Origin: a virus | IMG/VR virus record: IMGVR_UViG_3300025407_001409 | Location: 1 to 36,612 of that record | DNA: 36,612 bases | Reading direction: 5' to 3' (one strand) | Part shown: one piece after another, positions 1 to 36,612 of the stretch | Position numbering within the stretch: the first letter of the stretch is position 1 | How the letters are laid out: each line of letters opens with the position of its first letter | The notes under the pieces: model-generated | The model's database searches: none | What the model was told of the DNA's origin: nothing | The model's input: only the letters and a program-made list of their open reading frames with translations | Made by a program: the position numbers and the translations under genes

Positions 1-30
1 TAACGGTCATAAATCGAGTGTGGCTTTCTA

Positions 31-339
31 ATGTCAGAAAGAAGTGAAATAAAACGTGATGGAGCAAAAGGTCAAAAAAATTCTGGGCGTGGGGATTATC
101 AAAAAGGCGATGCTATCTGGCATGATTTCGTCGTTGACTATAAAGAGTATGCAAAGTCAATCTCCATTAGTAAGGAAATTTGGGCTAAAATTTGCACGGA
201 TACGTTTAAGGTCTCTAGGGATAAATACCCAGTTCTTAAGCTTATCCTTGGAGGAGAGGGTCAAAAAACTAGACTCGCTGTTATTGAATGGTCGCTACTG
301 GAACAAATGATTGAGTGTTGGGAAAATAGAGATGTATAA
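31..339 (+). CDS. Putative PD-(D/E)XK resolvase-like nuclease
   Basis: This 102-residue protein has an N-terminal basic segment with NSGRG near residue 18, then KGDA and FVVDYK around residues 26-38. The spacing of the acidic residue before VDYK resembles the D...(D/E)xK core of small phage nucleases of the Holliday-junction-resolvase type. If right, it would act on branched DNA during replication or packaging. The ATG at 31 follows an in-frame stop at 10-12, and no clear Shine-Dalgarno sequence precedes it. Its stop overlaps the next gene by 8 nt. The assignment rests on motif resemblance only. Confidence 0.5.
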   Translation: MSERSEIKRDGAKGQKNSGRGDYQKGDAIWHDFVVDYKEYAKSISISKEIWAKICTDTFKVSRDKYPVLKLILGGEGQKTRLAVIEWSLLEQMIECWENRDV

Positions 340-1030
340 ATTTGACGCTTATCCAGTTAATAATAATCTGCCTACTGCAAAGATAGAGCAATTAAAGATT
401 AAACGTGAATGGATGAATCCAGCTGTCTACAATTGCACACCTTTAGTTTTGGGAAATTCTTTGGGTTATGGGATTTATTTTGATGAAGACATATCATTTA
501 TTTGGGATGGAGATGTAAGACACCCATCTAAAGTTTTAAAAGGAGAAAATTTTGTGGGCCCCGACCGTGGTGCTGGAAGCGTAAGTTTTCATACTAACCT
601 TGTTTTTAAAACAGATGAAAATACAAGTCTTTTAACAATGCCAGTTCCTAATCAGCCAATTAAAGATGCAACAGTTTTAACCACTGTATTATCAACTTCT
701 TTTTTTACACAACTATTACCTATAGTTTGGCAATTGGATATACCAAATAAAGAATATTTTGTGCCAGCTGGGACATATGTGGGGTGTATTTTACCAATAT
801 CTGTTTCTCAGTTTCAAGATACTTCATTAACTGTTCATAAAAATCCATATCCTTTTCCAGAAGTTCACGGGCCAGAGTATATAGCAGCTTTAAAAGAAGG
901 TCAACGTCAAGGAAAATTTTTAAAATTTTATCAAAAAGGCGTTGATCATTTAGGTAATATTATTGGAAAACATGAAGTAAAATCTTTACGATTAAACATA
1001 AATTATGATGAGGGTGATAAAAATGTTTGA
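332..1030 (+). CDS. DUF6065-like protein
   Basis: The 232-residue protein carries REWMNP near the N-terminus, then NSLGYGI, FIWDGD, GAGSVSFHTNLVFKT and PVPNQP, and later PAGTYVGCILP. This order matches what I recall of DUF6065, a family of unknown function that often sits near 2OG oxygenases; here the next gene is one. I chose ATG 332 over the TTG at 311 because GGGA lies just upstream and the 8-nt overlap with the previous gene matches local style. No catalytic role can be assigned. Confidence 0.6.
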   Translation: MYKFDAYPVNNNLPTAKIEQLKIKREWMNPAVYNCTPLVLGNSLGYGIYFDEDISFIWDGDVRHPSKVLKGENFVGPDRGAGSVSFHTNLVFKTDENTSLLTMPVPNQPIKDATVLTTVLSTSFFTQLLPIVWQLDIPNKEYFVPAGTYVGCILPISVSQFQDTSLTVHKNPYPFPEVHGPEYIAALKEGQRQGKFLKFYQKGVDHLGNIIGKHEVKSLRLNINYDEGDKNV

Positions 1031-1877
1031 AAAGCTAGTTATTGCTCCACAAATAATTGTATATAAAAATTTATTTGAACATTGTGATGAACTAATTGAT
1101 ATTATAGAAAACAAAGATCGTACTGATTCCTTATGGCCAAAATGGGAACCTTGGTACGATCAAGGTGAAAATATAAGTCAACTGTTTTATAGAAAAGATT
1201 TTTATTCAGAAGATAATGATGAAAAGAAAATTTTAAAATATATTGCTAATGTTTACGATTTTATTCAAAAAGAATATTTGGACGATTATTTAAAAGAAAA
1301 AGGCGTTTGGCCAACATACATAAATCAATGGGAAAAGGTCTATGAAAAGTTGGATCCTGTACCGATAAATATTTATAAGTATAGTGAAGAGCTTTTCAAA
1401 ACAAAATCTAAAGATGGATTAATGCTTGAGTACCACGTTGATGAAATGCCAGAAATTAACGACTCTGATTGGCATCAAATTGTTACTATAACTTTTTATC
1501 TTAATGATAATTATGATGGCGGAGAAATATGTTTTTACTCAGAAGCAGAAAATAAAGCTTATAAATATAAACCTAAAAAAGGTGATGTAACTGTATTTCC
1601 ATCAGGCGCACCTTTTTATCATGCTGTTGAAAATTTTTCAGGAGCAGATAGATATTTTATGAGAATTTTTATTCCTTATTCTACTGAGGGAGACAAAGAA
1701 TTTATAGAGAATAGTGTGTTTTATGATGAAGATTTTATGAAGAAGCAAGAAGAAAAAACAAATGATTTTGTATCTAAATATACACATGCTGTAACTTTGC
1801 AATTTCCAGGGCAACGGGTAGACAAAGTGTACGGTAAACTGGTACAATTAGATGAGAATATTATTATTATAAAATAG
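1023..1877 (+). CDS. 2OG-Fe(II) oxygenase (prolyl-4-hydroxylase-like)
   Basis: A 284-residue protein with the double-stranded beta-helix signature of 2-oxoglutarate/Fe(II) oxygenases. The iron ligands are H138 and D140 in YHVDE and H200 in FYHAVENF, and R210 in ADRYFMR is the likely 2OG-binding arginine. The strand YLNDNYDGGEI between them is typical of the P4H-like class. Such enzymes hydroxylate Pro, Lys or other side chains using O2 and 2OG. The ATG at 1023 follows GAGGGTGA at good spacing and overlaps the DUF6065-like gene by 8 nt, so the two are probably co-translated. The N-terminal 130 residues are not recognised and may bind substrate. Confidence 0.85.
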   Translation: MFEKLVIAPQIIVYKNLFEHCDELIDIIENKDRTDSLWPKWEPWYDQGENISQLFYRKDFYSEDNDEKKILKYIANVYDFIQKEYLDDYLKEKGVWPTYINQWEKVYEKLDPVPINIYKYSEELFKTKSKDGLMLEYHVDEMPEINDSDWHQIVTITFYLNDNYDGGEICFYSEAENKAYKYKPKKGDVTVFPSGAPFYHAVENFSGADRYFMRIFIPYSTEGDKEFIENSVFYDEDFMKKQEEKTNDFVSKYTHAVTLQFPGQRVDKVYGKLVQLDENIIIIK

Positions 1878-1888
1878 TCAGGGTTAAA

Positions 1889-2071
1889 ATGATAACAGAA
1901 AAAAATCAACAAGAATTCCTAATTTGGTTTAACAACGGAATAAACCAAGGTTGGATATCAAAAATGCAATGCGCTACTCATGAGGGAATTGATCCAATTT
2001 CTCAAGAAGAAATAGATGAGTGGGAAGCTGGTGGGGATCCCTGCCAATTTGTAGTAAGAATACTAGAATAG
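1889..2071 (+). CDS. Small acidic hypothetical protein
   Basis: A 60-residue acidic protein containing a WFNNGINQGWIS segment and a C-terminal WEAGGDPCQFVVRI. It has two cysteines, so no complete zinc site is visible. AGGGT lies upstream of the ATG. It sits between a 2OG oxygenase and the peroxidase with short gaps, in one apparent operon. I do not recognise a family. Confidence 0.65.
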   Translation: MITEKNQQEFLIWFNNGINQGWISKMQCATHEGIDPISQEEIDEWEAGGDPCQFVVRILE

Positions 2072-2078
2072 GAAAAAA

Positions 2079-2543
2079 ATGAATATATATGATTTCAGTT
2101 TTACTGATAACAAGGGAAACGTTATACCTTTCTCTAACTATAAGGGCAAGGTTTTACTAATTATTAACGTGGCAAGCAGATGTGGTTTTACCGCACAGTA
2201 CGAAGGCCTAGAAAAACTTTACAAGCAGTATCATGATAGAGGTTTTGAAATTGTTGCTTTCCCATGTAATCAGTTTGGTGGACAAGAGCCAGGGACTAAT
2301 GAAGAAATTGAAGAGTTTTGTAAGACTAATTATGGTGTTACATTTACAATTGCATCTAAAATTGATGTAAATGGTGAAAATGCAGACCCTGTTTATAAAT
2401 ACTTAACTTCAGAAATTGGAAAAGAAATTGCTTGGAATTTTGAAAAGTGCTTGATAGACAAGTATGGAAAGGTTGTTAACTATTCGCCACACAGAGAGCC
2501 ACATGAAATGGAAGAATATTTAAACGACATATTGAATCATTAA
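2079..2543 (+). CDS. Glutathione peroxidase family, thioredoxin-type 2-Cys
   Basis: At 154 residues this is a full-length GPx-fold peroxidase that reduces H2O2 or lipid hydroperoxides. NVASRCGFT carries the peroxidatic C35, FPCNQFGGQEPG supplies Q69, and WNFEK supplies W119 and N120, completing the catalytic tetrad. C81 in EEFC lies where the resolving Cys of yeast Gpx3-type enzymes lies (C36/C82 there), so thioredoxin rather than glutathione is the expected reductant; a thioredoxin is encoded at 21981. GPx usually has F after WNFEK, and here it is C. GGAAAAAA precedes the ATG. It is an unusual gene for a phage. Confidence 0.92.
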   Translation: MNIYDFSFTDNKGNVIPFSNYKGKVLLIINVASRCGFTAQYEGLEKLYKQYHDRGFEIVAFPCNQFGGQEPGTNEEIEEFCKTNYGVTFTIASKIDVNGENADPVYKYLTSEIGKEIAWNFEKCLIDKYGKVVNYSPHREPHEMEEYLNDILNH

Positions 2544-2551
2544 GGAATAAT

Positions 2552-2875
2552 ATGGAAAAGCCAGTAATTGAGTTAATTAGCGAACTTACAGAATTTAATG
2601 ATATGAAGACATATATGAATGATGCTGATCTTGATTATGCCCTTGATTTAATTATTAAATTAATTGCTAAGCCAGATGTACCATCAACTAAAGCTCCTGA
2701 CCTTATTGTAAAAATGCAAGCACTTGCTGCTAAATTTGCAATTATGTCAAGGTATTACACCACATTTGAAAAAGGTGGGGAAAATTCAAAAAAGAAAAAC
2801 GTATACTATACAGCAGAAGAAGCTATTAACAGACTTGTTGATGCTTTAAAGTATTCTGCACGATTTGGAGCTTAA
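2552..2875 (+). CDS. Hypothetical helical protein
   Basis: A 107-residue, mostly helical protein with a central Ala/Met-rich helix (KMQALAAKFAIMSRYYT) and a short basic loop, GGENSKKKN. AAGGAATA precedes the start at suitable spacing. Its stop codon overlaps the start of the next small gene by one base. No family recognised; size and placement suit a phage replication or packaging accessory protein, which is a guess from context. Confidence 0.65.
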   Translation: MEKPVIELISELTEFNDMKTYMNDADLDYALDLIIKLIAKPDVPSTKAPDLIVKMQALAAKFAIMSRYYTTFEKGGENSKKKNVYYTAEEAINRLVDALKYSARFGA

Positions 2876-2994
2876 TGAATATATTTAATTTTTTTCATAA
2901 ACATAAAACAGAAGACGTTGCTTGTCCCTTTACTGGCAAAACATATATTATGTGCACAAGGTGTAAAAAACGTGTGGGTGTAAAAAATGGGTAG
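2875..2994 (+). CDS. 39-residue zinc-knuckle micropeptide
   Basis: A short gene squeezed between two others: its ATG overlaps the previous TAA by one base and its stop lies 8 nt inside the Cas4-like gene. The product has an N-terminal basic/aromatic stretch and cysteines in the pattern CPFTGK...MCTRCKKR, a CxxC knuckle with a preceding single Cys. GGAG sits at the right distance. The double overlap and Cys pattern support a real gene. It may be translationally coupled to the nuclease. Confidence 0.6.
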   Translation: MNIFNFFHKHKTEDVACPFTGKTYIMCTRCKKRVGVKNG

Positions 2995-3772
2995 AGATTT
3001 AATTGCTAATTTAAAATTTCAAAAAAATTCAAACCCAGAAGGATTTGATCCAATTGCTTTTGCAGAAATGTATGAAGAAGCAGTTTTAAGTGAAAAGAGG
3101 CCAAATGAATTTACTCAAAAAAAGACTTTTAGTCCTAGTAGTGTTGGCTATGGTAACGGTAACTGTCCTAGATATTGGTTCATTGCTTTTACTGGTGCTG
3201 AATTTGAAAATGAAACCGATGCTATGGGTGTCGTTAATATGGATAATGGTACGTATGTCCATGAGCGTATACAAAAAATCATGGCTAAAACGCCAGTATT
3301 CAAAGCAAATGAAACAGAAGTTACACACGATGATCCTCCAATTAGAGGCTTTGCAGACACTTTTATTGAGTGGAATGGACAAGAAGTAGTAGGAGAAATT
3401 AAATCTGCCAAGCAAGAAATTTTTGATATTCGTCAAGCAGAGATGCAAGGATTGCCATATCATAAAGTTCAACTACTTACCTACATGAAAATTCGTGGAG
3501 CTAAACAGGGATTTTTCTTTTATGAGAACAAAAATGATAATAGCTTTTTAATCATTCCAATAAATATGGATGAAAAAAATACTAAGCTGGTTGATGATGT
3601 ATGGAATTGGTTACGCAAAGTGTATTCAGCCTACGAGGCTGGAACTTTGCCAGAACGCACTTTTACTAAATCTCAGTGGGCTTGCAAAGGATGTCCAGTA
3701 AAAAAGGTATGTTGGTCCGACAAAAAAGATTTGGGAGAAGTTTACATAGAACCATTGGTGCTTGAAAAATGA
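2987..3772 (+). CDS. Cas4/RecB-like Fe-S PD-(D/E)XK exonuclease
   Basis: A 261-residue nuclease with four cysteines placed as in Cas4/AddB-type iron-sulfur nucleases: C60 (GNCPRYW) and C233, C236, C242 (WACKGCPVKKVCW). Between them lie the RecB-type motifs: YVHERIQ with the motif-I His, RGFADTFIE with the metal-binding Asp, VGEIKSA (ExK) and HKVQLLTYM with the conserved Gln. It probably degrades or resects DNA during phage recombination. No CRISPR array or other cas gene is present, so this is a stand-alone phage-type enzyme. The next gene starts within its stop (ATGA). Confidence 0.85.
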   Translation: MGRDLIANLKFQKNSNPEGFDPIAFAEMYEEAVLSEKRPNEFTQKKTFSPSSVGYGNGNCPRYWFIAFTGAEFENETDAMGVVNMDNGTYVHERIQKIMAKTPVFKANETEVTHDDPPIRGFADTFIEWNGQEVVGEIKSAKQEIFDIRQAEMQGLPYHKVQLLTYMKIRGAKQGFFFYENKNDNSFLIIPINMDEKNTKLVDDVWNWLRKVYSAYEAGTLPERTFTKSQWACKGCPVKKVCWSDKKDLGEVYIEPLVLEK

Positions 3773-4497
3773 AAAAAGCAATCTTTTTTACAACGTTTAA
3801 TAGGGTAGACTACTTAAAAGAAACACTCATCAGCTGGTCAAAAATAGAAAATTTTAATGGATGGCACCTACATTTTTATGTTGAGCCTAGCGAAGTTAGA
3901 GATCAGATTCTTGATGTCATTAATAACTTTATAGATACTGTAGACGTAAGTTATTTTAGCATTAACTACAATGCCAAGCTTCTAGGCAATGCAACTAACA
4001 CCTGGCAGGGTTTTGAAAAATTATTTAAAGAATACGATTTTGTAGTATTAGCTGAAGATGATGTAGTCGTATCTAAAGACATATTAAGATATTTTGATAA
4101 GTTAGAAAAAATGTATCGTGATGATCAGGAAATAGCAATTATTTCTGCTAACACTAAGTGGGGAACATATGACCCAAGCACAGTTGTTCGTGAGCAAGGA
4201 TTTAATGGACTTGTTTGGGGAACATGGAAAAAATATTGGGTAGATTATTTTGTAGAAAATTGGGACAAAGATTATTCTTCTGATCCAGTTCATAACGGTT
4301 GGGATTGGCATTTAAACTTAAGGCTTTTGCCAAAAAATAAATTAAAAAATATAAATCCAATGGCATCCCGATCAAACCATGTAGGAATAAATGGTATTCA
4401 TTGTAATGAAAAAATATTTGATGAAACACAATCTAAATCATTTAAAGAAAACCATGAGTGGTTAAATCTGGTAGAGTTTAAGGGAGATATCATATGA
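3769..4497 (+). CDS. GT-A glycosyltransferase, GNT-I/GT13-like
   Basis: The 242-residue protein starts with a nucleotide-sugar binding strand, FFTTFNRVDYLKETL, and carries LAEDDVVVS near residue 92, the DxD-like metal site. Downstream, AIISANTKWG, GLVWGTWKKYW, GWDWHLN and the final SRSNHVGINGIH follow the order seen in GlcNAc-transferase I-like (GT13) enzymes. It probably transfers a sugar to a protein or to another sugar. It overlaps the nuclease upstream and the zinc protein downstream by 4 nt each. Acceptor and donor cannot be read from sequence. Confidence 0.72.
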   Translation: MKKAIFFTTFNRVDYLKETLISWSKIENFNGWHLHFYVEPSEVRDQILDVINNFIDTVDVSYFSINYNAKLLGNATNTWQGFEKLFKEYDFVVLAEDDVVVSKDILRYFDKLEKMYRDDQEIAIISANTKWGTYDPSTVVREQGFNGLVWGTWKKYWVDYFVENWDKDYSSDPVHNGWDWHLNLRLLPKNKLKNINPMASRSNHVGINGIHCNEKIFDETQSKSFKENHEWLNLVEFKGDII

Positions 4498-4796
4498 AAT
4501 GTTCATATGATGGATGCTTTAATGATTTTGAGCCCAGAACTCATAATATGAAATATTGTTCTGATGAATGTTGCAGAACTGCTACAAATGAAAAATTAAA
4601 AGAAAAATATCGTGAAAAAAAAGAAAGACTTGCGGGTAAAAAAAGGATGTGTAAGGCAGATGGATGCAGCGTTATTTTAAGTAGATATAATGAAAGCAAC
4701 AAATGTGATCGTTGCGAAAATGCTCAAAAAAGAAAAGATCGTGAAGCAATAATAGAAATGTTAAAAGATGTCACTGGCAAAACTAGCAAAAAATAA
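4494..4796 (+). CDS. Multi-zinc-knuckle DNA-binding-like protein
   Basis: A 100-residue basic protein with three cysteine clusters: MKCSYDGC at the start, YCSDECC near residue 22, and CKADGC plus CDRCEN in the second half, separated by a Lys/Arg/Glu-rich helix. The first two clusters resemble the treble-clef cut seen in small phage HNH-like and RNA-polymerase-associated zinc proteins, but no catalytic His pair is seen. A nucleic-acid-binding role is likely; the specific function is unknown. It overlaps the RuvC-like gene by 29 nt. Confidence 0.65.
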   Translation: MKCSYDGCFNDFEPRTHNMKYCSDECCRTATNEKLKEKYREKKERLAGKKRMCKADGCSVILSRYNESNKCDRCENAQKRKDREAIIEMLKDVTGKTSKK

Positions 4797-5325
4797 AGGA
4801 ACTAAAGTTTTAGGAATTGACGCAAGCACAAATAGCTTTGCGTTTTGCCTTATGAATAAAGATAAGGCAGTAAAATGGGGAGAAATTACATTTCAAGGTG
4901 CAGATGTGTATGAAAGAATACTTGATGCCAAAAATAAAATAAAATCATTTAAACATACATTGGATTTTGATTTTGTTGTTATTGAAGCAGCAATTTCAGT
5001 TAAATCCGTAGCAACTGGAATGAAGATGGCATACGTATTTGGTGCTATAATGGGAGAGTTACTTAGTGATAATGTAGAGGTTGTTGAGGTGCATCCAATA
5101 ACTTGGCAATCTTACATAGGTAATAAAAATTATACCAAGGCGGAAAAAGATGCAATCAGAGCTGAATTCCCCGACAAATCCGACAACTGGATTAAGGGAA
5201 AGATCAGAGAACGTAGAAAGCAAAGGACAATTGACTTTGCTAGAAATCTGGGCATCCAAACTGAGTCCGATAACGTGGCAGATTCTGCGGGAATTGCGTG
5301 GTATGCGATAAATGAAATTGTGTAA
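4768..5325 (+). CDS. RuvC-like Holliday junction resolvase
   Basis: A 185-residue RNase H-fold protein. VLGIDAST holds the first catalytic Asp (D18), DFVVIEAA the catalytic Glu (E73), and SDNVADSAGIAWYA the C-terminal acidic pair near residues 168-172. This is the RuvC resolvase layout, used by phages to cut four-way junctions before packaging. The first eight residues are unusual, and the start at 4768 lies well inside the previous gene without a clear Shine-Dalgarno sequence; a start nearer KVLGID is possible but shows no canonical codon. Confidence 0.85.
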   Translation: MSLAKLAKNKGTKVLGIDASTNSFAFCLMNKDKAVKWGEITFQGADVYERILDAKNKIKSFKHTLDFDFVVIEAAISVKSVATGMKMAYVFGAIMGELLSDNVEVVEVHPITWQSYIGNKNYTKAEKDAIRAEFPDKSDNWIKGKIRERRKQRTIDFARNLGIQTESDNVADSAGIAWYAINEIV

Positions 5326-5334
5326 GGAGGTATA

Positions 5335-5520
5335 ATGGCTAAAAGTACAAAGCTTTGGGAAAACAAAGACTGGGTAGTTAAAAGATATTCTGTAGAAAAG
5401 AAAACAGTTCTGCAAATGGCTATGGAAGCAAAGTGTTCACACATGACAATACAAAGAGCATTAGAGCGTTTTGATCTTATTAAAAAACCTAGAAAATGGA
5501 TTAAAGATGGAAAAAAATAG
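5335..5520 (+). CDS. Small helix-turn-helix protein
   Basis: A 61-residue basic protein with a strong Shine-Dalgarno (AAGGAGGT at 5325-5332). The middle reads as a helix-turn-helix: YSVEKKTVLQMAMEA, then CSHMTIQRALERFDLI, similar to the DNA-binding half of phage transcription factors that recognise a short site. The C-terminal KKPRKWIKDGKK is strongly basic. It may regulate phage genes. It overlaps the GT25 gene by 14 nt. Confidence 0.7.
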   Translation: MAKSTKLWENKDWVVKRYSVEKKTVLQMAMEAKCSHMTIQRALERFDLIKKPRKWIKDGKK

Positions 5521-6253
5521 TACCTGCTTTAGCATTTTTCACATACCTAAACTTGGTAAAGACTACCAGAGAAGGTTTGGCTGTTATTTATCATTAAAAC
5601 AAATTTTATCAATTAAGTATGATAATCTTAATAATGATACTATAAAAATTCAAAATGAAGAAGATTATATTAATTTTAAAGAAAAGCATTTTTCTTTAAA
5701 TCTTAAAGACTTGTTAACATACGGCGAGATAGGTCTTTGGGCAAGTAACCTATTAACTTTTAAAAAGTTTTTAGAAAGTGATTACGAATATCTTTTTGTA
5801 TTCGAAGACGATGTGGTTTTAGAAACAAATTTTTTTGATTTGTTTGAAAAATACAAAAATCAGCTGCCAGATGATTTTGATTTATTTACTTTGCATACAA
5901 GAGATATGGAGTTTGTCAGATTTAGTGGTGAAGAAGTGAATGGTGTTGTACCGCTTTATCAATGGTGGGACACAGGAGCAGTTTTTTATTCAAGGTCTGG
6001 TGTTGAAAAAATATTAAAGGCTGTGGAATCAAATGGTATTGACTGTCCTGTAGATCTTTTCTTTTTTGATTGTAAAAAGAAAAATGATGATTACGTACCT
6101 AAAGAACTAGATCCAAATGAAAAACATCCTAAAAAATATAATTTTAATTCTTATGCTCTAAGCCCAAAAGCAAAAAAGCTTTTGTATAAAATAACTTTAG
6201 AGTCTAATATATGGTTGCTTGAAAGAATTGACTTTAATAAAAAAACAATATAG
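5507..6253 (+). CDS. Glycosyltransferase family 25 (GT25)
   Basis: The 248-residue protein has the GT25 core: TYGEIGLWASNLLTFKKFL (family pattern GEIGC..SH) followed by LFVFEDDVVL, the EDD metal/nucleotide site. Further on, DDFDLFTLHTR, WWDTGAVFYSRSGVEKIL and DCPVDLFFFD match the conserved acceptor-side segments. GT25 includes LPS galactosyltransferases and the collagen hydroxylysine galactosyltransferases. ATG 5507 is chosen because the upstream 12 codons lie inside the HTH gene without an RBS. The His of the usual SH pair is replaced by N, so this is a divergent member. Confidence 0.8.
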   Translation: MEKNSTCFSIFHIPKLGKDYQRRFGCYLSLKQILSIKYDNLNNDTIKIQNEEDYINFKEKHFSLNLKDLLTYGEIGLWASNLLTFKKFLESDYEYLFVFEDDVVLETNFFDLFEKYKNQLPDDFDLFTLHTRDMEFVRFSGEEVNGVVPLYQWWDTGAVFYSRSGVEKILKAVESNGIDCPVDLFFFDCKKKNDDYVPKELDPNEKHPKKYNFNSYALSPKAKKLLYKITLESNIWLLERIDFNKKTI

Positions 6254-6282
6254 AATATTATTAATAGTAAAAAAGGAGATTA

Positions 6283-6624
6283 ATGTTAAAGCCAGTATAC
6301 GAAGATACTAATGAGTTTTTCTGCCTAGACTTATACCAGCATTCTGTTTCGGCCCCTTCAGGTCAAAAAATATGGGTTGCTTGCCATGAAATTGCACAAT
6401 TACTCATAGATAAAAATATTTCTTATGGAGATTCTGCTCTTTCACCGAGTAGAATATTTGCACAATCGGACGAAATTGAGCAGATTAAAGTACGAATTGA
6501 TGACAAATTAAATAGAGTAAAAAACAATCAAGGTTTTGCAGGGGACAATGATATTGACGATTTGATTGGTTATTTAATCTTACTTAAAATTGCGGTTGAC
6601 AAAAGTAGTAATAATGGAGTATAA
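6283..6624 (+). CDS. Phage Nmad/DUF1599-like all-alpha protein
   Basis: A 113-residue helical protein with IDKNISYGDSALSP, RIFAQSDEIEQIKVRIDDKL and DNDIDDLIGYLILLKIA. The pattern (YGDS, RIDDKL, DDLIGYL) recurs in phage proteins related to DUF1599/Nmad1, thought to act on nucleotides or to modify them. A strong Shine-Dalgarno (AAAGGAGAT) lies upstream. The 3' end contains the promoter of the next gene. Enzymatic activity is not proven by the motifs. Confidence 0.6.
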   Translation: MLKPVYEDTNEFFCLDLYQHSVSAPSGQKIWVACHEIAQLLIDKNISYGDSALSPSRIFAQSDEIEQIKVRIDDKLNRVKNNQGFAGDNDIDDLIGYLILLKIAVDKSSNNGV

Positions 6625-6625
6625 T
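6596..6625 (+). promoter_or_regulatory. Sigma-A-type promoter, leaderless design
   Basis: TTGACA at 6596-6601, an 18-nt spacer and TATAAT at 6620-6625. The -10 box ends 5 nt before the ATG at 6631, so transcription should begin at or next to the start codon. It lies inside the 3' end of the upstream gene and would drive the FmdB-like and terminase genes. Confidence 0.75.
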
Positions 6626-6630
6626 TAAAT

Positions 6631-6816
6631 ATGCCAACATATGTATATAGATGCGTAGACGATGAAGATCATGCAATTCTTGAAGTTACCCGTTCAATTA
6701 CAGATGAAGAGGGTTCTTACAAATGTGAAGAATGTGAATCAATAATGGTAAGATATTACACACCTTTTGGGATTCAATTTAAAGGATCAGGATTTTATAA
6801 AACCGATAATGGATAA
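6631..6816 (+). CDS. FmdB-type zinc ribbon protein
   Basis: A 61-residue protein beginning MPTYVYRC and ending PFGIQFKGSGFYKTD, the two ends of the FmdB zinc-ribbon family. The second knuckle, CEEC, is intact near residues 31-34. The first is reduced to a single Cys followed by VDDEDH, so the usual CxxC is missing and H14 may substitute as a ligand. Phages often carry one beside terminase genes. No Shine-Dalgarno is present, which fits the leaderless promoter just upstream. It overlaps the small terminase by 8 nt. Confidence 0.85.
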   Translation: MPTYVYRCVDDEDHAILEVTRSITDEEGSYKCEECESIMVRYYTPFGIQFKGSGFYKTDNG

Positions 6817-7336
6817 TGAAATTGAAGTGGCAGGTCAATTTGACCAAATGAATAAAGTAGTAGAAGAGTTGCTTAAGGGCAACTCAGCTACACAAATTGC
6901 AAAAACAACTGGTCTAACTCGTGTCCAAGTTGATAATCATATTCAAACTTGGAAATCTTTAGTTCAAGATAATAATGCAATTAAGGCTCGTGCTAAGGAA
7001 GCTTTGGCTGGAGCAGATGAGCATTATAATATGTTGATCAAGGAAGCGTGGAGAACCTTAGAGCAAGCAGATGTGCAGGATGCACTCCCAGTAAAAACAC
7101 AAGCATTAAAGCTTATTGCTGATATTGAGTCTAAGCGTATTGATATGCTTAACAAGGCGGGAGTCTTGGAAAACAATGATATGGCTGATTCCATCTTAGA
7201 GTCAGAAAGAAAGCAAGACATATTAGTAGGAATACTTAGAGATGTAACGTCATCTTGCGAAACATGTAAGTGGGAAGTATCAAGAAGGTTGTCAGAAGTT
7301 ACTGGGCAAATCGAGGCTGTAATTATCAATGAGTGA
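6809..7336 (+). CDS. Terminase small subunit (putative)
   Basis: A 175-residue protein immediately upstream of the large terminase, with an 8-nt overlap. The N-terminal third is a helix-turn-helix (GNSATQIAKTTGLTRVQVDNHI), followed by long helices that could oligomerise and a CETCKW pair near the C-terminus. This layout (DNA-binding head plus helical oligomerisation region) matches small terminase subunits, which bind the packaging site and load DNA onto the motor. ATG 6809 is the likely start; an upstream in-frame ATG lies inside the FmdB gene. The call rests on position plus HTH. Confidence 0.75.
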   Translation: MDNEIEVAGQFDQMNKVVEELLKGNSATQIAKTTGLTRVQVDNHIQTWKSLVQDNNAIKARAKEALAGADEHYNMLIKEAWRTLEQADVQDALPVKTQALKLIADIESKRIDMLNKAGVLENNDMADSILESERKQDILVGILRDVTSSCETCKWEVSRRLSEVTGQIEAVIINE

Positions 7337-9179
7337 TTTTGATGTCTTCTTAGACGCACTTACTGGTGATGAATTTTCAGAAAAGCCAGTTACCTTAGAG
7401 CAATTTGTCACAGACAAGCAATATCTAGGGTTGCCTCCTTTATCTGAATTACAGTACAAATCTATTAAAGCATCAACACAAATTTATAAAAAAGATACCT
7501 TATATCGCTTGTACGGCCCCGAAGAGGGTGAAAAAATTTGGAAGCAAACCTGTTCTGAGGTTATTCTACAACTTGGAAAAGGTTCTGGAAAAGACTATAC
7601 ATCTACAATTGCTTGTGCATACATGGTTCATCTATTGCTTTGTCTTTCAGATCCCGCAATATATTATGGTAAACCTCCAGGCGATGCTATTGATATTATT
7701 AACATTGCTATCAATGCTATTCAGGCTAACCGAGTTTTCTTTAAGGGATTTAACCAGCGTATTGAAAAATCACCATGGTTTCAGGGAAAATATGTTGCTA
7801 AGGCAAACATGGTCGAGTTTGATAAATCCGTTACAGTTCACTCAGGTCACTCAGAAAGAGAAGCTTGGGAAGGATATAACGTTTTAGTTGTTATTCTTGA
7901 TGAAATTTCAGGATTTGAATTAGAATCAACCTCTGGCCATGATCAGGCAAAAACTGCGTCATCAATTTATAAGATGTATCGTGCATCTGTAAACTCACGT
8001 TTTCCAGATTTTGGTAAAGTTATTTTGCTTTCATTTCCACGTTTTAAAAACGATTATATTCAGCAAAAGTATAACGAAGCAATTGCAGAAAAAGAAGTTA
8101 TTTTAAGGCATAAGATGCTTAAGGTTGATCCTGATCTACCAGATGGCACAGAAGGTAATGAATTTGAGATAGAATGGGAAGAAGACCATATTATTTCATA
8201 CAAGGTACCAAAGATGTTTGCTCTAAAAAGACCTACATGGGAAGTAAACCCCACAAGAACTATTGAAGATTTTACTATTGACTTTTATACAGACCCAACA
8301 GATGCCTTATCTCGTTTTGCATGTATGCCTCCAGATGCTACCGATGCGTTTTTTAAAAATCGTGCGGTGATTGAAAAAGCGTTCAGCAATCCAAAGTTAA
8401 ATGTTGATGAATATGGCAGGTTTGACGATCATTTTCAACCAGACCCAGACAAATTATATTTTGTGCATGTTGACCTTGCCCAAAAGCATGACCATTGTGC
8501 AGTAGCATTAGCACATACTGATAGCTGGGTTACAATGAAAATTGGTGAAAAATATAAAGAAGCAGCTCCAAGAATTATTGTTGATGCTGTACGTTTTTGG
8601 ACCCCGACTGCATCTAAATCTGTAGACTTTACAGAAGTAAAGGAATATATAATTAGTTTAAGGCAGCGGGGATTTAATTTAAAAATGGTTACGTTCGACC
8701 GTTGGAATTCTCATGATATGATGCAGCAGCTAAAAGCACACGGAATTAATACTGAATTGCTTTCTGTTGCTAAAAAACATTATGAGGATATGTCTTTGTG
8801 TATAACTGAAGAGCGTGTGCTTGGCCCTCAAATTAAATTGTTGATTGATGAGCTATTGCAATTGCGTATTGTAAAGGACAAAGTAGACCACCCTAGAAAG
8901 GGTTCTAAAGACCTTTCTGACGCTGTTTGTGGTGCGATATATAATGCTGTAGCACTTACCCCAAGAGACATAAACGGCGAGGTAGAAATATATACTTATT
9001 CTGGTGTATTTGCAGATGAACTACAACAAATTAAAGATCAATCAGATGCAAGAATAGCTGAAAGCAATCAAATTAGAGTGCCTGAAAAAAAAGAAATTCC
9101 TTTAAATTTGCGGGAATTTATGGGTATTGATGAGGATGATCAAGACGAATTTCAAGTTGACAGCATGAGAATACTATAG
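7329..9179 (+). CDS. terL: Terminase large subunit
   Basis: The 616-residue DNA-packaging motor. The ATPase has Walker A LGKGSGKD (residues 82-89) and Walker B VVILDE (D191, E192). The C-terminal RNase H-like nuclease shows FVHVDLAQKHDH (D382), VTFDRWN (D457) and KGSKDLSDAVCGA (D528/D531), the usual acidic triad. It translocates DNA into proheads and cuts concatemers. It is the best evidence that the window is phage. Its 3' end contains a promoter for the following gene, so the operon likely restarts there; no portal gene follows, unlike the common order. Confidence 0.95.
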   Translation: MSDFDVFLDALTGDEFSEKPVTLEQFVTDKQYLGLPPLSELQYKSIKASTQIYKKDTLYRLYGPEEGEKIWKQTCSEVILQLGKGSGKDYTSTIACAYMVHLLLCLSDPAIYYGKPPGDAIDIINIAINAIQANRVFFKGFNQRIEKSPWFQGKYVAKANMVEFDKSVTVHSGHSEREAWEGYNVLVVILDEISGFELESTSGHDQAKTASSIYKMYRASVNSRFPDFGKVILLSFPRFKNDYIQQKYNEAIAEKEVILRHKMLKVDPDLPDGTEGNEFEIEWEEDHIISYKVPKMFALKRPTWEVNPTRTIEDFTIDFYTDPTDALSRFACMPPDATDAFFKNRAVIEKAFSNPKLNVDEYGRFDDHFQPDPDKLYFVHVDLAQKHDHCAVALAHTDSWVTMKIGEKYKEAAPRIIVDAVRFWTPTASKSVDFTEVKEYIISLRQRGFNLKMVTFDRWNSHDMMQQLKAHGINTELLSVAKKHYEDMSLCITEERVLGPQIKLLIDELLQLRIVKDKVDHPRKGSKDLSDAVCGAIYNAVALTPRDINGEVEIYTYSGVFADELQQIKDQSDARIAESNQIRVPEKKEIPLNLREFMGIDEDDQDEFQVDSMRIL

Positions 9180-9185
9180 TAGAAT
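9157..9185 (+). promoter_or_regulatory. Sigma-A-type promoter, leaderless design
   Basis: TTGACA (9157-9162), a 17-nt spacer and TAGAAT (9180-9185) inside the last codons of terL and the short gap. The ATG at 9192 lies 6 nt after the -10 box and has no Shine-Dalgarno, so the mRNA is probably leaderless. Confidence 0.75.
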
Positions 9186-9191
9186 ACATCT

Positions 9192-9467
9192 ATGATAGCA
9201 AACGGAACATTAAAAACAATAGAAGATCAAGACGACATTTACGTATCTTTAACAGAATTATGTGAATATTTTACGGCTTCAAGCATAAAAATGAAATATG
9301 AAGCAAAAGAAATTGTTGGTGCAGATGCTAAATATGCACAGGGAATGGTGGACATAATGTTTACTATAGCAAATGAACTTTGTGAGTTTGGTAAATTTGA
9401 AGCACAAAAAAGAATGATAAATGGTCCAGAAGACCTTTTAGAAATGATTGATAAAGCAAAAAGATAA
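9192..9467 (+). CDS. Hypothetical helical protein
   Basis: A 91-residue helical, acidic protein. The segment YEAKEIVGADAKYAQGMVDIMFTIANELCEFG looks like a long amphipathic helix pair. No family recognised. It is the first gene after the promoter at 9157 and is followed by the SDR trio with 1 nt between its stop and the next ATG. Confidence 0.65.
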   Translation: MIANGTLKTIEDQDDIYVSLTELCEYFTASSIKMKYEAKEIVGADAKYAQGMVDIMFTIANELCEFGKFEAQKRMINGPEDLLEMIDKAKR

Positions 9468-9468
9468 A

Positions 9469-10236
9469 ATGAAAAAAGTACTAATAATTGGTGGCTCTTC
9501 AAGTATTTGCGATGAAATTATATCCTATTTAGAAGAACATGGTTATGAAATTGATATGTTGACATATCGTGATTATAGAAAAATTTATGGTAATTATAAT
9601 TGGCAACATCTTGATTTAACAAATAAAGATAGTGTTGAAAATTTTATTAATATTTTGCCAGATCAATACTACGATAAAGTAATTTGTGTTCCAACGTATA
9701 ATAGTGGTGGAAGAAATCCATTTATAACAAGTAGAGAATATTTATCTGATTTATTTGGAAATTTTACAATTAATTATATGATATTAATTAGAAGTTTATT
9801 TAAAAAGATTACAAAAAATGGACACATTGTTTATATATCAACTGCTTCTGCCAATATGCCTACAGATATGGTTGATTATTCTGCTGCTAAAGGTGCTTTG
9901 CAAAATTACGTTAGATCTTTGTCAAAAAAAGTTACTGGAGAACAAGTAATTTTTAGTATAGCTCCCACAATGATTTATGAAAGTGCGCCATACTACCAGC
10001 ATCTTGGGATTGTTCCTAAAGGGCATAAAGAAAAAACATTGGGGGGTTATCCACTTCCTGCAACTCAAATTAAAAAAGAAATTATGGATCCAAAAAATGA
10101 AAATTACAATGATACTAGCAAACTTGTAAGGAAAAAAGAAATAGCTAAAATTATTGTAGACGCTGGAGTAAAAGAAAATGGCAAAATAATTTGTCTTGGA
10201 TTTAAACCAGCTCTAAATGATTTTGAAATTAGATAA
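9469..10236 (+). CDS. SDR-family protein 1
   Basis: A 255-residue Rossmann-fold short-chain dehydrogenase/reductase. The nucleotide loop is VLIIGGSSSICDEI, where the final Gly of the classical TGxxxGxG is Cys. The catalytic region has YISTASANM (Ser) and VDYSAAKGAL (YxxxK). ICVPTYNSGGRNPF replaces the usual NNAG strand. The substrate is unknown; SDRs of this shape reduce or epimerise sugars, lipids or polyketides. It closely resembles the third gene of the trio. ATG 9469 is chosen because the protein then starts MKKVLIIGG like its paralogue. Confidence 0.85.
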   Translation: MKKVLIIGGSSSICDEIISYLEEHGYEIDMLTYRDYRKIYGNYNWQHLDLTNKDSVENFINILPDQYYDKVICVPTYNSGGRNPFITSREYLSDLFGNFTINYMILIRSLFKKITKNGHIVYISTASANMPTDMVDYSAAKGALQNYVRSLSKKVTGEQVIFSIAPTMIYESAPYYQHLGIVPKGHKEKTLGGYPLPATQIKKEIMDPKNENYNDTSKLVRKKEIAKIIVDAGVKENGKIICLGFKPALNDFEIR

Positions 10237-10263
10237 AAAATAATATTTAGTATGGAGGCAACT

Positions 10264-10944
10264 TTGCAAAAAGTTTTAATTATTGGCGGGACAAATAAAA
10301 CTGCCACCAGTGTTGCAAGAGAGCTTGAAAATAACGGTTACTCAATAGAAGGAATGACTTATAGAGACACCAAAAAAGTTACAGAATATTTTAAAAACTG
10401 TATATGGAGTCATTTAAATCTTTCAGATAACTATATTGTAAATGATTTTATAAGAAGTCAAAAAGATAAAGAGTATGACAAAATTATTTTTTTTATTTCA
10501 AATTCAACTCAAATTAATGGTACAAAATTAAACGATCAAAGGGATGCTTTAAATCAATTTTATGGAGTTTTTTGTGTAAATTACATTTTATTAATTAATA
10601 GCCTATTAAGTTGTCTTTCTGATAATGGATCAATTATTTTTATATCGTCAAGTGCTGCAGATAATGGCTCAAAAGATCCTATTTATTCAAGTGGTAAAGC
10701 TTTAATACAAAGCTATATATTGTCTTTAAATAATTTGTTAAAAAAAGAACAGTCAGCTTTTTCAATATCTCCAGGCACTATAGCGGGGAGTTTATTTTAT
10801 GAATCTTTACCAGAAGATCATCCAGATAAATTAAACAAAAAAGCAATAACTTATCCTAAAGAAATAGCTAATTTAATTATAAAATCCAAAGATTATTCTG
10901 GTAAAAATGTAAGGCTTTCATGGGGCGAGGATTGGAACAAATGA
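10264..10944 (+). CDS. SDR-family protein 2 (TTG start)
   Basis: A 226-residue paralogue of the flanking SDRs. The nucleotide loop VLIIGGTNKTATSVA is further degraded; FISSSAADN and PIYSSGKAL keep the Ser and YxxxK. The start is decided by GGAGG at 10254-10258: it lies 5 nt before TTG 10264, giving MQKVLIIGG in register with its neighbours, whereas the ATG at 10252 would overlap the GGAGG itself. It overlaps the third SDR by 4 nt. Loss of glycines suggests altered cofactor binding. Confidence 0.8.
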   Translation: MQKVLIIGGTNKTATSVARELENNGYSIEGMTYRDTKKVTEYFKNCIWSHLNLSDNYIVNDFIRSQKDKEYDKIIFFISNSTQINGTKLNDQRDALNQFYGVFCVNYILLINSLLSCLSDNGSIIFISSSAADNGSKDPIYSSGKALIQSYILSLNNLLKKEQSAFSISPGTIAGSLFYESLPEDHPDKLNKKAITYPKEIANLIIKSKDYSGKNVRLSWGEDWNK

Positions 10945-11756
10945 AAAAAGTATTAATTATAGGCGGTTCATCGAGCATCTGCGATGGCATTGTAGATTAT
11001 TTAGAAAAAAATGACCATGAAATTGATTTGATGACTTATAGAAATGAACAAAACAAAAAAAATATTAAAAATTTTGAAAAATACAAATGGGTGCATCTTG
11101 ATTTATTAAGTCAAGAAAGTACTGAAAAAATTATATTCGAACTTCCAGATTTTTATTATGACAAAATTATTTGTGTTCCGACTTATCCAAGTGGGCAGAG
11201 AGAACCGCTAAAGACAACAAGGTTATTTTGGGAAGAATTATTTGGTAAATTTATTATAAATTATATGGATTTAATTAGAAATTTAATATTTAAAAAATTA
11301 AAAAATGATGGACATTTTGTTTTTATGTCTAGCGAAGCTGCTAATTCTATTACAGACATGCATGATTATTCTGCTGCTAAGGCCACAATTCAATCTTATG
11401 TAAGATCATTGTCAAAAAAATCAAAAAATAAAACAATTTTTGTTATAGCTACTACAGGTATATATAAAAGTTTATCTTATTATAATCATGGTGAAGATTA
11501 TTATAAGCATGATCCTGATAGATGGGTTATGAAAGAAGATATAGCTAAGATTATCGTAGAGGCAGATAAAATGGATAATGGTAATATATTCACTTTAGGA
11601 TTTTGTCCTTTAAAAACTGAGATTATTGATCGTTATTCTGGTATTTTATATCCATATAACTATACTGAAGGATCTTATAATTATTGGCATAAAATTGTAA
11701 ATCCTCATGATAGGCCTGAAGATGTAATTGACATATTGGGTGATCGCCCATTATAA
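10941..11756 (+). CDS. SDR-family protein 3
   Basis: A 271-residue SDR beginning MKKVLIIGGSSSICDGI, nearly identical there to the first SDR of the trio, with ICVPTYPSGQREP, FMSSEAANS and HDYSAAKATIQSYVRSLSKK. It has an extra C-terminal tail of about 40 residues rich in Tyr, Pro and Asp. ATG 10941 overlaps the previous stop by 4 nt. The shared segments point to tandem duplication followed by divergence. It is the last gene before the tRNA cluster. Confidence 0.85.
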   Translation: MKKVLIIGGSSSICDGIVDYLEKNDHEIDLMTYRNEQNKKNIKNFEKYKWVHLDLLSQESTEKIIFELPDFYYDKIICVPTYPSGQREPLKTTRLFWEELFGKFIINYMDLIRNLIFKKLKNDGHFVFMSSEAANSITDMHDYSAAKATIQSYVRSLSKKSKNKTIFVIATTGIYKSLSYYNHGEDYYKHDPDRWVMKEDIAKIIVEADKMDNGNIFTLGFCPLKTEIIDRYSGILYPYNYTEGSYNYWHKIVNPHDRPEDVIDILGDRPL

Positions 11757-11770
11757 TACTAATAACGCAA

Positions 11771-11843
11771 TGGGGTGTAGCTCAGCAGGCAGAGCATTCG
11801 ACTGTTAATCGAAATGTCACAGGTTCGATCCCTGTCACCCCAG
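11771..11843 (+). tRNA. tRNA-Asn(GTT)
   Basis: Cloverleaf by eye: acceptor TGGGGTG pairs with CACCCCA, D arm GCTC/GAGC, anticodon stem TTCGA/TCGAA with loop CTGTTAA (anticodon GTT), T arm ACAGG/CCTGT with TTCGATC. No CCA is encoded. Confidence 0.93.
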
Positions 11844-11847
11844 CAAA

Positions 11848-11921
11848 GGTCCGTTAGCTCAGTTGGTTAGAGCGTTGCCCTGTCACGGCAAAGGTCGTCG
11901 GTTCAAGTCCGATACGGATCG
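11848..11921 (+). tRNA. tRNA-Asp(GTC)
   Basis: Acceptor GGTCCGT pairs with ACGGATC (one G-T), D arm GCTC/GAGC, anticodon stem TTGCC/GGCAA with loop CTGTCAC (GTC), T arm GTCGG/CCGAT. No CCA is encoded. Four bases separate it from tRNA-Asn. Confidence 0.93.
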
Positions 11922-11925
11922 CTAG

Positions 11926-11999
11926 GGAGCAGTAGCTTAGTTGGTCAAAGCCCCGAACTCATAATTCGGTAATCGTCAGTTCAAGTCTGACCTGCTCCA
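11926..11999 (+). tRNA. tRNA with CAT anticodon (Met, or Ile2)
   Basis: Acceptor GGAGCAG/CTGCTCC, D arm GCTT/AAGC, anticodon stem CCGAA/TTCGG with loop CTCATAA, T arm GTCAG/CTGAC. The paired G1-C72 argues against an initiator. Elongator Met and lysidine-modified Ile cannot be separated by eye. Confidence 0.92.
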
Positions 12000-12003
12000 C
12001 TAT

Positions 12004-12074
12004 TTCCAGATCGTCTAATGGTAGGACATCACCCTTTGGAGGTGATTATTCTGGTTCGAGTCCAGGTCTGGAAG
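12004..12074 (+). tRNA. tRNA-Gln(TTG)
   Basis: Acceptor TTCCAGA/TCTGGAA, D arm GTCT/GGAC, anticodon stem TCACC/GGTGA with loop CTTTGGA (TTG), T arm TCTGG/CCAGG. No CCA is encoded. Confidence 0.92.
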
Positions 12075-12078
12075 CAAA

Positions 12079-12151
12079 GCCCCAGTAATCCAGCGGTAGA
12101 GATAGTGGACTTAAAATCCATACAGCGACAGTTCGAATCTGTCTTGGGGTA
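12079..12151 (+). tRNA. tRNA with TAA anticodon (Leu), short variable arm
   Basis: Acceptor GCCCCAG/TTGGGGT with G-T at both ends, D stem ATC/GAT, anticodon stem GTGGA/TCCAT with loop CTTAAAA (anticodon TAA, reads UUA), T arm GACAG/CTGTC, discriminator A. The variable region is only five bases, whereas tRNA-Leu is normally class II with a long variable arm. Charging identity is therefore uncertain. Confidence 0.85.
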
Positions 12152-12184
12152 CGATACTAAAGTATCACTTATATAAGGAGAAAA

Positions 12185-12721
12185 ATGAAAACAGTAGGAG
12201 ATAAGTTAGGAAACTTTAATGTTGTTGGCGTAAAGCCAGGAGCATTAACTTATGACGATTCTTCTTTTGAGAATTTGAATCAAGATTCTTTTGCTGGAAA
12301 GTGGAAAATCATTGCATTCTATCCAAAAGATTTTACATTTGTATGTCCAACAGAAATTGTTGCATACGATAAGTTAGTTAATGATTTTAATGACCGTGAT
12401 GCGGTATTGATGACGGGTTCAGTTGACAATGAGTTCTGTAAGGTTGCATGGCGTAACAATCATGTAGATCTTGCTAAGACAAATTCATGGTCATTTGCTG
12501 ATTCAGCTCGTGAACTTTCATCTGATTTGGGTATTATTACCCCTCAAGGAGTTACACTCCGTGCAACATTTATTGTTGATCCAGAGAATGTAATTCAGCA
12601 TATTACAGTAAACAACTTAGATGTGGGTCGCAATGCAGATGAAGCACTACGTGTTTTGGATGCGCTTCAGACTGGTGAGCTTTGTGCTTGCAACCGTCCA
12701 CTCGGAGGAGAAACTCTCTAA
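12185..12721 (+). CDS. ahpC: Alkyl hydroperoxide reductase AhpC (peroxiredoxin)
   Basis: A 178-residue 2-Cys peroxiredoxin. FYPKDFTFVCPTEI holds the peroxidatic C54, and the C-terminal ELCACNRPLGGETL holds C167 and C169, the paired Cys arrangement of mycobacterial AhpC rather than of E. coli AhpC. It reduces alkyl hydroperoxides and peroxynitrite. AAGGAG precedes the ATG, and its stop overlaps ahpD by one base, so the two form an operon just after five tRNAs. A full AhpC/AhpD system in a phage is rare and implies defence against oxidative stress in the infected cell. Confidence 0.96.
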   Translation: MKTVGDKLGNFNVVGVKPGALTYDDSSFENLNQDSFAGKWKIIAFYPKDFTFVCPTEIVAYDKLVNDFNDRDAVLMTGSVDNEFCKVAWRNNHVDLAKTNSWSFADSARELSSDLGIITPQGVTLRATFIVDPENVIQHITVNNLDVGRNADEALRVLDALQTGELCACNRPLGGETL

Positions 12722-13233
12722 TGTCTTGGGTTGATCAACTAAAAGATTCTTTGCCAGAATATGCAAAAGATATTAAGTTGAACTTGGATGCTGTGGTCAA
12801 TCGTTCTACGATTGACCCAGACCAAGCTACTTATTTATCTATTGCTGCTGCTTTTGCAACAGGAAATGGAAAGCTTTTGGCATTCATTGCTGCGGGGGCT
12901 ACAGATGAAGTAGAAAAAAATGCTGCTTTAACTGCTGGTGCTTTGATGGCTCAAAACAATGTATGGTATCCTTACGTTGAAATGGCGGACGATTCTGCTT
13001 TATCTGGTTTACCAGCACAGTTAAGAATGAATGCTATTACATCACATGGCGGTACAACAAAAGCCAAGTTTGAAGCATATTCGTTAGCTTCATCAATTAT
13101 TGGTAAGTGTCATTTTTGCGTTAAGGCGCATTATGAAACTCTTAAGCAAGAGGGATATACAGTAGAGCAGTTGCGTGATATCGGAAGAATTGCGGCAACA
13201 ATTAATGCTTTAAGTAAAATTCTTTCTGCTTAA
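12721..13233 (+). CDS. ahpD: Alkyl hydroperoxidase AhpD
   Basis: A 170-residue AhpD. The active centre keeps every catalytic residue of the Mycobacterium enzyme at the same number: E118, C130 and C133 (GKCHFC) and H137. AhpD passes electrons from lipoamide-linked enzymes (Lpd, SucB) to AhpC, so the phage pair would plug into the host's dehydrogenase complex. The start ATG overlaps the ahpC stop (TAATG), with GGAGGAGA 9-16 nt upstream. Length is normal and nothing looks degraded. Confidence 0.95.
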   Translation: MSWVDQLKDSLPEYAKDIKLNLDAVVNRSTIDPDQATYLSIAAAFATGNGKLLAFIAAGATDEVEKNAALTAGALMAQNNVWYPYVEMADDSALSGLPAQLRMNAITSHGGTTKAKFEAYSLASSIIGKCHFCVKAHYETLKQEGYTVEQLRDIGRIAATINALSKILSA

Positions 13234-13266
13234 AAAAAAGTCCTAAGCAAGACTAAAACTGCTTAT

Positions 13267-13339
13267 GCTTCTATAGCTCAGTTGGTAGAGCAGCAGACTT
13301 TTAATCTGCGGGTCGTAGGTTCGAAACCTACTGGAGGCA
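13267..13339 (+). tRNA. tRNA-Lys(TTT)
   Basis: Acceptor GCTTCTA/TGGAGGC with G-T pairs, D arm GCTC/GAGC, anticodon stem GCAGA/TCTGC with loop CTTTTAA, T arm GTAGG/CCTAC. No CCA is encoded. Confidence 0.93.
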
Positions 13340-13385
13340 CTATAATTATTATTAACAAACTAATAGAAAGAGTATAATTATGAAT

Positions 13386-13613
13386 ATGATGGCAGAAAAA
13401 ACAGAAGAAAAAGCTTATGTTTTAAGTCCACAAGATCGCTGTGATTCTTGTTCTGCCGAAGCTTTAGTTTGGGTAAACGGCGTTGCTGGTGAATTATTGT
13501 TTTGTGGACATCATTATACAAAGCATGAAGAAAAATTAAAAGATTATGCTTTTGAAATTGTTGATGAGCGGGAAAAGCTGATACAAAATAAACTCATAGG
13601 GTCTGAAAACTAA
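13386..13613 (+). CDS. DUF7455-like zinc protein
   Basis: A 75-residue protein with DRCDSCSAEALVWV, then GELLFCGHHYTKHEEKL: a CxxC and a CxHH, the pattern of a small actinobacterial family I recall as DUF7455. Its function is unknown; a single zinc site is likely. TATAAT at 13373-13378 would place the transcript start near 13385, so I take ATG 13386 (or 13389) rather than the ATG at 13380. It lies between two tRNA genes. Confidence 0.75.
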   Translation: MMAEKTEEKAYVLSPQDRCDSCSAEALVWVNGVAGELLFCGHHYTKHEEKLKDYAFEIVDEREKLIQNKLIGSEN

Positions 13614-13618
13614 ATCAA

Positions 13619-13693
13619 ACGGGAGTATCCTAGCTTGGTTTTGGAAGCAGTCTTATAAGCTGTGTATCGTGGGTTCAAATCCCACCTCCCGTA
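13619..13693 (+). tRNA. tRNA-Ile(TAT)
   Basis: Acceptor ACGGGAG/CTCCCGT, D stem TCC/GGA, anticodon stem GCAGT/GCTGT (two wobbles) with loop CTTATAA (TAT), T arm GTGGG/CCCAC, discriminator A. CCA is encoded at 13694-13696. It reads AUA directly, without needing lysidine. Confidence 0.88.
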
Positions 13694-13716
13694 CCAAAAA
13701 TGATATAATTATTTTT

Positions 13717-14409
13717 ATGAAAGAAAAATTGATAGGTTTTGGACCAGTCTATGTTATTAATTTAGAACATAGAAGAGACAGGTATTCAAGCATAACTGAA
13801 CAATTTTTTAGTAACGATATAAATGATTATACTATTATAAATGCTGTTGATTTTAAAAATAAAAATTTAAAAAACATGATAAATGGAAAAGTTCAAGTAA
13901 GAGATCAGGAACTAGCTTGTACTTTGTCGCATTTTAAAGCATGGAAATATTTTATAGAAAATAGTGATTCTGATTATGCAATAATCATAGAAGACGATTT
14001 TTCTTTTGATACAGTAAAATATTGGAATTTTACTTGGAAAGAATATATTAAAAATATTAATATAGAATATGATATGATCCAGCTTGTTATTTTTAATATG
14101 GAAAAAGATTTTAATCCAAAATTTCATAAAAGAACAAGTAAAGACGAATCAACTGCAGCTTATTTAATAAAAAAAGATTATGCAAAAAAAATGCTTAATA
14201 AATATTTAATTGATGGTAAATTTAATTTACCTAAACAATGTGTTGCGGATCATTTTATATATAATGAGGGTAATGTTTATGCAGAAGCTTTATTTGTAGT
14301 TCATGAAGAAATGGGTATGGTTTCAGATATAAACCCTCAAGACAAAAATCTTCAATGGATTGAAAGAGATAAAGTTTTGAATTATTGGAAAAAATTTGAT
14401 ATACTGTAG
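13717..14409 (+). CDS. Glycosyltransferase family 25 (GT25)
   Basis: A 230-residue GT25 enzyme. PVYVINLEHRRDRY is the nucleotide-sugar binding N-terminus, ELACTLSHFKAWKYFI the conserved GE(I/L)xC..SH helix, and IIIEDDFSFD the EDD site. It would transfer a hexose to a protein, lipid or glycan acceptor. An extended -10 (TGATATAAT at 13701-13709) ends 7 nt before ATG 13717, and there is no Shine-Dalgarno, so the transcript is probably leaderless. A structured RNA and a 2OG oxygenase follow directly, a hydroxylase/glycosyltransferase pairing repeated elsewhere in the window. Confidence 0.88.
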   Translation: MKEKLIGFGPVYVINLEHRRDRYSSITEQFFSNDINDYTIINAVDFKNKNLKNMINGKVQVRDQELACTLSHFKAWKYFIENSDSDYAIIIEDDFSFDTVKYWNFTWKEYIKNINIEYDMIQLVIFNMEKDFNPKFHKRTSKDESTAAYLIKKDYAKKMLNKYLIDGKFNLPKQCVADHFIYNEGNVYAEALFVVHEEMGMVSDINPQDKNLQWIERDKVLNYWKKFDIL

Positions 14410-14412
14410 TTA

Positions 14413-14547
14413 GGCTGTGGACGACACACCTTAGTATGGATATAGTTACACATAAACATGTACCTGGATGTAAGAGTTCGGGGAGATAGGGCAGCGTCAT
14501 TTGGTGCTGGAATATTCGTCCACAGCTCCTTGAATTTAGGAGATATA
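14413..14547 (+). ncRNA. Structured leader RNA, riboswitch candidate
   Basis: A roughly 130-nt untranslated stretch between two genes folds strongly. The closing stem pairs 14414-14424 (GCTGTGGACGA) with 14516-14526 (TCGTCCACAGC), 11 perfect pairs plus a G-T. Inside are hairpins TACA/TGTA (14448-14463), CCTGGA/TTCGGG (14463-14482) and CAGCGT/GTGCTG (14492-14509). Directly after it, CTCCT (14526-14530) can pair with the Shine-Dalgarno AGGAG (14538-14542) of the next gene. Base 14526 belongs to both the closing stem and the anti-SD, a typical translational switch. It matches no riboswitch class I can recall. Confidence 0.7.
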
Positions 14548-15126
14548 ATGCCGTTTAAAGATATGTCAGGTGTAGAATTGCTTGGTGACGAAATATATCT
14601 TTATAAAAATTTTTTAACAAAAAAAGAAACAGAAAAAATTTGTAAAAAATTAAAAAAAAGCTCTTGGGAAGATATGTGGGATTTAGATCGTTTAGTTCCA
14701 CAAACAAGTAAAAAAATGAGAGTAACAAAAAAAATTGTAAAGCGTTTAAATAAAATAATTGATGGATATTTAATTGATGGTAATGAAAAAATTAATAGGA
14801 TGGTTGTTGGATCTTATTGGGGCAAGCATTCAGACAATGAAGAATTTGATAAAATTAGAAATCAAGCATTATCTTACAAAGAAGGATTAAAATTCGATTT
14901 AGTTCATAATATAAGGTATGGAGTTGTTGTTTATATAAACGATAACTATGAGGGTGGTGAAATATATTACCCAAATCAAAATATATACTACAAGCCTAAA
15001 GCTGGCGATTTATTAATACATAGCTCAGAAGAAAAGTGTATGCACGGGGTCAGAACTGTTATGTCAGGAGTAAGGTATGCCTGGTCTAGCAACTTAGGAA
15101 ATATGGTAAAAATTCCTATTAATTAA
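14548..15126 (+). CDS. 2OG-Fe(II) oxygenase
   Basis: A 192-residue P4H-like oxygenase: H94 and D96 in GKHSDN, the YINDNYEGGEIYYP strand, H166 in CMHGVRT and an Arg in SGVRYAWS. An in-frame ATG at 14458 lies within the structured RNA and has no RBS; ATG 14548 follows AGGAG at 5-nt spacing and is the real start. Of the eight oxygenases in the window, it alone follows a leader RNA that can mask its RBS, so its dose seems to be controlled. It follows a GT25 gene. Confidence 0.88.
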   Translation: MPFKDMSGVELLGDEIYLYKNFLTKKETEKICKKLKKSSWEDMWDLDRLVPQTSKKMRVTKKIVKRLNKIIDGYLIDGNEKINRMVVGSYWGKHSDNEEFDKIRNQALSYKEGLKFDLVHNIRYGVVVYINDNYEGGEIYYPNQNIYYKPKAGDLLIHSSEEKCMHGVRTVMSGVRYAWSSNLGNMVKIPIN

Positions 15127-15149
15127 TAATTAATGTATAATTAGTTATT

Positions 15150-15587
15150 ATGACAGATGCACATAAACAATCGCTTAATTTACATTTAGTAACTTCAATT
15201 CCAGAGCATGTTCCAAGAACTGGAGATCCATACTATAAATATTTTATAGCAGCAAAAAAAAGAATAAAGGCTCAAGGTCTTTGGAAATGCATAATAAATG
15301 ATGATCTTTGTTCTGGAGAACCAGAACTTCATCACTCATTTGTAGAGTTTAGTCAAATTGCAAATATGGATCCAAAAAAGATAGAGGCTGCTTTTGGCCT
15401 TCATTTTGAGTCTGATGATGATTTTCAAAAATGGATTGAAGGTCCAGGAAACTTGGAAGTATTATGTGCAGCACATCATAGAACGCATTTTGGAATTCAC
15501 TCTATACCCGCCCCATTATGGGAGACTTTTAGATTCAGAAAGACGGGGACTGAACCCGCTGCCGAGGTAATAACAAACGATAAGTGA
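15150..15587 (+). CDS. HNH-like endonuclease (putative)
   Basis: A 145-residue protein with LWKCIINDDLC, GEPELHHSFVEFSQIA and GPGNLEVLCAAHHRTHFGIH. The HH pair, a downstream Asn and the CxxHH fit an HNH (beta-beta-alpha-metal) fold, with His 56/57 as the catalytic candidate. Phage HNH proteins nick DNA near packaging sites or act as homing enzymes. TATAAT at 15136-15141 ends 8 nt before the ATG with no Shine-Dalgarno. Activity is inferred from spacing only. Confidence 0.65.
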   Translation: MTDAHKQSLNLHLVTSIPEHVPRTGDPYYKYFIAAKKRIKAQGLWKCIINDDLCSGEPELHHSFVEFSQIANMDPKKIEAAFGLHFESDDDFQKWIEGPGNLEVLCAAHHRTHFGIHSIPAPLWETFRFRKTGTEPAAEVITNDK

Positions 15588-15599
15588 TATAATTGACTT

Positions 15600-16157
15600 A
15601 TGACTATTGAAAAAGATTTTGCAGCTAACTCTGGCCGTATCAGCGGTGGTGTTGGCTGGTCTATTCAATTCAATACTCCAGATTGTCAACACGGTTGGTC
15701 AGTAGTAAAAGAAGGAACTGGACAATCTATTGGTTGCTATTTTAAAGAAGAAGATGCAAAAAAAGCATTGGAGGCTCTTGCTGTGACAGAACCAGTTGTA
15801 AAAAAATGTATGACTTGTGGTTGTGATGATTTAGGTAATGACCATCATTACATTTCTGATACCGAAAAATGCTTTTATTGCGTACAAAAAGGGCAGGGAC
15901 CATGCTGGGACGGATATCAATACGCTGGAACTAAAGAAGATGAGAATGGCAAGACTGTTCCCAATTGTATTCCAGTTAAAAAAGATGATGGAATTGGACC
16001 TTTAAGTTTTTGGAACGGATCTTTTGCCCCAGTCATGGGAAATCAAAAAGTTCAATACAGCTGGATGTCAACATATAACTCTCCACCTCAAAATGATGGA
16101 AAGCCTTCTGTTGGATATGGCAATCACTCAGATCCAAAGGGAAGAAGTAATTCTTGA
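15600..16157 (+). CDS. Cys-rich phage protein
   Basis: A 185-residue protein. Residues 70-120 hold many cysteines (KKCMTCGCDD, KCFYCVQKGQGPCWDGY), followed by GKTVPNCIP, a motif I associate with phage virion-linked proteins. The C-terminal part has PLSFWNGSFAPV, closely like the end of the acidic protein at 19311 (SIWGGAFAP). The last third is Gly/Asn/Pro-rich and probably disordered. An extended -10 (TGATATAAT, 15585-15593) ends 6 nt before the ATG. A structural role is a guess. Confidence 0.6.
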   Translation: MTIEKDFAANSGRISGGVGWSIQFNTPDCQHGWSVVKEGTGQSIGCYFKEEDAKKALEALAVTEPVVKKCMTCGCDDLGNDHHYISDTEKCFYCVQKGQGPCWDGYQYAGTKEDENGKTVPNCIPVKKDDGIGPLSFWNGSFAPVMGNQKVQYSWMSTYNSPPQNDGKPSVGYGNHSDPKGRSNS

Positions 16158-16468
16158 TGCTACACAAAATATCATTATACATTCATAAATATCCCGCAAG
16201 AATAGCTGGATACATGTCTGCTATAACACTGAATGCATCAAAGTACTGGTCGAACTTGCCACTTGGATTAATTGTTCCAATTGCAATGCTTTTAATTATG
16301 ATGGGCGAGGGCAGTCAGAGAATGGAAGACAAAAAGACTTTAGAAGCATTATACACAGAGAATGATCTTCATAAACCAGATGAGGAGATTCTAACTGAAA
16401 TGATAGAACATTTAGAGATTAACAAAAAGGGGAAGAAAAATGGAAGAACTAAGTCAGCTACTCGTTAA
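16157..16468 (+). CDS. Single-pass membrane protein
   Basis: A 103-residue protein with one hydrophobic segment (LPLGLIVPIAMLLIMM) near residues 35-50 and a charged acidic C-terminal half (KPDEEILTEMIEHL). The ATG shares its A with the previous stop (TGATG). The topology fits a holin-like or membrane-anchored phage protein, but no lysin gene is adjacent, so I do not assign lysis. Its 3' end overlaps the Dps-like gene by 29 nt. Confidence 0.6.
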   Translation: MLHKISLYIHKYPARIAGYMSAITLNASKYWSNLPLGLIVPIAMLLIMMGEGSQRMEDKKTLEALYTENDLHKPDEEILTEMIEHLEINKKGKKNGRTKSATR

Positions 16469-16877
16469 ATTACAATCTATGGTTGTAAAAATGTGGGGAC
16501 AGAGCCATGGATATCATTGGAATATTGAGGGACGTACATTTAAGCAGGATCATGCATTCTTGCTAGAAATTTATGAAGATGTATTTGACTCAATTGATAC
16601 ATATTCAGAAAATCTACGCAGACTTGGTTATAAAGCACCGTTTGGCGTAAGAGCATGGGATGATAATAGTGATCTTGAAATTAATGACTCTTTAAATTTA
16701 GATTCAAGAGTTATGTTCCAGGAATTGTCTAAGACAAATCAAATAGTAATTGCTATGATTAGACATACATTTGATAAAGCTGATGAGTTAGATGAGCAGG
16801 GACTTTGCAACTTCTTGGCTGAACGTGAAGATAAGCATAAGTTCTGGCAATGGCAGTTGACAGCAACGCTCAAGTAA
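16440..16877 (+). CDS. Dps/ferritin-like protein
   Basis: A 145-residue four-helix-bundle protein. GYHWNIEGRTFKQDHAFLLE and YEDVFDSIDTYSENLRRLG form the inter-subunit ferroxidase pattern of Dps (H..D...E), with a C-terminal FLAEREDKHKFWQWQL helix. Dps binds and oxidises Fe(II) with peroxide and can coat DNA. It is preceded by AAGGGGAAG. With AhpC, AhpD, GPx and thioredoxin it forms an oxidative-stress set, and it may also feed or buffer iron for the many Fe(II) oxygenases. Confidence 0.8.
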   Translation: MEELSQLLVKLQSMVVKMWGQSHGYHWNIEGRTFKQDHAFLLEIYEDVFDSIDTYSENLRRLGYKAPFGVRAWDDNSDLEINDSLNLDSRVMFQELSKTNQIVIAMIRHTFDKADELDEQGLCNFLAEREDKHKFWQWQLTATLK

Positions 16878-16885
16878 AGTATAAT
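16857..16885 (+). promoter_or_regulatory. Consensus sigma-A promoter, leaderless design
   Basis: TTGACA (16857-16862), exactly 17 nt, then TATAAT (16880-16885). The -10 ends 7 nt before the ATG at 16893, and the -35 lies inside the upstream coding sequence. This is the best promoter match in the window. Confidence 0.82.
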
Positions 16886-16892
16886 TTTAGCT

Positions 16893-17606
16893 ATGAGCAT
16901 ATTTATTTTTGGTGATAGTCACGTAATTAGATTATGGAAATCACGAGGAGAGCAATCAGAAGTTGCTGAGTGTTATTTTCCGTACATGCATCCAAATCAG
17001 CCTTTGCCAGAAAACTATGTGAAGTCTTCTTGTGAATATGAACACATTTACAAGGGTAGAGAGCTTCCAGTTGATTTATTCTTTTCTTATCATAAAGGAA
17101 AATGTGCTTGGAATGTTCCAAAAATTTTAAATGAATTAAATCCATGCATTAAAAAAATCATCCCTAAAGAAACTACTATATTGCCATACTTTGGATATAT
17201 GGACTCAAAAACATATTTGACTAAATATAAAAATCCTGAAGAAGCTGTAGTTAAATATATGGATTCTATTAAAGAAAATTTTCCTGAAAATCCTGTGAGA
17301 TTTATTGAGCCTATACCACAATTTGTAAGGGATATCGGTGGCGGCACGGGCTTAATGCCATTTGCAGAAAGATATCCAATGCATAAAAGATTTGTTGATG
17401 AATTAAGAAATCAATGTAAACTAAGAGGACTAGAAGAACCGATTAGTCCAGAAAAAATATTGGGTGTTGATAAGTTAGATGAATCATTTGAGTGCCATGA
17501 GTGCGAGTATTGCTTTTACCCGAGTAGTGCTGGCATATTATGGGATCATTTAAAAGTTCAATATAACCGAATGATTTTTGATGAAATATTAAATCAATAT
17601 AGTTAA
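16893..17606 (+). CDS. SGNH/GDSL-like hydrolase (putative)
   Basis: A 237-residue protein starting SIFIFGDSHVIRLW, a GDSH block like block I of SGNH hydrolases. A C-terminal SSAGILWDHLK gives a DH pair where the family has its Asp-x-x-His. ECHECEYC near residue 200 adds three clustered cysteines. SGNH enzymes deacetylate or deacylate polysaccharides and lipids, which would fit host-envelope or glycan work. The central blocks are not clear, so this stays tentative. The transcript is probably leaderless (promoter at 16857). Confidence 0.5.
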   Translation: MSIFIFGDSHVIRLWKSRGEQSEVAECYFPYMHPNQPLPENYVKSSCEYEHIYKGRELPVDLFFSYHKGKCAWNVPKILNELNPCIKKIIPKETTILPYFGYMDSKTYLTKYKNPEEAVVKYMDSIKENFPENPVRFIEPIPQFVRDIGGGTGLMPFAERYPMHKRFVDELRNQCKLRGLEEPISPEKILGVDKLDESFECHECEYCFYPSSAGILWDHLKVQYNRMIFDEILNQYS

Positions 17607-17612
17607 TTATAT

Positions 17613-17685
17613 GCCCCCATAGCTCAGCGGATAGAGCGTATGGTTTCTACCCATCAGGTCGGGAGTTCAAATCTCTCTGGGGGTA
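17613..17685 (+). tRNA. tRNA-Arg(TCT)
   Basis: Acceptor GCCCCCA/TGGGGGT, D arm GCTC/GAGC, anticodon stem ATGG/CCAT (outermost pair T-C mismatched) with loop TTTCTAC (TCT), T arm GGGAG/CTCTC, discriminator A. CCA is encoded at 17686-17688. Confidence 0.88.
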
Positions 17686-17688
17686 CCA

Positions 17689-17717
17689 TTGACAAAAAAT
17701 AAATAATGCAGTAAAAT
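17689..17717 (+). promoter_or_regulatory. Sigma-A-type promoter
   Basis: TTGACA (17689-17694), a 17-nt spacer and TAAAAT (17712-17717), directly after the tRNA-Arg CCA. A leader of about 25 nt with AAGGGAAA then leads to the subtilisin ATG at 17747, unlike the leaderless promoters nearby. Confidence 0.75.
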
Positions 17718-17746
17718 TTAAATACAACTACTACCAAGGGAAAAAA

Positions 17747-18664
17747 ATGAAGTCAAAAAGAATTTTTTCAATTATTGCTTTAATCTTAATTTTAATTTAT
17801 ATTACTTTTTTGGGATTTAATAAAGCTTCTGCAGCTAATCTGCCTACAGTAGCAATCATTGACACTGGTTACGATCCATCAGTTACACAGTTTGCTGGCA
17901 AAATTGTTCATGAAGAATGTTACACTACATTTTTTGCTTCTTGCCCAAATGGAAAATCAACAATGAGTGGTCCAGGATCCGCAGCTTTATCTTCAGCACA
18001 ACTTTTGGTTAACGGAACTGGTCATGGTAGCGAAATGATGGCTGGAGAAATTGCTACAAATCCAAATATTAATTTTGTTTATATTCGTGCTTTTTCAATT
18101 GAAACAAAACCAGCACTTATGCTTTCTCCTTATGATAGTGATTTTCCAAAAATTTTGGATTGGATTTCGGCAAATGCATCAACATATAATATTCAGGCGG
18201 TATCTATGAGTTTTGCAAGAGCAGTATCGGGTGCATGCCCTATTAATGCATCACTTGCAGCATCAACATTAAAACTCACATCTTTAAATATTCCAGTTTT
18301 TGCTGGTGCTGGTAACGAAGGTAATCAAAATACAATTGATTTTCCAGCATGTAATACAGGAATTATTGCAATTGGAGGAGAGATGAACAACGTTCCAGCC
18401 TATTGGAGCAATTACAGCCCAAGCATCGGTTGGGATGCTTTGGGAACGCTTACGGTTAATTCAGTGGGAAATAAATCTGTAACATCAATTGGTACATCAA
18501 TTGCTACAACTATCTCTGCAGCATCATGGGTATCAATTAAACAGGCAAAACCAACATTAAATTATCAGCAAATTTATTATTTGATTAAAAATACTGCAAC
18601 CGTTTCAAATGCAGTGTATGCAAAAAATGTACCTACTTTGAGTTTAGCAGCAGCATTAAAGTAG
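17747..18664 (+). CDS. Secreted subtilisin-like serine protease (S8)
   Basis: A 305-residue protein with an N-terminal signal (basic MKSKR, hydrophobic IIALILILIYITFL, ASA-A cleavage near 29). The catalytic triad is D39 (VAIIDTGYD), H93 (GTGHGSEMMAGEI) and S251 (SIGTSIATT), with the oxyanion N190 in AGAGNEGN. The mature chain is compact and has no visible pro-domain. It would be exported by the infected host, perhaps to cleave surface proteins or competing receptors. A secreted subtilase is unusual in a phage; a second secreted protein lies at 22912. Confidence 0.9.
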   Translation: MKSKRIFSIIALILILIYITFLGFNKASAANLPTVAIIDTGYDPSVTQFAGKIVHEECYTTFFASCPNGKSTMSGPGSAALSSAQLLVNGTGHGSEMMAGEIATNPNINFVYIRAFSIETKPALMLSPYDSDFPKILDWISANASTYNIQAVSMSFARAVSGACPINASLAASTLKLTSLNIPVFAGAGNEGNQNTIDFPACNTGIIAIGGEMNNVPAYWSNYSPSIGWDALGTLTVNSVGNKSVTSIGTSIATTISAASWVSIKQAKPTLNYQQIYYLIKNTATVSNAVYAKNVPTLSLAAALK

Positions 18665-18678
18665 AGTATAATTAAATC

Positions 18679-19014
18679 ATGGAAAATCCAGATTTTGATG
18701 AATTTTTTGATGGCATGAGCGATGAAGAAACAGAGCTTATTATCCAATATTTAGTTGATAAAGGTGCAGCTTTTTGGGATGGCATGGACCAATATGGAGA
18801 AAGAATGTATAGGTTTAATATGGATGTATTGGTTAAAGTTATGCCTGAGCTTTATGATCAAATAATGGCTGACGTAGACGAAACACTCATAAGCTTATTT
18901 GAGGCAGGACTTGCAAGCGTAGAATACAATGAGGATTTAGAAGCTTTGATTACTTTAACTCCTGAAGGAGAAGAAGTTTTAAGAAAAATGGGCATGGGTC
19001 ATTTCTGGGAATAA
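18679..19014 (+). CDS. Acidic hypothetical protein, winged-helix-like end
   Basis: A 111-residue strongly acidic protein. The C-terminal LFEAGLASVEYNEDLEALITLTPEGEEVLRKM reads like the helix/wing part of a winged-helix fold, but the acidic charge argues against simple DNA binding. TATAAT (18667-18672) ends 6 nt before the ATG and there is no Shine-Dalgarno. No family recognised. Confidence 0.6.
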   Translation: MENPDFDEFFDGMSDEETELIIQYLVDKGAAFWDGMDQYGERMYRFNMDVLVKVMPELYDQIMADVDETLISLFEAGLASVEYNEDLEALITLTPEGEEVLRKMGMGHFWE

Positions 19015-19071
19015 TGGATTCCCTTTTTTAAGGTAATAAGGTATAATAAACATAAAGGTGGTGATTTAAAT

Positions 19072-19311
19072 ATGGACAACAATCAGCAAAGCAAAGATGG
19101 CGGAACACAGCAACCAGCTTCCGCTACTCCAGTAACAGAGCAAGCAGGACCTAACGGTGGCTCAACGTCACCATCAGTAAAAGATTTGGGAATCAACAAC
19201 CCAGCAAAAGCAACAACACAAGGTGCTTTCACAGGTAAAGATGTTTCAATGACAACTCCGCAACGTGCGGGTGGACCAATTGCAACAACAGAAGCAGGAT
19301 CTCACGCATAA
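19072..19311 (+). CDS. Disordered Gln/Thr/Ser/Pro-rich protein
   Basis: A 79-residue low-complexity protein rich in Gln, Thr, Ala, Gly and Pro, with no hydrophobic core. TATAAT (19032-19037) and a GGTGGTGA Shine-Dalgarno lie upstream. Its TAA overlaps the next ATG by one base, and the next product is also disordered, so the pair may be scaffold, decoration or linker proteins of the virion. This role is inferred from composition only. Confidence 0.65.
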   Translation: MDNNQQSKDGGTQQPASATPVTEQAGPNGGSTSPSVKDLGINNPAKATTQGAFTGKDVSMTTPQRAGGPIATTEAGSHA

Positions 19312-19973
19312 TGAATAAAGAGATCGTGGAAAAATTTTTCGAGGATGTAAAAGATGCTTTTACAAAAGCAATTGGAACTTCTTCGTCAATAGATCAAGAA
19401 CGTGACGAAAGAAGCGTTGAGAACTATGTAAGACAAACTGCAAATACAAATGTAATTGCATCACAACCTAACGACTACACGATTGGAGGAAACACAATGT
19501 CAGATCAAACAACAGAACCAGATCCAAGGGGAAATATTGCTGTACAAAAAGATTTTCCAACTGCATCAGGCACACTAGTAAATCAGGAGACTCGTCCAGA
19601 AGGCGATGTTTCAGTTTCAGATGCACCTAATAACCCAGGAGTTGTTCCTAATCAGGAAACAATTCCAAGTTCAGCAACATCAGCAGTTGCACCATCACGT
19701 GCAAATGAAATGAATCAACCTGAAAAGATCATGAAGTCTACAACTTGCCCAGATTGCGGTGGATCAGTAGTTCATGAGTGCTACGGAGATTCTTCAAATG
19801 TAAACAAAGCTGCAGGAGCAGATGAAGTTACAGAAGAAAATGACAATGATCAGCCTATTGAAAAAGCAGCAGATGCAGAATCTAAAGAAGAAGATGCAAA
19901 AGAAACTGCAGCAGAAGAAAAGGCAGAGATGAAGAAGTCTATTTGGGGCGGAGCATTCGCACCACGTAAGTAA
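19311..19973 (+). CDS. Disordered acidic protein with zinc knuckle and WGGAFAP tail
   Basis: A 220-residue protein. After a short N-terminal helix (KFFEDVKDAFTKAIG) it is low-complexity until STTCPDCGGSVVHEC (one knuckle), then Ala/Glu/Lys-rich helix, ending KKSIWGGAFAPRK. Acidic helical composition and a conserved tail suit a scaffolding or capsid-assembly protein. The tail resembles SFWNGSFAPV in the protein at 15600, so both may dock on the same partner. A strong stem-loop follows the gene. Confidence 0.65.
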   Translation: MNKEIVEKFFEDVKDAFTKAIGTSSSIDQERDERSVENYVRQTANTNVIASQPNDYTIGGNTMSDQTTEPDPRGNIAVQKDFPTASGTLVNQETRPEGDVSVSDAPNNPGVVPNQETIPSSATSAVAPSRANEMNQPEKIMKSTTCPDCGGSVVHECYGDSSNVNKAAGADEVTEENDNDQPIEKAADAESKEEDAKETAAEEKAEMKKSIWGGAFAPRK

Positions 19974-19995
19974 ATTATATATACGTATATATTTG

Positions 19996-20021
19996 CACAA
20001 GGACGGGAAACCGTCCTTGTG
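19996..20021 (+). terminator. Perfect 11-bp stem with GAAA tetraloop
   Basis: CACAAGGACGG (19996-20006) pairs without mismatch to CCGTCCTTGTG (20011-20021) around a GNRA loop. The following TGTTTC is a poor U-tract, so termination may be weak or the stem may instead stabilise the upstream mRNA. A 16-bp AT palindrome (19977-19992) lies just before it. Confidence 0.6.
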
Positions 20022-20039
20022 TGTTTCAGAAAGGAAATT

Positions 20040-20408
20040 ATGAGAGCATTAATTTTTGGTGATAAAGAGTGGACAGACTATAACGATTTGATTCGTCAAG
20101 TTACTATTCTCTTAGAAGATAATAAACACCACTATCCTGAAGATAAAGAGTTTATCTTTGTTCATAAAGGTCAGCGTGGGGCTGAAAACATGATCACAGA
20201 ATATATCGGAAAAGTAGAAAAACTCATAAAACAAAATGGTTATAAGATAAAAGAAGAATTAATTAGAGATAAAGGATCTCTTTCTGATCTTAAGATGATT
20301 GAATCAGAACCAACAATTGCATTAATTTTTGGTGATTCTCCAAGAAATAAACAATGTATGAAACTTCTTGATTTATATGGAATTCCATATAGATATTTTT
20401 CAAAATAA
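20040..20408 (+). CDS. SLOG/DUF2493-like protein
   Basis: A 122-residue protein. MRALIFGDKEWTDY matches the 'GsRxWtD' N-terminus of DUF2493 (YspA-like, SLOG superfamily), and FVHKGQRGAENMITEYI matches the 'GGArGaD' nucleotide-binding loop. SLOG proteins bind nucleotide-derived ligands and some act in stress or conflict systems. ATG 20040 follows AAAGGAAA; an upstream extension is not supported. The C-terminal half has a second IFGD segment. Function in the phage is unknown. Confidence 0.7.
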   Translation: MRALIFGDKEWTDYNDLIRQVTILLEDNKHHYPEDKEFIFVHKGQRGAENMITEYIGKVEKLIKQNGYKIKEELIRDKGSLSDLKMIESEPTIALIFGDSPRNKQCMKLLDLYGIPYRYFSK

Positions 20409-20410
20409 GC

Positions 20411-20439
20411 TTGACAGATAATAATAACGCTGATACAAT
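20411..20439 (+). promoter_or_regulatory. Sigma-A-type promoter for the cpn10 gene
   Basis: TTGACA (20411-20416), 17 nt, TACAAT (20434-20439), followed by an overlapping TATAAT (20440-20445). A leader with AAAGGAAA precedes the cpn10 ATG at 20470. Confidence 0.75.
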
Positions 20440-20469
20440 ATAATAAGTAACTACTATCAAAGGAAATAA

Positions 20470-20769
20470 ATGACAAATATAGAGCCGTTAGGCGGTCTTG
20501 TATTAGTAACTAAAATTGAGGAAACTGATAAAACTACAAAATCTGGCCTTGTTATTGCTGCTTCAGTAGTTGAACAAAATCTTTCTCGTGGGACTATTAT
20601 AAAAATGGGTCCAGGAGAGCGTGATCAAAATGGAGTAATACATCCACTACCATTAAATATTGGTGATATTATAATTTATAACGATATCCATGCAACTGAA
20701 ATAACCGACAATTCTGGCGAAAAATATTATTTTGTTAGCTGGAGAAATTTATTTGGGACGGAAAAATAA
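20470..20769 (+). CDS. groES: Cpn10/GroES-like co-chaperonin
   Basis: A 99-residue cpn10. IEPLGGLVLVTKIEETDKTT is the opening beta-strand, KSGLVIA the start of the mobile loop that docks on GroEL, GTIIKMGPGERDQNG the core, and NIGDIIIYN..ATEI the closing strands. Some phages (T4 gp31) encode their own cpn10 so that a large capsid protein can fold in host GroEL. No GroEL is seen, so it would act with the host chaperonin. The gene has its own promoter and ends one base into the next start. Confidence 0.88.
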   Translation: MTNIEPLGGLVLVTKIEETDKTTKSGLVIAASVVEQNLSRGTIIKMGPGERDQNGVIHPLPLNIGDIIIYNDIHATEITDNSGEKYYFVSWRNLFGTEK

Positions 20770-20999
20770 TGGCAAAAATTAAGTTTAATTATGAACAAGC
20801 TCATAATTTTGTTGATAAAAATAAAAATAACGGTTTTTATTGGGATGGATATACCATTGTAAGATGGATACCAAGCCAGAAAGGCTACTCGCAAACAAAT
20901 GGTTTGTTTAAAAATAATCAATGGGGAGAGCAATTCCGCAACCCAGTAAACGCAAATGGCGAATGGGATGTGCCAGAAGCTTATGGAAAATTTATTTAA
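20769..20999 (+). CDS. Hypothetical protein
   Basis: A 76-residue protein rich in Asn, Trp and Tyr, with GFYWDGYTIVRWIP and NGEWDVPEAYGKFI. It looks like a small beta-fold phage protein; no family recognised. Its ATG overlaps the cpn10 stop (TAATG) after GGGACGGA, and its end overlaps whiB by 17 nt. Confidence 0.68.
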   Translation: MAKIKFNYEQAHNFVDKNKNNGFYWDGYTIVRWIPSQKGYSQTNGLFKNNQWGEQFRNPVNANGEWDVPEAYGKFI

Positions 21000-21309
21000 T
21001 TTTATTGGCATTGATGATCAGGATGCAGAGTGGTATCACCTTGCATCCTGCAATGGCATGACGACAGATTCAAAGTTTGATTGGTTTTACGATCTTTATG
21101 AAACAGATAAAGAAGTTGCCAAGCAAATAGATCAGCTTTGCATTAATTGTCCAGTCATTAAAATATGTCACTCAGAAGGAGTAGCCAATAAAGAAAAGGG
21201 TGTTTGGGGAGGTGTTTATATGGATCTTGGAAGACCAGATAAACAATATAACGAACACAAAACTCCAGAAGTTTGGAAGCGGTTAAAAAAACTACATGCA
21301 CAAAAGTAA
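20983..21309 (+). CDS. WhiB-like Fe-S transcription factor
   Basis: A 108-residue WhiB-family protein. The four cluster cysteines are C23 (LASCNG), C53 and C56 (CINC), and C62 (ICHSEG), and the turn motif GVWGGV follows at 73-78. WhiB proteins bind a [4Fe-4S] cluster and sigma-A to redirect transcription, and are essentially confined to Actinobacteria and their phages, which is the strongest host clue here. The C-terminal basic tail (KRLKKLHAQK) would contact DNA. It is a candidate redox-sensing regulator of the peroxidase set. Confidence 0.93.
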   Translation: MENLFNFIGIDDQDAEWYHLASCNGMTTDSKFDWFYDLYETDKEVAKQIDQLCINCPVIKICHSEGVANKEKGVWGGVYMDLGRPDKQYNEHKTPEVWKRLKKLHAQK

Positions 21310-21571
21310 ATACACAAAAGAGATAGCAAAAAAAATACGTGAGATTAAACCTCCCGTAAAAAATTTGCTACTTGATGTAAGAGATAGGCCAAACTACCTA
21401 GCACTTACAGTGTATGAAAGCAATATAATGGAGTTTAATGAGTCAGACAGAATGGCAATAATGGACTATTTATTACTTGTTAGACAAATGGTTCAATCAT
21501 TTGGAGTACCATGCGAACTAGAAGGGATGAAATATACTGATGAGCAACTCAGAAGAAGAAAATCTTGCTGA
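21296..21571 (+). CDS. Hypothetical conserved-looking phage protein
   Basis: A 91-residue protein with a basic start, then LDVRDRPNYLALTVYESNIMEF and helices MAIMDYLLLVRQMVQSFGVPCELEG. It resembles a small alpha/beta phage protein; no function is known to me. It overlaps whiB by 14 nt and the next gene by 32 nt. Confidence 0.65.
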   Translation: MHKSKYTKEIAKKIREIKPPVKNLLLDVRDRPNYLALTVYESNIMEFNESDRMAIMDYLLLVRQMVQSFGVPCELEGMKYTDEQLRRRKSC

Positions 21572-21758
21572 ACACACAGTTACATATGTTTATTTGCCAG
21601 ATGATGGTATATATGGAACAATAATGAATCACGGTGTTTGGGCTTCTATGATTCAATATTTTGAAGGCGGTATAAGTTATACCATTGAGGTTCCGAATGA
21701 TGAGTTTATAGTAGTAGATGAAATCGGTATAGGATATATTAGTGAGGATGATCTTTAA
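21540..21758 (+). CDS. Acidic beta-rich hypothetical protein
   Basis: A 72-residue acidic protein with alternating hydrophobic residues (VTYVYLPDDGIYGTIMN, DEFIVVDEIGIGYI), suggesting a small beta-barrel. It starts 32 nt inside the previous gene without an obvious Shine-Dalgarno and ends one base into the next start. Confidence 0.6.
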   Translation: MSNSEEENLAEHTVTYVYLPDDGIYGTIMNHGVWASMIQYFEGGISYTIEVPNDEFIVVDEIGIGYISEDDL

Positions 21759-21988
21759 TGCTTTGTTTTAGCTGTAATAAAGCCAAACAACAATTACAAC
21801 CTACAAAATCAAGTTTGTTATCAGGAATTCAATTGTTTCTTTGTCAAACTTGCATTGATTTAAAATACGAACCACGATGGGTTATTATTTTGGCTGGACG
21901 TCAAAAGGGTGCAGACCATGTTAGAGATCATATTGTGAAGAACCTTTATGTAGGAAATAAAATATCAGCGGAGGAAATAATTGCTTAA
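21758..21988 (+). CDS. Zinc-ribbon phage protein
   Basis: A 76-residue protein with LCFSCNKAK and FLCQTCIDLKYEPRW, two CxxC knuckles forming one zinc ribbon, followed by VIILAGRQKGADHVRDHI. I have seen this layout in actinophage small proteins of unknown function. It overlaps its upstream neighbour by one base and thioredoxin by 8 nt. Confidence 0.7.
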   Translation: MLCFSCNKAKQQLQPTKSSLLSGIQLFLCQTCIDLKYEPRWVIILAGRQKGADHVRDHIVKNLYVGNKISAEEIIA

Positions 21989-22277
21989 TATAACTAACGA
22001 TGCAAAAGATTTTCAGGCAGAGGATGAATGTGTAGTTTATTTTACTGCAGAATGGTGTGGTCCATGTAAGCAGTTAAAGCCACAGTATGCAAGACTATCT
22101 GTTCTTGATCCAGACACCAGCTATTACATGGTTGATGTGGATAAAGTCAAGATGGAAGATTTACAAAAATATGGAGTTCAAAGTATTCCTCAAGTTTTTG
22201 TAATGGAAAAGGGTGAGATTACAAAAACTATTAAATCTAGGACTGCGGAATCTATTTTGGAGGAGCTTAAAAAATGA
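21981..22277 (+). CDS. trxA: Thioredoxin (TTG start)
   Basis: A 98-residue thioredoxin: FTAEWCGPCKQLKP with C26 and C29, the VDVDK strand and the cis-Pro SIPQVFV loop (Gln replaces the common Thr). It reduces disulfides, and here would be the natural partner of the 2-Cys GPx at 2079. The start is TTG 21981 preceded by GCGGAGGAAA; no ATG is available. It overlaps the HslV-like gene by 4 nt. Confidence 0.93.
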   Translation: MLNITNDAKDFQAEDECVVYFTAEWCGPCKQLKPQYARLSVLDPDTSYYMVDVDKVKMEDLQKYGVQSIPQVFVMEKGEITKTIKSRTAESILEELKK

Positions 22278-22846
22278 CAACAATTGTTGCTGTATGCAAA
22301 AATGGAAATGTAACAATGGGTGCTGATTCTCAAGTTACTGACGGTGCTCGTCCAAACATGCATGCAACTATGCAAAAAATTACCAAAAATAATGGTTGGC
22401 TTATTGCAGGTAGTGGAGATTCACAGCCTTGCGATATTCTTCAGCACGTTTTTATTCCTCCAGTTCCGACTGTTAAAGAAAGAGAAAACCTTTATCGTTT
22501 TATGGTGGTGAAGTTTATTCCAGCAATGAAAGAATGTTTAGAAGATTATGGTTGGAAAGAAGAAAAAGAAGATAAAGATTCTGGATTTAATATGCTTTTT
22601 GCATTTGATGGAGAAGTATTCGACATTGGAAATGATTTTAGTGTTTTGCTGAATAGCGACGGCATATACGGTGTTGGTTCTGGATCACCTATCGCTATTG
22701 GTGCGTTGTATGCAGGTGCAAGTGTAGAGAAAGCTCTTGAAATTGCAGCTAACAATGATATTTATACGTCTGGTCCATTTCAAATCATCAGACAACAAAA
22801 ACAAGTGTCAAAAAACAAAGTTGACAAGAATAGTCAAACAAGATAG
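22274..22846 (+). CDS. HslV/proteasome-beta-like Ntn hydrolase
   Basis: A 190-residue protein. After Met removal it begins TTIVAVCKNGNVTMGADSQ, the HslV layout with an N-terminal Thr nucleophile, Asp in GADSQ (D17-equivalent) and MQKI supplying the K33-equivalent. GSGSPIAIGALYAGAS and ALEIAANNDIYTSGP match the later strand-helix pair of the fold. No HslU ATPase is visible, so it may self-assemble, use a host ATPase or process a phage protein. It sits directly after thioredoxin (ATGA overlap). Confidence 0.8.
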   Translation: MTTIVAVCKNGNVTMGADSQVTDGARPNMHATMQKITKNNGWLIAGSGDSQPCDILQHVFIPPVPTVKERENLYRFMVVKFIPAMKECLEDYGWKEEKEDKDSGFNMLFAFDGEVFDIGNDFSVLLNSDGIYGVGSGSPIAIGALYAGASVEKALEIAANNDIYTSGPFQIIRQQKQVSKNKVDKNSQTR

Positions 22847-22849
22847 AAT
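22821..22849 (+). promoter_or_regulatory. Sigma-A-type promoter for the surface protein
   Basis: TTGACA (22821-22826), 17 nt, TAGAAT (22844-22849), overlapping the end of the HslV-like gene. A leader of about 55 nt with GGAAATAA precedes ATG 22912. Confidence 0.72.
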
Positions 22850-22911
22850 AAAGCATTGGTTATGACAGTAACCATTATCCTGTACAGGGATACTAACTAG
22901 ATAGGAAATAA

Positions 22912-24015
22912 ATGAACGTAAATAAGAAGATCGCTATTGCAACTGCTGCAGCCCTTGCAATTTTTGGCGTATCAAGCGTTGCTCATGCTAACCCGCTTGC
23001 GGTAACAGTAGCAGGATCAGCAAACACAACAACTTCTGCAGCACCAGCAACAGTAGCGGTTCCAGCATCAAATGTAATTGATTCATCAAATACAGTTGCA
23101 CTTGCTGCTACAGCAGATACAGGTACAGTAGTTTCATTTGTTGCATCAGGCGTTAAGCTTGTTTCAGCACTTAATACAACTCTTGCACCAGTCTCATCTA
23201 CTTCAGGTGTATCATCAATTTCTGTAACATCAACGGGTGTTGCAGCAACAGTATATGCCTATACAACCAGCACAACAGTTGGTTCTGTGACCATTACAAA
23301 TGGTGCATATTCAACAATCGTATACATTAAGGGAACAGCGGGAGCAGCAGCAAATGTTTCTCTTTCACTTCCTTCATCATCAGCGATTGGTACTTCTCCA
23401 ACAATTACAGCAACAGCAACTGACGTTTTTGGTAACCCAGTAGCATCGGAGGCTATTTCTGTAACACTTATTGGTGCAACTTTTGCTGATTTGTCAGTAA
23501 CCAAGACACTTACAACTTCTGCGGTTGCTTCTGCAGCAGGGGTAACACCAGTCACAGTAATTGGTTCAGCAACTTCTACTCTTGCACCAGTATCTGCTGG
23601 TACAGTTACTGTAGTAGCAACTGATACTTCAATTTCTGCAACTTCAACAGGTCTTCCAACAGCGGTCAAGGCAGCTACTGGAACATTTGCGGTTACAGAT
23701 CTTAATGGAACAATTACAGCACTTAATGCACAGATTGCTTCTTTGAATGCACAGATTGCATCGCTAAGTTCACAAGTAACTTCAGCAAATTCAGCACTTG
23801 CAGCAGAAAAAGCAGCACATGCTTCTGATTTTGCAACTGCAACAACTTCTCTAAATGCTGCAACAACAGCACTTACAGTTGAAAAAGCAGCACACGTTGC
23901 TGATCTTACAAATGATAAGGTAAATATTGCATCAATCAATAAGTCTTATTCAGCACTTATTGCCAAGTACAACGCCTTGGCTAAGCGTTTCAAGCAGCCA
24001 CAGCTAACTAAGTAA
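22912..24015 (+). CDS. Secreted Ala/Thr/Ser-rich surface-type protein
   Basis: A 367-residue exported protein: signal peptide (MNVNKKIAIATAAALAIFG, AHA-N cleavage near 26), then about 230 residues of beta-rich Ala/Thr/Ser/Val sequence with an Ig-like segment (TITATATDVFGNPVASEAI), then a coiled coil (LNAQIASLNAQIASLSSQ) and a basic end. It looks like a host-type cell-surface or S-layer-like protein. It has its own promoter and a strong terminator, and its codon use (GCA/ACA-rich) differs from its neighbours, hinting at capture from a host. A role in masking the cell surface is inference. Confidence 0.8.
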   Translation: MNVNKKIAIATAAALAIFGVSSVAHANPLAVTVAGSANTTTSAAPATVAVPASNVIDSSNTVALAATADTGTVVSFVASGVKLVSALNTTLAPVSSTSGVSSISVTSTGVAATVYAYTTSTTVGSVTITNGAYSTIVYIKGTAGAAANVSLSLPSSSAIGTSPTITATATDVFGNPVASEAISVTLIGATFADLSVTKTLTTSAVASAAGVTPVTVIGSATSTLAPVSAGTVTVVATDTSISATSTGLPTAVKAATGTFAVTDLNGTITALNAQIASLNAQIASLSSQVTSANSALAAEKAAHASDFATATTSLNAATTALTVEKAAHVADLTNDKVNIASINKSYSALIAKYNALAKRFKQPQLTK

Positions 24016-24030
24016 ATAATACAACTGGGG

Positions 24031-24060
24031 AGGGCGGGATATGATTATCCCGCCCTTTTT
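24031..24060 (+). terminator. Rho-independent terminator
   Basis: GGGCGGGAT (24032-24040) pairs perfectly with ATCCCGCCC (24047-24055) around ATGATT, followed by TTTTT. It ends the monocistronic surface-protein transcript. Confidence 0.95.
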
Positions 24061-24077
24061 GGTATAATTAATGTATT

Positions 24078-24278
24078 ATGGAATCACATAAAAAATCATT
24101 GCTTAAAACACTCACATGGAGACTCGTGCACACAGTTGCAGGCGTATCCGTAGCCTTCTTTATCACGCACAGCCTAGAATTGGCAGCAGAGATTATATCA
24201 GCAGAAGTCATTTGGGAGACAGCATTATTCTATGTTCATGAAAGAGGATGGAATAAGTGGGGTAAAAAAGTTAAATGA
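24078..24278 (+). CDS. DUF2061 membrane protein
   Basis: A 66-residue protein: SLLKTLTWRLVHTVAGVSVAFFITHS (a helix with the family's KxxxWR signature), a second helix, and the ending YVHERGWNKWGKK, matching DUF2061. Two membrane helices; function unknown. TATAAT (24063-24068) ends 9 nt before the ATG and no Shine-Dalgarno is seen. It overlaps the next membrane gene by 4 nt. Confidence 0.85.
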   Translation: MESHKKSLLKTLTWRLVHTVAGVSVAFFITHSLELAAEIISAEVIWETALFYVHERGWNKWGKKVK

Positions 24279-24559
24279 GTAGTCAGTTATGGTCATGGGC
24301 TTTATCAATAATAGGTGTCATTGGCATATTGTTGGTTGGACACAAAAATTGGAGGGGATACTTAGTTGGTATCGCCACAGAATGTGCTTGGGTAGCATAT
24401 AGCATTCAAACAAAGCAATGGGGATTTATATTTGGATCAACAGTATATATATCAGCATACTTACTAAACATTAGTAAGTGGTTAGACGAAGTTAGAAAAA
24501 ATAGAATTAGAAATATGTTTCATATTAACCCTTTACACAACTACAGAAAGAGTAAGTAA
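24275..24559 (+). CDS. Small multi-pass membrane protein
   Basis: A 94-residue protein with three hydrophobic segments (LWSWALSIIGVIGILLVG, YLVGIATECAWVAYSI, GFIFGSTVYISAYLLNI) and a basic tail. The W/G spacing recalls PnuC- or SemiSWEET-type half transporters, but the length and motifs do not settle it. It follows the DUF2061 gene (ATGA overlap) and likely shares its transcript. Confidence 0.65.
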   Translation: MSSQLWSWALSIIGVIGILLVGHKNWRGYLVGIATECAWVAYSIQTKQWGFIFGSTVYISAYLLNISKWLDEVRKNRIRNMFHINPLHNYRKSK

Positions 24560-24790
24560 ATGTCAGGAGATATTCCACTATCAGTAACCAGTCTAGAAAA
24601 GATTGTTGAAGTTGTAGCAACAGAATTGCTTGAACAATGGGCGATTGATGATCGTTTTACAGAAGATAAAATTGAAGAAGCAAAGCAAGATGCTTTGGAT
24701 GACACTATTTATGTTATTAATAGTTTTATGAATTATTTTAACGAAGCATTACTCACAGCAAAAACAGAGAAGCCAAGTTTAATTATTTAA
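24560..24790 (+). CDS. Acidic helical hypothetical protein
   Basis: A 76-residue acidic protein, mostly helical (SLEKIVEVVATELLEQWAI, ALDDTIYVINSFMNYFNEALL). It begins directly after the membrane protein's stop with a weak AAAGAG. No family recognised. Confidence 0.65.
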   Translation: MSGDIPLSVTSLEKIVEVVATELLEQWAIDDRFTEDKIEEAKQDALDDTIYVINSFMNYFNEALLTAKTEKPSLII

Positions 24791-24800
24791 TTATTAATGG

Positions 24801-24828
24801 TATAATATATTTGTAGTGCTAGCACTAC
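24801..24828 (+). promoter_or_regulatory. Promoter -10 box with 16-bp palindromic operator
   Basis: TATAAT (24801-24806) is followed by the perfect palindrome GTAGTGCTAGCACTAC (24813-24828), sitting where transcription would start. A dimeric repressor bound there would block the promoter of the DUF1003-like gene. GGGGG follows as a possible RBS. Confidence 0.65.
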
Positions 24829-24843
24829 ACGGGGGTATTTATC

Positions 24844-25200
24844 ATTAAACATTATTTTAAGATATTCAATAAAAAAGTAGAATCTTTATCTGACTGGACC
24901 GCAGAAGTTTCAGCACATCCAATGTTCCTTATTGTCCATATAATATGGTGGGGGCTTTGGGTAGCATTTAAGGTAGAGCCTTTTCCTTACGGCTTATTAA
25001 CCCTTATAGTGTCCTTAGAGGCTATTATACTGTCCTGCCTACTATTAGCATCGGGAAACCGTGAAGGCGAGCAGGAGAAGAAAATAGCCCGTAAAGATTT
25101 GCGCTTGAGTACAGAAACTAATACAATGGTAGAAGAAATTCATGATATGATTCTTGATCTACAAGAAGATGTTCGTCTTCTTCAAAATGAGGGGGAATAG
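24844..25200 (+). CDS. DUF1003-like membrane protein, probable ATT start
   Basis: A protein of about 118 residues with two membrane helices (MFLIVHIIWWGLWVAFK and YGLLTLIVSLEAIILSCLLLAS), joined by EPFPYG, then GNREGEQEKKIARKDL and an acidic coiled end. This matches DUF1003. Family members carry 20-30 residues before the first helix, which here can only be reached by starting at ATT 24844, 8 nt after GGGGG (24831-24835); no ATG, GTG or TTG lies upstream in frame. ATG 24922 has no RBS and would start inside the first helix. Confidence 0.7.
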   Translation: MKHYFKIFNKKVESLSDWTAEVSAHPMFLIVHIIWWGLWVAFKVEPFPYGLLTLIVSLEAIILSCLLLASGNREGEQEKKIARKDLRLSTETNTMVEEIHDMILDLQEDVRLLQNEGE

Positions 25201-25201
25201 T

Positions 25202-25288
25202 ATGCATTGCTTTATGCTATTGCTGGCAATGGCTGTTGTTGTAGCCTCATCTATGCGTTGTCATGTTAAGAAATATAATAGAAGGTAG
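25202..25288 (+). CDS. 28-residue membrane micropeptide
   Basis: Starts 1 nt after the DUF1003 stop, with GGGGGAA upstream, and ends just before the next RBS. The product is one hydrophobic helix (FMLLLAMAVVVASSM) with a basic CHVKKYNRR tail. Strict packing and RBS support it. Confidence 0.5.
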   Translation: MHCFMLLLAMAVVVASSMRCHVKKYNRR

Positions 25289-25293
25289 AAAAA

Positions 25294-25878
25294 ATGAATA
25301 ACAAGATTGATATATCCTTAATTAAAGAAGAAGTAAAAAATGCAATAAAAAATCAAAAAGTATTGTATATACCCAATCTATTTCCTGAAGTTCTTGACTG
25401 GGAACAATTTATTAATTTTTTTGATTATGCTAAATCAGATAATTATGTAAGTTCAAAAACAAGAAAAATAAGGTATGGGCTTTCAACTGAAAATCTTTAT
25501 TTGCAAGTGGCTGATATTGTAAATCCAGAAACTGGAAAAAGCGGAAATAATATATCAAAAGAATTAGATGTTGTCGTTGATTTTTTTAATGAAATATTTG
25601 GACACGCAACAAATTATGCTGAATTATATATTAATTTGTCTGGGCATGTAGATTTATTAAATCCTCATACTGACGCATGGTTAGCAATAGGTTGGACTTG
25701 TATTGGAAGTATGGAATGGAGAATATATCCTAATTACGGTGCTGATAAATATCAAGAAAATTATGAGTCATATATTACAAAGCCTGAAGACATAATTATA
25801 GTGCCAATGGATGTTGTTCACCTTGTAGTACCACTTGAACCACGAGCTAGCATATCTTTGGGTTATATAAATAAATAA
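25294..25878 (+). CDS. 2OG-Fe(II)/cupin-like oxygenase
   Basis: A 194-residue protein. H125 and D127 in NPHTDAWLAIG, H176 in MDVVHLVVP and R184 in EPRASISLGY give the HxD...H...R set, with GSMEWRIYP between, nearer to cupin/JmjC-type oxygenases than to the P4H-like ones elsewhere in the window. It lacks the DDYxGGE strand. AAGGTAG precedes the ATG. The following gene is a GlcNAc-transferase-like enzyme, so hydroxylation followed by glycosylation is plausible. Confidence 0.75.
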   Translation: MNNKIDISLIKEEVKNAIKNQKVLYIPNLFPEVLDWEQFINFFDYAKSDNYVSSKTRKIRYGLSTENLYLQVADIVNPETGKSGNNISKELDVVVDFFNEIFGHATNYAELYINLSGHVDLLNPHTDAWLAIGWTCIGSMEWRIYPNYGADKYQENYESYITKPEDIIIVPMDVVHLVVPLEPRASISLGYINK

Positions 25879-25923
25879 ATATCATAAAAAATAAAAAAAA
25901 TGCATTAAACTATTAGAGGGGAT

Positions 25924-26793
25924 ATGTCAAATAAAATACTTATATCAATCGCCGCATACAATGAATCCGAACTAGAAAATACTGTAAAAAGTTTTTATAG
26001 TGATGCTGATAACCCAGAAAATTTAATTTTTTCTATAGTTTCTCAAAGTCAACAACACCCAAATTTAAATTTTTTAAACATCAATCAACTAAGATATATA
26101 AAAGTGCTCCCTTCTGATTCATACGGTGTTTCTTGGGCAAGATCAGTTTCTCTTTCACAAACGCAAGATTTTGATTATTATTTTCAAATAGACGCACACA
26201 CATTTAGTGAAAAATCATGGGACACTAAAATAATAGAAAAATATAAAAAATTAAAAAAACAAAATGAAAAAATAATTTTAACTTGTGTTCCAGCTATGTA
26301 TACTATAGGAGAAGATAAAAAAAGAATAATTGGTCCAGTTATTTGTAATGCCGCTAGCAATATGAAAGGAAAATATTTTGGTGAATGGCCAGAAATAACT
26401 GAAATAAATGATGATGAAATTACCTATTATATACAGGGTGCATGTATGTTCGTAGAAAAAAAATACTTTGAGGATTTAGATATAAATCCAGATGTTGGCT
26501 TTTTTTTGGAAGAAATAGTACAATCAATAAGGTCTTTTGCAAAAGAATATAAAATATTTGCTTTTAATTCACCAGTAATATATCATTTTTATAGTCAAGA
26601 TAGAATCAAATATGATGGAAATGATAAGCCAATGGCTGATAAAAATACAAAAGTTTCTTTATTAATAGAAAATGAAAAAAGGGTTGATAAAATTAAATTA
26701 TTAGAAAAATACAAAATAGAAGAAGAAGATTTAAATAAATATTGTGAAAAAACAGGGTTTTTAGGATGGAAGGAAAACTTAAATGTCATTTGA
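25924..26793 (+). CDS. GlcNAc-transferase-like glycosyltransferase (PF11397-like)
   Basis: A 289-residue GT-A enzyme. ISIAAYNESELENTVKSFY and LIFSIVSQSQ form the donor fold of the Skp1-type GlcNAc transferase family, and YYFQIDAHTFSEKSWD supplies the DxH metal motif ('DSHmrF..WD' in the family). YIQGACMFVEKKYF and GFFLEEIVQSIR follow as acceptor-side segments. In Dictyostelium this family adds GlcNAc to hydroxyproline made by a 2OG prolyl hydroxylase. GAGGGGAT precedes the start. It overlaps a small gene by 11 nt. Confidence 0.8.
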   Translation: MSNKILISIAAYNESELENTVKSFYSDADNPENLIFSIVSQSQQHPNLNFLNINQLRYIKVLPSDSYGVSWARSVSLSQTQDFDYYFQIDAHTFSEKSWDTKIIEKYKKLKKQNEKIILTCVPAMYTIGEDKKRIIGPVICNAASNMKGKYFGEWPEITEINDDEITYYIQGACMFVEKKYFEDLDINPDVGFFLEEIVQSIRSFAKEYKIFAFNSPVIYHFYSQDRIKYDGNDKPMADKNTKVSLLIENEKRVDKIKLLEKYKIEEEDLNKYCEKTGFLGWKENLNVI

Positions 26794-26941
26794 TGATTAT
26801 ATTAAAAGAATCATGGAAGAGGATGAAGAATTGTTAAAGAATCTTGGATCTGATTTTGATGAAGAAGGAATCCCATATTGGAAAAAGTGGGGAAACAAAA
26901 AAGAGCCACCCGAAGATGGCCCTTTAAATAAAGATAATTAG
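26783..26941 (+). CDS. Small acidic protein
   Basis: A 52-residue protein (MSFDDYIKRIMEEDEE... ending in a Lys/Pro/Glu-rich tail) that starts 11 nt inside the glycosyltransferase gene after GGAAGGAAAA. It converges with the minus-strand repeat peptide, their stop codons overlapping by 4 nt. Function unknown. Confidence 0.6.
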   Translation: MSFDDYIKRIMEEDEELLKNLGSDFDEEGIPYWKKWGNKKEPPEDGPLNKDN

Positions 26942-27069
26942 TGCTTTGATGGCGCATACGGAGATGCTGGATGAACGGGGACATATGGTGAAGGCTCAGT
27001 ATGAGCTGGTGCATATGGCGAATGTTCAGGTGCTTGAGACGGTGCATAAGGACTATCGTGCTGGGACAT
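26938..27069 (-). CDS. Pro/Tyr-repeat peptide with four SPY(A/V)P motifs
   Basis: A 43-residue protein on the minus strand with a perfect Shine-Dalgarno (AGGAGG, plus-strand 27076-27081) and TATAAT (27104-27109, minus). It contains four copies of SPYAP/SPYVP spaced 10-11 residues apart, with His and Glu between them, and no hydrophobic core. The repeat recalls extensin- or collagen-like Pro-rich substrates of prolyl hydroxylases, and a 2OG oxygenase plus GlcNAc-transferase lie directly upstream on the other strand. It may be a modified virion or surface peptide; this is inference. Confidence 0.75.
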   Translation of the reverse strand: MSQHDSPYAPSQAPEHSPYAPAHTEPSPYVPVHPASPYAPSKH

Positions 27070-27125
27070 TTTATACCTCCTAATTTTAATGCTTACATAA
27101 TTAATTATACCATTTAAGGAGAATA

Positions 27126-27182
27126 ATGGATAGTGAAAAAGATTTTGACCTTGAATACCCTATTGACAAGACACAACACTAA
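27126..27182 (+). CDS. 18-residue possible peptide
   Basis: ATG after AAGGAG (27116-27121), ending inside the promoter of the next gene. Content is acidic (DFDLEYPID). It may be a real micropeptide or a chance frame in a promoter region. Confidence 0.3.
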   Translation: MDSEKDFDLEYPIDKTQH

Positions 27183-27192
27183 CTGATAGAAT
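27163..27192 (+). promoter_or_regulatory. Sigma-A-type promoter, leaderless design
   Basis: TTGACA (27163-27168), 18 nt, TAGAAT (27187-27192); ATG 27199 follows 6 nt later with no Shine-Dalgarno. Confidence 0.72.
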
Positions 27193-27198
27193 ACAATC

Positions 27199-27684
27199 AT
27201 GCAAACATTCCTTCCATACCCCGCAATGCGGGACAGTCTAGATGCTTTAGATAACAAGCGTCTCAACAAACAAATACTTGAGTGTTATCAGATACTCAAG
27301 GTCCTATCTGGACAATCACAATCCAACGCTTGGCGTAACCATCCCGCAGTTCTTATGTGGGAGGGTGCAGAAAACGAATTGTGGCGTTACAGTCAAACTG
27401 CTATTACACTTGCCAGTATGCGTGGTATTAAGACTGATAAGAATGCTGAAAACATTGCAGCATTAACTAAACTTGCTGTATTGTCATGGGGTGATGATGA
27501 ACCTATGTGGCGTGTTAATCCTACAACTATAAAACGTGTTAATGCAACACATAAAGCTAATCTATATCGCAAAGATCCAGAATACTATGCAGAATATGCG
27601 TCTGCAGTCAATGATGAATATAATCAACCATGTTGTGACACATGCCAATATTATTGGCCTACACATCCATTAAGGAGTAAATAA
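27199..27684 (+). CDS. Pyrimidine-dimer glycosylase-like (MSMEG_6728-type)
   Basis: A 161-residue protein. MQTFLPYPAMRDSLDALDNKRLNKQILE and AWRNHPAVLMWEGAENELW match the MSMEG_6728-type proteins related to pyrimidine-dimer DNA glycosylases (T4 DenV group), which start repair of UV damage. T4 DenV uses Thr2; here Thr3 follows Gln2, so the catalytic N-terminus is uncertain. The C-terminal CCDTCQYYW may bind zinc. UV repair would suit a phage in sunlit water. The promoter is leaderless. Confidence 0.65.
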   Translation: MQTFLPYPAMRDSLDALDNKRLNKQILECYQILKVLSGQSQSNAWRNHPAVLMWEGAENELWRYSQTAITLASMRGIKTDKNAENIAALTKLAVLSWGDDEPMWRVNPTTIKRVNATHKANLYRKDPEYYAEYASAVNDEYNQPCCDTCQYYWPTHPLRSK

Positions 27685-27839
27685 TGAAATGTCCAAAGTG
27701 TTATAATGAATTAAAGATTAATCCTTACATCACTCCCGCCAGTATTCAATGGTGTGATGATCATAAATTTGTTGCAATTATTCCAGAACAGGAGTTTTTT
27801 GCTTATAAACTTAACAAAGCTTGGGAAGAAAAGAAATAA
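27684..27839 (+). CDS. 51-residue zinc-ribbon protein
   Basis: Starts in the previous stop (TAATG) after AAGGAG. MKCPKC and WCDDH form one zinc site (CxxC, CxxH), followed by a helix with aromatic residues. One of several zinc-knuckle small proteins in the window. Function unknown. Confidence 0.65.
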   Translation: MKCPKCYNELKINPYITPASIQWCDDHKFVAIIPEQEFFAYKLNKAWEEKK

Positions 27840-27925
27840 TGGATATTACATTAAATCATATATTAGATGTAGTTTTAATATTAATATTAACTATAAATTT
27901 ATTTAAGTCGTGGTTCTTTGACTAA
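27839..27925 (+). CDS. 28-residue membrane micropeptide
   Basis: One-base overlap with the preceding stop (TAATG). The product is a single hydrophobic helix (ILDVVLILILTINLF) with a short KSWFFD tail. It overlaps the acetyltransferase by 8 nt. Supported by packing only. Confidence 0.45.
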   Translation: MDITLNHILDVVLILILTINLFKSWFFD

Positions 27926-28376
27926 TTCAAAAAAAATTATTATTAGGCAGATGAGCTTTGATGATCTTCCTGCTGTAGCAGAATTAGATAATGAATTGTA
28001 TCCTATAGAGGGCGGTTGGCCATTATTTCAATTTGAAGAGTATTTTGAAATACCTGAATCTTATTGGTTAATTGCAGAAGACAATGATTTAATTGTTGGT
28101 TATGCTGCTGCTTGTATAATTGACGGGATTGGTGAAATAATTGCAGTTACAGTTATTCCAGAATATCGTGGTCAAAAGCTAGGATCTAAACTGTTTGATA
28201 TGTTAATGGATTGGATGGGAAATATAGAAATTGTCTTACAAGTAAGAGAAGACAATTATATGGCTATAGATATGTATATAAAGCGTGGATTTAATAAAAC
28301 AAATATACTAAAAGATTATTATCAAGATGGTCTTAATGCTATTGAAATGAAAAAATATTCATATGAACAAGATTAA
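27918..28376 (+). CDS. GNAT N-acetyltransferase (RimI-like, TTG start)
   Basis: A 152-residue GNAT-fold acetyltransferase. VTVIPEYRGQKLGSKLFDML is motif A with the acetyl-CoA pyrophosphate loop (RGQKLG), and VREDNYMAIDMYIKRGF is motif B, close to RimI. It would acetylate a protein N-terminus or small amine. The start is TTG 27918; no better codon precedes IIIRQMSFDD. It overlaps the next small gene by 14 nt. Confidence 0.85.
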   Translation: MTNSKKIIIRQMSFDDLPAVAELDNELYPIEGGWPLFQFEEYFEIPESYWLIAEDNDLIVGYAAACIIDGIGEIIAVTVIPEYRGQKLGSKLFDMLMDWMGNIEIVLQVREDNYMAIDMYIKRGFNKTNILKDYYQDGLNAIEMKKYSYEQD

Positions 28377-28500
28377 AACTAATTTTACAATGTGGTGGAT
28401 AAGTAGACCTTTATGGTCATATACATGGAGAATTAGTTGGCTTAATGGAGTAATTGCAATGATTGCTACTGCAATTTGGGCGATAGCGACTAAGAAATGA
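28363..28500 (+). CDS. 45-residue Trp-rich membrane peptide
   Basis: Overlaps the acetyltransferase 3' end by 14 nt. Six tryptophans occur in TMWWISRPLWSYTWRISW, followed by a hydrophobic helix (VIAMIATAIWAIA) and KK. One membrane span. Function unknown. Confidence 0.5.
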   Translation: MNKIKTNFTMWWISRPLWSYTWRISWLNGVIAMIATAIWAIATKK

Positions 28501-28640
28501 GCGGGACTTATAATAGATGCCCATATTGCAATAGCCTAAGAAAACGTTATATGCCATTTGGCGATTTAAAAATATGCATTGATTGCTATGAAGAAATAGC
28601 TGGGGATGCTTGGATAAAGGAGCAACGTGAGAAGTCATAA
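28497..28640 (+). CDS. 47-residue zinc-ribbon protein
   Basis: ATGA overlap with the Trp-rich peptide. CPYC and CIDC form a complete zinc ribbon around a short basic loop (LRKRYMPFGDLK), then an acidic helix. It resembles small phage zinc-ribbon proteins; nucleic-acid binding is possible. Confidence 0.62.
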   Translation: MSGTYNRCPYCNSLRKRYMPFGDLKICIDCYEEIAGDAWIKEQREKS

Positions 28641-28830
28641 AGATATAGTTGGTTATTTATATGTTGATCATGATGAAAAGTTACGTAATATTTTAGCTGA
28701 TTTAATCATGGAAAATCATTTAGTTGATTTTAGTAATCCTAAAGGTGTATCTAATCATTGTCTAAGAGAAGATTGCACACATGTTGAAGATGCAATGATT
28801 GTTAGGGGAAAGCATTATAATGAAAACTAA
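28627..28830 (+). CDS. Hypothetical protein (GTG start)
   Basis: A 67-residue protein starting at GTG 28627 after AAAGGAG. GYLYVDHDEKLRNILADLIMEN is helical and SNHCLREDCTHVED holds two Cys and two His that might bind a metal. It overlaps its neighbours by 14 and 11 nt. Confidence 0.58.
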   Translation: MRSHKDIVGYLYVDHDEKLRNILADLIMENHLVDFSNPKGVSNHCLREDCTHVEDAMIVRGKHYNEN

Positions 28831-29305
28831 ATCAACAATGAATACTGTATCAATATCATGGGAAGAACTCAAAAATATAAGGCCATCACGAGCTAGAAAA
28901 ACAATTAATTCAGTATCCCGATTTTTTAATAAATTAAAGCCTGCACGTTTGTTTAATAAGTTTATTAAGTATCCACATCAAAGATTAACACGTGGATTTA
29001 GCGATCAAGATGCATGGAATGGTGATAGTTATTTAGCTGGTCAAATTGCGGGGCTTTTAAGATGGCATATTAAAAACTCTCATGGTGTAGGTCACCCATA
29101 TGCTAATCGTGAATCAACAGTAGATGAAGCAGCATATTTTAGAGATTTAGATTATGAGAAGTATGCAAAAATGTTTGATGAATTAAGTAATAATGGTATT
29201 GCTATTAATAAGAAATGGCAGAAAGAATTTGGCGGGTTGACAGAAAAGCAATACAAAGATACAATGAGATGGTTCGCAAACATCTATCCAGGATTGTGGG
29301 ATTAA
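28820..29305 (+). CDS. Hypothetical protein
   Basis: A 161-residue protein, basic in the first third (PSRARKTINSVSRFFNKLKPARLFNKF) and helical, with GLLRWHIKNSHGVGHPY and the ending MRWFANIYPGLWD. GGGGAAAG precedes ATG 28820. It appears to be a phage-specific family of unknown function. Confidence 0.65.
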   Translation: MKTKSTMNTVSISWEELKNIRPSRARKTINSVSRFFNKLKPARLFNKFIKYPHQRLTRGFSDQDAWNGDSYLAGQIAGLLRWHIKNSHGVGHPYANRESTVDEAAYFRDLDYEKYAKMFDELSNNGIAINKKWQKEFGGLTEKQYKDTMRWFANIYPGLWD

Positions 29306-29473
29306 ATGAGCAAGAATGATGAAGACAATGTAATAGATTTGAGCAAATCTCAAATGCGACGCATGGCAAAAGAAATTGGGCGAGATATTGATGAGATTAC
29401 AGATGAAGATTTCCGAGTAGCGATAAGAGCCTTATTCGGTCCAAATGAGATTAGGGGGCATAAGCCAGAATGA
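29306..29473 (+). CDS. 55-residue hypothetical protein
   Basis: Begins directly after the previous stop and overlaps dut by 4 nt (ATGA). Acidic start, then a helical middle ([17 protein letters not shown]). A small adaptor or regulator is possible; nothing specific is recognised. Confidence 0.6.
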
Positions 29474-29898
29474 AGATAGATGTAATGAAAACATTTAGTA
29501 ATGCACACCTACCAACATATGCAAGAGACGGAGATGCAGGAGCAGATCTATATTCTTTGCATGCAGTTAATATATTGCCAGGGGAGTATAAGCTGGTTTC
29601 AACAGGCATTGCTATGGCAATACCACAAGGATATGTTGGTTTAATTCACCCAAGATCAGGACTTGCTGCAAAGCATGGCATTACCGTACTTAATGCACCA
29701 GGAACTATTGATGCGGGGTATCGTGGAGAGATCAAGGTACTACTAATCAATCATAGTAATGAAGTCTATTTTATTGCCAGAGCAGAAAGAATTGCCCAAT
29801 TGGTTATCCAAAAGGTTGAGAATGTATTCTTTGAGCCAGTAGATGAGCTTCCTGAATCTAATCGTGGGCAGGGCGGGTTTGGAAGTACTGGAGTATGA
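29470..29898 (+). CDS. dut: dUTPase
   Basis: A 142-residue trimeric dUTPase with all five motifs: [36 protein letters not shown] and [10 protein letters not shown]. It hydrolyses dUTP to dUMP and pyrophosphate, keeping uracil out of phage DNA and supplying dTMP synthesis. It is the clearest nucleotide-metabolism gene in the window. Start and stop overlap neighbours by 4 nt each. Confidence 0.96.
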
Positions 29899-30053
29899 AT
29901 GCATGGATGAGTATATTTATAGTAATAAGCTTGCTTTTTATGGCAAAATACTATACACTTAAGTATGATTACGAATATTTAAAAAAAGAATATAGTAGAG
30001 TAGTTATTAAGTATAATAGATTATTAGTAGAAAACAGAGAAAATGAGCAATAA
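29895..30053 (+). CDS. 52-residue membrane-anchored coiled-coil protein
   Basis: ATGA overlap with dut. An N-terminal helix ([16 protein letters not shown]) is followed by a charged helix ([20 protein letters not shown]). The same N-in membrane-plus-coiled-coil design recurs at 30934 and 31281. It might be a spanin-like or membrane-scaffold part, but no lysis genes are near. Confidence 0.55.
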
Positions 30054-30201
30054 AGAAGCAAGAAAAAAAAGAAAAAAGAAAAAGCTTGCCAACCACGTTG
30101 AATGGTTAAACACAATGCACAAGGCTGGAATTAAACTAGATGTCAATTTAATTAATAGTAAAAATATAGTGGATAAGATTGTAAGCAAAAACGCAAAATG
30201 A
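30043..30201 (+). CDS. 52-residue Lys/Arg-rich protein
   Basis: Starts 11 nt inside the preceding gene. The first 15 residues are almost all Lys or Arg (KKRKKKKL), then LANHVEWLNTMHKAGI. Strong basic charge suggests RNA or DNA binding. It overlaps the GT25 gene by 4 nt. Confidence 0.55.
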   Translation: MSNKEARKKRKKKKLANHVEWLNTMHKAGIKLDVNLINSKNIVDKIVSKNAK

Positions 30202-30932
30202 AATTAAATGAATTCTTTGATCATATTTATTGTGTTAATTTAGACCGCAGAACTGATCGTTGGGAATACGTAAGTAATCAATTCATAAATATGGGTATTA
30301 AAGCTGAGCGTTTTTCAGCTGTAGATGGAAATTTTTGCCATTTTGATCAACTTTCTATTGTTGATCACACAAAAAAAAGATGGTTTGATATTGGCGATGA
30401 TGCATTAACTGCAAATGAAGCAGCAATTCTTGCTACACACGTAGGAATATTATGGGATGCTGTGGCAAAAGGATATAAAAACATATTAATTACTGAGGAT
30501 GACGTTGTAATTAGAAAAGATTATGAAGAAGAGTTTGGTAAGGCTGTTGCAGAACTACCAGAAAACTGGGACTTATTTTATTTAGGAACTCTTGATGTGA
30601 ATAAGCCATTTAGTCCAAATCTTCCATTTTCTGATCATTTAGAAATTGCACGTGACAGAATAGGTGCTCATGCGATGGCTATAAATTCTAAGGCGTTGCT
30701 TGATTTTATTGAAATTATAAATCTTAAAACTAAAATGCCTGTAGATGTGATATACTCAAAAAGACAAATAGATTTTCAATGTTATGAAATGAAAAATAAT
30801 ATAGCTTATCAGTACGGCTGGCATACAGGAGACAAGGGTAGAAAAGAAATTGATGGCATTGGGGCATCAGATATAAATGACCCTGCAATATTTGCAAAAT
30901 ATCTTGAAGATAAATACGGAAAGAAGGATTAG
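30198..30932 (+). CDS. Glycosyltransferase family 25 (GT25)
   Basis: A 244-residue, near-textbook GT25: HIYCVNLDRRTDRWEYV, ERFSAVDG, TANEAAILATHVGILWDAV and ILITEDDVVIRKDYEEEF, then WDLFYLGTLD and GAHAMAINSKALLDF. The acceptor is unknown; the family includes collagen hydroxylysine galactosyltransferase. It lies about 1.1 kb before the run of five oxygenases. It has the best family match of the three GT25 genes here. Confidence 0.9.
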   Translation: MKLNEFFDHIYCVNLDRRTDRWEYVSNQFINMGIKAERFSAVDGNFCHFDQLSIVDHTKKRWFDIGDDALTANEAAILATHVGILWDAVAKGYKNILITEDDVVIRKDYEEEFGKAVAELPENWDLFYLGTLDVNKPFSPNLPFSDHLEIARDRIGAHAMAINSKALLDFIEIINLKTKMPVDVIYSKRQIDFQCYEMKNNIAYQYGWHTGDKGRKEIDGIGASDINDPAIFAKYLEDKYGKKD

Positions 30933-30933
30933 T

Positions 30934-31284
30934 ATGAATAATGAATTGTGGTTTGTTTTATTAGTTATTTACACATGTGTTATTTTGTTTGTAGTAAAAG
31001 ATTATAGAAAAAAAATACAAAAAGTACAAAAGCAAAGTGATTATTGGCACGATTTAGTTCACACTCTTAATGATTTGAGTGGAGAAAAAACAAAAGATTA
31101 TTTGGCTTTACGTGATAACAGGGACTACTGGAAAGAACAAACTTTTGATGCCCGTGAAATAGCAAGTAAACGTTGGGCTGAGGTAAAAGAACTTAAAGCA
31201 CTTTTAAGCTTTAGATCCGAAAAAAAGCAAGTTGCAAAAAAAGTTGTTAAAAAAATAAGTCAAAAAAAGAAAGAAAATAAATGA
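30934..31284 (+). CDS. Membrane-anchored coiled-coil protein
   Basis: A 116-residue protein: N-terminal helix (LWFVLLVIYTCVILFVV), charged coiled coil, and a Lys-rich tail (KKVVKKISQKKK). AAGGATT precedes ATG 30934. Overlaps the next gene by 4 nt. Function unknown. Confidence 0.6.
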   Translation: MNNELWFVLLVIYTCVILFVVKDYRKKIQKVQKQSDYWHDLVHTLNDLSGEKTKDYLALRDNRDYWKEQTFDAREIASKRWAEVKELKALLSFRSEKKQVAKKVVKKISQKKKENK

Positions 31285-31802
31285 TATATTTATTAATATT
31301 GGGACTTTATACATTTGGAATTATATATTGTATTCATTTTTATGAAAAAAAAATAGTTAATTATATAGAAACAATAGAAGACTATCAAAGAGCATTACGT
31401 CTTTCAAAAGGTAGTCCAAAAAATGATCATTATTCTTATCTTCAGCTGGAAAATAAAAAACTAAAAAATGAAATGGAACGTCTTAAAAAATCAGCAAAAT
31501 ATGAATCTGAGCAAATAAAATACTTGTCTGATGCAAATGATCATCTACAAAACAAAATTAAAGGGCTTTGCAGAGATAAACAAGATTTAATTGAAGGCAC
31601 ATTTGGTCAATATAAAGGCTACAGTGTGAACGGTAATCAAGATATTCAATATGAATCTAGCGTTTATCAAAGCGGGTTGTGGGAATCGGCAATTGGGTCT
31701 ACGGATCTAAAAAAACAAAGCAAGGACGACCTAGACTGGAGCAAAGTCAGAAGAAAAGGCCTAGGTTTTGTATACATAGATGATAAAAATAAAAATGCTT
31801 AA
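31281..31802 (+). CDS. Membrane-anchored coiled-coil protein
   Basis: A 173-residue protein with an N-terminal helix (YLLILGLYTFGIIYCIHFY), a coiled coil over residues 50-100 (LENKKLKNEMERLKKS) and a soluble C-terminal part ending FVYIDDKNKNA. With the two similar genes upstream it suggests a membrane complex. No known family. Confidence 0.6.
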   Translation: MIYLLILGLYTFGIIYCIHFYEKKIVNYIETIEDYQRALRLSKGSPKNDHYSYLQLENKKLKNEMERLKKSAKYESEQIKYLSDANDHLQNKIKGLCRDKQDLIEGTFGQYKGYSVNGNQDIQYESSVYQSGLWESAIGSTDLKKQSKDDLDWSKVRRKGLGFVYIDDKNKNA

Positions 31803-31831
31803 AAAAGAAATAAATGGTATAATATATTTCT

Positions 31832-32008
31832 ATGAGTAATTGCAAGCACAAATGGATTATACAGGATGCAAAAATGACATGTTCACATTGTAACAAACTA
31901 AATAATGATAAATGTCATTATTGTTTCAATGACGGACTCTATTCCGATTTTAGGGATGGCAAACAAGTATCCTTATGCTTTAATCATTTGGGTGATTTTT
32001 CAAGCTGA
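31832..32008 (+). CDS. 58-residue double zinc-knuckle protein
   Basis: Preceded by TATAAT (31818-31823), 8 nt before the ATG, with no Shine-Dalgarno. CKHKW, CSHC, CHYC and a final CFNH give up to eight metal ligands in 50 residues, enough for two zinc sites. It ends 10 nt before the proposed start of the first oxygenase of the cluster and may be its partner. Confidence 0.6.
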   Translation: MSNCKHKWIIQDAKMTCSHCNKLNNDKCHYCFNDGLYSDFRDGKQVSLCFNHLGDFSS

Positions 32009-32018
32009 TTGGCAAAAT

Positions 32019-32609
32019 TTGAATATAATAAAATATGGCGATATATGGCAGTTTGAAGAAGCTCTTTTAAATCCTGAAGAGCTTGTCAAAAGTTTATCAG
32101 CTATGCCAAATTGGAAACCATATAACAATGATGGCGGGGGATCTACTTTAAATGCAAAAGCAATTTATATTGATAAAACAAACTATCAGTATAAAAAATT
32201 TATTGAGGTATTTTCAGAATGTATTAACAATTATACACCAGCATTAAATAAAAATATTTCTAAAGAACATATTGATTCTTTGCAGTTCATGACTAGAGTT
32301 TACTTTGCTGGTTCTTATATGTCAAAACATTACGACAAATACGGATACCTACTAGAAGATGGGAAACCAACAACTCCCATTTTTACATCAATTCTTTATT
32401 TAAACGAGGATTATCAGGGTGGAGAGCTGTTTTTTACAAAACATGATTTAACAATTAAGCCTAAAGCTGGAACATTAATAATGTTTCCTAGTTTTGAAAA
32501 TCACTTAGTAAATAAAATAATAAGTGGAGAAAGATATATGACTCAAACTTATGTATACGAAAAACAAATATCAGAATATGGGGAAAAAAATGAAACCAAT
32601 AGTTATTGA
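32019..32609 (+). CDS. 2OG-Fe(II) oxygenase
   Basis: A P4H-like oxygenase of about 196 residues: H104 and D106 in KHYDKYGY, YLNEDYQGGELFF, H162 in ENHLVNKI and Arg in SGERYM. The start is uncertain: upstream frame overlaps the zinc-knuckle gene, so I choose TTG 32019 (product then begins like its neighbours, MNIIKYGDIW); GTG 31992 is the alternative. First of four consecutive plus-strand oxygenases. It overlaps the next by 20 nt. Confidence 0.82.
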   Translation: MNIIKYGDIWQFEEALLNPEELVKSLSAMPNWKPYNNDGGGSTLNAKAIYIDKTNYQYKKFIEVFSECINNYTPALNKNISKEHIDSLQFMTRVYFAGSYMSKHYDKYGYLLEDGKPTTPIFTSILYLNEDYQGGELFFTKHDLTIKPKAGTLIMFPSFENHLVNKIISGERYMTQTYVYEKQISEYGEKNETNSY

Positions 32610-33117
32610 TAATTTTATTAGTAGCGAATCAGCATCTGAACTTAACTCTTATCTTAAATCAATATCTGTTTTAAGTCCAAAAAATCTTTTAAACGTATAT
32701 ATTACTGAGAACGGTATATCGGATAAAGCAGATGTTAAATTTAATGATTTAGTTATAAAAATAGTTAAAGAAATTAAAGATAAGTTTGAGGTAGAAAACC
32801 TTGTTTTGGATAGAGCAATGTATCAAATTCTTGAAACTGGTCAAGAGCTTGGCTGGCATACTGATGCATATGGAGGAGTAGATGGCTACACAGAATCTTA
32901 TTATTCAGCCTTGCTTTATTTGACTGACGATTACGGCGGTGGAGAGATATTGTTTTACGATGATCTTTCGGGCGATAAAGAAAAAAGTACATCTTACAAA
33001 CCAGACGCTGGGTCTTTAATATATTTTAAAGGCGACGAAGAAACGCCTCATTCTGTTAATATGATAACTTCTGGTGAAAGAAGCAACATCATACTGTTTT
33101 ATAAGATAGCAAAATAA
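32590..33117 (+). CDS. 2OG-Fe(II) oxygenase
   Basis: A 175-residue oxygenase: H90 and D92 in GWHTDAYG, YLTDDYGGGEILFY, H154 in TPHSVNMI and Arg in SGERSNI. The opening PIVIDNFISSESASEL is shared in style with the genes at 33516 and 34208 (NILDEFIS, KIIENFIS), indicating paralogues. GGGGAAAA precedes ATG 32590. Confidence 0.88.
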   Translation: MKPIVIDNFISSESASELNSYLKSISVLSPKNLLNVYITENGISDKADVKFNDLVIKIVKEIKDKFEVENLVLDRAMYQILETGQELGWHTDAYGGVDGYTESYYSALLYLTDDYGGGEILFYDDLSGDKEKSTSYKPDAGSLIYFKGDEETPHSVNMITSGERSNIILFYKIAK

Positions 33118-33128
33118 AGGGATATAAA

Positions 33129-33512
33129 TTGGCAAATTATCAGCAATTATTGATAAACGGAATAACAAAAAGTCCAGTAAAAAACGTTCAGTATGCTGAA
33201 ATATGGATGAAAGATTTATTAAGTTTAATTGAAAATCAAGTAATAATTGGTCCCATCTGTTATTATTTAGAAAAAGATAATCGCAGAGGTTTAGTATGCA
33301 TTTGTGCAACCGAAACATCTCACATAACATTACATATTTGGGACGAACCTTTTCCATGTAAAATTCAGTTTGATTTTTATACATGCGATGAATTACCACT
33401 AAATAAAATTGTTGAAAATCTTGAGTCAAAACTTGGACTTTATAACTATAATTATTTAATTATAGAAAGAGAAGAAGAATTTAAAATTAAAATAGAATCG
33501 AAAGGTGATTAA
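33129..33512 (+). CDS. SpeD/AdoMet decarboxylase-like protein (TTG start)
   Basis: A 127-residue protein with the SpeD core: CATETSHITLHIWDEP and FDFYTCDELP. In Thermotoga SpeD, S63 becomes the pyruvoyl group, with H68 and C83 catalytic; here S64, H69 and C86 sit alike. The residue before the Ser is Thr, not the usual Glu, so self-cleavage and substrate may differ. Pyruvoyl SpeD homologues include AdoMet, ornithine and arginine decarboxylases of polyamine synthesis. AAAGGG precedes TTG 33129. It is embedded among oxygenases. Confidence 0.72.
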   Translation: MANYQQLLINGITKSPVKNVQYAEIWMKDLLSLIENQVIIGPICYYLEKDNRRGLVCICATETSHITLHIWDEPFPCKIQFDFYTCDELPLNKIVENLESKLGLYNYNYLIIEREEEFKIKIESKGD

Positions 33513-33515
33513 ATT

Positions 33516-34163
33516 ATGTCTGAAAAACTTAATATATTGGATGAATTTATTTCAAGGGAAACAGCATACGCCATACATAATTATTTAAAGGATAAAACAC
33601 AACCTCATTATCCAGATGATAATCACCCTAACGGTCTAAGTCGTTTTTCAATATATCATAATCATGAGCTAAATTTTTTTGACACTATAGACGGCACGGG
33701 TAAAAAAATATTTTCTGACGGAGTAAAGCCTGAAGATCTTTTTATGCTTGATTTAAACAACTTAATTGCAAATTCAATAAAGACATATTTTAATTTGCCT
33801 AATAACAAAATTAATCTTTTAACTATGACATATACTAATTACGGACCTACGCAGTATCTACCATTGCATACTGATTGGGGGGTAAGCAAATATGACGTTC
33901 ATTCAGCAATTTTATATTTAACTGACGATTATGATGGCGGAGAGTTTTTGTGGTACACACATTACGATTGGCAGAATCCAGAAACTAATGAGTATATTTC
34001 GCATAAACCAAAATCTGGTCAATTATATTATTTTGAAGGTACGCAATTTGGTCAACATGAGGTTTTGCCAGTTACTTCAGGAGAAAGATCTTGCATTGTT
34101 TTCTTTTACACTGGGGTAGATCTTAAAGTAAAAGCAGAACAAACGGGCGGTTACGTAGGTTGA
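33516..34163 (+). CDS. 2OG-Fe(II) oxygenase
   Basis: A 215-residue oxygenase: H118 and D120 in PLHTDWGV, YLTDDYDGGEFLWY, H181 in GQHEVLPV and Arg in SGERSCI. AAAGGTGA lies upstream of the ATG, which starts 3 nt after the SpeD-like gene. It has an insert after the DDYDGGE strand (HYDWQNPETNEY). Paralogue of its neighbours. Confidence 0.88.
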   Translation: MSEKLNILDEFISRETAYAIHNYLKDKTQPHYPDDNHPNGLSRFSIYHNHELNFFDTIDGTGKKIFSDGVKPEDLFMLDLNNLIANSIKTYFNLPNNKINLLTMTYTNYGPTQYLPLHTDWGVSKYDVHSAILYLTDDYDGGEFLWYTHYDWQNPETNEYISHKPKSGQLYYFEGTQFGQHEVLPVTSGERSCIVFFYTGVDLKVKAEQTGGYVG

Positions 34164-34207
34164 TACCTACTATGATATAATAGTTTTAACAAAAAGGAAT
34201 AGGAAAA

Positions 34208-34786
34208 ATGCAACCAAAAATAATTGAAAATTTTATCAGCAAAGATACATGTAAGTACATTAACGATTATTTTGTAAATAATATAAAGCTTGATGGACAA
34301 GGATACGCTAATATCAACATGAGTGAATTTTTGCCTATTTATGACGAAAATTATTTGTTTAAAACTTTAAAAAAGAAAGATGCCAATGAGGCATTGTTTT
34401 ATGATACATTAAATCTTATTATGGAATCCATGAAAGCTAAATTTAATTATCCAAAAGATGATCTAGGCATAGAACTATTTAATTATAGAAATTTTGGTCA
34501 AGGTCAAAATTTCAAAGAATATCATATAGATGACTACGGCCAAGGTGGCACACTTTTAACTGCTTTGCTTTATTTAACAGATGAATATGAAGGCGGGGAG
34601 ATTGTATTTTATGATGGAGATTTCCCAAGCACTGAAAATCCAATCACTTATAGACCTCAAGCGGGCACATTGTTTTACTTTAGAGGGATAGATCCACATC
34701 TTGTGAATCCAGTAACATCTGGAAGAAGAGCATTGTTTTCTATGAATCTAAGAACGCCTCCAGCAACTCAGACAATTAAATATTAA
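34208..34786 (+). CDS. 2OG-Fe(II) oxygenase
   Basis: A 192-residue oxygenase: H106 and D108 in YHIDDYGQ, YLTDEYEGGEIVFY, H164 in DPHLVNPV and Arg in SGRRALF. It has its own extended -10 (TGATATAAT, 34171-34179) and AAGGAATAGG before the ATG. It converges with a minus-strand oxygenase, the two 3' ends overlapping by 11 nt. Confidence 0.88.
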   Translation: MQPKIIENFISKDTCKYINDYFVNNIKLDGQGYANINMSEFLPIYDENYLFKTLKKKDANEALFYDTLNLIMESMKAKFNYPKDDLGIELFNYRNFGQGQNFKEYHIDDYGQGGTLLTALLYLTDEYEGGEIVFYDGDFPSTENPITYRPQAGTLFYFRGIDPHLVNPVTSGRRALFSMNLRTPPATQTIKY

Positions 34787-35459
34787 TCTTGTTTCCCCAG
34801 TACCACTCTTGGTAAGCAATAAATCTTTTACCTAAATCGGTCTCAAGCCATTCTTTAGAGTTCATAACATCTCTCATTGTAGACGCAGCTTCTTCTTCTC
34901 TGGTAGGATGGTCGTTAGGGTCAACTGGATGATTTTTATCGTAAGCTACAAAAGTAATAAATCTTTTGTTATCTCCTCTTACTGCAGCAGCACCATGAAT
35001 AATAGATGCTGTGTGTAATACTAAATCTCCTTTATGTGGCTGAAACCAGGTATTATTAGTTGGATAGAAAAGTTCTCCGCCATCCATCTCTGAAAGATAA
35101 AGAACCCCACCCCAAGCTTTTTTTAGGGGTGTTGGGTCTGGTGCTTCTTCATCTCTATGGATTGGAAACCAGATGTCGGCGGGATTATGCCAGTGTAAGA
35201 AATATCTTATTTCGTATTCAGTATTTTTAAAGAAATCAAGTACCTTATCCACAGCTCTTTGATCAACTGCTCCATGTAGTAATTGAACCCTATCTGATCT
35301 ATCTTCACGAGCATATCCATTTGAATCGTCTATGCCAGCAGGGCTATTTGATATAGCAGCTGACTGCTCAAACAGGATATCAGATAGTTCATCGCCCAAG
35401 AAATCACGCCAGACATATGCTTCATCACTTATTTTCTCAAAATTACTGAAATCAATCAT
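34776..35459 (-). CDS. 2OG-Fe(II) oxygenase (minus strand)
   Basis: A 227-residue oxygenase on the minus strand: H101 and D103 in PIHRDEEAP, YLSEMDGGELFYP, H155 in IIHGAAAVRG and R161 or R166. AAGGAGAAA precedes the ATG. The C-terminal 50 residues (REEEAASTMRD..., ending WYWGNKINI) are extra and are seen in larger phage P4H-like proteins. It differs more from the four plus-strand copies than they do from each other. Confidence 0.87.
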   Translation of the reverse strand: MIDFSNFEKISDEAYVWRDFLGDELSDILFEQSAAISNSPAGIDDSNGYAREDRSDRVQLLHGAVDQRAVDKVLDFFKNTEYEIRYFLHWHNPADIWFPIHRDEEAPDPTPLKKAWGGVLYLSEMDGGELFYPTNNTWFQPHKGDLVLHTASIIHGAAAVRGDNKRFITFVAYDKNHPVDPNDHPTREEEAASTMRDVMNSKEWLETDLGKRFIAYQEWYWGNKINI

Positions 35460-35491
35460 TGATTATTTCTCCTTTATCTGTTACAATTATA
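35459..35491. promoter_or_regulatory. Overlapping divergent -10 boxes
   Basis: Plus strand: TTGATT (35459-35464), 17 nt, TACAAT (35482-35487). Minus strand: TATAAT on the complement of 35486-35491. The two share bases, so the oxygenase (minus) and endonuclease VII-like gene (plus) may be transcribed in competition. Confidence 0.5.
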
Positions 35492-35522
35492 GCAGAGTAA
35501 TGAGCAAAGTAGAGGGGCAAAA

Positions 35523-35912
35523 TTGAGCGAAAAAAAGGGCGGGAATATGATTGATACCATTTCTAGTAGAGAAATAATCAATTGTCGTATATGCAATATA
35601 GATAAGAAAAGAGATCAATTCGTAATATCCTCAACTACCCCAGTAAAGATACACTATAAGGATATATGTAAGCAATGTGCTGGCATAAAGGGTAAATTGG
35701 TCAATGATTTAAAAAAAGCTAACCCATATCCAGATGAAGACTATGTATGCCCAATATGTCAAGAAACTAACCAGAAATGGTATCTAGATCATGATTGGAA
35801 AACAGGAGAATTTAGAGCATATCTATGTAACAAGTGTAACTCTGGTCTAGGGCTATTTAGGGATAACATAGATAACTTGAATAGGGCAATATCCTACCTC
35901 TCCCGCCCATAA
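35523..35912 (+). CDS. Recombination endonuclease VII-like HNH nuclease
   Basis: A 129-residue protein. CRIC..CKQCAG and CPIC..LCNKCN are zinc pairs, and WYLDHDWKTGEFRAYLCNKCNSGLGLF followed by LNRAISYL matches the Endo VII family, which resolves branched phage DNA. The family's DHDH is DHDW here. TTG 35523 follows GAGGGG; ATG 35547 after GGGCGGGA is an alternative start. It is the last plus-strand gene before the repeat region. Confidence 0.85.
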   Translation: MSEKKGGNMIDTISSREIINCRICNIDKKRDQFVISSTTPVKIHYKDICKQCAGIKGKLVNDLKKANPYPDEDYVCPICQETNQKWYLDHDWKTGEFRAYLCNKCNSGLGLFRDNIDNLNRAISYLSRP

Positions 35913-36451
35913 TTAGAGTCTTATAGAGCCATTTAGCATGGTTTAATGTGGTGTATAGTGGAGTAAAGTGGAGAATATAGTCATACAAAAATAAATAATA
36001 TCACCTGATAATATTACATTATAGTTATTTAGATATAAATCATAACATATTGGCGTTCGTAATGTCAAATTGCCCATTTGTCAAGTTATATCCCCATATA
36101 TTGCATGTAATATTCATCACATTCGTAATATATACTCAAATAAACATATAAAAAACACAATATTTCTTGGACAAATCAATAGATTTTGTGTAATATTTTA
36201 TGTAAAATAGAATCATTTTACATTTATTTTATGTGAAATGAATCACTTTTTTATATGTTTACTAAAAGCGAATATTATGCTATTCGTAAAGGTGAATATT
36301 GTTATATTCGTAAAGGTTATATTTTTACTAGTGGGAATAAATAGAAATTCCCGCCCGTTCGTAAAGGTGAATTTTAGCCTATTCGTAAAGGGGGTTTTTG
36401 AGCTACCTCGATCTCGATAAAATTTGGACATTAGTTACAAATCGGACATAT
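35913..36451. repeat. AT-rich non-coding region with TTCGTAA repeats
   Basis: About 540 bp with no credible gene. Six copies of TTCGTAA occur: two degenerate (36056, 36122) and four longer, (T)ATTCGTAAAGG, starting near 36281, 36305, 36356 and 36380, at spacings of 24, 51 and 24 bp. AGTGGAG occurs twice at 35957-35974, and a partly inverted TTTTATGTAAAAT/ATTTTACAT segment lies near 36197-36223. Iteron-like direct repeats in an AT-rich convergent gap suit a replication origin or a protein-binding array. Confidence 0.6.
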
Positions 36452-36493
36452 GGGATAAAAGAAAAGGGCCCCCACACCCAACTGTGGAGGCCC
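36452..36493 (-). terminator. Rho-independent terminator (minus strand)
   Basis: GGGCC.CCACA (36466-36476) pairs with TGTGG.GGCCC (36483-36493) with one mismatch. Read on the minus strand it is followed by CTTTTCTTTTATCC, a good U-tract. On the plus strand the tail is poor, so it mainly serves the gene entering from the right. Confidence 0.85.
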
Positions 36494-36525
36494 TAGCTTG
36501 GCTTTAGTGTAGCAGCCTATATAAT

Positions 36526-36612
36526 CTATCTGCTACCAGCATTTGTCAACCCAACCTTGACAAGGTGCTGATATAGTTCATTGCAGATAGTGGCGGTATC
36601 GTGGAGATATGG
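36526..36612 (-). CDS. C-terminal end of a minus-strand gene (partial)
   Basis: The minus strand is open for 28 codons from the window edge to TAG at 36526-36528, ending ...VKVGLTNAGSR. The stop lies 33 nt before the terminator, which supports a real gene end. Product unknown. Confidence 0.5.
   Translation of the reverse strand, partial: PYLHDTATICNELYQHLVKVGLTNAGSR

What the first reader, a model, noticed from the sequence alone, without database searches (positions are those of the whole stretch)
1023..35459. Possible phage 'hydroxylate-then-glycosylate' protein-modification system
The window encodes eight proteins with the HxD...H...R set of 2OG-Fe(II) oxygenases (1023, 14548, 25294, 32019, 32590, 33516, 34208, 34776-) and five glycosyltransferases (GNT-I/GT13-like 3769; GT25 at 5507, 13717, 30198; PF11397-like 25924). 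Two oxygenases directly follow or precede a glycosyltransferase (13717/14548; 25294/25924). GT25 contains collagen hydroxylysine galactosyltransferases, and PF11397 contains the Skp1 hydroxyproline GlcNAc-transferase that acts after a 2OG prolyl hydroxylase. That pairing is established in eukaryotes; that the phage enzymes act together is inference. Targets could be virion proteins, the secreted surface protein or the SPYAP peptide.
Basis: partly seen in the sequence, partly recalled or inferred. Interest (0 to 1): 0.9.

Follow-up and report, generated by a model that had tools for sequence, protein, structure and literature searches.

The report
Phage protein hydroxylase–sugar transferase pair
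A phage genome fragment carries many oxygen-using hydroxylases and sugar-transfer enzymes, and one neighbouring pair resembles enzyme partners that sit side by side, and once fused, in some other phages and bacteria, hinting at a hydroxylate-then-glycosylate protein modification known mainly from eukaryotes.

Summary
All eight proteins have HxD...H plus a distal Arg/Lys; seven fit a prolyl-4-hydroxylase-like profile, and 25294 belongs to a JmjC/ribosomal-oxygenase-like family. Four of five GTs pass Pfam cut-offs (three GT25, one PF11397); 3769 does not. "Thirteen enzymes, one system" is not shown. The pair 25294/25924 is the supported core: in the nearest PF11397 subfamily the transferase overlaps a 2OG oxygenase (5 of 5 loci), SAR86-type bacteria have divergent neighbours, and one Burkholderiales MAG has a fusion. 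Other fusion partners suggest protein substrates. Most PF11397 genes, however, have no adjacent oxygenase, and the bacterial cases come down to two lineages. Pro-repeat proteins lie beside some of these genes; in the window a 43-aa SPYAP-repeat gene with a perfect ribosome site and a terminator-like stem converges on the transferase. The GT25/oxygenase pair (13717/14548) recurs in one distant viral lineage but not in the closest relatives. DUF6065, predicted here to have a dUTPase-like fold, is a frequent third neighbour. Substrate and chemistry are inferred.

The parts
25294..25878 (+). JmjC/ribosomal-oxygenase-like 2OG-Fe(II) oxygenase, core pair member
   Evidence: HxD/H/R invariant in 15 of 15 family members; JmjC_2 in 10 of 15, not in the window member itself; family profile matches MINA53, E 2.1e-8; model pLDDT 84, VIA Z 15.9 to YcfD
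25924..26793 (+). PF11397 (GlcNAc transferase, GT60-like) glycosyltransferase, core pair member, 45 bp after the oxygenase
   Evidence: PF11397 E 1.7e-21; DAH motif; sister of L163 in the tree, 100/95
26938..27069 (-). 43-aa Pro-rich SPY[A/V]P-repeat peptide gene converging on the transferase; candidate substrate (inference)
   Evidence: only one of 50 minus-strand ATG starts with AGGAGG; terminator-like stem 26925-26900 (2 found in the region against 0.8 expected); four repeats in differing codons, 11 Pro of 43
332..1030 (+). DUF6065 protein (start chosen by comparison with L008), overlaps the next oxygenase by 8 bp; dUTPase-like fold
   Evidence: PF19541 E 5.1e-14; AF2 pLDDT 88; VIA Z 10.9 to dUTPases; alignment
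1023..1877 (+). P4H-like 2OG oxygenase
   Evidence: PF13640 E 3.9e-13
14548..15126 (+). P4H-like 2OG oxygenase
   Evidence: PF13640 E 3.4e-6
32019..32609 (+). P4H-like 2OG oxygenase (start uncertain)
   Evidence: PF13640 E 2.6e-11
32590..33117 (+). P4H-like 2OG oxygenase
   Evidence: PF13640 E 3.5e-12
33516..34163 (+). P4H-like 2OG oxygenase
   Evidence: PF13640 E 2.1e-11
34208..34786 (+). P4H-like 2OG oxygenase
   Evidence: PF13640 E 3.7e-11
34776..35459 (-). 2OG oxygenase, grouped with the P4H-like ones by alignment and HMM only
   Evidence: HRD, H, K/R; HMM; alignment
3769..4497 (+). Glycosyltransferase, GNT-I/GT2-like, weak assignment
   Evidence: GNT-I E 2e-4, below cut-off
5507..6253 (+). 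GT25 glycosyltransferase
   Evidence: PF01755 E 2.2e-10
13717..14409 (+). GT25 glycosyltransferase, 138 bp upstream of an oxygenase
   Evidence: PF01755 E 1.8e-16; neighbours of relatives
30198..30932 (+). GT25 glycosyltransferase
   Evidence: PF01755 E 8.1e-12

Best explanation
25294 and 25924 form a two-step protein-modification unit: the JmjC-like oxygenase hydroxylates side chains of a phage protein or peptide and the PF11397 transferase puts a sugar, probably HexNAc, on that hydroxyl. The nearby Pro-rich SPYAP peptide is the first candidate substrate; Pro/Thr-repeat proteins, read by eye as tail proteins, may play that part in other phages. The P4H-like oxygenases, some linked to DUF6065, probably hydroxylate further proteins; the GT25 enzymes may glycosylate some of these, or glycans. 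Shown: families, active-site residues, gene order and its recurrence. Inferred: protein substrate, sugar, order of steps, SPYAP as target, and use during infection.
For: Nearest PF11397 subfamily (L162-L166, 41% identity): an oxygenase overlaps the transferase by 1 base in 5 of 5, with DUF6065 close behind. Viral PF11397 clusters with an oxygenase within 150 bp: 2 of 16 counting L139 (p 0.003) against 2 of 688 other genes; 4 of 16 if the HxD proteins of L083 and L086, called by eye, are accepted. Bacteria: 6 of 40 clusters against 18 of 600 genes, p 0.002 (5 of 40, p 0.011, if stricter). PF11397 and PF13640 fused in one 621-aa ORF, both above cut-off (L307). Other PF11397 fusions: SPASM, Rubisco-LSMT-binding and methyltransferase domains. 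Oxygenase profiles match prolyl 4-hydroxylases (1.5e-27) and MINA/YcfD. Pro-repeat genes within 500 bp of an oxygenase or PF11397 gene: 16 of 16 and 1 of 1 in two viral sets (biased, many near-copies); within 1 kb in 5 of 6 in bacteria (p 0.02).
Against: Most PF11397 genes lack an oxygenase neighbour: 74 of 81 viral and 64 of 82 bacterial at 150 bp; the two largest viral clusters (33 and 23 genes) have 0 and 1 within 1.5 kb. Record-level frequency is no higher: PF13640 in 8 of 30 PF11397 records and in 8 of 30 terminase records. Without L083, L086 and L139 only 1 of 15 viral clusters remains (p 0.06). Of the six bacterial clusters four are one SAR86-type lineage and two are the same MAG. The oxygenase type differs between phages. 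No relative of this exact pair was found. SPYAP has no relative in the fetched loci apart from one chance-like match. DUF6065's dUTPase fold could point to nucleotides. Foldseek E-values rank AlkB-type enzymes first for 25294.
Confidence: 0.45

Rival explanations
1. The enzymes are separate accessory genes: the GTs modify host or phage glycans, the oxygenases have unrelated roles, and adjacency is mostly chance in a genome with many of both.
For: In terminase-related records 0 of 12 GT25 matches lie within 1 kb of a PF13640 match. The 20 closest GT25 loci (L324-L343) show no oxygenase, though some are cut short. One cyanophage GT25 has an annotated methyltransferase directly upstream, a heptose epimerase 5 kb away and no annotated oxygenase in 10.7 kb. 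Relatives of one oxygenase are found in 374 phage records, most of them cyanophages. PF13640 is equally frequent in records with and without PF11397 selection.
Against: PF11397-oxygenase overlaps and a fusion, adjacency above background; GT25-oxygenase coupling in L345-L371.
Confidence: 0.31
2. A tailoring pathway for a small peptide: hydroxylation, glycosylation and perhaps carbamoylation or halogenation of a peptide such as SPYAP, which is then secreted, rather than virion modification.
For: A carbamoyltransferase lies near a PF11397-like gene in L101 and next to a PF11397 gene in XacN1; a protein read by eye as a tryptophan halogenase precedes one in L151. SPYAP is a free-standing 43-aa gene. 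A subtilase-family gene lies about 8 kb away at 17747.
Against: No exporter or other peptide-maturation family was recognised in the 38 window proteins scanned. Several related cassettes follow genes read by eye as tail genes.
Confidence: 0.14
3. DNA or nucleotide hypermodification, as in phage TET + glycosyltransferase systems.
For: Oxygenase-then-glycosyltransferase on phage DNA has precedent (recalled; one search lists papers holding the terms). DUF6065 has a dUTPase-like fold; the window has a true dUTPase at 29470; AlkB-type hits for 25294.
Against: Tet_JBP only at E 0.23 for one of eight. No C5-methyltransferase, hydroxymethylase or nucleotide kinase in the 38 proteins scanned, weak evidence since the record is a fragment. 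Best profiles are protein hydroxylases. PF11397 fusion partners. The window DUF6065 lacks the Asp pair.
Confidence: 0.08

Closest known systems
Skp1 pathway of Dictyostelium and Toxoplasma: PhyA prolyl 4-hydroxylase, then Gnt1 GlcNAc transferase
   Same: A 2OG hydroxylase feeds a transferase (passages of PMC9485057); that Gnt1 is the PF11397/GT60 type is recalled. P4H-like enzymes are in the window.
   Different: Here the adjacent oxygenase is JmjC-like and no Skp1 is involved; in some phages and bacteria the two genes are adjacent, overlapping or fused.
Mimivirus L230, bifunctional lysyl hydroxylase and glucosyltransferase
   Same: A virus enzyme hydroxylates and then glycosylates viral protein peptides; its GT domain resembles the GT25 enzyme GLT25D1 (passages of PMC9614988).
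   Different: Collagen-like substrate and PLOD-type hydroxylase; here P4H and JmjC types and no Gly-X-Y run of five in the window.
Ribosomal oxygenases YcfD, MINA53, NO66
   Same: Fold and metal site of 25294.
   Different: They hydroxylate ribosomal proteins and have no paired glycosyltransferase (recalled).

Membership tests
2OG-Fe(II) oxygenase superfamily | HxD...H metal triad plus distal Arg/Lys | tested here: met
   8 of 8
2OG-Fe(II) oxygenase superfamily | 2OG- and Fe-dependent turnover | not testable with these tools
   needs an assay
PF11397 GlcNAc transferase family | profile match above cut-off | tested here: met
   25924, 77.5 bits against 21
PF11397 GlcNAc transferase family | acts on hydroxyproline | not testable with these tools
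   needs an assay
Skp1 hydroxylation-glycosylation pathway | partner is a prolyl 4-hydroxylase | tested here: not met
   adjacent 25294 is JmjC-like; P4H-like enzymes lie elsewhere in the window
Collagen-type Lys hydroxylation and GT25 glycosylation | PLOD-type lysyl hydroxylase | tested here: inconclusive
   profile of seven window oxygenases and five relatives: P4H, P3H, PiuC, PHD2 among matches with E <= 0.01, no PLOD listed
Collagen-type Lys hydroxylation and GT25 glycosylation | Gly-X-Y repeat substrate | tested here: not met
   0 runs of five in six frames of the window fragment
TET/JBP DNA hypermodification | Tet_JBP oxygenase domain | tested here: not met
   one of eight at E 0.23, 11.1 of 34.9 bits
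TET/JBP DNA hypermodification | partner C5-methyltransferase | tested here: inconclusive
   none in 38 proteins scanned, but the record may be a fragment

The most novel reading that the evidence does not exclude
Phages and some bacteria run a hydroxyl-residue O-glycosylation pathway: P4H- or JmjC-type oxygenases paired with PF11397 transferases, DUF6065 and DUF6171 as accessory parts, and Pro/Thr-repeat surface or tail proteins (in this phage SPYAP) as substrates; the eukaryotic Skp1 pathway would be one branch of an older prokaryotic and viral system.
Probability: 0.28. Interest if true: 0.92.

Novelty: new variant of a known kind. Interest (0 to 1): 0.68.

Why it matters
Hydroxylate-then-glycosylate modification of proteins is established in eukaryotes and shown for one giant-virus enzyme. 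Recurrent pairing and a fusion of the same enzyme families in phages and bacteria would give phages an oxygen-dependent way to decorate their proteins, supply small enzymes for study, and open the origin of the Skp1 oxygen-sensing pathway to test. It also gives a first context for DUF6065, for which the one paper search found nothing.

Tried and rejected
Rejected: all thirteen proteins as one unit (no shared linkage found). Not conserved in close relatives: GT25 13717 with oxygenase 14548. L008 and L009 have 14548-like and 25294-like oxygenases adjacent to each other without that GT25; L037 and L026 have the GT25 without the oxygenase. Yet a coupled pair recurs in 21 of 67 GT25 genes, all in one of 10 clusters (p 0.51 by cluster), so the matter is open.

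Led nowhere: close searches with 25924 and 25294 in IMG/VR and INPHARED and with 34208 in IMG/VR (in INPHARED it found 16 weak records); PDB profile for PF11397 (0 matches). L163's transferase found three phage records at 23-25%. Burkholderiales sample: PF11397 in 8 of 300 genomes, neighbours not examined. PHROGs name some matched oxygenase families 'DNA endonuclease' (phrog_2297, phrog_274) and others '2OG-Fe(II) oxygenase'; I follow the residues and Pfam. Papers: ten searches listed no phage hydroxylase-glycosyltransferase protein system among the rows shown (one search showed 15 of 106; two found none); subscription journals and preprints are not covered.

Weak points: the oxygenase HMM was built from fetched loci including window copies; its last file was overwritten by the 25294-family HMM, so one search used the previous round. 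L083 and L086 oxygenases were called by eye (no Pfam family for the L086 one; the L083 one not scanned) and their HMM was built from those two. Oxygenase-scan loci (L088-L158) are biased towards oxygenases. Background genes are those of 120 aa or more, so small neighbours such as the Cys-rich gene are left out and the background is somewhat low. 'Tail' and 'structural' are readings by eye. Habitats of the contigs were not shown by any search. L276's Pro-repeat ORF (61 aa) may be spurious. One search missed L172, seen. On recheck I lowered the main confidence (0.48 to 0.45) and the novel case (0.30 to 0.28), since the bacterial clusters come down to two lineages and record-level frequencies are equal, and raised the peptide rival (0.12 to 0.14) because a subtilase gene lies in the window.
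Full report
What is there. The window is a whole 36.6-kb virus record, probably a fragment. Its terminase is up to 66% identical to those of Streptomyces phages and 100% to a viral contig. Eight proteins have the HxD...H and distal Arg/Lys of 2OG-Fe(II) oxygenases and five look like glycosyltransferases, one (3769) only weakly. Three near neighbours (32590, 33516, 34208) are 32-35% identical over most of their length, so they look like local duplicates.

What kind of enzymes. A profile of seven window oxygenases plus five relatives matches prolyl 4-hydroxylases best (B. anthracis 1.5e-27, Chlamydomonas 1.6e-19), then P3H1, PiuC and PHD2. 25294 is different: no Pfam hit alone, but its family keeps H125, D127, H176 and R184 in 15 of 15, matches JmjC_2 in 10 of 15 and MINA53 in the PDB (2.1e-8). 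Its model (pLDDT 84) aligns best to YcfD, Z 15.9, then JMJD7, PHD2 and JMJD5. Foldseek's E-value order puts AlkB-type enzymes first, so the fold alone does not decide the substrate.

The PF11397 gene and its neighbours. 25924 has no relative among 50,697 phage records or by a single-sequence IMG/VR scan. An alignment scan found at least 563 viral relatives, of which 80 were kept. In the nearest subfamily, L162-L166, an oxygenase overlaps the transferase by one base in 5 of 5 loci, and DUF6065 lies close behind in 5 of 5, overlapping by 8 bases where coordinates were printed. Pfam confirms all three families in L162. L139, fetched first by the oxygenase scan but found by this scan too, has an oxygenase ORF, cut by the contig end, overlapping the transferase by 4 bases. 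L083 and L086, fetched by terminase, have an HxD protein directly upstream, called by eye; the one of L086 matches no Pfam family. The larger subfamilies (33 and 23 genes) have 0 and 1 oxygenases within 1.5 kb, so pairing is a trait of some branches. On a 91-row tree the window gene is sister to L163 (100/95), and oxygenase adjacency needs 8 changes against 18.3 in shuffles, partly because near relatives share neighbours.

Bacteria. Of 80 bacterial loci 18 have an oxygenase ORF. Ten of these are named SAR86, five are other Gammaproteobacteria and one a proteobacterium (titles); in these 16 the oxygenase is divergent and within about 50 bp or overlapping. L289 has one 0.6 kb away. L307, a Burkholderiales MAG, encodes PF11397 (56-298) and PF13640 (507-610) in one 621-aa frame, both above cut-off. 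Other PF11397 proteins carry radical SAM (just below cut-off) with SPASM (L257), a SET part (just below) with a Rubisco-LSMT-binding part (L268), or methyltransferase domains (L297; L302 below cut-off). Such partners usually act on proteins or peptides (established knowledge), which favours a protein substrate.

Numbers. Oxygenase within 150 bp: 3 of 15 viral clusters (7 of 81 genes) against 2 of 688 other genes in PF11397-scan loci and 15 of 771 in terminase loci (p 8e-5 and 0.004); 6 of 40 bacterial clusters (18 of 82 genes) against 18 of 600 (p 0.002). Two of the three viral clusters are L083 and L086. Without them 1 of 15 remains (p 0.06); with L139 added, 2 of 16 (p 0.003). Of the six bacterial clusters four are the SAR86-type lineage and two the same MAG, L307, so independent cases are few. 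At record level PF13640 occurs in 8 of 30 PF11397 records (30 of 79 examined) and in 8 of 30 terminase records: proximity, not presence, is what stands out.

Candidate substrates. In several viral contigs a protein with VTP, PAVTP, TP or PD repeats, read by eye as a tail protein, is followed by a small Cys-rich protein (DUF6171 by Pfam in L162; others by motif), then an oxygenase, then a 25294-like oxygenase or a PF11397 gene. Pro-repeat genes lie within 500 bp of an oxygenase or PF11397 gene in 16 of 16 cases of the oxygenase scan, a biased set with many near-copies, and 1 of 1 of the PF11397 scan; in bacteria 5 of 6 lie within 1 kb (p 0.02). Seven Pro-repeat genes in terminase loci have no oxygenase or PF11397 gene in the locus. 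In the window SPYAP (27069-26938, minus) has 11 Pro in 43 residues and four SPY[A/V]P repeats in differing codons. It has the only AGGAGG among 50 minus-strand ATG starts of ORFs of 40 aa or more and a terminator-like stem 12 bases after its stop. It ends 144 bp from the transferase, facing it, with a 52-aa plus-strand ORF (26783-26941) between. That it is a substrate is inference.

DUF6065. It overlaps the oxygenase at 1023 by 8 bp. In fetched loci 37 of 39 DUF6065 genes of the oxygenase scan lie within 1 kb of an oxygenase, 30 of 34 of the PF11397 scan within 1.5 kb of PF11397, and 1 of 4 of the terminase loci near an oxygenase (the first two sets were chosen for those genes). Its model has a dUTPase-like fold (Z 10.9; 116 residues at 2.8 A for 8hrv). 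One subtype keeps an Asp-containing G-x-x-D-x-D stretch; the window's subtype has Ser/Thr there, which suggests binding rather than hydrolysis (inference).

GT25. An oxygenase lies within 150 bp of 21 of 67 GT25 genes, all in one cluster (L345-L371), directly downstream as in the window: 19 overlap by 4 bases and two are 2 bases apart. In the two loci read (L346, L369) further sugar-related genes, recognised by eye, surround them. The closest relatives (L324-L343) show 0 of 20, some cut short, and 0 of 12 GT25 matches in terminase-related records lie within 1 kb of PF13640.

Literature. PMC9614988 (passages) describes mimivirus L230; PMC9485057 (passages) describes Skp1 hydroxylation and glycosylation. 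Ten searches listed no phage system of this kind in the rows shown; they cover open-licence papers only.

Verdict. A real and unusual set of genes; the 25294/25924 pair is the part with independent support. The mechanism is plausible and testable, not shown.

Noticed in passing
332-1030: DUF6065 has a predicted dUTPase-like fold and two subtypes, sometimes in tandem, and is a frequent neighbour of 2OG oxygenases and PF11397 transferases in the fetched viral loci.
   Followed up: partly
L145:4255-8600; L088; L092; L097: Arrays of several 2OG oxygenases around DUF6065 genes; in L145 next to genes read by eye as structural.
   Followed up: partly
L101:2289-5732 and L322 (Xanthomonas phage XacN1): A PF11397-like gene (own HMM only in L101, Pfam in XacN1) near a carbamoyltransferase in two different phages.
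   Followed up: no
L257, L266, L270, L278, L293: PF11397-type proteins of 622-623 aa, four of the five from Deltaproteobacteria by title; L257 has PF11397 with radical SAM and SPASM, the others were not scanned.
   Followed up: no
2079-2543, 12185-13233, 16440-16877, 21981-22277: Glutathione peroxidase, peroxiredoxin, CMD-family and ferritin-like genes (Pfam) and a thioredoxin-like one by eye: a redox and iron set in a phage with eight Fe(II) oxygenases.
   Followed up: no
9472-11756: Three tandem short-chain dehydrogenase genes between the terminase and five clustered tRNA genes.
   Followed up: no
22912-24015: Secreted-looking protein with relatives 53-66% identical in L143, L144 and L146, which also carry oxygenases.
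   Followed up: no
26783-26941: A 52-aa plus-strand ORF overlapping the end of the PF11397 gene and meeting SPYAP tail to tail.
   Followed up: no
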